Source of the DNA: Ulota crispa
Taxonomy: Eukaryota; Streptophyta; Bryopsida; Orthotrichales; Orthotrichaceae
DNA: 64,000 nt
Direction of reading: 5' to 3'
NCBI GenBank assembly: GCA_963920765.1
Contig: OY987246.1
Span: forward strand, 6,140,501 to 6,204,500
How positions within the stretch are numbered: position 1 is the first letter of the stretch; every line of letters begins with the position of its first letter. Under the pieces are notes generated by a model that saw only the letters and a list, made by a program, of their open reading frames with translations, searched no databases and was not told where the DNA came from. Positions 1-64,000 of this stretch are shown piece after piece. A program made the position numbers and the translations under genes.

Positions 1-144
1 GTTAGAATAAAGAAAGTTTTCTATTCACTTGGGCACTGACAGGTTGAGTTACTCCTTCAAGTGGATCCAAAATTGTTGCCAATTACGTTATGGGAGAGTT
101 GAAGACTTGGAAGCATAGTAAGGTGAAGGAGAAATTTGCTGTAC

Positions 145-3100
145 CTTCACTCCCAGAGGATTGCCAACTCCTCGTAGAAACTCAATATGAGCACCATCTA
201 GTTGCCGAGTTCGCTCTCCCATCCACAGGAAATGTGCGGAGCAATCGTACCAAAGGCCTGAAGTGGAATCTTCTCGGGTCATGGATTGCTCATATGGAAG
301 AAGTAAGCATTCGTGAGAAGTCCAGAATTCAATACTGGTCATTATGGGATGGTCCAGGGGTAGTCCACAGGCAGTCATAAACCCTAGTGCTTCATCCACC
401 CTATTGGCCAGCTCCCGGTACCTGCATCCCAGCACAAAATAAACACAAAATCAGGTATCTCTTCTGCTAGCCTTCTAACGTAAATGGCCAAGGTGATCTT
501 TTTTATAAAAACCAAACATATAACGATGATGTAGATACACAAAAAAATTACCAAACCACAAACTCAGTCCAACAGTCTTCCACATCAATAAACCGCAGTT
601 CAGTTGCCCCAATCTACACTTCAAGGTAGAGGTTACTAAAGTTGTTACGCAACTAATCCTGTTTCCAACACTTACCCCAGTTACCAACAGAAACTCGTGT
701 ACTCATACGATTTATTGGCCTTTATCAGTAAGTGGTGTAAGCGTGAATGGGTTGAATGCCTCTGAAAAATCCTCTTTTAATGGATGAGGTTTAAAACTAT
801 CACTTAAAGTGGTATACAAACTTCCACTTTGAAATCACATAAGAAATTCACACGGAGTAGTAATAATTTGATACCAACACAATTGGTTTTCTACCCAAAA
901 CTATGTATGAAGCTTTGTAAATCTCCCAATTTACACGTCTACACATGTAATATTGCTTAAAATGACGCAAATAGTGTCTTGTACTTGTTGTATGAGGCAA
1001 CACAGTGAGACTTAACAATATACATAAAGGGAGATGAAGAGTGGTGAAGCAAGTGTACCCAGAAACTATGTATACAGCTCTATAAATCTCCCAAATTATA
1101 CGTTTACAATGTAATATTGCTTAAAAATGGCGCAAGTAGCGTCTTGTATTCGTTGTATGAGGCAACATAATGACACTAATCAGTATACATAAAGGGAGAT
1201 GAAGTGTGGTGAAGCTAGTTACCTGTCACCTTGCTCACTACGTGAAGCGAAATCAAGGTTCCAGTCTTTGATCCTCTGCATGGCAGCATATCCTCCGGTA
1301 GAAAAAGCACGAAGCAAGTTCAAGGTCGAAGCAGACTGGTTGTAAGCACGGACCATTCGCTCAGGATTGGGCACTCTGGCTTCCAAATTCGCCCCATCGC
1401 CGTTGATGTTATCCCCTCTGTAGCTCGGTAATGACACTCCATTCACAGTCTCGGAATCAGCCGACCTGGGCTTGGCAAACTGCCCTGCCATTCTTCCAAC
1501 CTGTTCCCACACATCAAAATCTCTGAACCCTCTCAGCATCCCCAAACCTCTCACAGTCCAAGTTTCAACCAAAACGAGTTCCACTAAACTCAGTTTTGCA
1601 ACAATTGGTTCCAAATCTAACTTAAAGGTAATTTGAGATACTCAGGAGTAAAATTTCGTTATTGAAGTGACAACTATTTCTACTTACTCCCTCTGTCCAT
1701 CTAAAAAGCTCCAAATCAGACACATTTCTTGTACCACTAAAAAGCTCCCTTTTGCTGATATCAAATGCTGAGAAAGCATTTGCCATGTTCAATGATCTCA
1801 GGGGCAAGTTAAGCGATGAGAGAGCATTCCTCTCCTTGCAAGCTTGGCCTTGCCCATATGAGGTACCATTTTAGCTACTCATCTTTAAATCATCAATAAT
1901 GAGGAGCTGGCAACATGCACAAATATGGTACTTTTTGCATGGAATTTGGGTACCCACTCCGGCAACATCAAAGCTGGAGATTTTGTATACATTTGATAGA
2001 TGGTATATTGATTCTAAAATGCATGTATCACTAGCACAAAGACTAAAATAATAAGGAGCTGGCAGCATTCACAAACTATGCGCACAAATATGGTACTTTT
2101 AGCATGGAATTTGGGTGCCCAAACAACAACATCAAAGCTGGAGATTTTGCATACATTTGGTAGGTGGTATACCAATTCTAGAATGCATGTGTCACTAGCA
2201 TAAAGACTAAAACCAAAGTTAATCCTTCACAAAGAAACTTTTTGGACGTTTTTAGAGGGGCAGAAGGAGTAGCTTGCAACACCGACCTAAATGCAGGAGT
2301 CCAAACTCTTGCACAATGAGTACGTTCATTAACGCCATTTCAACAACAGAAGTGACGTTGGTTTTGAATCATCTCCTCATAAAACTATACATCCCAGAAA
2401 TTTTTACATACGATATGCAAAGAAAGCAGTTTCCCGAGGGTTTAAAATCCTCTATAATTCATTAAAGAGAGTGCTTAGTAACCTGACCATTTTTTAAGTG
2501 AATGTGATTAACATGGCAATTAGGTATCGTTATCTTGGCCGAGTGCTCCACGGATTTTACAAAGAATTCCAATGAAACCCTGAGAAAACGCTGACAAGGA
2601 TAGAGAGTGACGACAAAAGCTTGGCACAGGTAGGAATCCTCTTTAATTCGTTAAGGAGAGTGCTTAGTAACCTGACCATTTTTAATGTGAATGTGCTTAA
2701 CATGGCAATTAAGATAGGAACACCCCTAAGCGTTAGTGTCCCCATCACAGTCACCTCTAAAATCTTAGGAAATCTGTGGAAGCAAATAGATGTAATTACA
2801 AGGATGTACAACATGTGAACATAAAACCTTAGTGTTGGGTATGGGTGCAATGGCAGTTTGCTCTTTAAAAATTCACAACTTATTCTCACAGTATCCAAAT
2901 AATACATTCAAAAGTGCAAACTCATTATTTTTCTCTTGCTGATTGAATCCTATAATTTGCTAGATGTTTATTAATAGTCATCATGTTCAAAATCCTTAAA
3001 CTCACGCTTATGGGTGTTCCTACCTTAGGTAACGTTGTCTTGGCCAAGTGGTCCACGGATTCACAAAGACTCCTAATGAAACCCTGAGAAAAGCTGACAA

Positions 3101-3681
3101 GGATAAAGAGTGACGACAAAAGCTTGGCAAAGGGTGTTATGGTAACGAGAAAGGGCGGAGAGGAGAGGATGAGCGCGCACCTTGACGACGGGCAGCTGGC
3201 CTCCGAACATGAGCACGACGCCCATCTGGAGGAGCAACCGAAAAGTATCCCGGATGTTATTAGCGTTGAATTCCTTGAAGCTCTCAGCGCAGTCGCCGCC
3301 CTGGAGCAAAAACGCTCTTCCAAGAGCCGCCTCGCCGAGGCGCTCCTCCAAGCTCCGAGCTTCCCCAGCGAACACGAGCGGCGGGTACCCTTCCAATTGC
3401 TTCACCACCTCCTGCACTCTGTGCGGGTCGGGATACGACGGCTGCTGCAATGCCGTACGGCTCGTCCAGCTGCTGGGGCTCCAGTCCTTCGCCACGCCCG
3501 GAATTCCGACAGGACTGCTGCTCTCGAGGCCTTTGAGCTCGGGCACTCGCAGAGCTCGCACTGCTACAGACTTCGGGGTTCTTTGGCGAAACAGGGGATT
3601 GGCGCCTACCAGACCCTTGCCCTTCCACGCACATTGCAGCTCCAGGCCTGGAGCCTGCAGCGCCCCGCTCGTTACCGCCAT
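145..3681 (-). CDS. 3-deoxy-D-arabino-heptulosonate 7-phosphate (DAHP) synthase, class II, plastidial; 5' three exons
   Basis: Condenses phosphoenolpyruvate with erythrose 4-phosphate, the first step of the shikimate pathway in plastids. I place exon 1 at 3681-3181 (167 codons), exon 2 at 1500-1223 and exon 3 at 421-145. All borders are GT/AG (AAG|GTGCGC, CAG|GTTGG, ACAG|GTAAC, GCAG|GTACC, AAG|GTACAG) and the phases match. The remaining C-terminal exons lie left of the window. Residues 1 to about 65 are Ser/Ala/Arg-rich like a transit peptide. Class II hallmarks follow: [11 protein letters not shown] with the metal-binding Cys, [43 protein letters not shown] and [17 protein letters not shown]. 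The start codon sits in a strong context (gccATGGCG). Intron 1 is about 1.7 kb and carries tandem duplications and a MITE. Family assignment is certain; the splice sites are read by eye. Confidence 0.96.
891..1217. repeat. Tandem duplication (about 163-bp unit, two copies) in DAHP synthase intron 2
   Basis: Unit 1 (about 891-1054) and unit 2 (about 1055-1217) share an ordered set of words: ctatgtat, aatctccca, tgtaatattgcttaaaa, gtatgaggcaaca, atacataaagggagatgaag and tggtgaagc. Unit 2 stops a few bases from the exon 2 splice donor, so the duplication copied donor-proximal intron sequence. Confidence 0.85.
1895..2213. repeat. Tandem duplication (about 155-165-bp unit, two copies) in DAHP synthase intron 1
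   Basis: Copies at about 1895-2046 and 2047-2213 share gaggagctggca/aaggagctggca, acaaatatggtactttt, gcatggaatttgggt, aacatcaaagctggagat and gcatgt.tcactagca in the same order. No coding content is visible. Confidence 0.85.
2446..3128. repeat. Tandem duplication (about 185-bp unit) in DAHP synthase intron 1, second copy split by a MITE
   Basis: Unit A (about 2446-2632) and unit B (about 2634-2711 plus 3025-3128) share agagtgcttagtaacctga, aacatggcaatta, cttggcc, tgaaaccctgagaaaa and gtgacgacaaaagcttggca. Unit B is interrupted by the MITE at 2712-3024. Unit A therefore keeps the empty target site. Confidence 0.88.
2712..3024. mobile_element. MITE of the AGRTAGGARCACC family (copy 1), TTA target duplication
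   Basis: Terminal inverted repeats AGATAGGAACACC (left) and GGTAGGAACACC (right, reverse complement) enclose 313 bp. TTA flanks both sides (2709-2711 and 3025-3027). The neighbouring tandem duplicate at about 2513-2530 has the unfilled site aattaggtat. A 3-bp TTA duplication fits PIF/Harbinger-like elements. A second copy lies at 17450-17896 in inverse orientation. Confidence 0.85.
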
Positions 3682-4047
3682 GGCTGAGGTACCGCAATTT
3701 GGGATTGTGGTGCGAAGGCAATCCTGTCACCACCCCCGTCGCACAAGCGCCGCTCCGCCAGCAACCGACTGGCAAGTCGTGTGTCGCACAAGTCGAGACG
3801 AGGCGAGGCTCGAGAGGATACAGTTCCGCCAGTGCTTCGTGTTTCTCTACGCCGCCTGGTGCACCTGTCTTTGTCACCCGGGTGTGTCCCGGTTCTCAAT
3901 ACGGTCGAGCGGGTATTGTGCGTGGCTAGGAGTGAGGGTAGCGGCTCGTGTTCCTGGTGGAGACGCATCATTCAAGGTGCGTTGTGCAGCTCTAGTTTTT
4001 TCGTGAAGATACTTTTTCATGCTTTGGATACTCGGGCATTCGTACAT
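3682..4047. other. Upstream region of DAHP synthase
   Basis: This GC-rich stretch, relative to the AT-rich surroundings, lies directly upstream of the minus-strand DAHP synthase start. It presumably holds the 5' leader and core promoter. I see no unambiguous TATA box. It ends where the first AGGGGGCTTC-family MITE begins. Confidence 0.4.
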
Positions 4048-4930
4048 AGGGGGCTTCAAACATCAACATTTTTAGGTGACTCACATTGCGATTTATTTTT
4101 GTGCAGTCATTAGCAAATCACGAGGTGCCTCACTTTTGGACTTCACTCATCTCTAGATTTCACTCCTAAAATGATTCACGTGAGGAATGAACTTCAGAAG
4201 CTCACTTTCGTGAATTTGTGGGGCTCATTCACTTGCGTCCTTAACTCCTAAGCGCTCAATCGACCATTTATTGGTCGTTGCTCGTTTTTTGCGGGCCACG
4301 TTGAGATGAAAAAAAATTAAAAATTAAAAATTAAAAAACCCTTAAATAGAAAATCAAATCTACTTTCCAATCTAACTTCATGTCAATCCAAGTTGAACTC
4401 CATCAAGGAGAATTTTTCAAAGATAAACACTTTAATATTTGCTAGTGTTATAAAATTTACTATTTTGGGAAACTTATGATGTTCTCTCTTTTGAAAACAT
4501 TGCATTTTTGAAGTTTACAATAGAACATATGTTTTTAACCAATCATACCAAATTTTCAAATCTACGAATAAAATTTGTAATTTTGGTAAATATTAAATGG
4601 TAAATGCCTCTAAATTCATTAAATAAAAATCCAAAACTTTTTTTGAATGTTTAACTATATGGATAATTACTAAACATCATGATTCATGTTTTCTCTTTTG
4701 AAGCAAACTTCATCAAAGTACTTAAGTATTATTTTATAATACATCTATGTTTTGCCCTAACCCCCTTGGGCGTTTAGGGGTTAAATCCCAATTTTTTTTG
4801 CAGAAACTTCTGCAAACTCACGGGTGTCTCAAACTTTGTGCGTGCTAGGGAACAAAAAGAATTCACTAGTGAGCAGAGATCCTGTGAGGTGAGAAATTTG
4901 AAGGCCAGATTATATGTTTGAAACCCCCTA
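4048..4930. mobile_element. AGGGGGCTTCAAACAT-family MITE, copy a, split by a TTAA element
   Basis: The left part (4048-4244) starts AGGGGGCTTCAAACAT. The right part (about 4785-4930) ends ATGTTTGAAACCCCCT. Joined without the inserted element at 4245-4780, the two parts follow the order seen in the intact copies b to e. The insertion site is a TTAA in the word cgtccttaac. Confidence 0.85.
4245..4780. mobile_element. TTAA-flanked MITE 1 (piggyBac-like ends), CGACCATTT subfamily
   Basis: TTAA lies at 4241-4244 and 4781-4784. The left end reads CTCCTAAGCGCTCAATCGACC; the right end reads CCCTTGGGCGTTTAGGGG. It is nested inside an AGGGGGCTTC-family MITE. The copy at 15617-16147 has the same interior (word cgaccatttattggtcg / cgaccattttctggtcg) in the same orientation. 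Confidence 0.85.
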
Positions 4931-4931
4931 A

Positions 4932-5259
4932 TAGGGGGCTTCAAACATCAATTTTTTTAGGTGACTCACATTGCAATTCACCTTTGTGAATTCACTAGTA
5001 AATTGCGAGGTAACTCACCTCTAGACTTCACTCCTAACATGATTCATGTGAGGAGTGAATTTCAAAAACTCACTTTTGTGGCTTTGTGGGGCTCATTCAC
5101 CTACGTCCTCAAACCCCTAAACTTCTTTTGCAAAAACTTTTGCAAACTCACAAGTGTCATAGACTTTGCGCGTGCAAGGGAACAAAAATAATTCACTAGT
5201 GAGCGGAGATCTTGTGAGGTGAGAAGCTCAAAGGCCAGATTTTATGTTTGAAATCCCTA
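4932..5259. mobile_element. AGGGGGCTTCAAACAT-family MITE, copy b
   Basis: Intact copy of about 328 bp, from AGGGGGCTTCAAACAT to ATGTTTGAAATCCCT. It abuts copy a on the left and inverted copy c on the right, with only AAT or AT between them. Its open frame resembles that of copy d, but this follows from repeat similarity, not from a gene. Confidence 0.85.
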
Positions 5260-5588
5260 ATAGCGGGTTTCAAACATAAAATCCAGTTTACAAGTTTCTC
5301 ACCTCATAGGGTCCTCGCTCACTAGTGAATTATTTTTGTTCACCTGCATGTCCAAAGTTTGACATACCCGTGAGTTTGCAATTAGGGTTTTGTGCACAAG
5401 TCGGAGGTCTGAGCATTTGAGATACCCGTGAGGATGAGCCGCGCAAAAGTGAGTTTCTGAAGTTCACTCCTCACGTGAATCACGTTAGGAGTGAATTCCA
5501 GAGGTGACTCACTTTGCTATTTACTAGTGAATTCACAAAGGTGAATCGCGGCGTGAGTCACCTAAAAAATTTATGTTTGAAGCCCCCT
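5260..5588. mobile_element. AGGGGGCTTCAAACAT-family MITE, copy c (inverted)
   Basis: Runs from AGCGGGTTTCAAACATAA to TTATGTTTGAAGCCCCCT in the opposite orientation to copies a and b. It completes a three-element tandem array at 4048-5588 with shared AAT junctions. Confidence 0.85.
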
Positions 5589-5592
5589 AATG

Positions 5593-5910
5593 TACACTAC
5601 ATAGTGCATTTAGGATGCCCCATACTAATTTCTTGACATTTCACATTATTTAAATATTTACCAATACTAGAGTAACTTTTGTTAATAGTTATTGTGATAA
5701 AAAATGGAAGAAGCAAGCAAAGGTTAGGTGTAGCAACAAGTGTCAAAGTTAGGGAATAGGGAAGCTGGAACTTTATATAGAATCAATAATTAATGTAGCA
5801 TAAAGAGAGTTGCATGCCCCTCCAAGTGGCCAAGGGTGAATCATGAGGTAACTTTGCCAAGGTAAGACAACCTAATTGGTAAGGCAACCTAAATGCATTA
5901 TTTGGTGTAT
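5593..5910. mobile_element. MITE of the TGCATTTAGGTTGCC family (copy 1)
   Basis: The left end reads TACACTACATAGTGCATTTA. The right end, reverse complemented, reads TACACCAAATAATGCATTTA. Interior words such as aatttcttg.catt, ctccaagtggccaag and tcatgaggtaac recur at 10228-10539 and, inverted, at 39757-40057. Possibly TA target duplication. Confidence 0.8.
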
Positions 5911-5916
5911 CCTTAA

Positions 5917-6339
5917 GAGCATCTCCACCAGGGGCTATTCTATCCTCATTGGAATGAAATGGGAGCAAAGATGGAGGTAAGGAAAGGCAAGCCCCACCCA
6001 CTCTTCCATATTAAGGAGATTTTTACCTACAATGTTACAAAAATGAGTTGTAAGGGATGAATTGGGAGAGGAGATGGAGATAAAAGGGAGAAGATGGAGA
6101 CAAAAGGGGGAGATAGAGCTAAAAGGACATAACAAATTGCACCTTTATGGGAAAAATGAGGATACAATTTATTGCCTTTGAGTTCCTTATATGACCTCTT
6201 GTATGGGGAAGTTGAGCTCCCTCTCATCCAAATTCTTTAAATTTTTAGAAATACAAACATTTGGCAAGGGAAGATTCTTCCCTATTTTGGATGAGTTTCA
6301 TCTAGATACAAATAGAGAAGCCCCCTAGTGGAAATGTTG
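5917..6339. mobile_element. MITE with GAGCATCTCCACC ends (copy 1), TAA target duplication
   Basis: The left end GAGCATCTCCACCAGGGGCT is matched by an imperfect right end (reverse complement CAACATTTCCACTAGGGGGC). TAA flanks both sides (5914-5916, 6340-6342). A 3-bp TAA duplication is typical of PIF/Harbinger-like MITEs. A better-preserved end pair occurs at 41262-41566. Confidence 0.8.
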
Positions 6340-6797
6340 TAACTCCAAAATTCCCTACACCCAAAATCCCAAACCTTGTTAAAAATATCTCCACTTTGAG
6401 ATGGTACAATAGGTTTAATGAGCACTTTAGGATTTCATAACACTGGTGTGTAAATGACTGATTGCAACTAATAGCTACACTTACAAAATCCTTTTGTCAC
6501 TGACATCAAGGGCCATTCACAAGTGTGACTCACCTCTTGTTTACACATGGTCCACTAGAAAATGATTGAGATTTTGCCGTTGCCTAATGCCTCTCCAGCA
6601 CATCTTAACAACTTGGTGGGAAAAAAGTCAAGGGCCATCTGCAATTATGGTCAACCTCCTTTGCTTTTAGTTCATTTAGGTGGTTGGACACGTTGATAGA
6701 GACTTTGCCATTACTTATTGTCCATCCAACACATCTCAACCACTTATTTGTGACGTCCAAATATGGTTAACGTGTAGGTAGCTTGCCTTGTAGTCTA
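6340..6797. other. Intergenic, no recognisable feature
   Basis: AT-rich spacer between two MITEs. Words such as cacatctcaaccactta and catcttaacaacttg recur loosely within it, suggesting an old internal duplication. No gene is seen. Confidence 0.3.
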
Positions 6798-6801
6798 TTA
6801 A

Positions 6802-7716
6802 CCCCTAAATTCCTGGGGTCTTTATTTTGTCAAAAGACACTCAAAATTGCCATTCCTATTGTAAAGAGTAATTTTTTTTGAAAATTGGTCTTTTTGCATA
6901 TCTAACCATAGGATCTTATACTAGACTAGTATAAGAATGTGGAAACAAAAATTCAAAAACTTTGACCGCATAGATTGCAAGATATCTGCATCCACAAGTG
7001 TAAAAAATATACTTTTTTGCACCTTGCATGACTAGACTATTTGACTTTGAACTTTTTTAACTTAAATTTTTTGCACCATAGAGTTTTGAGGTTTATTTTT
7101 GTATGGTGGGAAATTGAGTTGAGAATCATTGGAAAAAAATCAAAACAAAAAATACATAATTTTCATTCTTACAAAAAACATTAGGTAGAAGAAGGTATGA
7201 GATTGAACAAAAACTTAAATTGTTAATAACCATGCAATGGTATTGAAACTCAATAATCCCAATGGTGAGATTGTTCTAGCAAGCAAACTTCACCCTCTCC
7301 AACAATTTTTAATTTTTTTTATTAAACTTACATTCAAAAATGAAGTTTATAAATCACTTTTTCAAGAAGATGATTGAGGTGCCCAAAAATCAAGATTGTC
7401 CATAACTTTCTCATAACTAGTCCAAATGGAATGGATCAAAGCTTCAGATGTAGACAAAACTATACCCTACAAGAAAAAAAACAAAAATTAAAAAAATTCA
7501 AGTTTTTGTAAATCTGCCCAATTTGCATAAATTTTTGCTTATCTAGGCATAACCTTGCTTTTGGGCATTGATTGGAATAAAAATTATATTCCCCAAAAGC
7601 TAATGTGTTTTCTTATCTTCAAAAAAAGTTTCAAAAAATCTGAACAAAAATTGAGACTGTAGGTACTTGCCCAAAATCTCATTTGTCCCCCAAGGGGACA
7701 CTCAAGGATTTAGGGA
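6802..7716. mobile_element. TTAA-flanked MITE 2 (about 915 bp)
   Basis: TTAA at 6798-6801 and 7717-7720. Ends CCCCTAAATTCCTGGGG and (reverse complement) TCCCTAAATCCTTGAGTG. Interior is AT-rich and non-coding. The same interior occurs inverted at 23224-24118, including the shared word caaaattgccattcctatt / aatagaagtggcaatttt. Confidence 0.88.
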
Positions 7717-8170
7717 TTAAGACATTATCTTTATCTAAAACTTGTTTAGCATATTTTAACCAATTGTTGCTGATATCAATGGTCACCTACAAGTGTAGCC
7801 AACTTCTAGCCTTATGTTCATAGGTAGCTTTACACTTGGTTCATTGAAGGCCAATTGAGAGTGTACATTGCTTGATGTCTATCCAAACATATCTCAAAGC
7901 ACAAAAATAATAAAACTATGAAAATAAACCTTATTCTCAGCATCAAGTGGAGATACTATAAATCTCCTAAAGTTGATCTTTTAAATTCCAAAATTTTATA
8001 GGGAAAAGTGCCTATAACCATTCAAGAATGGTTCACATTATGTTGGATACTCTAATCTTGCAATTTGTAATTCAACTCTATATCCCTACCTAGTTGAATT
8101 GGAGTGGGGGTAAAAAACTATTCAAGGAATGATAACCTACAAAAATTATTTCTTTAGACTTAGTTGTTAA

Positions 8171-9097
8171 CCCCAGAAGGACCATTGTCCCTTCGGGGGA
8201 CAATTGGGATTTTGGGCATGTACCTATGACTAAACTACTTTGTGTAATTTTTTGAAACTTTTACAGAAGATGGGGAATTCAAAAATCTATGTGGACATAT
8301 AATTTTTTCCTCATTTTGACATTTGACAAAGAAGTTATGTAATAATTTCTACTACTCGGGGGAGGGAGGGCAATCCAGGCAGCCCAAAAACTTCTTTAAA
8401 AATTACATTTTAAAAAAATCAAAATTTGAAATTGGTTCTTTGGATTTTTTTAATATGTGGAAAGCTTTGAATCATTCCATTTCAATCAATGACATGAATG
8501 TTATGAGATGTTTTAGTTTGTGGGCAATTACAAATCCTCTACTATAAAATAAGCACTGAAGTCCTTTATTTTCCACAATTTTCAATATTTTGAAAAAAAA
8601 AACTAACCCTAAGGAATTAGATTGTTTACTACAACATTATAACCAGTGAGATTTGCATTTTTCATTTCAATAATTAAATTCTTAACAATCTAATGTTTTG
8701 ACTCATTCTCTACTCTTCTTACTTACTATTTTTTCCCATGTGTTATATAGTTCCAATTGATTTGAAAATTCTCCCACTCATGTCTAACTTGGTCTTTTAC
8801 ATGAAAAAAATAAGCCTCAACTTTGTGTAGAGCAGTTTTTTTCATGTAAAAGTGGTCAAAGGCTTCTAGTTTTTTTGGAGAGCATGGCAAAAAACCTTTT
8901 TTTTCACTTCAAATGTAAATATCTCCCTCCTCTCCATCTAGCATGACCTAATTTTTTTCCCACAAGTACCTCTTCTAGTTTAAGGCAAGATCCTAAGGTT
9001 GGATTTCCAAAAAAAAAAAATCTACCTTCTTACTCATCCCCTAAAAGTGGCGATTTTCAATAATTTTGACAGAAAAAAGGGCTTGGTCCTTTAGCGG
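8171..9097. mobile_element. TTAA-flanked MITE 3 (about 927 bp)
   Basis: Left TTAA at 8167-8170 followed by CCCCAGAAGGACC. The right end GGTCCTTTAGCGG is followed by CTAA at 9098-9101, one change from TTAA. Interior begins gggcatgtacctatgactaa. It matches the copy at 20711 in the same orientation and the one at 10818-11731 in inverse orientation. Confidence 0.8.
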
Positions 9098-9101
9098 CTA
9101 A

Positions 9102-10227
9102 GATAACTTTCATTTTACAAAAAAACCCAATGAAGGAATATGCCACTTCTTGGCACCACAACTTTCAAAGATATTTTCAAGTGAAAGTAGCTCGGAACTT
9201 GGGACATAGGGTGAACTATCCTTTAGCCAATCTTCAAAAGCCTTCACTTGTTAGGACTTTGTTTTTCCACAAACATGGTTGAAGATTCTGGACTAAAAGT
9301 TCTAGAGGAAAAAAATAACATATCTCTATGTTCAAAACAAGTAAAAATTCAAGTTTTTTGCTGAAGACTTAAAGTTGTACAACATCACAATACAAACAAA
9401 ATTTCCATGTTGTCTTGTATTTGAAAAATACGCATTTGGGCTTTTAATTAAAAATCACATAAAGTTTTTACTTTTTTGAAGTTATCAAGTAATATAAGGT
9501 GGAGTAGCTCCATTTTAGGAGTTTCCTCTAAAAGCAAAGATAATAATTTTGAATGTCAAAATAAAATTTAAGAGCATAAAGCCAAATGTGCAATAACAGA
9601 ATGTGAGGATTTCTTTTTGGTATAATGTGTTTGAATACAATTACCAAATAATCAACATAAATAGAATCAGCACAATGATGCACTAGATGTGCCTTTGTCA
9701 AACAATCTACAAAAACATGGATGAAGATTCATTATTGATCAAAAAAATTAATTGCAAGAGAGTTGATTCATGCTTCATTTTGGCTTTGGAAATGACTCAA
9801 ATTTAAGGACCACATCTTGGACTTGGGATTAGAAGACTTGGTACATTTTTAACACATAATATATTGATAGTTTCAAGATTTGTGTGTTTTTTTAATTAAA
9901 AAAAACAATAAAATAGTATATTCATCACACATAATATTAAAAAAATAAACTCCACAACATAAAACACAAAAAAAAAGTTGGTGTCTTGCAAGTTCATCTC
10001 TTATATGTTTGCGATATAAAAGAGATGTGAATATTGCGTTATTTTAGGAAAGTTTGTTATATAAAAATGAAACAGCCATATATTTTCACATCAAACGTAC
10101 AATTAGTTGATTATTTACCATCTAATATCAAATTTGAGATGCAATAGAGAGAGGGGAACAAATTGAAAAGAGAAACAACTTGAGATTCTATTAGCTAAAA
10201 GCATACTTGTTTGAATAAAAATTACAT
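9102..10227. other. Intergenic, no recognisable feature
   Basis: Very AT-rich spacer with poly-A/T runs. No gene and no clear element ends were found on either strand. Confidence 0.3.
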
Positions 10228-10539
10228 ATACTAAATATTGCATTTAGGTTGCTCCACACTAATTTCTTGGCATTCTACTCTACATAAATACTTACTAGCT
10301 AGTACTACAATAATTTTCATCAATAATTAATGTAATTCTTTTTAAAGTGCTTTGCAACAATAATTTGTTGCGGAAAAACAAATTAACAATATCCAAGTTG
10401 TAAATCATGTGAAATTTCAATATCTAAAAAGTTACATGTGCCTCCAAGAGTCCAAGTGGCCAAGCACCAAGTCATGAGGTAACTTTTATGATAAAGTAAC
10501 CTAATTGTTAAGACAACCCAAATGCACTATTTAGTGTAG
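10228..10539. mobile_element. MITE of the TGCATTTAGGTTGCC family (copy 2)
   Basis: Same orientation as copy 1: ATACTAAATATTGCATTTAGG on the left and, reverse complemented, TACACTAAATAGTGCATTTG on the right. The middle words ccaagtggccaagca and tcatgaggtaac are conserved. Confidence 0.78.
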
Positions 10540-10722
10540 TTATTAACTTATTAGGGAAAATTGATGGATACCCCTAAAATTTGTGATATTTGTATGTATA
10601 GTTGTATACCCTTGTTTTTTTCAAAAAATTTACAAATACCCTTGACATCTCAAAGGAACATATCAAGGTAGTTTTGCAAGTATCTTTTTCAATTCTTTTG
10701 TTTCATCTTTGTGTGTCCCTAT

Positions 10723-11918
10723 AACACCATATTTGTTAAATTGGGAAAAGCAAAGGTACCATTTTGTACTCTACCTTAAACCCAAAAAGTTACTTTAAAC
10801 CCAAAAAGTTACCTTAACCCCTAAAGGACCAAGCCAAATTTTCTGTGAAAAACACAAAAAACTGCCACTTTTGGAGAAGCAAGTACAATGGTAAGAAAAA
10901 AAGTTTTTTATGAGTATCCAACCATCTTACAGCAAACTACAAGAGGTACACCTCATAAAAAAATCAGCTCAATCTACAAAAAAATGGGTGAGATATTTAC
11001 ATCTGAATTGCGAAAAAAGCTTTTTTTGCAGCTGGCCAAAAATTTCAAAATGCTTTGACCACTCTTAGAGCAAAACAATTACTCTACACAAAGTTGAGGT
11101 TTATTTTTCCATGTAGGAGACCAAGTTAGGTATGTGTGGGAGAAATTTCAAATCAATTAGAACTATACAATACATGGGAAAAAATAGTAAGTAAAAAGAA
11201 GTAGATAATGAGTCAAAACACTAAATTGTGAAGAATTTAATTATAAAAATGAAAAAGTCAAATCCCAATGGTTATAATGTTGTGATAAACAATCTACAGC
11301 CTTTGGTTTTGTTTTTATTTCAAAATAATGAAAATTGAGTAAAATAAAGGACTTCAAAGTTTATTTTAGAGTAGAGAATCTAGAACTGCCTGCAAACAAA
11401 AACTCCTCATAACTATTATCTTGTCTATTAGAATTGGATGATTCAAAGCTCTCCACATCTATATAAGTCTAAAGAAACTATTTCAAATTTTTATTTTTAA
11501 AAAATGGAAATTTTAAAGAAGTTTTTGGCTGCTCAGGGAGCGGCATTTTCTAGATTTTCATGCATAACTTCTTCATCGAATGTTGGAATGAAGAAAAAAT
11601 TACATTCCCACATAGATCTTTGACTTCCTCACCTTCAAAAAAAGTTTCAGAAAATCACGCAAAGTAGTTTAGCCATAGGTACATGCCCAAAATCTCATTT
11701 GTCCCCCAAAGGAACAATGGTCCTTTAGGGGTTAAACCAGATTTGAAGGTATCAAATCCAGTCTGGGCCACTAAGAAATTTTCCCTCACAAATCCCTCCT
11801 CTCAAGTGAGGGCACTAGTACCAAAACAAATGCTGCGAGCTTGGTTTTAGGTGATCACCTAAAACCTTCAAAAGCCCCAAAATGTACTCATTTTCCCAAT
11901 TTTAACGAATATGGTATT
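10723..11918. mobile_element. AACACCATATT-family MITE (copy 2), split by TTAA element 4
   Basis: The left end AACACCATATTTGTTAAATT and the right end ATTTTAACGAATATGGTATT are inverted repeats. Next to them come ttgggaaaa and gtactc..ccttaa, as in the intact copy at 19102-19371. Removing the nested TTAA element plus one TTAA leaves about 278 bp, close to the 270 bp of the intact copy. Confidence 0.78.
10818..11731. mobile_element. TTAA-flanked MITE 4 (914 bp)
   Basis: TTAA at 10814-10817 and 11732-11735. Ends CCCCTAAAGGACCAAG and (reverse complement) CCCCTAAAGGACCATTG, 14 bases identical from the tip. The right half matches the left half of elements 3 and 7 inverted (gggcatgtacctatggctaa). It is the innermost of three nested elements. 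Confidence 0.9.
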
Positions 11919-12588
11919 CTATGCTTCAAACATCAAGACGTACATTCATTGCAAGATCTTAAAAAAATGATTTTGAAAAAACGAAATCACTATGTCAAGG
12001 GTATTTGTGCAATTTCTGAAAATTGAGGGGTATTTGTATAAATATTGCAAAATTCCAGGGGTATCCATCCAAAAAAAATCCATAGTTATTAGGTGTACAC
12101 GCATTCCTAAAAACTAGTTAAACTTAAATCTTTACAAAACCAATAACAAACCTGAAACGGAACCACATTCTGTTACCGAATGGACGCAACGCTTGCCTTC
12201 AACCAATTAACCCTTCATAAGCCCGGCCATGTATAACCAGTCCCGTTGCATTTTCAATTTCCTCTGCTTCCACACAAGCTCGTCGACCTCCTTCAGCTAC
12301 CTAGCTCGGAGTCGTCGAGTGCCGGATTCAGCCCTGACGCACTAATTTTTAACCCTTTTGTACGTGCATGTGCAGCACCGACATTCCAGACTTCTCTGGA
12401 GGGCGCAGCCAAGCTTCGAACGAGCGGGAGATTTGCTAATGGTCTGATTCTCAAAAATTTGTGTTGCAACGTCTAATTCGTGAACAGGTATTGCAGAATT
12501 AATCCTCGGAGGAGACAAATTAACCCAGGTACGTTTCTATTTCATCCCCTAGCTAGCAAGCTATTTAAGTTAGCTGGTACGTGCGACC

Positions 12589-13227
12589 ATGTCGTACCTA
12601 AATCGGAAGGATAAGATGAATCCGATGGTGGAGTCGTTGTACTACCAAAAGCCGGCGGGGCTGGTGGTGCGGAGAATGGAGAGGACCAAGGAGTACGAGG
12701 AGATCGAGCCTACGGGCGAGTGGGCGCACGCCGACAACGCGCCGCGGGTGCAGCGAGAGGTGGCGGCGGCGGACTCGGACTGGATCATGAGCAAAGAGCG
12801 CATGGAGTACCGGCACCAGAAGATCATCGACATTCTGGACGAGATGATGCCCAGGCTGCCCAAGGAGACCTTCGACCGGTTTCTGGAGAGAGCCTACTCG
12901 ACTGCCAATCTGGCGTTGAACCGAGCGAATAAAGCCATCACGGGTGACGAGTGTGCGGATTTAGGGGATCGGTGGATGGTGCGGTTTGTGCGCGGGTTCA
13001 GGTTGATTTCTAGGTCCACGGGCGTGGGGTGGAGGACGGAGGAAGAGGCGCTGCTTTTTAAGCTGGTGCGTGAGGAGTGCGACATGCTGACCAAGCAGGA
13101 CGTGCAGTTCACGGACTCGCGGTCGAGCGTGCGCGTGACGAAGCGGCCGTGGGAGCGCGAGATCGACGACAGCCATCCCACGGACTACCGAGAAAACATC
13201 GGCGACCCTTCCAAGTTCAATGCTTGA
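12589..13227 (+). CDS. Uncharacterised protein, paralogue of the gene at 16679-18441
   Basis: Single-exon frame of 212 codons starting ATGTCGTACC in a good context (gcgaccATG). It is GC-rich, unlike the flanking DNA. I do not recognise the family. Residues about 70 to 175 are predicted mostly helical and charged. Key words are YRHQKI, MMPRLPKETFDRFLERAY, GDECADLGDRWMVRFVRGFR, GVGW and LVREECDML. A hand alignment with the minus-strand paralogue runs ungapped over 94 residues with 36 identities, so this is a true protein family. It has no signal peptide or membrane segment. The N-terminus (MSYLNRKDK) and the C-terminal tail are not shared. It lacks the intron of its paralogue at the matching Arg codon, so either an intron was lost (possibly through a retrocopy) or one was gained by the other gene. 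Confidence 0.85.
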   Translation: MSYLNRKDKMNPMVESLYYQKPAGLVVRRMERTKEYEEIEPTGEWAHADNAPRVQREVAAADSDWIMSKERMEYRHQKIIDILDEMMPRLPKETFDRFLERAYSTANLALNRANKAITGDECADLGDRWMVRFVRGFRLISRSTGVGWRTEEEALLFKLVREECDMLTKQDVQFTDSRSSVRVTKRPWEREIDDSHPTDYRENIGDPSKFNA

Positions 13228-14242
13228 CGCTCCAGCACCAGCCAGCACCAACCTCTGACTCTGACTCTGTCCCTTCAACCTTGAATTTTGTGTAAAGAAC
13301 ATCCGCACCCTTGCACGCAACCTGGAGCACTCAAAAGCAAGTGTCCCAGATACATCCAAGATCACGAGCTTGCTCAAATTTTTAATGCTCCATCCTTGCC
13401 CTCAAGTAGGTATAAGTAAGTACTGAGAGCTTAATCACAGAGGACATGTGTTGAGCTTCAATTGTCAAGAGCCTCTTGTGTCAATCAATCAACAAGTTGT
13501 GGTTGTTTTGGATTTGGGCGTGCTAACAATTCATCAAACTCTAAACGTTTTACTATTTGAGTTACAATTAAGCAAGCCATGTCTTGTATAGGGTGTTTCG
13601 TGTCTGTGGTGAGGTGTGTCAAATGGAGCGGCTATGCCAAGGGCCTTGACGGGACTCTTGAGTGTGTGTGGATGCTCTTAAAGTGCTCATTTGTTTCCTA
13701 ACTTCCTTATCTTTCCAAACTTGTTGTTTAGTATATAGGTTACACCATATTTGTCTGATTCTAGACCGTGCAAGCATGTTAGAGTGGACTAAGTCATGTT
13801 GGTTGGGACAAACTTACTTTGATGTCACGCACTTCCTTTCAAAGTAAACTTTCCAAGATTAAAATCCACTTCTTACTTCTCTAAGAGTGTAGTCCTTGCA
13901 CATGTGAATTGTTTCATGATGTGGTTCAAAATTTAGTTTTCAAAAAAACAACAGACATTGTGCAACTAACAAGCAGATGGAATTTGTATGTATTCCACCT
14001 ATGCAAAGAGCAATCTTGAAAGAGATCATTTGGACTTCCTTCTATCCAATGCACTAAAATAGAAGCACTTGTTACAAAGCTTTCTTTGGAAAGCATGTCT
14101 TAACACAACTCAAAAATGACCATAAGTTTGCATAACACTCAACTCAAGGGCAACAAAATCAAGTTTGATATGAAAAAAATATAGTAGTTGGATTTTGACC
14201 TACTTACAATATTAAAAAGCTACTTGTAGATTTCATTTAGAT
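13228..14242. other. 3' flank and spacer, no gene seen
   Basis: About the first 200 bases are GC-richer than the rest and may be the 3' untranslated region of the upstream gene. The remainder is AT-rich without a convincing frame. Confidence 0.3.
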
Positions 14243-14246
14243 TTAA

Positions 14247-14318
14247 CCCATTAACTCCCGAGCGACCTGTATGTGGTCGATTTCTAGTGTATTTTGGGAC
14301 CATTCGAGTGTTAATGGG
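14247..14318. mobile_element. TTAA-flanked mini-element 5 (72 bp)
   Basis: TTAACCCATTAACTCCCGAG at 14243 and GAGTGTTAATGGGTTAA ending at 14322 form an inverted repeat flanked by TTAA. A second TTAA pair lies just inside (14251-14254, 14311-14314). It may be a drastic internal deletion derivative of the TTAA family. Confidence 0.6.
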
Positions 14319-14322
14319 TTAA

Positions 14323-15612
14323 AAAGGATTAGTTGATGTGCAACCAAAGAAATTAAACTTTGTTAATATTACAAAATGTTGTAAAAATTTTCTTTGTAAC
14401 AAAAAAATCAAACTTATGAAGAAATCATATTTCTTTTGGCTTCACATAGAAAGTGGAATTCAAAATGTCCAAAAATGACATTGTACTACATGGGATGTTG
14501 ATTCATCAAACTTACAAAGAAAAATAATTTAGTCTATTTAGGAGTATTTGTAACATAAAATATATATGTCATTTCAATGCCATTGAAATACATGGATGAT
14601 AAATCCTTGCACTATGATGTTGAAAAGAATTAACATAAATTAGCACAATGAATGTATAGTACAAGGTATAGTATGCAATGGATTGCAATGAACAACATGT
14701 TTGCTTTGGAAATTCATTGCTTTATTTCTCAACTATAGAATACCAAAGGGATTTTGTGCATATTCTGCATATGATTGTGCAATAGCAATGAAGTACAAGC
14801 ACCTTTTGCATTGATTTGAGTGCAATGATTCATGTTATGATTGTGTGTTTGTGAAAATGTTGCAATGGCATGTGACATTTTCTTACAAGGTCAACCAAAC
14901 TTCAAGCTACACCGTTTAATTAGTTTCCTCATACATAATATAATTTTCCATTAGTTGTGAGCATGGACAAACAAACAACATTATAAATAATGACCTCCAT
15001 CATAAATACTATTAGTGAACAGCCCCATGAAACCTTTGTGAAGTTCTATTACTTCCGCTAGCTTGTTTATGACATTGTTACATCAACATCCAAGTGCATA
15101 CTTATGATTTACTTGATTCAATTTGCAAGAAATCCATTTTCACATGTCTCATGTCATTTTCACAAACACCTTATTTTAATAAGAATTTACAACTATCTTG
15201 AAAAAATATTGTATACCATACAATGCACCTTATAGAAAAGCATCAGCAAAGTTATCCAATAATTGACTCAAATTATCAATCACCCACAATATGCCATATG
15301 GATGTGGTGAGGCCATTCAAGCTAAATCAAAATAAGAATTGCGCACTTACTAGTTGCAATGTATGGCTATGCCTTGAGTATGCCATGTAGTACATGACAC
15401 ATATTACTAGCAGCTAGAGTTGCAATAAGAAATTATAAAGCATAACAAATATATCTAGTAGTTAAAAAACAATCCCACTAACAAAAAAAATAGTACTCAA
15501 ACTTCATCCTAGTGATTGTAGATGTTTAATGGCTTTTTTTCAAACTAGGTACACTAGTTGCTCAAATACAAGAGTTGTTAATTATAAGTGTCATGCACTT
15601 TGATGATAAATA
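14323..15612. other. Intergenic, no recognisable feature
   Basis: AT-rich spacer. The words caatgaa, gcaatg and ttgcattg recur often around 14,640-14,870, giving a locally simple texture. No gene is seen. Confidence 0.3.
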
Positions 15613-15616
15613 TTAA

Positions 15617-16147
15617 CCCCTAAGTGCCCAATCGACCATTTTCTGGTCGCTACCTGTTTTTTTCAGGCTGCCCGAGACCAAATTTTAAAAAAACATTTTT
15701 TTTTGTAATAGAAAATCAAGTCTACTTTTCAACTAGACTTGAATCATGTCAATCCAAGTTAAACACCTTCAAGGAGAATTTTTCAAAGACAAATACTTCA
15801 ATATTTGTTAGTCTTGTAGAATTTACTATTTCTGGAAACTAATGATGTTCCCTCCTTTCAAAAGATAGCATTTTTGAAGTTTAGGATAGAATGTTTATTT
15901 TTAACCAATCATACCAAATTTTGAAATCTATGAGTAAAACTTGTAATTTTGGTGAATATTAAATGGTAAATGCTTCTAAATTCATTAAATAAGAGTACAA
16001 AACTTTTTTTGAATATTTCACTATATGGATAATTTCTAAACATCATGATTCTAATTTTCTCTTTTGAAACAAACTTCATTGAAGGTACAAGAATATTTTT
16101 TTTGAATGCATTTATGTTTTGCCCTTACCCCCTTAGGTGTTTAGGGG
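15617..16147. mobile_element. TTAA-flanked MITE 6 (531 bp), CGACCATTT subfamily
   Basis: TTAA at 15613-15616 and 16148-16151. Ends CCCCTAAGTGCCCAATCGACC and (reverse complement) CCCCTAAACACCTAAGGGGG. Full-length match to element 1 (536 bp) in the same orientation, sharing cttcaaggagaatttttcaa / catcaaggagaatttttcaa. Confidence 0.9.
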
Positions 16148-16678
16148 TTAAACATTTGAAAGTCCAATAATTATAATCTTGCAAGAGGAGAAAACAACTT
16201 TTTTATCCTATTGGCATTCCTAGTGTTTTACAATTAGGGCATTTTCTTTTGACAAAATGTAACTAGTGGGCAATAATTTTGAGAAATTTACACCATTATG
16301 GGCTGATCATTATTTATTACTTGGACAACAAAGATTTGGCAAAATAAAAATAAAATGCCATGTCTACAATGACTTTTTGGAAGCTACGTTTGTATCTAAG
16401 GTCAAATATCCCATGTATCCTAGTGTGGTATCTGCTTGGTCTCAGTTCCGGAGTTCCAGCAAGAGTAATCACGGCCATATTGTGATGTCAGCAAGAGTAG
16501 TGTTCACAAATATGGCAAAATTTTGCAAAAAGTTCACCAAATTATTATTAATGGTACCAAATAAACGTGAACATTGCAGAGTCACAAATTGAAAATTTAG
16601 CACAATTAACAGCGTTAATCGTCAACTTGAGTTGGTTAAGAAAATCACATTTGGAGAAGGAATGCAATAACAAGGCAC

Positions 16679-18441
16679 TTAGCAGGAATCCATGCGCGTG
16701 AGAGTATCCAACTGCGAAGGAATCTTGGTGTACTCAAAATTTTGCAGCATCTCCACAGTTGGCCACGGTGAAACAGTAGGATTGCGGCTCAACTTGGGGT
16801 CCAGGGATAAGTCGCCACCCTCTTGAAGCGCCAAACATTGTTCCCGCAGCAATTGCAACACTAGCTCCTCCGTGTCCACGCCCCAACTCACTCCCTTCAC
16901 CCGCTGCTTGGACCTAGCCCACAAACAAAACAAGATTCATGATTTTTTTCTTCTTCTTTCCTCCCCATAACCAAAATGCCATTTTCTTCAAAATGCTGGT
17001 ATTCCATTACTTTGGCATGATCAAGGCCAAATAGTCCAGATCCAAATTCTATATTAATCCTAGTTTATGGATTGAAACTTGACCTTTGAAAAGACATGTA
17101 TCATTATCTTGGTGCATTAATAGGTGATCAAAATTGATAATTTGCTATATCATTGGAAACTTCTGACACTAGTGGGATTTGTGGGCTTGTACACTAGAAT
17201 TGGTGCACACATAAGATGAGAGTATTCATGTTTATGAAATTTTATCATTTTTAATATATGTCAATTTTGTTAAAATGGGGCTATGCCATTTTTATGGCAC
17301 AATCCAAGCTGCACAACCTAAAACCCCAAATTTGTACTTATCCTAGATTCTAAACTAAAATCATTTTTTTGTGAAAATAATGTCACTATTGTTGACACAC
17401 AAATACCTCCATTTTAACAAAATGGGGCTTAATAGAAGTGGCAGTACTAAGATAGGAGCACCCATAAGCGTGAGTTTAAGGGTTTTGGGGTAGGAAAACT
17501 AGTTGATGGGCTTTGAAAAAAATAGTGTCAAGTCAGGAAGAGGAAACAAAAAATATTGGCATCAATTTCAAAATCCCAATTGCAAGCATTTGTTCACAAT
17601 GATTTTTCAAAGTCCTAAATTGCTGAAATTGTATAGTTGTGTGTAAGATGTCTTTAGTGTGCTCATACGCTCATAATACTAACTTGAAGAGTTCTTAAAA
17701 TATAGAGATGCGGCGCTCAAAACCATCACTTAGTCACCCATAACCATCACTTTGTCACCCATAACCATCACTTTGTCACCCATAACCATCACTTTGTCAC
17801 CCATAACCAGTTTTGTTTTTCATTGTTAGTTGTTGACATCACTAACACAAGTAGGTATCAGAGATGGGGACACTATCGATGAGGGGTGCTCCTACCTTAA
17901 ATGTTTGTTAGAATGAGAGTGATAGATTTGAATACAGCAGTGGACCTCTATAGAGCATTTTTTGACCAAAAATCTAACAATTTCTTTTTGAAGGAATTGA
18001 AGGAAGGGACCTAGAGCCCATGAAGAGGCGGAACACAAATCGGTCGAGAGCGTGGATGTACTCGTCGCCCATGTGCATCTTCTTTGTCTGCTTCAGCTCT
18101 AGCTCCGCCGAGCTGGAACACCGCCGCAGGTACGCGCGGAACGACTCCCCGTGCAAGCGTGGCACGCACGTTTGCAGCCACTGCGTGATTTTCTGCTCTC
18201 GGAATTGAGGACGGTGGTTGGCGGGGATGGTGCGCAGAGTGGCGTGGGTGACCCAGTCGGGATTCTCCGCACAATGCCGCACCTCTGCCTCGCGGTACAC
18301 CACGACGTTGGAGCCGTGGTGAGTGGGTCTGTCCCAGTTGCAACAATGCTCCACATTGGCCACGTTGTGGAACTGCTCTCCTTTTCCCACCGAACTGCAA
18401 TCGCCTTGTGCTGCTGCCGCATTGCAGCGTCCGTTTGCCAT
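16679..18441 (-). CDS. Uncharacterised protein, paralogue of the gene at 12589-13227; two exons
   Basis: Exon 1 is 18441-18011 and exon 2 is 16913-16679. The intron is 1,097 bp with GT-AG ends (TCTAG|GTCCC and GCTAG|GTCCAAG) and splits an Arg codon. The spliced product is 221 residues. Core words are FREQKI, VPRLHGESFRAYLRR, MGDEYIHALDRFVFRL, GVSW and LLREQC. They align without gaps to the plus-strand paralogue across the splice, which confirms the intron. The first 75 residues are Cys/Asn-rich and not shared. I do not recognise the family and see no signal peptide or membrane segment. The intron holds a MITE (17450-17896) with a 21-bp tandem repeat. The two paralogues are convergent and about 3.5 kb apart. 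Confidence 0.85.
17450..17896. mobile_element. MITE of the AGRTAGGARCACC family (copy 2)
   Basis: Left AGATAGGAGCACCCATAAGC; right (reverse complement) GGTAGGAGCACCCCTCATCG. The flanking triplets are CTA and TTA, one difference from a perfect duplication. Inverse orientation to the copy at 2712-3024. It lies in the intron of the minus-strand gene. Confidence 0.82.
17721..17808. repeat. Minisatellite, 21-bp unit, about 4 copies
   Basis: Unit ccatcactttgtcacccataa repeated four times. The first unit differs by one base (cttagtc). It lies inside the intronic MITE and is absent from the other copy of that MITE. Confidence 0.95.
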
Positions 18442-19101
18442 TGCAGCAACTCTTTGGTGCTAGCTGATTGTACTCAATGAGCAAGAATGAGCTCTTCTTT
18501 GTTACAAGAACTAGAGCAAGATGCAAGAATGATTGGTTGATGTGGTTCTGTTGAACAACAAACTTTTGTTAATTTTCCTCTATGAGTTTCAGGAATTCTT
18601 CACATTATCTCTACTAGTTGTTAAACATTTTTGTTTATTTATTTTGTGATTATTTCCTCTGTCACATTTCCCTGTTAATACACAAGAAATTCATGATTGA
18701 CAAGAGTTTGTTGTGAATCTGTTCTTCGATTACAGATTTTGTGTTTAGAAATCTTGCCAGGGAAGGGATTCTTCACTCACAGTTTTCTCTGAGGCTGTGT
18801 GGAAGTGTGTAAAGGGAAAGGCAAGAGGCTGTGTCTACCCGACCATTGATGCTTTCAAAGAGTGCTATTTGGTAGAACGTCTGTCGTTTTAAGAGGAGTG
18901 TTGATTGAAGAGTTGTGGCATTTGTCCTTTCATGCTTTCAAGTAGTACTCTCTGATGGTCCATATGTTGGTTTAGGAGTAGCGTCTTTTGGATTTGAAAT
19001 GACAAATTTAGAGAAATTTTACATGTGACATAGGAACTAGTGTCACATTTATCTGAATCTAGACTACTTGTGTTATTTTGTACTTTTTGGATTTTTCATT
19101 T
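18442..19101. other. Upstream region of the minus-strand paralogue
   Basis: Presumed promoter and leader of the gene starting at 18441. Moderately AT-rich; no unambiguous promoter element can be called. Confidence 0.3.
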
Positions 19102-19371
19102 AAACACCATATTAGGTAAATTGGGAAAAACGGAGGGACTAGTTTGTATTTCACCTTAATCTTACAATCTTACATACATTAAATGTAGGCATAGCTATAG
19201 TTCAAAGTTGTAAATGTTTGAATTCTTGGAGGCAATCACTAAGACTTCATTATTGTACAAGAAAGTGCACACTTGTATTTTTGTAAAATGTTAAATTGTA
19301 CATAATGATAGAAATAGTGAAAGTCCCAAAGTGTACTGTTTTTCCCAATTTACCTAATATGGTGTTTTTAA
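19102..19371. mobile_element. AACACCATATT-family MITE (copy 1, intact)
   Basis: The ends AAACACCATATTAGGTAAAT and (reverse complement) AAAACACCATATTAGGTAAA continue through ttgggaaaaac, giving terminal inverted repeats of about 30 bp in a 270-bp element. The target duplication is not clear. A fragment resembling the right end lies at about 24860-24920. Confidence 0.85.
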
Positions 19372-20706
19372 CTCTCATTTGTGCAAAACATCAAACATCT
19401 ACCAATATGTAAGCAAAATATGAAAGATTTCTCAATGTTCGCATACATGTCCAAAATAGTGACAACCAAATTCTTGTTTGTAGGATTTGGACCACACACA
19501 ATTAGATGAATATGTCATACAATCTACTCTCTTTATATACCAAATGAACTACATTTGAGAACAAACTTAAGTGTTAAGACAAAAAATCATAACAAAAAGT
19601 AGTAAGTAGAGTGAGATAGTGAGTATTTAGCAATTTTACCTTTTTAATGTATTGACACATATGCAGTCATCATAGTGTTTCTAAATAGTTGGGCATACTA
19701 CAAAAATGTGGGAATGAGGAATTAATAGGAGGAACTAGAGATAATTTGAACAATTTCAGTCCTTCATTAGGAAAAATTTGAGCCCTCCAAGAGCCCCTAA
19801 GGTTTGACAAACCAAGTTATTAATTGACTAGCGTGAGTACAAGAAAAAGGCATTGATACCCATTGCTACCTTGTATGAAGGACCTAAGCCACATGTACAA
19901 TCCAAAATAATAAAAGAAGCATTGCACTCCTAAAATACATATGTGCACTTACTAGTCATTATCTAAGCACTTCACTCATTTATTCAAACAGAGTAAAGTA
20001 GAATTTGTGATCTTATTGTACATTTGTATCCATAGTTTTTGTCCAATTGGGATAACATAATAACATAATTTTCATGATTGCATTGACTTCAAAAGGTGAG
20101 CAAAAATAAATGATTAGTGATTTGTTTTTTGTAGAAAGTTCTTGTTATAAGACCCCTTTAGAGATTTTGAAGGAAGCACTTGGAGGGCTCAAATGGACAC
20201 CACTTTCATATTTTGGTGAAGTATCCACATTTATAGTCACAATGTTTTGTTTTGTACCACTTGTATTTTAGCTTAGCTTCCGCAGTGCTCATTGATGCCC
20301 ACTTGGTCTCACTACTAGTTTTATCCTCAAGCAACACCAAAAAGTTACTCATAAAATTTTAAAAATCATTTCAAAGTTAGATAAGATGATTGTTTATTTT
20401 GAGAGTAATTTTGAGATTTGTTTTTAATGATTTGAGGATAATTGTTTGACTCAAGTTAACTTGTCGTAAATTTTTTTCATAATTTACTTCAAAAAGGTGA
20501 AATAAAAATAAATGTTGTTGTTATAGAACACAAGTCTTCTATACCTGTCGTACTGAAGGAAATTATTGCAAAGACTAAATGTTTTCTCTTGAGAGGAATA
20601 CATATGTATGTTTTTATATTTGGGGAACAATTTTTGGGAGATCTAGAATCACAAGTAGATGCCTACTACAAAGAACTTTGAAAATTTATGAACAATTCAA
20701 TAATGC
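19372..20706. other. Intergenic, no recognisable feature
   Basis: AT-rich spacer without a convincing frame or element ends. Confidence 0.3.
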
Positions 20707-20710
20707 TTAA

Positions 20711-21640
20711 CCCCTAAAGGATCAACTTTCCCCTCGAGGGATAAATGGATTTCGGGCATGTACCTACAGCTAATCTACTTTTTGTGATTTTTTGAAACTT
20801 TTATTGAAGTTGGGGAATTCAAAGATCTACGTGGCCATCTAATTTTTTCTTCATTCCTACATTTATTGAAGAAGTTATGCATGAATTTCTGAAAAAGGGC
20901 GAGGGCAAGTAGCCCAAAAAAAACTCAAAATTGCATTTTTTTTTTTTTAAATCTGAAATTGGTTCTTTAGATTTATGTAAATGTGGGAATCTTTAAATCA
21001 TTCAATTTTGATTGATGAGATGCAAGTTATAAGAAGTTTTAGTTTGCGGGTAGGTATGGGACTCCCAAACCTACATTCTTTTTGCCTCTTGTAAAATTTG
21101 TTGCTTTCCTTTCTTGAGCTCTTTGTGTTTTTTTTTTTTTTTTTTTTTTTTTTGCAAGTTGTAGTAGACTAAGATTCCTTGGTTTCCACCATTTGGATTA
21201 AAGTAATTTAGATTTCTGAATTTTACATAACTCTCCAATTTTGCCTAGTGTGTATGCAAATTTCATGGCTTTACGGTATTGCAAGATTTTACAAAGTATG
21301 ATCCACATCTCCAATTCATTTGAAAATTCTCCCACACTTACCTAACTTGGTCTTCTACATGGAAAAAATAAACTTCAACTTTGCATAAAACAATTTTTTT
21401 GATATAGGAGCCGTCAAAGGCTTCTGAAATTTTTGGGCAGCAAGGAAAAAAACCTTTTTTTCCACTGTAAATGTCAATATCTCACTCCTCTACTCCTAAA
21501 ATGAGCTGAAATTTTTCCCGCAAGTACCTCCTGTAGTCTAGGGCAAGATCTTGCGGTTGAATTTCCAAAGAATCTTTATTTCCTACCTTTCTACTCATTC
21601 CCCCAAAAGTGACAGTTTTCAGTGAAAAATTATGTTACGT
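20711..21640. mobile_element. TTAA-flanked MITE 7, right end decayed
   Basis: Left TTAA at 20707-20710 followed by CCCCTAAAGGATCAAC. Interior matches element 3 (gggcatgtacctacagctaa; gaaacttttattgaag). The expected right end GGTCCTTTAGGGG is missing; similarity fades near 21640 after gtgacagttttcagtgaaaa. A run of about 29 T lies at 21126-21154. Confidence 0.7.
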
Positions 21641-21722
21641 TTAACATCCTTTCTCTTTGTTTGAAACTTATACACAAATCTTATTGCCTCGAAAAATAAA
21701 TGAGCCCTTAACCCCTGAGCGC

Positions 21723-22508
21723 CCTGAAGGCCAAATTCTGACCTCCCCAAATTCAATTTTGCCCAAATGCAGTCTGAATCTTGACTGTACTGTCTGGAAA
21801 ATCGTACAAAACGGTTATAGTACCTGTGAGTGACTATGCGGAGTAGGGTCTAGGGACATCATTGCGCCACATGCAATCTGGGGACCAGCTATCGAATGCG
21901 CTGTATAGCAAAAATCGCATTTTGAGGTTTTGTGAGCTCAGTGGCCTACCGGGACCACCGGGAGTGGCCGATTGGGAGGATGACACCGGTCCAGTTGTTT
22001 CATTTCTTGGAGCCCAGTAACAAATAACCTAGCCTTTGCATCTCAACAATAATGGCGGGGCTTGACGTCGTGTCAGTTTACCTGTAACCTGTTGCCGGTT
22101 GACTGTTTCTTGCGTCGAGACCTTCTTCAATTTGCAAGTTTGTAAGAAATGCTACAATTTTTAGTTCGTCCTGAAATTTGGCAGGGACGCACGCAACTTC
22201 ATCCCCCATCTCTTGCCAAATTTTTGGTGACAGAGAGCAACGCATGTAGCAGCATTGGCATTTCAAAGCAAAGACCCTCCCTTGTTTCAACCCCTTTTTT
22301 GATTTTCTTGGTCACTTTGACCATTATAATCCTTCAACTTATACGGTGAAGTCGCCCAAAATTTGGTCTGCAGCTGCGGATCACACCCTTCTATGGATTG
22401 GTACGGTGAAACTTGGCCGATCTTCTTTTTCCAAACGCTATGGGTGCTGACCTTGACACTGCTCCTTTTTGGGCGAGTACAACCAATTTTAGCGAGGGCG
22501 CTTAGGGA
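21723..22508. mobile_element. TTAA-flanked MITE 8 (786 bp, GC-richer)
   Basis: TTAA at 21719-21722 and 22509-22512. Ends CCCCTGAGCGCCCTGAAGG and (reverse complement) TCCCTAAGCGCCCTCGC. The interior is less AT-rich than other members and holds no convincing gene. Confidence 0.85.
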
Positions 22509-22512
22509 TTAA

Positions 22513-23219
22513 AGTGTGAGGATACCTTTGGCGAAAACTAATTGGATCAATATTGACCTGTAGCTAAAGCTGATCTGATATTACTGCAAGTACGTTACGA
22601 AAATGGTGGTATCAGGTTGCTCGGTTGCTCGGTGCTACTCGGGGTGCTACTGCTTATGAGCAACTTGATTCACTTCAGGAATGAGGCCACTTGAGGAATT
22701 AATGAGGCCGGGAGTGCTGTGAGTAGTGAGTACTTAGATACACAATGCAATCTGGCCGGGAATTTGAGTCAATTGAATGTTGAGAGACATTGCATGCAAT
22801 GCCCACACCGTACCTTGCTGTCATGTTCCACTCGTGCATTTGCACCATTGCAAAAAGTAAGCAGACACGCATGGAATAATTTAAATGAATGTCCATTTTC
22901 TCACACATACTGGGTTTCTAGGCTTTGTCGTAAAATGGGTTGATTGCAGTGTCGTGATCAATCTCTAAGAGCATATTGCTCTCAATATTGCTTTGTTAGC
23001 ATCTCCTCCGACCATGAATTCCTCTTCACGATAAACAAATTTCTGAACTGCACGATGCTGCGCACCCGCACTACTGCTAATCATTACAACAATTTTGGCT
23101 ACAGAAGATTCAGTTACAAAAAAGTTAGTTACAATTTTTTCATCCAATCAATCTTCATTCACATGACTGACCACCACAGACATAACAGTCATGACATTTA
23201 ATTATAGATATAGATACAT
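22513..23219. other. Intergenic, no recognisable feature
   Basis: Mixed composition spacer with short frames on both strands that look random. A small repeat, gctcggttgctcggtgctactcggg, lies near 22620. Confidence 0.25.
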
Positions 23220-23223
23220 TTAA

Positions 23224-24118
23224 CTCCTAAATCCTTGAGTGTCCCTTTGGGGGACAAATGGGATTTCGGGAAAATATCTATGGCCTCAATTTTTGTTTTG
23301 GTTTTTTGAAACTTTTTTTATAGATAAAAAAACTCATTAGCTTTTGGGGAATATAATTTTTATTCCAATCTATGACCAAAAGCAAAAGTTATGCCTAGAT
23401 AAGCAAAAATTTATGGAAATCGGGCAAAATTTTTTTTACAAATCTTTTTTTTTTGTTCTTGTCATAGGTTATAGTTTTTCCTACATTTGAAGATTTAATT
23501 CATTCCATTTGGACTAGTTATGAGAAAGTTATGGACAATCTTGTTTTTTGGGCACCTCAATCATCTTCTTGAAATAATATCTTATAAACTTCATTTTTGA
23601 ATGAAATTTTAACATTTTTTCAAATGAAGTTGTTGGAAAAGTTGAAGTTTGCTTTCTAGAACAATCTCACCATTGGGATTATTGAGTTTCAATTCCATTG
23701 CAAGGTTATTAACAATTTAAGTTTTTGTTCAATCTCATACCTTCTTCTACCTAATGTTTTTTTTAAGAATGAAAATTAAGTAGTTTTTGTTTTGATTTTT
23801 TTCCAAAGATTCTCAACTCAAATTTTCACCATTGAAAAATAAACCCCAAAACTTTGTGGTGCAAAAGTTTGAAGTTAAAAAAGATCAAAGTCAAATAATC
23901 TAATCATTTAAGGTGCAAAAAAGTTTGTTTTTAACATTTTAAATGCAAATATCTTGCAATCTATGTGGTCAGAGTTTTTGAATTTTTGTTTCCACATTCT
24001 TATATTAGTCTAGTACAAGTATGCAAAAAGACCAATTTTTAAACTTTTTTACTCTTTGTAATAGAAGTGGCAATTTTGAGTGTCATTTGACAAAATAAAG
24101 GCCCCAAGGATTTAGGGG
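23224..24118. mobile_element. TTAA-flanked MITE 9 (895 bp)
   Basis: TTAA at 23220-23223 and 24119-24122. Ends CTCCTAAATCCTTGAGTG and (reverse complement) CCCCTAAATCCTTGGGGCC. The inverse of element 2 over its whole length. Confidence 0.88.
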
Positions 24119-24122
24119 TTAA

Positions 24123-25497
24123 ATGATAAATGTGGAGTATTTATGCAATTTTAGGCTTTATAGAATTTTTGTTAAATATTGAACTTTAGGGTCTACACGT
24201 ATACAAAATAGGCAATTTTGGAGTAGACCAAATCAAAGGCATCAAGGTTTTTCAGTTTAAGCTTGTTTATACATTCTACTAACTTCATCTCCAAACAACT
24301 AATTTTAATGCTCACAAAAACGGCATTTTATACAAATGGTTTCTTTTCTGTCGAGGCCAAAAGAACCTTTGTTTTGAAAAAACACATTATCTACCAACAG
24401 ATGTCAAGTTTTATTTTACCAAAATTCAGTATGAAACTATCAAAAAATAATTGTGCTCGTTTGTTGAAACAAAATCATATAGTTTAGTATTTTGACCATA
24501 TTTTAATTGCATGTTACGTTTGCATTGAATTTTAAATAGCAACTTGTAATCATTGAACACTTTTGGGTTATATTTGACTTGTGCAATTTTTGCCCAATTG
24601 TAAAATTTAATAATCACAAGTGAATATCCTATAAAAATCATGGAGCAAAAGTATAAACACAATACTCGTTGATTTGGGAAAAACACTTTCCCAAAAATGA
24701 TTTTGAGATATTAAAATTTGCATTTGTGAGAATATTTTGGTGATTTCAAATGATTTTTTTGATAATTCCTTCAAGGTATTTCATCATTGATATAAGGCCT
24801 TGAAGAAATCATCATAAAATTCACTCTAAATCACCTTAAAATTCTTAAAGATGAAATATTCAAAAGTCCCAAAATTGGGGTTTTTCCCCAAATTAACAAA
24901 TATTATGTTGTTTGCCTTGGTACAAATTTGTATTTCCATTTTCTAGAAATGAATTTAATATGAAATGTACACACAAATATACAATTCAATATTCAAATAA
25001 TCTAATCCAGTATTATTGAAGATGTTCAAAATTGAAAATTATCAATTGACAAATCTAGTGCAATTTTTTTTTGTGATTATCATTTCATATTGGATTTGCA
25101 ACCTAGTTTTTTTCTTAAAATTTATTAATTCCAAAATTAGTTGATGAATATTGATCATTTCAAAAGCAAGTCCATCATAAAAGAATAATTCTTGAAACAA
25201 AAAACACATATTTTATTCAAAAGCTACCATGGATATTTCTTATGACTTGTAAGTTAATAGTTAACTTTATAGTGTTTGAAGTTTGCTTTAAAACAGAAAT
25301 ATTTAGGGATAACAATGAAGAGAGCTTTCAAATCACATTTTGAGACAACATTCCTAAATGTTCGCCTTATTCAATTGACAACGAAACCTCGAACAAAACC
25401 AACCCAAGATTCACCTATACAGCCAAATGGTATAAGAGAAACAAAAACCAAAATATGTGATTCTTAATGACATCATCACTCTCATCAAGAAACAACA
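24123..25497. other. Intergenic, AT-rich, with a MITE-end fragment
   Basis: No gene. Around 24860-24920, agtcccaaaattggggtttt followed by cccaaattaacaaatatta resembles the right end of the AACACCATATT MITE family; no matching left end was found. Confidence 0.3.
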
Positions 25498-25827
25498 GGG
25501 GGCTTCAAACATCAACTTTTTTAGGTGACTCACGTTGCAATTCACTTATGTGAATGCATTAGTGAATCGCAAGGTAATTCACTTTTGGACTTCACTCTTA
25601 ACGTGATGCACTTGAGGAGTGGAATTCATAAACTCACTTTTGTGATTTTGTGGGGCTCATGCACCTGCATTCTCAAACCCCAAAATTTCTTTCGCATAAA
25701 CTTCCGCAAATTCACGGGTATCTTAGACTTTGCGCGTGCGAGGGAACAAAAACAATTCACTAGTGAGTTGAGATCCTGTGAGGTGAGAAATTTGAAAGCT
25801 AGATTTTATGTTTGAAACTCCCTATTA
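25498..25827. mobile_element. AGGGGGCTTCAAACAT-family MITE, copy d
   Basis: Runs from AGGGGGCTTCAAACATCAAC to TTATGTTTGAAACTCCCT, in the same orientation as copies a and b, about 330 bp. Confidence 0.85.
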
Positions 25828-25940
25828 AAAAGAGTAAACATAAATATATTGGGTTTATTGTGTCCTTTGTGGGCCTCCAACTAGCAAAAACAAATCACTG
25901 CCACTTTTGAATTGAACAGATAAACAAGCCTCACCTTTAA

Positions 25941-26832
25941 CCCCTAAAGGACCAAACCCCTTTTTTAGCAACATAGCAACATAGCTATTTTGGGCAGGTA
26001 CATGTGATTGGAGATTTTCATATTTTAGGTTGAAATTTTAACAAAATGTGGAACAAGGTTTATCTTTCACATGCACTAAATTTCTTGACATTTGGAATTA
26101 TGGGTAAAACGTTATGGTCTAAGATGTTGTTTTTCCCAAGGGTAAGCAATCTAGGCAGATTTTTAGAAATTACCTTTTTCATAAACAAAAATTTGAAAAT
26201 GGTTAAAGATATTTATGTGAATGTGGAAAACTTTGAATCATTCCATTTTGATCAATGAGATGAAAGTTATGGGGAGTTTTAGTTTGCTGGTAGTTATGGA
26301 TTCTCTACTCTAAAGTAAAATTTGACATCCTTTATTTTACTCAATTTTCACTATTTTGGAACAAAAACAAAACCAAAAGATGTAGATTGTTTATTACAAC
26401 ATTGCAACCATTGGGATTGACATTTTTTCATTTCCATAATTAGATTCTTAATAATTTTGTGTTTTAAATTTCTCTCTACTTTTTTTTATTTACTATTTTT
26501 TTCTCATATGTTTTATAGTTTCAAATGATTTGAAACTTTTTTGACATGTACTCTACTTAGGTGGAATAAGGAATCTAGAGAAGCACCACCTACACAGCCT
26601 TCTTCCCTTAGGAATTTTATCGTCTAAAGGGTAATTGCTTGATTTTTCACAAGACTTTTTTGAATATTCAAACCATTCTATCTTCCAATCCACATGGTGG
26701 ACAATTCTGAAAAAATCTTCACATCTTCTAAACAAGATCCTATGATTTCATATGCATAAAAACATTTTTGTTTTCAAATTTGATCGATGCTTGAAGAGTA
26801 TTCGGTGAAAACATTGCTTGATCCTTTAGGGA
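25941..26832. mobile_element. TTAA-flanked MITE 10 (892 bp)
   Basis: TTAA at 25937-25940 and 26833-26836. Ends CCCCTAAAGGACCAAACCCC and (reverse complement) TCCCTAAAGGATCAAGC. Inverse of element 13 (37096-38008), sharing caacatagctattttgggca-like and ctagaga.gcgccacc-like interior words. Confidence 0.88.
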
Positions 26833-26836
26833 TTAA

Positions 26837-27435
26837 CCAGTAACATAGTTGCACCACCCACAAAAACGTATCAGGTAGCAAATTTGTCTTGCAAAACCAG
26901 AACAAAACCATCAATGTGCAAAATGAATGAACCGCATACAAAATATGTAACTAATTCCTTTTTTACTAGATTAAAAGGCACAGCAACATTACAAATAAAA
27001 GCTCATCGCACAAGAAGAAAGTGACAAAAGCTTCAATGTATGCTTTGGGCAAAACACATGTCATTAGAGAAACCTGCAAAGGAAGTCAAGTGCAAACAAA
27101 TATATCGAATGGAAACAAGTTTTGTTTTGTTCAATCCTGCCGTACATGAATTACATTTTGAGCAAAATTTTGATAATTTTTTATTTTGCTGAAAAGCAAT
27201 ACTAATCTTTATGAAGAGAAATTTAGTTTAACAAATTCTTCCTTTTCGTGGACAAAAATCGCTGATTTGCTCCACAATCTCGAGACAATACTGCTCTACT
27301 TGGATGAATGAGGACAATTCTTGACGAGGAACTGAGTCCTCATCCATATTTGCATATGGTGACATCCATGTCCATGGATGAACAGAGCTTCGTCACTCTG
27401 GCAAGAATCGTTTCCTGCGCTCCCCCACCTTCTTT
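26837..27435. other. Intergenic, no recognisable feature
   Basis: Spacer between a TTAA element and the GGCCCGGTTCAGA MITE. Nothing coding seen. Confidence 0.3.
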
Positions 27436-27763
27436 GAGGCCCGGTTCAGATTAGCGTCCGGCTGAAAATTTCTCAAACGTGATTGGTTGAGATTTGGTTT
27501 TTCTCCCCTGTTGCGTTTAGACAGCGAGTTTGTATAGTACTTTTACATCCATCTTCACGACCGTGTGGATCACCCTGTATAGCCACGTCAGCTGTCAATA
27601 TAGTGAAGATTTGGGGCTTGCTCCAAGGGTGGTACCAAATTTGTTCGACAAAGGCACACTCTTGGATGACACGCAATTACAGTGAAAAGTTTCTATCAGG
27701 TGAAACACCTGATTGGGAGCCAATTTTTGTGTCTCGGCCGGATGCTAGTCTGAACCGGGTCTA
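27436..27763. mobile_element. GGCCCGGTTCAGA-family MITE (copy 1)
   Basis: Left GGCCCGGTTCAGATTAGCGT and right (reverse complement) AGACCCGGTTCAGACTAGCA, extending through ccggc. About 330 bp, GC-richer than the surroundings. It contains an open frame at 27483-27764 that is paralleled in the second copy at 46200-46523. Target duplication unclear. Confidence 0.85.
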
Positions 27764-28159
27764 AATAAAAAAAAAAACCTTGTCTGTGTGGCCCTGGTGT
27801 CCAAAATTGCTGTCTAGACCCGCAGCTCAAGGCCAGGCCACACAGACCAAAACCAGTATTTCAAAACGTTTGTTTGTGAAAAACAGGTGTCCAAGTTAAT
27901 TATTTCAGTAAAAGCAAATCCTTTTACTTTTGAGGGCCCACTTTCTGGTTTGTTTAAAAACGTTGATTTTGAGAGTTCACAAACCTGTGTCTCAAACCTC
28001 TTGCCCTGGAATGGTGGAAAGGTTATCTTTAGTTGAACAGTAGATGAACACTTGAAAAAGTGATTGTCTCCTAGTTTTCCAAAAATACAAGTTACTCTTC
28101 ATCCATTTCAAAACGCTAGTTCTGACGGAGCTTGTGTGGCCTAGGCATCAAGCCAACGT
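27764..28159. other. Intergenic, no recognisable feature
   Basis: Contains the word ggccacacagacc and its inverse gtctgtgtggcc about 60 bases apart (around 27780-27850), a small hairpin-forming inverted repeat. No gene. Confidence 0.35.
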
Positions 28160-28163
28160 TTAA

Positions 28164-29135
28164 CCCCTAAATGCCCAAGGGTGTTTTTCTTGTTTTTGGA
28201 AGCTAGTTTTGAAGTTTTTGAATTGTCCTTGTAAGATCATTGTAAAACATCAAAAGAAAATTATAACCGTTGAATCTTGAACTTCAAGGTTTCTAGATGG
28301 CACTATCCAAAAAGAATCCAAAATGGCCATGCGGATTTTAAGATATTTGTGATTGAATGATGATGAGTATGGAATTTTTTGCCTTTTTTGGAGCTGCCCG
28401 TAACTTCTAATGCAAATTGGCAATTTTTGGATACAAAATTGAGAAACAACCACTTAGGATGCTTTAGTGTTTATTGTTGTTACTTCAACACCAATGGCCC
28501 CTCTTCCAAATTCATGATCACAATTTCACAAATGAGCCTCCAACACAACTGTCAAAATGCAACCGTCTAATACAAAGAATTTTTCAGTTTCAATTATTGA
28601 CTAAAAATCATTATGAATGAAAGAAAAATCAACGGTGAAAGGATTCTAGTTTCTATAACAAAGACATTCCAAGTGAAATTAGTCCAAAAGCACTTTTAGA
28701 TTTTGTTAGATGTCAAGATTTTAGTGAAAAGGCCCTCATCCCAAGGGAGTGCCTAAGGGAAATCTTCACCTTTTGCTCAACTTGATGCCCATCTTTTCAA
28801 TGTGGCAACTTCTCATAGGCTTTGTGACACTATAAACGACACTATTCATGACACTATTCACAACACTATTCATGACACTATTCACAACACTATTCATGAC
28901 ACTATTCACAACACTATTCATGACAAAAAATGTATGCTTGTAGTTAACCTTCCACCAAAAACAAATGAAATAAGATATGAAGGAAATTGAATTTGAACAA
29001 TGAAGTTAACTTCAGAGCGCAACTTTTCCAACAAAAAAAAAGCCTCAAAATAATAAAATCTGTGCCTTCAACAGGGTTTCAAAATGTTCTAAATTTTTTT
29101 GGACACCAGAATCTGGTGCCTTGGGCATTTAGGGG
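28164..29135. mobile_element. TTAA-flanked MITE 11 (972 bp)
   Basis: TTAA at 28160-28163 and 29136-29139. Ends CCCCTAAATGCCCAAGGGTG and (reverse complement) CCCCTAAATGCCCAAGGCAC, 16 identical terminal bases. Contains a 12/24-bp tandem repeat at about 28826-28925. Confidence 0.92.
28826..28925. repeat. Minisatellite of alternating 12-mers
   Basis: Units actattcatgac and actattcacaac alternate (24-bp higher-order period, about four cycles). The resulting frame encodes a Thr-Ile-His/Asn-Asp repeat that I regard as chance. Confidence 0.95.
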
Positions 29136-29139
29136 TTAA

Positions 29140-31437
29140 AAATCGTCCTGCCTCGAGAAGGGGGTTTCTTCTCTTTTCTCGTGTGGCCCCGGCAGGAGAC
29201 CTGAACGCCGTGTCACAAACCCCACCAATTCAACGCAATGTGTGCAATTCCACCATCCCGGAATCCGGCGGGGCACCATGATATCTGGGCATCTGCTTGA
29301 CTTGTGGCAAAGCGGATGCCAGTTGGACTGCGTCGTCATGTCGGCAAGTACTGTAGTTTTGCAGTCGGCACTGGCACTCCGTTTTGAGGCGGAAGGGAGC
29401 ACTCAAGAATTCTCCAACAATTGTCGAGCTCCTTGGATTAGGGTTACGGCAATCAGAGCCTGTGCAGCTGTTTTGCAGAGACTGCTCTTCATGCTGGGAG
29501 TGGTGGATCAGCTCTCCAGTTTGGATCTTCGTGCGCGGGAGTGTTCTTTTGTGAGTTTGCTCGTGCGTTGTTGCTGTCGGAGCTTGTCTCCTTGTGTTTT
29601 GCGGACACCATTCTAGGGTTTCAGTGGATCGTGTCTAGGGTTTGCTGCTTCGTATGTGGGTTTCCTCTTGCGCTCATGTGCACCGCGGTTCTCGTGTGCG
29701 TTGACAGGCTTGGCATCGTCTAGAACGTGAGCTCTTCTCCACGCAAGTCCTCGATTACTGGTAGGATCCACGTTTTTGGAACTGGCGTACTTGTTTCGCG
29801 GTCGGGCCATCCTCGTGGAGCTGTCACGAAGCGTGTGACTCCTTGTGAGGCGTGATAGACTGCCTGGATCTGATTGTGCATCGCCGTAGGAGGACTTGGC
29901 ACTGTGTCCGTTTTGCAAGGTACGGATTCTAAGTGCCTCTTCAGCTGACGTAGGTTTGTTAGATGTTTGGGGTTTTCAGAGTTTTGCCTGTCTGAGATAT
30001 GAGGGGGTGTCGGACTTCGTTGGGTGCCGTGTCTTCGAGAGTGGGCTTTCCACATTCGAGACCAACATTCTCAGGTAGGTTTGGTGATGCGAAACTGTAC
30101 TTTCTGGATGAACAGCGATATCGTTGTGTCGGCGCATTTGGAGGCACCAAAATCGTGACTTTGAGGATTAGTAAAAAGTACATGAACCATTCATCCCTGT
30201 TAAACACAAATGTTTCCCAGGCTGAGTGAAGCACAAACATCTACGAGGTTGAGATACTGAATCGAGTTTATGGTTGGAAGTGCCACAAGGTCTTGATGCA
30301 GTTTGACGAAGTAATCTCCAAGTGGACATCTTGTACCATAGGTCATGTGTGGATGTAGACGATAGGCATGCAATGTAATTTTGATTTTGTGCATCTATTG
30401 TAAGCTTCGAAGGGCATTCATCCTCTTGCTTTCTTAGGATCGGGTAGTAAGAATAGTCTCACAGAAGTCAATCGCTTGAATCTGGATGGAACGTAGCTTC
30501 AGGTATATGTTTCCCATCGAAGTGCTCGTTAATAATTCTAAGGTTGGCAGGCATGAAGGTCTTGTTAACCTAGTTTCTGTTCTTGAACCACCTGCAGATA
30601 TCTGAATTTGCGGGACTTTGCTTCAAGTTCCGTAATCTTTTGTTCCTGTCAAGTTGTAGCGACGAGCACTAGGATCATATGTGAGGAATGTGATCAACAG
30701 GTATTCCCTGAGAATCACAACACTGCCACGAATGGAGATTTCCCGGTCATCCAGAAGGTGCGTGCTCTTCCATGGTTGGTGACTGCAAATGATGCCACGT
30801 TGATTTGTAGGGAACACGCGATTTGAATCGAGCGGGGACATGATTCTCCTTGTTGTATGACATAGGGATGCGGTTTTGTACACACAGCTGCAAACTTGGC
30901 TGGTGATGCATAAGCTCATAGAAGTGGAATATCAGCCATGGTGGCGCAAAGTTTGGTTGTAGGATTCTGTGAAACTAATCACCTTTGTGACGTAGGCATC
31001 GCGTGTTAACAACATAAGAACACGGGACAACTCATGAAATGCTTGTTTGGGCCATTTTGCGAGATTTGTGCTAGCTTGATCTTGTGCTGGGGTGTCGTCA
31101 GTTGTGATAATCTGTTTGATCGAGGTTTGCATTCTGGTCATAGTCTGGAATGGTAATAGTACGAGTAAGATTGCATCTTGAGGACAAATCAACGGTGTTA
31201 ATTGGTATAGTGAAGTCTGATTTGCGTTTGAACGATTGTCTCCTACATGATGGGACTTGGCTGCGACAGAGGACTCATTTGGGATGAAAACGTCGAAAGG
31301 TTGATGAAGGGTTTGGATTGTCGTCGGCTACTTAATTACGAGCGTGTGTATATTTATGGATTCTAGCCGATATACTTTTGCATTGAATGTGGAGACGGGG
31401 AAGGTGATGATGTGACTTGTTGAAGTGGCTTGATGGT
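29140..31437 (+). other. Repeat-poor region upstream of the TNL gene; probable leader and promoter
   Basis: About 2.3 kb of balanced composition without MITE ends. Plant leader-like words (tagggttac, ctagggttt, ctagggtttgc) occur at 29430-29650. Many GT/AG pairs would allow spliced untranslated exons. The short frames here match nothing I know. Confidence 0.35.
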
Positions 31438-34400
31438 ATGCATAAACGGTGGACTAGGAGTTTCGTCATGCTCATGGGGTTTCACTCGTGTCGCTCCGTG
31501 CATGTTTTCAGGAACGATGGTGGTGTGCGTTGCAAGCACAATGTTTTCCTGTGCCACAGTGGTGAACAAAAAGTCTTCGTGGAGTGGATGCATGACGAAA
31601 TCAGATGCCACGACCGTTCTGTATTCTTCGACAAGAGTCGTGATTGCTTATCGCTAGGGTGTGACTTTCCGACAGAAATCTTCAAAGCAATAGAAGAATG
31701 CGAGGTCGGGGTGGTGATTCTGTCGCAGGCTTTCTTCACGAGGAGCCGGTGGCCAATGGTAGAGCTTGCAAGGCTGACAAAGCGGAAAGAGGAGAACAAG
31801 GAGTTTGTTATAATATTCGTGCTTTACGATATCAAGTTGGCGGAGTGCCGCAATGTGAAGAAACATACGGAGTGGAAAAGGCAATGGAAAAAGTGGGCAC
31901 GGTCAGACAAACGAATCGTTTTAAAAGAGTGGACGTCCGTTTTCAAGTTGTTCGGACCTATCCTGTCAATTTCACGCGACAAAGAAGGGGATGCAAAACG
32001 AGTGTTAGAAGAGGTGGTTGCAGAAGTTTGCAAGCTTGTCATGCCAGAGACAAGAGGGGATGACCCGAATATGCAAGGAAGGGAACGCATTTGTAAGGTG
32101 AGTGACGGAAAGTGGAACGCGGGAGGTGCAGCATCTGGATTGTTTGTAGGACCGAAACCCCTAGTTTGGCACCGGTGGTGACATTGTGTGGTTATTGAGG
32201 TTTGCAGAAATTGAGTCTTTGTGAGATTTACTGTCTCTTGTTTTGCAGTTTGTATGGGCAAAAAGGTGTGCGTCCAAAGTGTCTCGCATGGATGGAGCTT
32301 GCGTGGTGGGGTTGTACGGAATGGGTGGCATTGGTAAGAGCACTACGTGTAGAGCTCTGTGCGAGATGTTGCGATTAGAATTTGGTAACAAAGTGTGCCA
32401 CGCGGAGTTGGCTACGAATAGGAATGAAGAGAAGGAGAAAGAGATGCTAGTACAGATGGTGAAAAGTTTGATTGGTACTCGGCATGAGGTTGTTGGTGGA
32501 TACGACAAGATGAAGGTATGGTGGGACTTCCAGACCTCTACTGCTAGCTCTTGGAAGCAAATGATGATTAGGTAAGTATGCAAAATGCATGTAATGGACA
32601 AAACTCATGCTTTGCCATGCGCCTTGTTTGGATTAGTTTTGGATGGTTGAGCGTCTAAATTGGAAGTGGTCGGTGTTGTTGAGTGCAGCTGCAAAACTTG
32701 TTGATGGATAAACTTCGGGATCAAAAAGTGTTTTTGGCCGTGGACAACGTGGGAGATGGTGCAAGCACGAAGGAGCTAGTAAGAGCGCTATTGAAAGCAA
32801 GGTTTGCAAAGGACAGCTTTGTGGTGGTGACGGCTCGATCAGTAGAGATGCTTCGGGATGTGGGCATAAATGAAGGAGATTGTCACGAGATGCCAGAGTT
32901 GGTTTACGAGGAAGCAAAGAGGTTATTCTTGAACAAGGCACCAGAGGATTTTGATTTGGAAGATACCTTAGTAGAGGAATGTTTAGAGAGGTGCTATTTC
33001 TCTAAAGGGGATGGTGAGAGATATCACTATCATCCATTGGCTCTAAAAGTATTGGGTGGGCAGCTGGGGTACGATAAAAAGGAATGGATACCACGGTTGA
33101 GAAGAAGCGATCGGTTCAACGCATCAAGAGGGAGGGAGGATCAGATTTGCATCATTTTGAGGAGTAGTTTTGATTTATTGTTGCTAGAGGATCAAGTGTT
33201 GTTCATGGACGTGGCTCTTTTTTTTCCTGAAAGATCTCGAAGACCTATTTTTTTTAGTGATTATCCTAAGGATGTCAACATCATGATGTGGCTGCAGCCA
33301 ATACATGGAGGGAACAAAGAGGAGCTGATGATACGGGTATGTTTTGTTTTGTATGGATGTTGACTTTGTACAATTTTATGTTTATGACGGGAGTTGTGAG
33401 TGTTGAGTAAAACGTGAATTGAAACTTGGCTTTGATTTTTGAAATAGTTCGATTGTTTACTATAAGTCCCTTTGTGTGGCAATAAGCACCCCCATTGGAG
33501 TGTCATGTTTTTAATGTATCAATTTTGTTGATGATGTTGTAAAATGCAGTTTCTAGAAGGGTCCAAGTTTTGATATCAGTAGAAGCAATGATGACCATTG
33601 TATGTGTTTGTCATAATGCACTTGTGGATTGGGCCAAGTAAGCCCCTTTGCAATCGATTTGAAAATGTTGAAAGATTTTTTTTCCAATGGGCCATTGGTT
33701 GCAAGGCGGAGGGGATATCAACATTCCCTGAGAAGTTGTTGGTGAGTAGATATGGAGGGCATGGAGGATGGAAATAACATAATGTCATTGTTGTAATTGT
33801 GCAGCTAAATGCTTTGAAGCGAAAATCTTTGATAGAGTGCATTGGAGATGGCACCAAACGGGTGGGTATGCATGATTTGTGGCGAGAGTTTTGTGTAACT
33901 GAGATTACAAGGGGTGATGTTGAAAATGGATTTTGGTTCTATAGGATGGGCAAAATGCATGAAAGTATTCAGGAGGGCATGTTTTATAATGGTGGTTGGC
34001 AAAACCTACGGAGAGTGTGCTTGACGACTGCATGGGAGAAGGCTATGCAATTGAGGAAAGTGAACTTGCAGCATTGTGTAAACCTAATTGTGCTCAAGTT
34101 GGTGGGCGTGGATGTGGAGAATCAAGTATTGGACGTGAGTCCACTTGTGCATCTGAAGAGTCTTGAAGCCCAGTCGGTAAATAAGCAAGATCGATTTGGT
34201 ATTTCGGGGCTTGATATTCAGGGATTGGGTTTGCTAAGGGACCTCTGTGTTTTGAAATGGGTTGGAACACCAGAAAATCCAGCAAGCATTGCAGAAATAG
34301 CGGGCCTAGTCCAGCTTGAAGTTTTGGTGTTGATCAAAGAACCTCTTCCGAGCTTGTTGGAGCGTCGAATCAGCAGATTAGCAGTTTTGAGTAACCTTCG

Positions 34401-35480
34401 GCGTTTGAAGTCAGTGACGTTGAGAATGGATATTTTACCAAGGCACCTAGAATGGTCAAGTATGGCAAACTTGCAATATTTAGACCTTAGGGAGAGTAAG
34501 GGGATGCGTAGTTGCAGTGGCCTAGAAGACTTGGTTGTATTGGTGGAGCTTGATTTGGGGGGTGTGGTGATCTTAAATCATTGCCGAGTTTGGAAAAGCT
34601 CATGAAGTTGGAAAAATTGGATATTACGGTATGCAAGATGATTTCAGCTGTGCCAGGTCTAGATTGCTTGGTGGCTTTACAAGAATTCAAGGCTCGGGAG
34701 TGCAATAGGTTGAAGAGGTTACCAAATATGCAAAAGCTTTCAAACCTTGAGGTACTTGATTTGCATGGGAGTTCGGTAGAGCGAGTCCTAGGGCTAGAGG
34801 GCTTGACCGCCTTGCGACAGCTTTTTGTTGGCTTTGATATGGTGAAAGAGTATTCCAGTCAACCGCAACTTACAAAGATGCAAGATATGGAAATTCGTTC
34901 ATGGGGAAGAGAAGGATTATCATGTATGGTTGGTTGGACAAATTTGGTTACTTTGGACATTCATAGTTGTGATGGAGTTTGCAAGTTGGAAGGTTTGGAA
35001 AGTTTGTCAAGCTTGCAAACACTTGAGATTGAAGATTGCGACTTTTGGGATGTGTCAATCGTGAGTTGCTTGACATCGTTACAAACACTGAAGATCCAAC
35101 GTTGCAAGGAATTGAAGAAGGTGCCCAATTTGGACCGGCTTTTGAAGTTGGAAATACTTTGGTTGTGTGCATTAGGTTTAGCGTATTGGGGGGGATTTGG
35201 GCCTCTTCTGCAGCTACAAATTTTGAGGGTAGATGATTTACCAGTCCATTGTCTTCCAAATCTCAACAACTTTCCGCAATTGATATGGTTAGATATTTCA
35301 AATTGTCACTCTCTAACTAGTGTGACTAGTGACGGACCACTAGCAATGTTGGAGATACTTCGTGTCACCAATTGCAGTAGTTTGGAGTCTTTGCCAAATT
35401 TTAGAAGGTGCACCCAATTGAGAGATGCTACTATACTTAGTTGTCCTAGTTTGAAATCAGTGCTTGATTTTAGTGATTGA
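31438..35480 (+). CDS. TIR-NB-ARC-LRR immune receptor (bryophyte-like TNL), with an apparent frameshift in the LRR
   Basis: Intracellular NLR receptor. Exons: 31438-32097 (TIR: NVFLCHSGEQKVFVEW, SVFFDK, VVILSQAFFTRSRWPMVEL, whose Glu matches the NADase position), 32249-32515 (P-loop GLYGMGGIGKSTT), 32689-33336 (kinase-2 KVFLAVDNV, FVVVTARS, HPLALKVLGG, FMDVALFFP) and 33805-35480 (MHD motif VGMHDLWREFC, then LRRs). All introns are GT-AG, phase 0. The LRRs repeat about every 23 residues (LEKLMKLEKLDI, LSSLQTLEIEDC, LTSLQTLKIQRC). The LRR frame changes at a run of six G (34557-34562). One more G would give LDLGGCGDLKSLPSLEKL and one frame to the stop at 35478-35480, about 1,080 residues. This is a sequencing slip or a recent pseudogene. 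The start is uncertain: ATGs at 31438, 31468 and 31474, or a splice from upstream, are possible. Confidence 0.92.
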
Positions 35481-35927
35481 ATTCCCCATTTTTGTCAAAT
35501 TGATGGATATATGGGAGAAGATGGAGTGATGGTAACTTTGTAAGAGGTGAAAAATCTGAAGGGGATCATTATTGAAGCGAGATGGAGGACTACAAAGAGC
35601 GCTTGCTTGCCTTGATCTATGGGGGTTGCTATGACAGCACAAGGGATTATTACGGAGTTTGTGTTGGTGTGTATTAGAGTTACACTCCAAGTTGTGGTAA
35701 TTGGAGCAAAGCATGCTTGGAGGAGTTGGAGGAGTTGGCCTCTAGCATGAGAACTTTAAATCCTTTATCAATTTCTCTATGGTTGTGGTTATGTGTGTAT
35801 TTGCAAATTTGTGATATTCCTTAGTATTGTTGAATTTGGCACAAAATGGTTGGCTTTGTAAGATTCAAGTGGAATCAGTGAAGTGAGTGCCGACAAAACA
35901 AAGGTTGGAATTCAAACATTAGGAGGC
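35481..35927. other. 3' flank of the TNL gene
   Basis: Presumed 3' untranslated region and spacer before the next MITE. No other gene is seen. Confidence 0.35.
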
Positions 35928-36244
35928 TTCAAACGTCAACTTTTTTAGGTGACGTTATGATTCACCTTTGTGAATTCACTCGTGCACCGCAAGGTGGCTC
36001 ACCTCTAGACTTCACTCCTAACTTGATTCATGTGAGGAGTGAACTTCAAAAACTCACCTTTGTGGCTTCTCACGGCTCATTCACCTGTGTCCTCAAACCC
36101 TAAAACTTCTCTTGCAAAAACTTCTGCAAACTCATGGTTATCTTAGACTTTGTGTGTGCAAGGGAACAAAAACAATTCCCTGGTGAGGGTAGATCCTCTG
36201 AGGTGAGAAGATTGAAGACCAAATTTTATGTTTGAAGCCCCCTA
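35928..36244. mobile_element. AGGGGGCTTCAAACAT-family MITE, copy e
   Basis: Runs from AGGAGGCTTCAAACGTCAAC to TTATGTTTGAAGCCCCCT. ATT flanks both sides, a candidate 3-bp target duplication. Confidence 0.85.
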
Positions 36245-36352
36245 TTGAAATGGAATTGGTGTTGGCAAAACATGATTTCAACCATGGATTATGTAGAACA
36301 TAGACTTTCAAGTACTTTGGGGTTAACGTCAATCCCTTCTGAAGGTCCTTAA

Positions 36353-36997
36353 CCCCAAAACTACCCTGGAGATTCCTAAGCTTTTAAGAAAATTCTCTAA
36401 TCTGAACAAAAAGCCAACATTTGGATAAGTTGTATCCATTCCTTTTGAATTGTAATTGTAAAAAATCAAACTACACATGTTAGAGATCACATTAGAAAAG
36501 AAAACACAACAATATCTCTTATAGATTGAAAGATTATAATGTTTAATCATGAGCTTGTTAAAACTGTGAAAATGATTTGAAATCTTTCAATCTTCTTTCA
36601 CATGTCAAATTTCAAAAGTTGGTCACCAAAAAAATATGAGGTTAAAGGGCCTAACATGCATAACCCCAATCAATTTATGACTTCTCAAAATCTACTCTAC
36701 AATTTTTTTAAATGGATTTCTAATGCGATTTTTTCTCAAAGATCTAGTGTACTTGAGGCTCATTCCCAAGAGCCCTCAACACTACATAAAGTTAAGATTG
36801 CAATGGACACCCGTGCACAAAATCTTGAATAGGAAAATCATAATCAATCATTTGCAAAATCAAATTGTTGAAGCTAAAACCAAACTTCAAAAAGAACTTT
36901 CAAAAAAATAAATTACTAAATATAGTAATTTGGTAAGGTTTTATTCAACTTCAAAAATTGGTTGAGGACACATTTTGTCCTCAATGTTGTTTTGGGG
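36353..36997. mobile_element. TTAA-flanked element 12 with CCCCAAAAC ends (645 bp)
   Basis: Left TTAA at 36349-36352 followed by CCCCAAAACTACCCTGG. Right (reverse complement) CCCCAAAACAACATTGAGG, followed by TTAC, one change from TTAA. The tip differs from the usual CCCCTAA, so this may be a separate subfamily. Confidence 0.65.
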
Positions 36998-37095
36998 TTA
37001 CGTGAGGAAAATGTACTTGTTATGTGTGGATATGACATATTGTACATTTGAAAGTTGTTTGAATTGGGCCTTATATTCATGCACATAGAGCTTAA

Positions 37096-38008
37096 CCCCT
37101 AAAGGACCAAGCAAAGTTTTCACCAAAAACTCTTCAAAACTGCCATTTTTAGAGCATCAACCAAATTTGACAATAAAAATATTTTTATGCATATGTAACC
37201 ACAGGATCTTGTAGAAGAATAATTTTAGAAGATGTGGAAAAAAATTCAGAGTTTTCCACCTCATGGATTGGAAGTTAGAATGGTTTGAATATTCAAAAAC
37301 TTCTTGTGAAAAACCGGGCAGCTACCCTTCAGAAAGTGAAATTCCTAAGGAAAATAGGCCATGTGGGTGGCGCTTCTCTAAATTCCTTATTCCACCTAAG
37401 TAAAGTACATGTCAAAAAAGTTTCAAATCATTTGGAGTTGTATAACATATGGAAAATTATTAATAAGTAAAAAGAAGTAGAGAATGATTCAAAACACTAA
37501 ATTGTTAAGAATTTAATTATGGAATTGAAAAATGCCAATCCCAATGGTCATAATGTTGTCATAAACAATATTCATCCTTTGGTTTTGTTTTTTTTCCAAA
37601 ATGTTGAAAATTGAGTAAAATAAAGGACTTCAAAGTTTATTTTGGAGTAGAGAATTCATAACTGCCTGCAAACAAAAAATCCTCATAACTTTCATCTAGT
37701 TAATCAAGACGGAATGATTCAAAGCTTCCTACACTCACATAAATCTCCTAAACCAATCTAAAATTTTCGTCTTTGAAAAAAGTGATTTTAAAAATCTGCC
37801 CAGGCTGCCCGCCAAACTAAAAAAGAAAAATATTAGGCCATAACTTTTTACTCATAATTCCAAATGTCATGAAATTTAGTGCATATGAAAGATAAACCTT
37901 GTCCCCACAATCTGTTAAATTTTCAGCCTAAAACATGAAAAGCTCCAATCACAAGTATTTGCTCGAAATCGCTATGTTTCTAAAAAGGGGGGTCTGGTCC
38001 TTTAGGGG
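37096..38008. mobile_element. TTAA-flanked MITE 13 (913 bp)
   Basis: TTAA at 37092-37095 and 38009-38012. Ends CCCCTAAAGGACCAAGC and (reverse complement) CCCCTAAAGGACCAGACC, 14 identical terminal bases. The inverse of element 10. Confidence 0.92.
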
Positions 38009-38037
38009 TTAAGAAATTATCCCTAAGAGGTTCATAA

Positions 38038-39713
38038 TCCCTAAATGCCCAAGCAGGTTAGTAGCACTTTTTTGGGAACATGACGATTTTGGGCAACTCA
38101 CTACTAATGTCCTTTTCATCCTTTTTCTTTGAAATTTTCACACGTGATGTGCCCAAGGAGTAGTTTTAAGGTCCAAAAACTTTCAAAACTTTTGACTACA
38201 TGGTTCAAAAGTTATTGCATGATATGTAGTTTTTTTTGAACTCCAGGCAGCTTGGGCAACTCAAAAAAATTCTTTAAAATTTACATTATTATTTTTTACT
38301 TTTTTGAAATTGGTTTTTTAGACTTATATATACGTGAGAAGCTTTGGATCATTCAATTTTGAGTAATGAGATGAAAGTTATGAGAAGTTTTAGTTTGCAT
38401 GTAGGTATGGAGTTTCTCAAAACCATACCTACCCGCAAACTAAAATTTCTTGTAACTTTCATCTCATTTGTTGAAATTGAATGATTAAAAGCTTCCCACA
38501 TATATATAAGTCTAAAGAACCAAATACTGTAATTTTTAGAGAAGTTTTTTGAGCTGCCTAGATTGCCCGGAGTTCAAAAAAAACTCCATAATATGTAGCA
38601 ACTTTTGAACCATGTACTCAAAAGTTAGGAAAATTGTTGGACCTTAATCCCTAAAGCCCAACGGGTGTTGCAAAGAAAAACAAGACCAAAATTGCCCTTT
38701 TTTGATGATTTATTTAAAATTCAAAATAATTTTTTTAGTTTCAACCATACAAAAATATAATATATAAGTTAGGCAATGTGTGAAAAAAAATTCAGCCCAC
38801 TTGACCACATAGATTGTAAGGTTATGATGTTTGAAGTGAGAAAAACAATTTTTTTCATTCTTGCAAAACAAGGTTAGCAAACTTCAAGCCCTCCTTGATT
38901 AAAATTTTGCTCTATACAGAAACAAATCTTTTGACCATTCACAAGTATATGATGCTAGGTTCCCTCATAAAAAAATTCAGAAGCAAATATAGAATCTAGC
39001 TTATTATAAATCACCATGTAATGCAAGGAGGTTTAGTGAATTGGCAATACACTAGTCATTTTTTCATGATTTCTTGTGCAATAACAAAGTCTCTTATTTG
39101 AAATTTGAACGGTGAAAAGTTAAAGACAAACATTAGGAATATGTAAAAAAACTCAAGAGCTTTGGATTTATAGACTCAAAGATAATTGGGCTTGAAGTTA
39201 GAAGAAAATATCTTTTCTTGGAACCTCCCAAACATAGTTAGCAAAATTTTGCTCCTCTTAGAAAGTGATGTAAGAGCTCAATTTTCTTTTTTGACAATAG
39301 TGTACAATATTTTATTAGTTACATACATGCTCAATACATGCCAAGTTTCAAAAGTTAATGAGAGTTTTAGCATAGGATTCTCCAAAGATGCCCAAACTGC
39401 CCAAGGTGCCCAAATCCTTTTGGGCAACATAACTTTTTACTCAAGCATCCAATCAAGTTTTTTTCTTCACACAATGATTTAGGTGTGTGCACCTTGTCTC
39501 CAAGTTTCAAAAACATCCGTTAAAACTTGACTTCATAGGAACCTACTTGAACTTTCAACCAACTGTTAAACAAACTTTTGTGGTTTAGGGGCTAAAGCTA
39601 CGTCTTGGGCACATTGTGTGTGAAAACTTCAAAGAAAAAAGATGAAAATTCCATTTGTAGCAAGCTGCTCAAAATTCAATTTATCTCCCGCAGGAACAAA
39701 TGGCTTTTAGAAG
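38038..39713. mobile_element. Foldback TTAA MITE 14, interrupted by element 17
   Basis: The left end TCCCTAAATGCCCAAG follows ATAA (a decayed TTAA). The right end GGCTTTTAGAAG is followed by TTAA at 39714-39717. The two halves are inverted repeats around about 38405 (tagtttgcatgtaggtatgg / ccatacctacccgcaaacta). The right arm is split at 38648-39591. The order aaagctac.tcttgggcaca resumes immediately after the insert, as in the intact foldback at 43306-44047. Confidence 0.82.
38648..39591. mobile_element. TTAA-flanked MITE 17 (944 bp), nested in element 14
   Basis: TTAA at 38644-38647; CTAA (one change) at 39592-39595. Left end TCCCTAAAGCCCAACGGG; right end TTTTGTGGTTTAGGGG. The host site ccttaaagctac is uninterrupted in the sister element at 43926-43937. 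Confidence 0.82.
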
Positions 39714-39756
39714 TTAAATTTGAGAATTTTGAATTTACATTTGGATTCAAAACCCA

Positions 39757-40057
39757 CATTGAATATTGTATATAGGTTGCCTTGACAATTAGGTTGCCTC
39801 ATCCTAGAAAGTTACCTCATGACTCATTACTTGGCCACTTGGAAGCACATGCAACTCTCTAAATACTAAAATTTCACATAATTTATGACTTGAATGCCAC
39901 TAATTTGTTTTGCCATAGCTTTATTATTATTACTAGGCCCTTTAGAAATTGATTATTGCAGTAGTTATTGTTGAAAATTGTTATGGCATTGGTAAATATT
40001 TATATAGTGCAGTATGTCCAGAAATTAGTAAGGGGCAACCTAAAAGCATTTAGTGTA
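39757..40057. mobile_element. MITE of the TGCATTTAGGTTGCC family (copy 3, inverted)
   Basis: Inverse of copies 1 and 2: atattgtatataggttgcc on the left, ggcaacctaaaagcattta and gtgta on the right, with gagttacctcatga-like and cttggccacttgga interior words. Confidence 0.72.
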
Positions 40058-40743
40058 GGAACCCCAATAATAAATGAAAATGATTAAATCCAAAATAAAG
40101 GCAAATTGCATAACATTCAATAGCCTAAAGAGAGGCTGTCTTTCCCTCTCTTCGGGTATCATCCATGAACTTCATCTTGACATACTTTAATTCTATCCTA
40201 TGGCGTGGCTAGCCCCCACATTGATGTATGTGCACTAAACTATGCCTCTCTTTCATACACTCTTAACAAATTTTGGCAAGTGTCTCCATAGTTACTGATG
40301 GGTGTGGAATATGTCATACCAATTCATTTGCCAGATGGAACGGTGTGGAATATTCTATACCATTCAATTGGAGGGAGGGTAGTCCTCTTTGTTGTTATTG
40401 AAGGTAAGAGTCTTACCTTTACCCTTGCTCATAATATAGCAAAACTCTTATACATTGACCCAAAAACAAGATGTCAGAGTCATTAAGTCCAAGGTGTGAG
40501 TTTTGCTGCTTTGACCTAAGGTAGGAGGCTCTAATTCAGAGCAAACATTTTGAATGAACCATGTAAGGGTCACTAAAATGGTGCACATGTGTTCTTAAAT
40601 GGCTCACAGTTTCTATGTTCACAAATTGTACTTGTGTATGCACCATTTTAGGAACTTGAGTGACATGAACTATTGTTGAGTGTGCTTATTGGTCATAATT
40701 GTGTTCAAATTTGTCTTTCAATAAAATATTGATGTATATCATA
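40058..40743. other. Intergenic, no recognisable feature
   Basis: The word tatggaggtgtggaatat-like motif ggtgtggaatat recurs at about 40303 and 40342. No gene was recognised. Confidence 0.25.
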
Positions 40744-40747
40744 TTAA

Positions 40748-42227
40748 CCCTTGGGCGCCCTAGGCGCAGCTGTCGCACGAGATTGAAAGAAGAGCTCTCC
40801 CGACCTTGGATTGAGTTGTCCTTGCCTGGGATTGTACCAGGGCTTACGGGGTAGGCTTGCTGATGTTGCGGAGTGGGGGAACAGGTTGGTAGTGGATTAG
40901 TTTAGGGGATATGGGGTGTTGAATTGCTGGGTGTAGTGTTTTCCCAACCGGGACAACTTCAAATAGCCGGTTGATGACCGGCAAAGGGTTTTGTCGCAAG
41001 GTTGACGTGTCCGGGTTTCCTGTGTTGTCCTTGAGAGTCATTTCTCAACCGAGAACTCACTCCCTTCTACCATTGACCCTGTCATTGAGTTATCTTGGTT
41101 ACGGTGAAAATGTCTGAACCGTCAGAACTCTCGCGGACTGTTTGTGGACGTGGTTTTACACCAAAATGGAGCGGTGAGCACAATTCCTATGCACGAGGGG
41201 AGAGAGGTTGTGTCCAAGTTTAGCACGTCCAAGAACACGTTGAATTTGTTTGTTGATCTAAGAGCGTCTCCACTGGTGGCTCAAAGTAGATGAAAAGTAG
41301 CTAGGCCCCTCTCAGGCCACGCTCAAACTCTCTTATTTGGCGAGTCTAGCAAGCCACTCTTCAAACCATTATTCATGCACTATTCACCCTAACTTTAGTG
41401 AGCTCTATCCTCTACTTCCTTAGATAAGTGGTCAACTGCTTATTTATTGGGTGTCTTGGAGTGCTAGGCCACCTTTTCAAAAAGCATGGGTGGAAATTGG
41501 GAGCCTTCAAGCCACACCAAACCAGATGAAAAACTTTGAACAAGTCCGAACCGGTGGAGATGCTCTAACCCGCTACAGGAGTACGGGGTCGACGTGTCTA
41601 CTTTGACGTTGATCGAAGTCGTGCTTATAAAAATCCAGTCAGTCTTACCAGACTACAAAAGAGAAGGACGCACTCTCGCTATTTTTTCCGACCCTAGTGC
41701 TTCTAACCGAAGCATTTGGGACCGGCAACGCGGGAAACATGTGCTGGCAAGCGGTACAGAGGGAGAAGACAGTGGGGGGAGACAGCGTGTCTGTCAACCC
41801 ATACCCTCCAGCCGGTGTAAACCTGCAACCCAGCTGAAACCGACCTTCATTCAGAACCACCCATGTAGTGATTTGTTGCTCCAAAATTTCTGAATTTTTG
41901 CATCATATTAGCTAATTCACCCTAGAAGATTCTCTGAAAGTTTTGTGGATTCACACCTCAAAAGAAGCATGTACTGATGTTGCAAAGCGGTGACTGGTCG
42001 GAGTGTTGACCCATCGAAGAAAGTCAAACTAAATTTGACCGCTATAAGTTTTCTTCCTAAATGGTGAAACCCTGTGCAGACTGCAATTCTAGGTTCACGT
42101 TTGTGCTCTGAATCGAAGCATACGGTCACTTTTGCCGGATCTGCCTACACTGTTCATGGCATGGATATAAATAGCAGTACCCCTTCCCGGGCTCTCTTCC
42201 TCTGAAAACGCACTGCGCCATTGGGGA
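40748..42227. mobile_element. TTAA-flanked element 18 (1,480 bp, GC-rich)
   Basis: TTAA at 40744-40747 and 42228-42231. Ends CCCTTGGGCGCCCTAGGCGC and (reverse complement) TCCCCAATGGCGCAGTGCG. Longest member; the interior is GC-rich but I find no transposase. It hosts the GAGCATCTCC MITE at 41262-41566. Confidence 0.75.
41262..41566. mobile_element. MITE with GAGCATCTCCACC ends (copy 2), TAA target duplication, nested
   Basis: Left GAGCGTCTCCACTGGTGGC; right (reverse complement) GAGCATCTCCACCGGTTCGG. TAA on both sides (41259-41261, 41567-41569). 305 bp, inserted in TTAA element 18. Confidence 0.88.
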
Positions 42228-42301
42228 TTAAAATAAACAAAGACATGTTCTCAATCATGATTTGAGTATTAGAATATGGGATGGGTGCTTGCATGCTTTA
42301 A

Positions 42302-42952
42302 CCCCTAAAAGCTTTTGACTATGTTTTCATCAAAACTGCCCCAAAATTGTCATTTGTAGTGCAAGTATCAAATTTTAAATAAAATTTATTTTTGGACACA
42401 TCTAACCGTAAGATCTTGTAGTACACTAGTATCCAAAGATGTAGAAAAAAAATCATAAATTTTTGCCATGTGGATTGTTAGGTGATTGAGTTTGAATTGA
42501 CAAAAGGTTGTTTTTTGTCTTTGCAAAAATCTAGGTAGTTGCACTTCACAAGGTCATATTTGTATGAAAAAAAGTTTCAAAATGGTTGTAATTTTTTTGA
42601 TTCATTCTTCAAGGCAAGTTGGGTACACACTTGAAAATTTTCAAATTGTTTGGAATTGTACAACACGTTAGAAAAAAACAATAAGTAAAAAGAAGTAGAG
42701 AATGATACAAAACACTACATTGTTAAGAATTTAATTATGAGAAATGAAAATTCCAATCCCAATGGTCAAAATGTTGTAATAAACAATTTTACATACTTTG
42801 GCTTTATTTTTTTTTCCAAAATATTAAAAATTGAGTAAAACATAGGACTTAAAAGTATTTTTTAGAGTAGGGAGTTCATGATTGCCAGCAAATAGAATCT
42901 CCTCATAACTTTCATCTCATTGATGGAAATTGAATGATTCAAAGCTTCCCAA

Positions 42953-43017
<65 letters not shown>

Positions 43018-43301
43018 TCTCTCTCTCTCTCTCTAAAGAACCTATTTCAAAAAACAAAATTCAAAAAATGTAATTTTAAAAAAAGTTTTTTGAGTTGCCC
43101 GGGCTGCCCCTTGAACAAAGAAAACAACATATCAAGCAATAACTTTTGAACCAATTAGTCAAAAGTTCTGAAATTTGTTGGACCTTAAAGCTACTCCTCA
43201 AACACATCATGCGGTAAAATTTCAAAGAAAAAAAAATCCATTTGTAGTGAGTTGCCCAAAATCGCTATGTTGCTAAAATACACTGTTTGGGCCTTTAGGG
43301 G
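42302..43301. mobile_element. TTAA-flanked MITE 15 (1,000 bp)
   Basis: TTAA at 42298-42301 and 43302-43305. Ends CCCCTAAAAGCTTTTGAC and (reverse complement) CCCCTAAAGGCCCAAACAG. Contains a TA microsatellite. Its right TTAA is also the left TTAA of element 16. Confidence 0.9.
42954..43034. repeat. Microsatellite (TA)n followed by (CT)n
   Basis: About 28 TA units (42954-43012), then nine CT units to 43034, inside TTAA element 15. Sister elements have a short tatatata or catctatataag at this point. Confidence 0.97.
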
Positions 43302-43305
43302 TTAA

Positions 43306-44047
43306 CCCCTAAAAGCCCACATGTTCCTTTTGGGGACAAAATAGATTTTGGGCAGCTCACTCCAAGTGGAATTTTTATCTTTTCACTATGAAATTTTCAC
43401 ACATGATGTGCCCAAGGAGCAGCTTTAAGGCCCAACAATTTTCATGACTTTTGACTAATTGGTTCAAAAGTTATTGCATGATATGTTGTTTTTTTTGAAC
43501 TCTAGGCAGCATGGGCAGCTCATAAAACTTCTTTAAATTTTGAATGTTTTTGAAGTTTTTTTTTTGAAATTGATTCTTTAGACTTATGTGTATGTGGGAA
43601 GCTTTGAATCATTCAATTTTGATAGTTGAAATGAAAATTATGAGAAGTTTTAGTTTGTGGGTAGGAATGGAGTCTCTCAAAACCATACCTACCCGCAAAC
43701 TAAAACTTCTAGAAACTTTCATCTCATTAATTGAAATCAAAAGATTCAAAGCTTCCCATGTACACATAAGTCTAAAGAACCAATCTCAAAAAAAAAACTT
43801 CAAAAAAATTCAAAATTTAAAGAAGTTTTCTGAGCTGCCCATGCTGCCTAGAGTTCAAAAAAAACAACATATCATGCAATAACTTTTGAACCAATTAGTC
43901 AAAAGTCATGAAAATTGTTGGGCCTTAAAGCTACTCCTTGGGCACATCATGTGTGAAATTTTCAAAGTGAAAAGATAAAAATTCCACTTGGAGTGAGCTG
44001 CCCAAAATTGCTATTTTGCCAAAAAACAGTGCTTGGGCCTTTAGGGG
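43306..44047. mobile_element. Foldback TTAA element 16 (742 bp, nearly full-length palindrome)
   Basis: TTAA at 43302-43305 and 44048-44051. Each half is the inverse of the other: tagtttgtgggtaggaatgg / ccatacctacccgcaaacta at the centre (about 43680), ttcaaaagttattgcat / atgcaataacttttgaa, and cacacatgatgtgcccaagg / ccttgggcacatcatgtgtg. The loop is about 10-20 bases. A transcript would fold into a hairpin with arms of about 360 bp. Confidence 0.92.
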
Positions 44048-44415
44048 TTAAGAGCCTTATTGGAGCATTCTTGACTTTGTAGTGGTTGCTTTTTGGACGC
44101 ATGTGCTCCATTTACAAACTGCCTTTGCATCATGAATGCTACCACTTATGATCAAGAATAGCTACTTATGCATCTTTTGCTTTGATAAATTGTAGTTAAT
44201 TCACACTAACTCAAAAAATTTCATTTTAAAGACTTATAGATCCGTCTCTTCTTTCATCTTGTATAAAGCATATCTCCAAATTGCCAAACTCGCCTAATTC
44301 TTTCACAGAAGCCCCTTTTCCCTTAGGTGCTCCATTTTTGAGCCTCCTACCTTATGTGGCCCTCAATGAGGAGGAACGCAAAATATTACCCAACTAGGAT
44401 TTCATCCGAGCTTAA

Positions 44416-44657
44416 CCCCTGAGCGCCCCAGGACCTCAAAATGGGGCATCTCAGTTTTGAAAAATTTCCACATTTGACTCTTATCCTCTTTTTAATGGTA
44501 AAGTCAAAGGACTTGTACTATTTCATGTATCTTTAGGCATGTGTCTACTACCACTCAAAAGAAATTCAAGCTATTTGACCCCATTTAGGTAATACTTTTA
44601 TTGGACTAAGTACACAAGGGTATGGATTTAAGTGAATATGGCCTAGGTGCTCAGGGG
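44416..44657. mobile_element. TTAA-flanked MITE 19 (242 bp)
   Basis: TTAA at 44412-44415 and 44658-44661. Ends CCCCTGAGCGCCCCAGGACC and (reverse complement) CCCCTGAGCACCTAGGCC. Confidence 0.88.
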
Positions 44658-44851
44658 TTAAGTTATTGGAATATCCGAACATCTGTTCTACAATGCGTGC
44701 TAGCATAAACCAGCAAACCCTGCTATGATAGCCAAATTTTTGGGTAGTACTATTTTCTTTTATTTTTATCTCAACTTGCCCCAGAATCCATATGGTGTCT
44801 CCTGATTTGGCACAATGGAACTAAATGTCCTCTTCTTTTGAATTGTTAAAG

Positions 44852-45259
44852 GGAATTGCTAACGCGACATCATAAATTGCTAACATGACACCTCATGTGA
44901 GCTTGAAATGTGATAATTTAGTGCTATTTATGATTTATTCAAGTGGTCCATCATTCATTCAATCACGGCATTACCACCTCCTTGAAAGAAAGAGAAACAA
45001 ATATTATTTTTTTGTTGAACTTTTATTGCACTATTGTTGATTGTTTGATGTATATTTGCTTCAAATATTTCAAAAGGCCTATGGTTTTAGTTTAAAATTT
45101 AAGCACCTCCAATATTTTGAATATAGCATTAGAATGACAAAGGTGAAACAAATATTTTGATCCAAATTTGAAAAATCAACATGAAATTCTCTTAGTTCAT
45201 GCTCAAAGCACACCTAAGGGTGTGGCGTTAGCACTTTTGGGTGTGGTTTTAGCAATTCC
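44852..45259. mobile_element. GGAATTGCTAA-family MITE (copy 1)
   Basis: Ends GGAATTGCTAACGCGACA and (reverse complement) GGAATTGCTAAAACCACACC. Interior matches copy 2 at 54479-54865 in the same orientation (ttgttgaacttttattgcac, catgctcaaagcacacct). No target duplication can be called here. Confidence 0.82.
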
Positions 45260-46070
45260 TTATCAATATTGGGGCAATTATTGTTAGGGTGGCTAATTGT
45301 TAGCTCTCCTAATGTAAAATGTCCAATAGTTCCCATTTTTGAATGATGATAATTTTTTTTTAGCAATTGATAACTCCAATTACTCTTCGTAACTTTTTTC
45401 CTAACATCTCATTGCTTGTAGTTACAAAGAGATGTAATTTTTTGAGAATTGTTATAAAAAGTTAATATGATTGTTACATCTTTGTTGGTTTATGGTGGCA
45501 CGCACTATAGAAAAGGAAGGGGAAGTCTCGGTGGGGACAGCTGTCAGTTCCCCGAGTTCCTTGTGTGGAAGAAGTATTAATGGTATGCGGCACAAATTCT
45601 GTATTATAGTCGAATCATCAATAAAAGATTCCTCTTGCCCAAGTCCACATGTTTCACATTTTTCAATTCGGCTTGTTTAGATGGCCCTTGAGGCCTTGAC
45701 TGCAGGCCCTTCCAAAAGAGAACATTAAATTTCACGCCAGGCATAATGGCTCCCACGCCTTATTTGTGGACAAAGGTGGTATTTCACAAACAAGGATAAG
45801 TAAGAATATGTCTTATTTTGGAATTGGTCAATTTCATCTCCTTTTGGGGTTCCTAAACTAAATCAAATTCTCCAAAATCAAACGTGGATATGAAGTTGCC
45901 AAATTCGTTCTGTCAATGGTAGGTTTGTAAACTCCTGTATTTTTTGGTCTTTGGAAAAGTAAAAAATAATCACTAGTCTCATAAGAAAAGGTGTTAGAGT
46001 CATTGAATCTAGCAAGAGATTTAGGGGCTCTTCACATTACGTCCCATGTCCCATTTGTGCAAGTTTCATC
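45260..46070. other. Intergenic, no recognisable feature
   Basis: A moderately GC-rich frame at 45471-45680 matches nothing I know and has no family support. No element ends were found. Confidence 0.25.
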
Positions 46071-46074
46071 TTAA

Positions 46075-47291
46075 CTCCTAAAGGATCAAGCACAATTTTT
46101 CTCAGAAAATACTCAAAAATGTCATTTCTAGTGATTTGATCCCAAAATAGTTTTTTCAAAAAAGTCCAAATCTAACCATAAGATCTTATAGTAGACTCAG
46201 GCCCGGTTCAGACTAGCAACCGGCTAAGACATGGAAATTGGCACCACGTTTGGTGTTTCGCTTGATAGAAACTTTTCTGTGTACTCGCGTGTCATCCAAG
46301 AGTGTGTCTTTGTCGGACAAGTTTGGTACCACCCTTGGAGCAGGCCCCAAATCTTCACTATCTTGGCCGCTGATGTGGCTATATAGGGTGGTCCCCACGG
46401 TGATGAAGATGGATGTAAAAGTATTGGACAAACGTGCAATTTGATCCCAATAGCGGAGCAAAGCCAAATTTCAACCAATCACGTTTTAGAAATTTTTGGC
46501 TGATCGCTAGTGAGAATTGGGCCTTATTCAAGAACATAACATGAAAATTTTGTGAACTTTGACCGTACGGATTGAGAGATATGATCATCTAAAGGAAGTA
46601 CATGAAGTTTTTTTTATCCTTGCCCAAAATTTTCAAAGTGCCTTTGACCACATGTGGTGAACAAATTTTGCACTATAGGTGCTAAAGATATTTGTCCAAC
46701 AAGCCCTGAACCATGTTAGGCATAATTCTACAAGTTTTTGTGACCAACCAAGACATGGAACACACCCTCCATGGCTTTGCATTGCCAACATGTGCTTGAA
46801 ATTCACACTACACTTTTGTTTTTCCAGCCAACTTTTCTAAAGATACATTAAAGAAAACTAAAATCCAAGAGAAGAATTGGAAGAGTTTAGATTTATTGAT
46901 AATCACAAAAAAGAAAATTGGAAAAAAAACCAAACCTCTAGTAGCTATTGCAATTCAAAAGTTAATGTATTTATCAAATATTATCATGTATTTATTTAGT
47001 ACACTATTGCTTTGGATAGATTCCAATGAAGGGTCGTCCCTTCATTGGTTCTCCTTGGGAGGAGTCAACAAAAAATGGCATGCCCAGGCTGCCCCTCCAA
47101 CTGCAATTCACATGGTCATTCTTCTGACTTTTGAATCATAAATCATAATTCAATAAAATTTGTTCTCCCACATAACTCTTGTAAAACTCTACCTTTGGAA
47201 GAAAATTATAAAAATTGGTCATAAATTATAGTAGAATGACCCTGCCCAAAATCCCAATTGTCCCCCAAAGGAACAAACGGTCCTTTAAGGG
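46075..47291. mobile_element. TTAA-flanked MITE 20 (1,217 bp), carrying a nested MITE
   Basis: TTAA at 46071-46074 and 47292-47295. Ends CTCCTAAAGGATCAAGC and (reverse complement) CCCTTAAAGGACCGTTTG. Holds the GGCCCGGTTCAGA MITE at 46200-46523; without it the length returns to about 890 bp, like other members. Confidence 0.87.
46200..46523. mobile_element. GGCCCGGTTCAGA-family MITE (copy 2, inverted, nested)
   Basis: Left GGCCCGGTTCAGACTAGCAA; right (reverse complement) AAGGCCCAATTCTCACTAGC. Inverse of copy 1 at 27436-27763. Both share cttggagca.gccccaaatc / gcttgctccaagggtggtac and the cacgtcagc / gctgatgtgg region. Confidence 0.82.
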
Positions 47292-47700
47292 TTAATGCTA
47301 CTCACATACTTGTTGAGTTATTAAGAGCCGGATTATCAAATAAAGCCATAAATATTTTATGTAAAAATATTGGTGGGGACTAGGTGAAAAGGTGGATCAA
47401 GCAAAATGTTCGAATCAATATTGAACAAAATTCTACCTTCACGGGGCCAAAAAATGTTGCAGTGTAGACAAAATGTAGTGAATAGGGATGTAGGACTTGA
47501 AACATAGTTTGAATTGTCAAATCTCAACTTTTAATTTTAGATCAATCAAATCCTTGAAAATTTAGTGGAATTTGAAACGTGGGACATAGTATTAGCCGCC
47601 CTTCAAGTTCCAATTCAATACTCGTTACCAAATTTTATTGAGGCGTAAAGGAATTATAAAAAATACCGAAAGAAGGCTTGAATATTCCAACCCCTAAGGC

Positions 47701-48142
47701 CTTAGCTATATTAAGAAATTTTGAGACAAAACTGCCCAAAATTGTGACCTTCTGATACGCAGTTGTGAGTTTTTGGGGTGACTTTTTGTACACTTCATTG
47801 TGCAATTTCAAGGTTAATCTGATTTGGTGTGGTCAAATGTACAATAAAAATGGCTCCAAAATTCACTGTAAGTTGTATTATAGAAGATCACAATGTTAAG
47901 CAATTTTTTTTCTCAAGTTGCTTAACTCTTGAACGGCCCAGAAGTTCTTTGCTGCTGTATGTATGGTTGTATGTACAGACGTATTTGAGCTGCTCTAAGG
48001 GTTTTTCAAAAAAAATTATGCACCCATCATCATACAATTTTTCAATATGTATGGTTGTAACACTTAATTTCTAATTGATTCAAACTTTTGAATATTAGTT
48101 GAGACCGTATTGTAACTCCAAAACCCAAGGGCCCTTTACGAG
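47701..48142. mobile_element. TTAA-type MITE 21 (442 bp)
   Basis: Left end CCCCTAAGGCCTTAGC preceded by CCAA (a decayed TTAA). Right end GGGCCCTTTACGAG followed by TTAA at 48143-48146, which also starts element 22. It has one degenerate flank, so the left border is less sure. Confidence 0.65.
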
Positions 48143-48146
48143 TTAA

Positions 48147-48923
48147 CCCCTGAGCACCCCAGTGTCCCATATATTGCCTCTTGCAATCTCCAAGACTTGT
48201 TTTGAGGGACTAGATCTAACTTTTTGATCTTACTATAAACTACAATTGTGAAAGCATTCGAGTTGTCCATGCCAATGGAGTAATGGTGAGGAAAAGCCAA
48301 ATGTTGTACAAGTGCTACAAGAGATTTGATTGGGGTGAAACACCATATGGGGCGTGGTAGCACCGTACAGGGCTTGGTGGCAAGCAGCGTTTTACAGGCT
48401 ACAACTGGTCAATATCCCTTGCAAGCTTCCTTGTGTAAGCTTTGTGGTAGCAGGAAGTTTGTTGGCAAGGGTTCAAGCATGTTCTAGATCCTTATTATGG
48501 CAACCGTCACCAATTGTGCCGGTCATTGTTTTCTTTGCAATAGCAATTTGAAGCCCTAAAACTTGACATAAAAAAAAGTGTAGTCTTCAATAATTTACAA
48601 GTATGTGCATTCACATCTAATCTTGTTGCTTACAAAGTTTGAGATGAATCCAAGGCTTATAGAATTTTGTAAAATTCATCAAATAGCAATTATCTACTAG
48701 AAAATGAGATTTTGCCATCACATGTTGTTTGATCAAATGTTATAATCTCCCATCTCCCAAGGTGAATTGTTCCCGAAATTTGCAAGCCATTTTCTAAGTA
48801 GGTGTTCCACTACTTTCAATGGTCACTTTTTGTGGATCATCCAATTGACAGAGATACAATATATCAAAGTTGTTGATCTCCAAAAACCTTGATTTTGGTA
48901 AAAACAGCCTGGGCGCTAAGGGA
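48147..48923. mobile_element. TTAA-flanked MITE 22 (777 bp)
   Basis: TTAA at 48143-48146 (shared with element 21) and 48924-48927. Ends CCCCTGAGCACCCCAGTG and (reverse complement) TCCCTTAGCGCCCAGGCTG. Confidence 0.87.
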
Positions 48924-48927
48924 TTAA

Positions 48928-50372
48928 GGTTTTGGGGACTTAAGATTTTGTCCACACTTGATTTTTGAGTTGTGAGTTGGATTTCCATTTTTGCTAGAGC
49001 CAACTCTTGACAAAATCTTATTTTTTTCGACGCCATAAATTCCAAAAAGTATGTCGCTTAGGCATTTGGTTAGTTTTGAAATAATCCTCTTAAACAAGAG
49101 TTAATAGGTAGATTTTGAAGCAATCGATTGTGGAGATGCAAGTCGTTTTGGATGGTTTAGTATGTAACAATCCAAACAACAAAAAATAAAATCATTTTGC
49201 AGCACGCAAAACAGTTACATGCAGTAATTTCATAACCAGCACTCCCAACTTCGGTTTTTATAGTTAGCTCTCACGTTGTCAAATACGGTGCTAAATATGC
49301 TGAAATTTCAAATTTAACACTTTGATATTCTCATTTTAGGCCCATTTGTGAAAAAACCCCGACGGGAAAAAATCGGGAGCGACCCGAGATTTTGGTTGTA
49401 TTAAATTGGTATGAAATGATACATGAAAAATTCCCTCTTGTTAGGGAAAAAAGCCCGGAAACCCTTAAATGGGGAGAAAACCGGGAATGTTCTGAGCTTC
49501 GAAGTAAACTGGAGGTTTGTAGATCCAGTGAACTTTGTCACGTAACATGCTACAAAACATTGGGGGTCTGGTAACCCATTCTACCCTGAAAGCTGCTTCT
49601 AATGCTAGGAGTGTATCTTCGTCTGTGAGCAACACTCATAACATGCTTTCGAATAAAAGGCAATAATCTATGGCCTGCTATGCTGCACATACGTGTATGT
49701 GGGGTCAGTGTGGAAAAGCTCAGCTTCTTCATGAAACAGAACATTTTAAGAAGTTCACCATTTGAAGATTAAAATTGGGAATTTGAACACATATTTGGAT
49801 TCAAAAATAAGTATTCATTTGAAGACCATGGAAGGAGGTAGAATTGACCATTTCCAAAAAATAGCTGTAATTTTTTTTACTTTTATCATTGTACATAAAT
49901 AAACTTGAGCTTTAACCCTAGCCGTGCATATACGCATGTGCAATATTCCAAGCCCTTATCTATGGCAATTCGTAAGTGCAAATGAGGATATAAATTTTGT
50001 TATTACCTCCTTACAAACAAATAGGGAAATTTGTTAGACCAAATTTCAGTCACAAACTTACCCCTTTTTTGCATAGGCTACCTTACACTAAAACAAAATT
50101 GGGTGAAATTATGGATGATTGCCAAATTACTCTCAATGAAGCATCAAGTGCACCAAACTTTGAACATTTATTTTTTCAATACAAGTTGATTTTATATATG
50201 AATGTGCACACATGGACAACTTCATGTTTTTCCTTACCCTACTTGTGTTCAAGGGTGCATATAACTCAATTAACAAAAACACCCACAAACAATCCTTCCT
50301 TACAATATGGCTCATCTTCAACACTCATATTTGGTATTTGAAAATGGGTGAGCATTATCCATCCCATTGTTG
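48928..50372. other. Intergenic, no recognisable gene
   Basis: TTAACCCTAGCCGTGCATA at about 49913 looks like one end of a TTAA element, but no matching opposite end was found. The rest shows no coding signal. Confidence 0.3.
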
Positions 50373-51158
50373 TTCAAAGAACTTTACACAATACATAGTA
50401 AAATTGGGATTTTTTTGTTTTGAATCATAGATATTGATTCTTATGCAATCCCAACCAAGCATATCAAATTTTGATTCCAAAAAACTAAAACCCTATCTTT
50501 GGTGTATTTTTTTGTATTAAATTCATGATTTTACATAAAATTTGCTTAAAGAAAATTGGTGATGAATTTCTGAGATTTGATTGTATGGATGTGTACGAAA
50601 CATCTATATGCATCTTTTTCATGTTAAAACCAATATCTCTAAGTAACAAAATTATGATTGACAAAGACTTCCATATGGGTTGTGGTAGGACCAAAAATTG
50701 TAAAATATATGTTTGTTTTTAAACTAGTTTTTGGCTAAGTAAACATATTGTCATGTTCAAAGGTACAAATTTAGTTGCATTGTGTGAGTCAAGTAACAAA
50801 ATTGGATCATCATAAAGAAACATTTACTTCACAAAATTTGAACATGATTATCTCAACATTGAAATCATTATAAAAGAAATTTAGGAGCATTTTTTGGAAA
50901 TGCTTGTAAAAAGGAAAGATGTGCATATGGATGCTTACACATCCATGCAATCAAGTCTCAGAAATTTGTCACCAATTTTCTTTAATCAAGTTTTATGTAA
51001 AATCATGAATTTAATACAAAACAATTCACCAAAAATAGGGTTTTGGTTTTTTGGAATCAAAATTTGGTATGCTTGGTTGGGATTGCATAAGAATCAATAT
51101 CTATGATTTAAAACAACAAAATCCCAATTTCACTATGTATTATGCAAAGTTCTTTGAA
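50373..51158. mobile_element. Foldback element FB1 (about 786 bp)
   Basis: Left arm (50373 to about 50620) and right arm (about 50915-51158) are inverted repeats: ttctttgcataatacatagt on one arm answers actatgtattatgcaaagtt-like sequence on the other, and caatcccaaccaagcatatc answers tatgcttggttgggattgca. The loop is about 300 bases. Its arms resemble those of FB2. Confidence 0.82.
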
Positions 51159-51192
51159 TGGCAGCAAGGCAACAGACAATTCATGCTTGCCT

Positions 51193-52071
51193 CTCACAAA
51201 ATTGTCTCAATGTTTGCTTGGTTGCCAAGTTTTTTTTTATATCTCTAATATATAGTGCCAAAATATAATTGGCATTTTATCCTCAGATTTTTTTTATGTG
51301 ATCCTCGTGCAATCATGATCAAGTATACCAAATTTCAGTTCCTAAACACCAAAATCCTATTTTTGGTAAATAGTTTTGTATCAAAATCATGGTTTTACAA
51401 GAGAGTTGATTAAAAAACATTGGTGATGAATTTTTGAGATTTGATTGCATATATATGTAGGAGATATCTATGTGCACATCTTTGTTTCAAACAAACATTT
51501 CCAAAAAAATTCAAACTTCCTCCTAAAAACATTTTAATGTTATAGTGATCATGACCAAATTTAGTAAAATAGATAATTCTTTATGGGAAGTAGTTTTTGG
51601 CAAAATAAACATATCGCCACGTTTAAAGGTACAAACTTAATCACAATGTATGAGCTATTTTGCCAAAAACTACTTCCCATGAAGAATTATCTATTTTACT
51701 AAATTTGGTCATGATCACTATAACATTAAAATATTTTTAGAAGGAAATTTGAATTTTTTTTGGAAATGTTTGTTTGAAACAAAGATGTGCACATAGATAT
51801 CTCCTACATATATATGCAATCAAATCTCAAAAATTCATCACCAATGTTTTTTAATCAACTCTCTTGTAAAACCATGATTTTGATACAAAACTATTTACCA
51901 AAAATAGGATTTTGGTGTTTAGGAACTGAAATTTGGTATACTTGATCATGATTGCATAAGGTTCACGTAAAAAAAATTTGAGGATAAAATGCCAATTATA
52001 TTTTGGCACTATATACTAGAGATATAAAAAAAAACCTGGCAACCAAGCAAACATTGAGACAATTTTGTGAG
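51193..52071. mobile_element. Foldback element FB2 (879 bp), same family as FB1
   Basis: Nearly perfect palindrome centred at about 51632. The outer arms read ctcacaaaattgtctcaatg and its complement. Further pairs are catgatcaagtataccaaat / atttggtatacttgatcatg and agtagtttttggcaaaat / attttgccaaaaactact. Arms are about 400 bp with a short loop. The pairing is closer than in FB1, so it is likely younger. Confidence 0.9.
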
Positions 52072-54470
52072 TTAGTGTAGTTTAGGTAGTAAAGATAGGA
52101 GAATTTTCTATGTCCAAGTGTATGAGAGGGGGGTTGTTAATTCATAAGCATTTGTCAAAAATTAATGGATGTTGGTAAGCTTGTACTTAGAGTATGCTCT
52201 ATAAGAAGCATTCAAAAGATTCTTTTTATAAACATGAGGATAGTTGAAAATCATGTGTTGGTTGAAATTATGTGTTAGCTTATCCTACATAACATAAATG
52301 CATTGACTCATCTTTAAGTATAACTTAGGCAAAGTTATAAGCAAGTCTTGCCATTGGCAAGAAGTACTCTTAGCCAAACTGAAGCTCCAATGACATACCT
52401 TTGAGAATTGTATTTGTAGGCAATTTTTTGTAAAATTTGGTAAACAATATCATTTTATAGTGTTCAAAGCACATTAATTGTTCAATGCAAATAATGTTTT
52501 TCTATGATAGCAATCAAGTTTGTAAGGTTCAACTTCCAAATTCCAAATTCCAATTCTAAATTCCAATTGGACAAGATATTTAACCCTGTAGTGCGGGATT
52601 TGTGACCACTACTTATAAGCTTCATTGCCTATCACTTAATTTGTTGTCATTTGGCAACCAGATTTGAATGAAAAAGTTTAAATTTATTTTTCAGAAATAA
52701 AACTACATCTCTTCTATACTTCACAAAAAAACTAGATTTGTTTTGTTCAAATTTTTTTTTTTATAGTTTTTGAAGAAAAAGTGAAGAAAAATCATATCAA
52801 ATAAAAAATTACCCCAAAGAAACTTTCACCACAAGTGTATATTATACAGGAGAAAATCATAGTATAAACCCAACTTCCATGTCATTCTATATTTAGAATT
52901 CAATAGGCATTGAAAATACACCCAAAGTTCAAATCGTAATGAAATACTTAATGTTAGAATTTTTTTCAAAATTCAAACTGGAGTAGAAACTAGAGTACAT
53001 GACCATCATTTGATTAGTTGAGCTCAAATTCAAAAAACATCATTTTTATGGGGAAATTTTGGTTTTAGAGCAAGGATACACAATCTTTCAAAATACACTG
53101 AAATATCATATTTTGGTGATTTGTTCTTTTCAATAAATTCTCATTTACATGAAGACAAACATTAGCAAGACTTCAAAATCAATTACATACTCTTCATAAA
53201 CCACCATAAGAGATCCTCAAGAAAATTATGGATGAAAAATTGCTTCTGCTGTTCTTCCAGCTTGCCCAACATTTGTTCGAACACCACCAAATGGCACTGC
53301 CGGCATTACAGGGTTCAACAAAAACCAACCAAACTCAAGAACTAGATTAGAGCACATTAATATCTTTCATCCATTATAAATTTTCCTGGTTTGTATAAAC
53401 GAGATTTTCCCATGAACTACTTGTGGGTTTAGATAAAAAAATTGCACGGTCTTGGCATATGAGAAGTGGCTTAGGTAAGGTGAGCTACTAATTAGAAAAT
53501 CTCATTGACAACCATATCTGTGTGCTTGGTAAGGTGTAAAGTTTCACTACACTTATGTTGGTTGAAAATCTAGTCAGGTAGAAATAAAAAATGTGATTTG
53601 AAATTGTGTAAAAAAAATTGAAGAATTCAAAGTTCATTTGACAAAGTTTCCATGTATGTGTCCTAATTTCAATGCATCCATTCTAGAATAAATTCAGTGA
53701 TTAAACGTATATCTTGTATGTTAGTCATAGCATGCTTCTGGAGACATGTAAACACTTAGTTAATTCTACCTTTAGCTATAATACTACTTAGTAATAATAA
53801 CAAGGTGTCTTTTGGATTTATATATAAGAATAAATTCCATTAATGAGTGTTAGGAAAAAAAAATAGTGCAAAAGACCAATCACATGCATATCAATGTCCC
53901 TTCCGATTGCAGAAGCTTGCCTCACATGCTTTTTGACTGCACATCGCTGATGTGTTGTTTACAAATCAACTATTTATTGAATTTTAGTATTTAAAAACTG
54001 CGTATCAACTTCAAGTAGGTAGCAAATTAAGCACTTTCCGTTGGCAAATTGAATTTCTACATTTGCAATTCCATGATTGTTAGCTAATCAATTGATGACA
54101 TGTGACACTTTTGAGCCATGACAAAGAATTTTTATACAATGCCAATTAAGTTGTCAAAGTTACAGTACTTGGCTTTCAATTTTTATTCATTAAAGTCTTT
54201 TGCCTTATTGGAATACATTTGTGGATATCGTCCTTTGAACAGTAACTTGAACTGGTTAGCTACACTTCCAAAGAAACAAATTAACAGCAATCTTGGCAAG
54301 TTACTACAATCAATCACAAGTGAGGACAACTCGTACTATATCCCATGTTTTAATTCTATACTGGCTTGTTCAACTTTATATCCGAGCTTTACATCCTAGT
54401 TTGTTGAATTAAGAAGAACCAAGAACAAATAAAAGAAAACATATATAAAAAATAAACATAAAAATATATA
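52072..54470. other. Intergenic, AT-rich, no recognisable feature
   Basis: About 2.4 kb without convincing gene or element ends. TTAACCCTGTAGTGCGGGA at about 52581 looks like another orphan TTAA-element end. Confidence 0.3.
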
Positions 54471-54478
54471 TTTACATA

Positions 54479-54865
54479 GAGAATTGCTATAACCAATCCC
54501 AAAATTACTAAAGCCATACCCCCATGAGCATGCAATTTGAGAATTTAATGCTATTTTTTTGAATTCAAATGGTTCATTATTCATTCAATCATGGCATTAT
54601 CCTTTCCTTGAAAGATCAAAGAACAAATACAAATTTTTGTTGAACTTTTATTGCACCATTGCTATTTTTTTAATGTATTTTTGCTTTAAGTAATTTAGAA
54701 GTCGTATATTTTTGGTTTTAAATTCAAACACCTTCAAGTTTTTTGAACATAGCCTTAGAATGATAGAGGTGAAACAATTTTTTCAATCCAAATCAAAAAA
54801 ATTAGCATCAGGTTCTCACATTTCATGCTCAAAGCAAACCTTGAGGTGTGGCTTTAGCAATTTCC
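54479..54865. mobile_element. GGAATTGCTAA-family MITE (copy 2) with 8-bp target duplication
   Basis: Ends GAGAATTGCTATAACC and (reverse complement) GGAAATTGCTAAAGCC. TTTACATA lies directly on both sides (54471-54478, 54866-54873). An 8-bp duplication points to a hAT-type transposase. Confidence 0.87.
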
Positions 54866-55096
54866 TTTACATATTTATATATTTGTATACAAAATTGAAT
54901 GCTTCATATATAAAGTTGATGGAACTTGACTTGTAGGAAGTTTTTTTTCATTTTTTTTGCTTGCTTGATCCAACTTGTGAAGGAAATTTCCACTCCCATG
55001 GTTCCCAAACTTAGGAAGTGCTCTCAATGTGGGTGAGAGCGTAATTTTAAGTGAAATATGGGGCTACATGAGTGAAGCTGTAAGTCATAAGTTATA

Positions 55097-56681
55097 CAGT
55101 GACGAACAAAACCGAGTACTTAAATAGAGAACTCAACTTTAACTAGAGTTATTTGGCACTTGATAACATGAATTGTTAAAGTGCATGATAGAAGTGTGAA
55201 AACAATTTGTTCTACTTATGTGTGTGAAAACAAAAGGTGGAAAAGTGATAAAGTGCTTTAGAACCAAGGGTTTGAACCACCTAGGGTTTTAGTACTTAGT
55301 TTTGTTCAAAGCCGTCCATCGCACTTCAAAATTTGTTCCCGTGAGTGTTTGCGCTTATTTTGGAGAGGTTGTTGGTGTGTTGTGACTCTACGTTGTGAGC
55401 TTTGTGAGGATTGTGGAGGTTTTCTATTATTTGAGTATGGCTCCTGTAATTGAGATGAAGAGAAACATTACTTTGTCTCAACTTCAAAGCAGTATGTTGA
55501 CACGGAAAGTAGCTGTTGCAGTTGGTATGAGTCAATCATGGGTGGCTCAATTGCAAAAGGAGATTGCTGGTGAGGTGGAGGAACAGAAAGGAGGGCATCC
55601 AAAGCATCTTAATGCGAGAGAGAGGCGACGTTGCACAACCCTATTCATTGAAGGTTGTATTGGAATTGCATCAAAGACAGCAAAACATTTTCGAAACAAG
55701 ACTAGTAAAATTGTGTCTGACATTCACGTGAGGCGTGCTTTGAGAGGAGAAGGTTTGGCTGCACAGGTACAACAGAAGAAACCCTTTTTGGCACAGAGAC
55801 ACGTTTTGGCACATTTGAGGTTTGCTCAAAGGTATGCAAATTGGGCAATTCATGATTGGAAACGTGTTGTCTTCAGTGATGAGATGAAGATAAATTGGTT
55901 TAATTCAAATGGTAGGTCATGGTGTTGGATTAGAGATGGAGAACGTGTTCAACCGCAACATGTTTGTCAAACGGTGAAACACGGTGGCGGGCATGTCATG
56001 ATTTGGGGTTGTATGACAGCATTCGGACCTGGGGCTTGGTATAGGATTGAAGGTATTATGGATCAACATAAGTACAAATTTATTTTAGAAAACTTTATGT
56101 GGTCTACAATTTGGTATTATAGTATGGATCCAAGCAACTTAGTGTTTCAACAAGATAATGATCCAAAACACACAAGCAAATTGGTGCATGGATGGCTTAA
56201 ATTGCAACCATTTGAGCTTCTCCACTGACCTGCTCAATCTCCAGACTTGAATCCCATAGAGCATTTTTGGGCTCTTTTGAAATGGCAATTGAATGGGTTT
56301 TTTACGCCTCCAAGAGGAACTGAAGAATTGTGCAAGCGTGTCTGTACAATTTTCTTAGGTTTTAGTTAAGAGGATTGCATGGCATTGTATGAAAGCATGC
56401 CGCAAAGAATTGCTACTGTATTGGATGCTAAAGGCGATTGGACGGATTATTGAAGTTCAAAAAAGTAAGTTGAACAATAATGAGTACTTGCAGATAGTTG
56501 TTGATTATAGGTTGTAAGAAACTATATAGTTTTTAATTTGATTTATGGTTTTGCATACATGTTCACAACTCTATTTGCTTTTGAATACAATTTATAGCTT
56601 CAAAAAATGTTATGTAAATTGTTTGTAATTGTATTTTGAAGTTCACTTCTTGAAAATAGTACTCAATTTTGTTCGTCACCG
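55097..56681 (+). mobile_element. Tc1/mariner transposon (1,585 bp) with terminal inverted repeats and TA duplication
   Basis: The left end is CAGTGACGAACAAAACCGAG. The right end (reverse complement) is CGGTGACGAACAAAATTGAG. Both continue into TACT, giving at least 24 bp with three mismatches. TA lies at 55095-55096 and 56682-56683. The wider flanks are also near-duplicates (taagtcataagtta / taagtcataattt), perhaps a pre-existing repeat. One decayed transposase frame lies inside. Confidence 0.95.
55437..56453 (+). pseudogene. Tc1/mariner DD34E transposase, inactivated
   Basis: Cut-and-paste transposase of the IS630/Tc1/mariner superfamily. It starts at ATG 55437 (MAPVIEMKR). A helix-turn-helix region (VAVAVGMSQSWVAQLQKE) comes first. 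The catalytic domain follows: KRVVFSDEM (first Asp), WCWIRDG, GGGHVMIWGCM, FQQDNDPKHTSK (second Asp) and AQSPDLNPIEHFW (Glu). Thirty-four residues separate the second Asp from the Glu. Two in-frame stops interrupt a continuous frame: TGA at 56226-56228, where the family has Trp before PAQSPDLNP, and TAA at 56367-56369. The frame then ends GDWTDY at 56451-56453. So few breaks suggest a fairly recent loss. Confidence 0.95.
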
Positions 56682-56750
56682 TAAGTCATAATTTCCAACT
56701 TCAAACCAAGTAGATTTTAAGAGTGCAGTGAATTTTTCCGGACCTACTAG

Positions 56751-57270
56751 TGGGTGTCAAACCTCCAAGTTTTGGATAACTTTATCCAATAAGTCACTGA
56801 AAGTTATCAAGTAGTTGACTCTACAACATTTTATAGAGTTGTCACTGCTTACAAAGTTCATAGACTACTTGTCTGATAATTATGATTGTTTCCTCTGCAT
56901 AACATAACAACGTTTGTGTTAGCTCCTTCAGTCTCAAGTTCTAGAAATTGGGTAACAACGCTAGCCAAGACAAGCACTAGAGATAGGGTGAAGAAGTTTG
57001 TCAGAGCGCTTAGCCATGGTGGTAAGCTTAAACCCTAAACCTGCACATATGACGATGGTTGGTGTGAGTTCCCGAAGAGGAGGACAATGATGTCGCATAA
57101 GTCGCATAATTCTCTTTTGAAATAGTCCATAACTCCATCCAATTATCAAGCACCACCCGAGGTGAGTCATAAAGTTATGCAAATTGATAACTCCTAAAAA
57201 GTGGTTAAGCTATGGGGTAAAGCTACCCAGAATTGCTATATAGTACAAAAACAGGAGGTTTGACACCCAC
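56751..57270. mobile_element. MITE with GTGGGTGTCAAACCTCC ends, TA target duplication
   Basis: Left GTGGGTGTCAAACCTCCAAG; right (reverse complement) GTGGGTGTCAAACCTCCTGT: 18 identical terminal bases. TA flanks both ends. 520 bp, no coding capacity. The only copy seen here. Confidence 0.85.
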
Positions 57271-57810
57271 TACAGTAGTGTGAACCCCTGAGATTGATTT
57301 CTAACAAAGAGGCGTGCTTTTCCAGGTTCTGAGTTCTAACCACTGTAGCTCCCAACGACTTTCCCCAAAACCTTGGAAGCACAGTCGGAAGCACAACTGC
57401 CATAATCTTATAGAACACAAGGTGCTTGTGAAGGGAACCACGTAAATGACGTAACATCTGCCATCTACCATTTCCTGGCCATTTCCTAGATTCCAGAAGC
57501 CCAGACCCTAACTTGCCCACGAGGTGCTCCTTTAGCGCGGAAAGGTGTAAAGGTGCAGGGAAAACAGCCGAATCTACGACTCTTGTAGATGCTTTCTCCG
57601 TAGGAATAATTCTCGTGGTAGCAAAGAAAGAGACTCGCTGTGGTGGCGATGGTGGCGATGGCGTCGAGCTTGTAGCCTTGTCCTCTCGGAATCCGTGCAC
57701 TTGAACGCAGCGGACGGGAAGCTTGACCCCGATCCTGTCCGAACGCGGTGACACAGATCCAGCGCTACCTAAGCTGCTTGAGCCAACTCTTCACCTCCAC
57801 ATGCAAAGGA
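57271..57810. other. GC-richer spacer, possible exon on the minus strand
   Basis: A minus-strand frame covers about 57480-57754 and is rich in Ser, Thr, Pro and Arg, like a transit peptide. However, it has no in-frame ATG and its downstream part runs into MITE sequence. A real gene here would need an unseen spliced start. Confidence 0.2.
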
Positions 57811-58373
57811 GATTGACTCGCCAATCTTTTGCTGCATTCGTGGTCGTTTGAGCCGTTTCGCCATTGTCGTTGTTGAATTCGGTGAAGAAGCAGTGAGACA
57901 TCGTTGAATAGAACGAAATGAGGGTTTGTTCTGGTTGGCGAAGAGCGAGCGGGCTATGAAGCTTACTTTTCCTGCTTGCGTACATTTGCACGCATTTTGT
58001 TGGAGCCAAGTGATTGTGAGCTTTGGTCTCTAGTGACGCCTTCATTGGCGCTGCAAACCCGAGCCGTTAACCGATTCCTGGGATTGACTCGCCAATCTTT
58101 TGCTGCATTCTTGGTCGTTTGAGCCGTTTCTGAGCGTTGTGGCCATTGTCGTTGAAGAATTCGGTGAAGAAGCAGTGAGAGGTTGTTGGAGGTTGTTGAA
58201 TAGAATGAGATGAGGTTTTGTTCTGGTTGGCGAAGTGCGAGCGGGCTGTGAATCTTGCTTTTCTTGCTTGCGTACACTTGCACGCATTTTCTTGGAGCCA
58301 AGTGATTGTGAGCTTTGGTTGCTAGTGACGTCGTCATTGGCGCTGCAAATATGAGCCGTTAACCGATTCCTGG
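57811..58373. repeat. Tandem duplication of a 271-292 bp unit upstream of the two-pore channel gene
   Basis: Unit 1 (57811-58081) and unit 2 (58082-58373) share gattgactcgccaatctttt, gaattcggtgaagaagcagt, ttctggttggcgaag, gagccaagtgattgtgagct and gccgttaaccgattcctgg. Unit 2 has about 20 extra bases (gaggttgttggaggttgttg). Possible leader or promoter of the channel gene. Confidence 0.92.
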
Positions 58374-59230
58374 ACTTAATTCGAGCTCATCTTTCTATCT
58401 ACTTGAACAAATTTCTTTTGTTTCGGAGTTTCTGCAAGTTTAACTCGCTTGACATTGTTGATTTGGAGTATTTCTGTGTTTTGAACACATTTTGGATATG
58501 CAAATTCTGCGTTATGCTCTGAGCCAGGGGTGGCTATTCTTCCTAATAAGTTTGTACTTATTAGACTCTTGTCTGTACTAGTTATTAGTTTTCGAATAGT
58601 TACACGATGATTAATAGTAGGAAATTTGATTTCCAGATTTTTCTGAAGATCACGAGGTTTCAGATTTCAAAATCTTTCTGAGGTATCAGTTTTTGTCGAT
58701 TTTGTGAAGCCGTCGGGGAGATGGTTTAAGTTTCAGTGAAGAACGTTTTATGTGAAGTTACTGAAAGATTCTTGTGTACGCTTTCCTTACACTGTAAGTC
58801 TTTCTTGTTGATTTCCGGGAACTGAAGAAAATCATGGAGGTCATCTATTGTGAAATTCAACACTGCTCTGAATTAGGTACATCGCGTGGAATTCCTTTCT
58901 GAGGTCGATAATTGGTATTAAGTTAGGTACCGGAGTTACTAAGCATCCTGAGGTGACGTGACTAGCTGGAATCCAAATGGAGCACGAAGTCCTTGTCGTT
59001 GCGACTGTGCAGCACTTCTTAGACTGTGCATTGAAGTAACCATGTCAGAGGAAATAGTTAATCCCTTACAGCTCCATTCTTTGTCGATGTGACGGATTAA
59101 TTTTCCGTCAAATCTCAACGGAGGCTTCGCTAGCTACAGGCTCGGTGACGTTGCAAACGTGTTGCCACAGAAATTCATGATATATTGCTAAATCTTTAGT
59201 CGCACCTGAAAGTTCTGGTAATTGGCAATC
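58374..59230 (+). other. Upstream region of the two-pore channel gene
   Basis: Presumed leader, perhaps with an untranslated spliced exon. Balanced composition, free of MITE ends. No coding frame is convincing. Confidence 0.35.
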
Positions 59231-62200
59231 ATGCCTTCTTTTAGACCGCTTTTCAGGGCGTCCTCAGTCCCTCTCGACAAAGATAATCGATCAGCCAGAA
59301 GGGCTTTAGGTCGGGACGTGACGAGGAAAAAAATGATCCGGAGAAGCACACTGCCAGAAATCCAAGAGGAAGGTTTGTTAACCCCTCTACGACGGCCAAT
59401 CTCATATCATCAGTACAGTTTGCTCTCTCCAGATTCAAAGAGTATGCCTGATTTAGAAGCAGGACCGGATCCTCCTTATCACCAGCTACATTCGAATGTC
59501 GAGATGGCAGCAGCTTTGGTCGACCAGGTAGCACTTTCTGTCTGGCTCTCGTTGCAATGATAGTAATGCTTGTCTTAATCGTTGGCCTGAATGCAGTGGT
59601 GAATTATTTTACATTTTTAATCTTTTCATTTTACCTTCGCGACTACCTTTTAGATGGTTTACTTGTTACCTTCGCAACCTGCACTTCGGCGACTATCATC
59701 ACATTACTGTCTTTCCAGCACTTTAGACCATTAACTTCGGGGAAAACTAGCAAGGATGTTTGTCAAAACGTATGAGAAGGTCATCGATGTGCTTGGCTTT
59801 CATGTGAATTATAGTTTCAATTTTTATCAGAAGTAAATTTCACTTTACTTTAGCTACGAAGAGAGCAGAGTGAGACGGAGCTTCCAGTTTGAGGATTTCA
59901 TCTATTTTGACCCTCGCACTTATCAGTAACAGATGTTGAACTGTCTGGTATACTGGCCTTGCACGGAATTTACTCAGGATCACTTATGTAGAGAATGCTG
60001 CAATTGATAGTTCAGTGAAGAGGACTGCTAAAATTTGAAAGTTATTTTCAAACTGACTTTTTGACATACAATGAAGTTTGAAACTCCTTAGCACTGGCGG
60101 CTATGAACCTGCCACAGATGGACGTTAAACAGTCGACCTTTTGCGCTCACACTCAGCCTTTGTCTACAACAGATTTTCATTTGAATATGTTTCCTGAAAG
60201 TAAACTTTTTTTAAACTGCAGGCAATGAAGGGGAGGTACTTGCCCCTGCCTGTTGTGTTTCACAAAGATTATGATACTGCGAAGCGTTCCTTCATTCTCT
60301 ATCATAAGCTGTATTTTGCAAGGGCGCTTGTGTACGTAGTTCTCATGTTGCTACCTTTCTTTGAGGTACGTTTGCAAATTTAAAACTGCCCTGGTTAAAT
60401 GAAAGTGTGTTTCTTTGAAAGGGATTAAAAGGGCATCGGTGTTGGTTCCTTCAATCTTAGATCTTGACTTTCTTAAGCAGCAAGCTCTAGTTATGATATT
60501 CTGGTTGTTGAGGACCCTACTTCGTCTGCGTAGGTCCCAGCTTGGTGCAATGGCGAACTACCAAATCCGTGTGGTGACCCTAAAAAATACCCTCTGAGCG
60601 GATTGCCCTATATCCACCCTAACGCAGCTCTTGTGATCGAGGTACTACTTTCCTAACAAGTGCTTTTTTTGACGATTCGATTAAACATAAGGAAAAAAGC
60701 CTCTTCAATTAGCAAAGACATTAATTAGGCGAATTTTTGTAGGGCCCTGAGTATGAAAAATATGCATCGATGTGTTCAATCGATATTGCTGTTTAATCGG
60801 AACCCGACGTTAAAGTGCATATATTTGAGGCTGGAGAAGATATTAAGGTCTGTTGTCATCTTGCTGCAGACGTGCTGCACACTACTTCTGGCGTGGTCCG
60901 TTGCACTGCAGCGGTACTTCTTAGGTCCGAGTTTTTGGCAAAACCAAATCTCTGCATACAAAGTAAACATTCTCTTTCTGCCTGTCACGCATAAATCAAG
61001 TGGTTTCATGAAGTGAAATCTGCTGGCCACAGTAACGTGCAGACTGTTGCTGACGATGCATCCTGGATTGATGTTGATGAACAGCATCCAAGTGTAATAT
61101 GATATTTTTTTCTGAAAGCATATAAACCTAAACACCTGCTTGTGAAGACTCGGTACTTGATAAACATGCGGCCTATTTTGATATAAAGTTCTTGTGTGGC
61201 AGGTGGCTATACTTGTGGGGATGTACATGTCCATATCTGCATCGGCTTTGGACATATCAGAACACCAAGGCATTAAGATATCTATTTATTTGAGAATCCT
61301 TATTCCTATTATATTTAGCAGGTACGTCACGCGATGTCATGCTGATTTTATTGACACTTGTAAAGGAATAAACTGGTAATTTTTTTTTTGTGTTTTCTTT
61401 TTGCGTCTTTTTATCCTTTTGTCTGTCGTTTTCTCAAGTCATCAGTGATCAGATGTATTGCATCAACGACTTCAACACCTAATGAAATTATGCTTGCATG
61501 CCTCTTAAATGACTCAGTTGAGCTTGTAATTACAGGGCTATACGTGGTTGTTTTCGCATGACTTTACTCATTGTGCATACATTCATGGATATAACGGTAC
61601 TACTCTATTACCTTTTCCCTGTGAACGAATAGAAGAGGGTGATGATGGGCCATGATGATAGGCCATGATACTGTCTCATGCACATCCTTATAGATAGTGG
61701 ATTTGCAGGTTGGGTATGCTGATGGTTATGTTTGTCTTTGCAATCGTCAATGCACCTGAAACGTTTTGTATCTAATTCTCTTTTCCTAGATATACTCTGT
61801 TCTATGTTACTGGGTTCCAAGTTTTGTCTGCAAGCTGGAATTAAGGTACAAATTCGCAGGCTCACCGATGTTTTGTGGTATACAGGTCTTGGTGGTAATA
61901 TTTGTGATGCTCTCAGCATGGCTTGCCACAACACTTTTTTCAGATTCTACACTTGAGTTCAAGGATTATGGAACGTCCTTGTTGAACCTATTTGTGTTAC
62001 TGACTACTGCAAACAATCCAAGTGTTTGGGCTCCAGCTTATCACACAAATCGATTGGCGTTTTTCTTCTTCTCCACATATTTGCTTGTGGGATTCTTCTT
62101 CTTGCTGAACTTAGCCTTTTCTGTGATTTACAGCAACTACAAAGCTCAGGTATTCGGAAACCTGGACGTATATATAAGTGTTTTGGAAAGAGTTCGTGTG

Positions 62201-64000
62201 CAATAGAAAAGAGCAAGATTTTAATCTGGTGAATGTTGACCCCTTGAAACCAAGGATCAGTCCAGTGGAAAATTTTCCCGTTATGATCCTCTATTCATGT
62301 CTATGGATTTTTCAAGGTTTTAATTTTATTTTTTGTAGTGCTAGTATTGATTTCGGCCGTTGTGAGATGTGGAAGTGTTAGTAGTGCAGACATTACAGGG
62401 AGTTCCTCTGGGCCTGCATTAAGGTGAGGCTTGCATGCTAACTATTGTTTGGAATGGCTGAGCATTGTAGATGGCAGTGGAAGTGGCTAAACGAATTACT
62501 GCAAGACAAGGCAATTTAAGGGCAGCGTTCAGCCTTTTGGACATTCGTCATCAGGAGTGGATCGATGGTGCCACTATGATAGCTCTATTTCTTGCCGTCG
62601 GTCGTTACAGGTGTGTAATTTCTTTTGAGCGTTGATGTGGAGATGTTTTTAGGAGTCAAATTTTGCAGTCGCTAGAGTTACGTGCTGAGTGCAATGCAGA
62701 CATTCCTTATATTGCGTTTTACTTTTTCTGTGAATTTCTGAACGAAATATTTGTTCTACCAATTGTGAATGAAAGCAGGCATATACCTGATGTTCGAGCA
62801 CGGACTAGCCATCTGTTCCTAGCTCTCAACAAACGGGGAGATTTCAAGATCTGGTCTGATGAATTTGAGGAGCTCTGTGATGTTATTGCCAGAGAGGTCG
62901 ACAGACCACCTGAGTCTCAGCCACGAATGAGCAAAAGTGATATGTTCGTAAATCATCCAGTCTATTCATATGTCATGTGGGCATTCACGTTTGGATCCTT
63001 GGCTGTGGCAATCACACAAATGAATGTAAGCATTTAAACCAATCTGCTCAGTCAACCTGCATATATTCCTTTTCTTCTACTAGTAATACTAACGATCCAG
63101 TATCGTGTTTTTCGTCACGGATTTTGCCATTCGCTGTTTTCGTTTCTGATTGGTCCTATCTGAATATTCATCAATTGCAGGTGGGAAGTAGCGTACAGGA
63201 CATGCTCATCAGCCTGGAGTTTCTATTTGGTACTTCCTTCTAACCTACCTTTTACGGTGAAAGATCGAAGAAGTGGTCTTGAATATCTGGTGTCCATTCC
63301 GGTTATGTTAAAATGCTCCTGGCTAATCATGAATTACTTTTCTTGTCTCTATTCCCTCATCAAGCATATAGTTGAATTTTAGGTTTGGAATTTTTTAATA
63401 ACGAAGTTATTTTTGTACTAGTCGATATCGGAAATATTTGAGAGCTGCTTTTTGTTAACGTCTCTGTGTATTAGGTTGAATCTGCTGCCTACGAGCGATT
63501 ATCCTCGCAATCATTCTGCAAGGATCTTGACCTGGAAGAATACAGTTTAAATTAATTATTTCGATTAACTGCGTTGGCCCGTTGGTGATTTTTTGCAGGT
63601 TGGGTGTTTGCAATGGATGCTCTACTTAAGTATTGTCTGCAAGGTTGGAAATCTTATTGGCTGCGCATGTTGAACAAGTTTGACTTTGTGGTTACGTTAG
63701 TGACTGTGGCACTTCACTTTCTCTCTTTTTTCTACCAGGACGCGCGCCCCTGGTACGTATGCCTCTCGTGCAGTTCGTCCTTTTTCGCTTTATTTCATAC
63801 TTCAGAATAATTTCCCTAAGGGGAAAGTAAAACTTGTTGAAATATTACGATTAGCTGGGTCATAACGAATTCCACGACGAGACTATCGACTGTCCAACTA
63901 GGCTGATATAATCTGTAGAAACTGGCAAGTATTAATCTTGTGGCTGAATCTTTTCCTGTTAATGACCTGCAGGGTATCATATCTGCTCATAGCAAGGGGT
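59231..64000 (+). CDS. Two-pore cation channel (TPC), animal-type filter; 5' thirteen exons, partial
   Basis: Endomembrane voltage/ligand-gated cation channel. Exons: 59231-59527, 60222-60365, 60534-60641, 60743-60790, 60870-60962, 61203-61321, 61536-61596, 61886-62149, 62471-62610, 62653-63025, 63181-63229, 63599-63752 and 63973 to beyond the edge. Nearly all phases fit and borders are GT-AG. The weakest points are the donor after exon 4 (GTTTAA) and the short intron at 62611-62652; an alternative is 62615-62668. Domain I: S1 ARALVYVVLMLLPFFE, S3 VAILVGMYMSISASAL, S4 region LRILIPIIFSRAIRG, pore LLTTANNPSVWAPAY, S6 LLVGFFFLLNLAFSVIYSN. A linker follows with GNLRAAFSLLDIRHQEW. Domain II runs through S3 (NKFDFVVTLVTVALHF). 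The TAN filter (residues about 331-333) matches animal TPCs, while Arabidopsis TPC1 has TSN. Confidence 0.93.

Follow-up and report, generated by a model that had tools for sequence, protein, structure and literature searches.

TTAA-flanked MITE-like elements in the moss Ulota crispa, probably mobilised by a piggyBac-superfamily transposase

The analysed stretch of the Ulota crispa genome (64,000 bp, hereafter the window) harbors 22 candidate transposable elements between positions 4245 and 48923. Together they have 43 delimited ends and a summed length of 17,308 bp, a figure in which the nested pair is entered once and the right end of the element at 20711 is extrapolated. The original prediction had put 22 elements of 72 to 1,480 bp over about 17.5 kb; all 22 candidates were recovered, one of them doubtful (40748-42227) and one with a left end only (20711), and the recounted length is close. 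They are listed by position in the window, no strand being assigned, with the tetranucleotides to the left and right:

4245-4780, element, 536 bp; TTAA/TTAA; groups with 15617-16147 as a subfamily; left-end palindrome at bp 25; interrupts a repeat known also uninterrupted
6802-7716, element, 915 bp; TTAA/TTAA; groups as a subfamily with 23224-24118, which has the opposite orientation; right-end palindrome at bp 25
8171-9097, element, 927 bp; TTAA/CTAA; left-end palindrome at bp 24
10818-11731, element, 914 bp; TTAA/TTAA; subfamily of 8171-9097, opposite orientation; palindrome at bp 24, right end
14247-14318, candidate, 72 bp; TTAA/TTAA; variant tip CCCATTAAC; 13/15 end bases match; no interior relative in the window
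15617-16147, element, 531 bp; TTAA/TTAA; left-end palindrome at bp 25
20711-21658, element whose right end was not found; that limit is extrapolated by homology to 8171-9097
21712-22508, element, 797 bp; TTAA/TTAA; tip CCCCTGAGCGCCC; no interior relative in the window
23224-24118, element, 895 bp; TTAA/TTAA; left-end palindrome at bp 25
25941-26832, element, 892 bp; TTAA/TTAA; subfamily with 37096-38008
28164-29135, element, 972 bp; TTAA/TTAA; right-end palindrome at bp 25; interior without relatives in the window
36353-36997, element, 645 bp; TTAA/TTAC; variant tip CCCCAAAAC; right-end palindrome at bp 25; interior without relatives in the window
37096-38008, element, 913 bp; TTAA/TTAA
38038-39713, outer element; ATAA/TTAA; homologous to 43306-44047; split by 38648-39591
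38648-39591, nested element, 944 bp; TTAA/CTAA; lies inside 38038-39713
40748-42227, doubtful candidate, 1480 bp; TTAA/TTAA; end bases match 5/15; no relative in the window
42302-43301, element, 1000 bp; TTAA/TTAA; TTAA at 43302-43305 common with its neighbour; alternating TA and CT runs inside
43306-44047, element, 742 bp; TTAA/TTAA; an inverted repeat over its whole length (369-nt arms, 89%)
44416-44657, element, 242 bp; TTAA/TTAA; tips CCCCTGAG; no interior relative in the window
46075-47291, element, 1217 bp; TTAA/TTAA; right-end palindrome at bp 25; contains a copy of another repeat (46199-46524)
47926-48142, candidate, 217 bp; TTAA/TTAA; TTAA at 48143-48146 common with the element at 48147; no interior relative in the window
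48147-48923, element, 777 bp; TTAA/TTAA; interior without relatives in the window

Three other pairings of ends (14255-14310, 38038-38648 and 38648-39713) were printed and then dropped.

TTAA lies on both sides of 17 of the 21 two-ended candidates (16 of 20 without the doubtful 40748-42227), and the remaining four (8171-9097, 36353-36997, 38648-39591 and 38038-39713) carry one changed base on one side, much as had been predicted for all elements but one. Because the choice of candidates partly used TTAA, a fairer figure comes from scanning by the end alone. When a 13-bp end was sought and the flank left unused, TTAA was found outside 9/9 exact ends, 8/10 ends with one mismatch, 8/12 sites with two and 7/32 with three, against a background in which 0.61% of positions in the window begin a TTAA. 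In the 19 ends that have no more than one mismatch the flanking bases are T (18), T (19), A (19) and A (18), and the next four bases outward show no clear preference, so that conservation has a sharp edge at four bases. A 17-bp search for TTAA plus one of three end consensuses, allowing up to two mismatches, matched 27 sites on the two strands of the window (15 and 12), a count that is not independent of the finding from which the consensuses were derived. Single-strand searches of 20 sequences simulated under a first-order Markov model gave no such site.

In two cases an element splits a repeat that also has intact relatives, and these have a single copy of the four bases. For the nested element 38648-39591, all three uninterrupted arms of its relatives, which belong to two other elements, have CCTTAAAGC once; for 4245-4780, TCAA occurs once in three of four related repeats, the fourth not being alignable there. 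The original prediction had looked to orthologous empty sites; those examined here are uninterrupted paralogous relatives, neither orthologous loci nor excision products, and in them the tetranucleotide is single. Filled sites have it twice. Given the end-only scan, the four-base edge and these single-unit empty sites, the elements are insertions at TTAA, with the reservation that a TA target with fixed neighbouring bases is not sharply distinguishable from TTAA.

With E values of 1e-8 or lower and a minimum of 60 bp, a self-BLAST found interior relatives for 12 of the 22 candidates and none in the window for the other 10. The groups are 4245/15617, 6802/23224, 8171/10818/20711 and 25941/37096/42302/43306/38038. 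One predicted group, mapped here to 21712/44416/48147, has common tips only; both orientations occur, as predicted (6802 versus 23224, 8171 versus 10818). The window holds several interior families with common inverted tips of about 13 bp. Related copies are only 73-85% identical, which indicates that the elements are old.

A Pfam scan of all six frames of 4245-49246 revealed no transposase and no DDE_Tnp_1_7 domain; it did return TIR, NB-ARC and LRR domains and a weak DUF7319 match (E 0.02). Outside that interval, selected frames alone were scanned. The Rfam search at gathering scores and the tRNA search returned nothing, and viral contigs scanned for one exact end pattern gave no match. A Tc1-like copy lies at about 55097-56681 in the window, with CAGT/CGGT tips unrelated to those of the elements.

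The first two bases are CC at 30 of the 43 ends and CT or TC at 13; two purines occur at none. The piggyBac terminus is given as 5'-CC..GG-3' (PMC10045372, excerpt), so that a duplicated TTAA and CC..GG-type ends at 30/43 are both in keeping with piggyBac. ATAA, which flanks the outer element at its 38038 end, has likewise been described as a piggyBac duplication (PMC8634313, excerpt). The main tip, CCCCT, is absent from the four motifs that one survey names as conserved at piggyBac tips (CACTA, CCCTC, CCCTT and CCCAT; PMC10813416); one coral family (III) starts with CCCCT. The best identity to six coral piggyBac ends is 11/13, a level reached by shuffled tails in 5.7% of trials, and this apparent likeness is not significant alone.

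A palindrome centred at bp 24-25 occurs at one end of 9 of the 22 candidates. At least six of eight pairs form at centre bp 25 in 7 of the 43 ends and at bp 24 in two more, compared with 0.9% of random positions, and by this count bp 25 ranks first of 139 centres. In these nine elements the opposite end never reaches six pairs at bp 24-25. The palindrome is missing from 34/43 ends, and by mean pairs bp 14, 15, 78 and 89 outscore bp 25; AT-rich palindromes also lie elsewhere in other ends, for example at bp 28-29, although matches of this kind arise readily from runs of T and A. With ends grouped by homology, the mean number of groups out of 21 is 2.67 for bp 24/25 (an uncorrected binomial value of 0.005 for 3) and 3.53 for 25/26, while 46/47 reaches 2.53, which suggests a modest signal at bp 24-25 once related ends are grouped. 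The palindromes vary between families. In Trichoplusia ni piggyBac, the C-terminal domains bind a palindrome at left-end bp 17-33 (PMC7351741, excerpt), and the palindrome is present at both ends, while those of piggyBat are on the left end only (PMC11707139, excerpt). Our match to piggyBac was noticed after the palindromes had been found, and unlike ends with a subterminal palindrome, though documented for piggyBac and piggyBat, are not a universal definition.

We consider it probable, at about 0.7, that these are old non-autonomous MITE-like DNA transposons, which one or more transposases of the piggyBac superfamily moved in trans by a cut-and-paste route. Assignment to piggyBac by target, termini and end structure is the best supported inference, although no transposase with these ends was found. 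Non-autonomous insertion at TTAA, as originally predicted, stands on the paralogous empty sites; mobilisation by piggyBac is upheld in part, target, termini and end structure being a fit and 4245-49246 having yielded no transposase. The transposase would bind the inverted tips, its C-terminal domains would bind a palindrome, if there is one, close to bp 25 at one end, and the excised element would be joined to a new TTAA. The responsible gene may lie elsewhere in the genome or be extinct.

The CCCCT tip, the palindromes centred elsewhere and the lack of interior relatives for 10 candidates lower our trust in piggyBac and slightly raise it in two unlikely alternatives. Sola3, the third Sola group, inserts at TTAA. 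Non-autonomous Sola3 elements would give the same cut-and-paste outcome through another transposase, and the TTAA duplication fits them. A land-plant review has Sola in its table for Physcomitrella, and a C-fern table has 2,739 Sola hits; however, the Sola named for plants in that review is Sola1, and CC..GG termini with a bp-25 palindrome fit piggyBac (PMC10045372, PMC7351741, excerpts). The tip form for comparison with Sola3 is CCCCTAAA; the literature searched for Sola3 yielded no termini. A TTAA-targeting superfamily not yet described or not considered is a shade less likely still. It would account for the lack of a coding relative in the six Pfam frames of 4245-49246 and for a main tip outside the four common motifs (PMC10813416), but target, CC..GG termini and end layout again fit piggyBac.

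The three remaining explanations fare worse, two of them on the four-base edge. For Tc1/mariner (Stowaway-like) elements, the tips would read ACCCC..GGGGT around a TA duplication, with the outer T and A a target preference; empty and filled sites read alike under either duplication, and a Tc1-like copy is present in the window. That copy has unrelated tips, however, and the outer T is found at 18/19 near-exact ends, as frequently as the innermost A, which makes this reading improbable. PIF/Harbinger (Tourist-like) elements are a common plant MITE type with TAA/TTA duplications, but a 3-base direct duplication leaves a conserved base unexplained on each side and makes the tips unequal, whereas the observed edge is symmetric; we regard this as the most improbable origin. 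Kolobok MITEs, which also duplicate TTAA, are set aside because of their tips and are scarcely more probable: Kolobok termini are 5'-RR..YY-3' (PMC9587614, excerpt) and Xenopus tips start with AG, while RR-starting ends number 0/43 here, and the best identity to five Xenopus left tips, the remaining ones being left out of the control, is 5/13.

The piggyBac superfamily is best known from animals. In a 2022 land-plant review it is not among six plant TIR superfamilies; a 2023 review counts it among seven angiosperm MITE superfamilies, a 2024 review includes it in a list for plants, a 2023 abstract mentions piggyBac from plants, and the C-fern repeat table has 1,230 PiggyBac hits. On its residence in land plants the reviews disagree. 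A Niphotrichum paper was discarded as a record, the matched word being "piggybacking." It is possible, if tentative, that a native piggyBac lineage has long resided in a land plant and seeded many diverged MITE families. The palindromes would then have changed in sequence between families with their centre held at bp 24-25, as though C-terminal DNA-binding domain and palindrome had co-evolved on a fixed geometry common with animal piggyBac. A transposase found genome-wide would settle piggyBac residence in land plants and would offer, for work on end recognition, naturally occurring palindromes that differ in sequence but have a fixed spacing.

Among known systems, plant Tc1-like elements (PMC4054914, excerpt) also have short TIRs and an AT-rich target, but with TA duplication and CAGT tips rather than TTAA and CCCC. 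Xenopus Kolobok and T2-MITE elements (PMC6004289, excerpt) are alike in TTAA duplication, whereas Kolobok tips begin with two purines and those here with C or T. The coral CMITEs, piggyBac-related MITEs (PMC2872659, excerpt), similarly duplicate TTAA, are noncoding and form several families with similar 13-14-bp tips starting with CCC. They are about 100 bp long and share their genome with autonomous piggyBac copies, whereas the moss elements run from 72 to about 1,480 bp (1,676 with the nested copy) and were seen in a plant host, in one window and with no partner. T. ni piggyBac and Myotis lucifugus piggyBat (PMC7351741, PMC11707139, excerpts) resemble the moss elements in TTAA target, short tips, unlike ends and a near-tip palindrome, which T. 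ni piggyBac has at both ends with unequal spacing and 9 of the 22 moss candidates have at one.

The 22 TTAA-flanked candidates between 4245 and 48923 present 43 ends, 20711-21658 having a left end only, and sum to 17,308 bp, in agreement with the original prediction of 22 elements occupying about 17.5 kb. TTAA stands on each side of 17 of the 21 two-ended candidates, and the other four carry one change on one side; two pairs of adjacent candidates have a TTAA in common (43301/43306 and 48142/48147). When the window was scanned with the 13-bp ends alone, TTAA lay outside 9/9 exact ends, 8/10 with one mismatch, 8/12 with two and 7/32 with three, against a window background in which it begins at 0.61% of positions. 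The two one-mismatch ends lacking it are flanked by TTAG and ATAA. Across the 19 ends with at most one mismatch, the per-base counts are T 18, T 19, A 19 and A 18, with no clear preference in the four bases beyond. TTAA joined to one of three end consensuses, with up to two mismatches, occurs at 27 sites in the window, a count that is not independent because the consensuses were taken from the finding itself; 20 simulated sequences, one strand each, gave 0 sites. Candidate 40748-42227 matches at 5/15 end bases, lacks relatives elsewhere in the window and is not counted on here.

Insertion is shown by related sequences within the same window, the empty sites being paralogous, not orthologous. 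Element 38648-39591 is nested within 38038-39713; two other elements contribute three homologous arms in which its empty site reads CCTTAAAGC, and its filled site reads CCTTAA, element, CTAAAGC. Element 4245-4780 is inserted in another repeat and flanked by TTAA on each side, and three of four related repeat copies are uninterrupted with TCAA, the fourth not being alignable there. The repeat family that supplied these partners (4042-5589, 25497-25827 and 35916-36246) is partly tandem, partly inverted, with ends near TAGGGGGCTTCAAACAT.

Interior subfamilies had also been proposed. Self-BLAST (E up to 1e-8, at least 60 bp) found interior relatives, in both orientations, for 12 of the 22 candidates and none for the other 10; the grouping of 21712-22508, 44416-44657 and 48147-48923 did not hold beyond their common tips. 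The related copies look old, since mates are mostly 73-85% identical. As far as seen, the elements are non-autonomous and their helper is unseen: a six-frame Pfam scan of 4245-49246, in which stops were read as X and stop-ridden frames lower sensitivity to decayed remnants, found no transposase, only TIR, NB-ARC, LRR and a weak DUF7319 match. Beyond that interval, selected frames were scanned. In selected frames of the window, Pfam cut-offs were exceeded by class-II DAHP synthase (in two frames), by a TIR and an ion-channel domain and by leucine-rich repeats; NB-ARC fell below its cut-off. The source can reasonably be taken as a green plant, probably a land plant. At 30001-36000 the strand that carries the TIR, NB-ARC and LRR frames shows a strong G-over-C skew, which over successive 2-kb steps is 0.23, 0.41 and 0.30. 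Open frames 12574-13227 (+) and 17974-18459 (-), whose products share 29% identity across 129 aa (E 2e-12, single comparison), have no Pfam match at E 0.01.

Other repeats in the window include:

55097-56681, Tc1-like element, about 1,585 bp, TA flanks, tips CAGTGACGAAC / CGGTGACGAAC
51193-52071, foldback repeat, arms 326 nt, 97%
50373-51158, foldback repeat, arms 223 nt, 93%

The Tc1-like element holds a 280-aa stop-to-stop frame (55386-56228) whose Tc3-type HTH match, at 31.2 bits, falls just below the Pfam cut-off of 31.5. Its length is within one base of that of moss PpTc1 (1,584 bp, CAGT tips), but Tc1-like elements are also reported in angiosperms (PMC4054914), which leaves this a faint pointer to a moss. 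The two large foldback repeats are neighbours (50373-52071) and are related at about 73%. A 326-bp repeat with ends near AGGCCCGGTTCAGA forms an inverted pair, 27437-27762 / 46199-46524 (82%), the latter copy within MITE 46075-47291.

A palindrome of at least 6 of 8 pairs is centred at bp 25 of 7/43 ends and at bp 24 of two more, in nine elements, and none of their opposite ends reaches 6 pairs at bp 24-25. By eye there are four sequence types: CGACCA..TGGTCG, TGTCCC..GGGACA (with variants), CACCAG..CTGGTG and GAGGACA..TGTCCTC. By number of ends with at least 6 pairs, bp 25 ranks first of 139 centres (random positions, 0.9%); by mean pairs, bp 14, 15, 78 and 89 exceed it. Counted by homology group, the averages are 2.67 of 21 groups (bp 24/25), 3.53 (25/26) and 2.53 (46/47), and the binomial for 3/21 groups is 0.005, uncorrected, the grouping being crude, with many ends joined. 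In T. ni piggyBac, C-terminal domains bind a palindrome at left-end bp 17-33 (PMC7351741), a likeness drawn only after the palindromes had been seen; that transposon repeats the palindrome at its right end, differently spaced, and piggyBat palindromes, unrelated in sequence, are confined to the left end (PMC11707139).

Sola3 is one source of TTAA duplications. They are likewise a product of piggyBac and of Kolobok, whose termini are 5'-RR..YY-3' (PMC9587614); the piggyBac form is CC..GG (PMC10045372). Here the ends begin with CC in 30/43 and with CT or TC in 13/43, and five Kolobok tips match at no more than 5/13. In plants, a land-plant review from 2022 names Tc1-Mariner, hAT, Sola, MuDR, PIF-Harbinger and CACTA, a 2023 review counts PiggyBac among seven angiosperm MITE superfamilies, a 2024 review includes it in its plant list, a 2023 abstract mentions piggyBac from plants, and a C-fern repeat table gives PiggyBac 1,230 hits; in the literature searched, covered in part, no piggyBac transposase of a land plant was seen to be described. 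We infer that the elements are probably members of piggyBac, a superfamily already known, as originally predicted. Their main tip, CCCCT, is absent from the four conserved motifs that a survey of animal piggyBac gives (CACTA, CCCTC, CCCTT and CCCAT; PMC10813416), which counts against piggyBac. The best match to six coral piggyBac ends is 11/13, equalled by shuffled tails in 5.7% of trials, and one coral piggyBac-related MITE family also starts CCCCT (PMC2872659).
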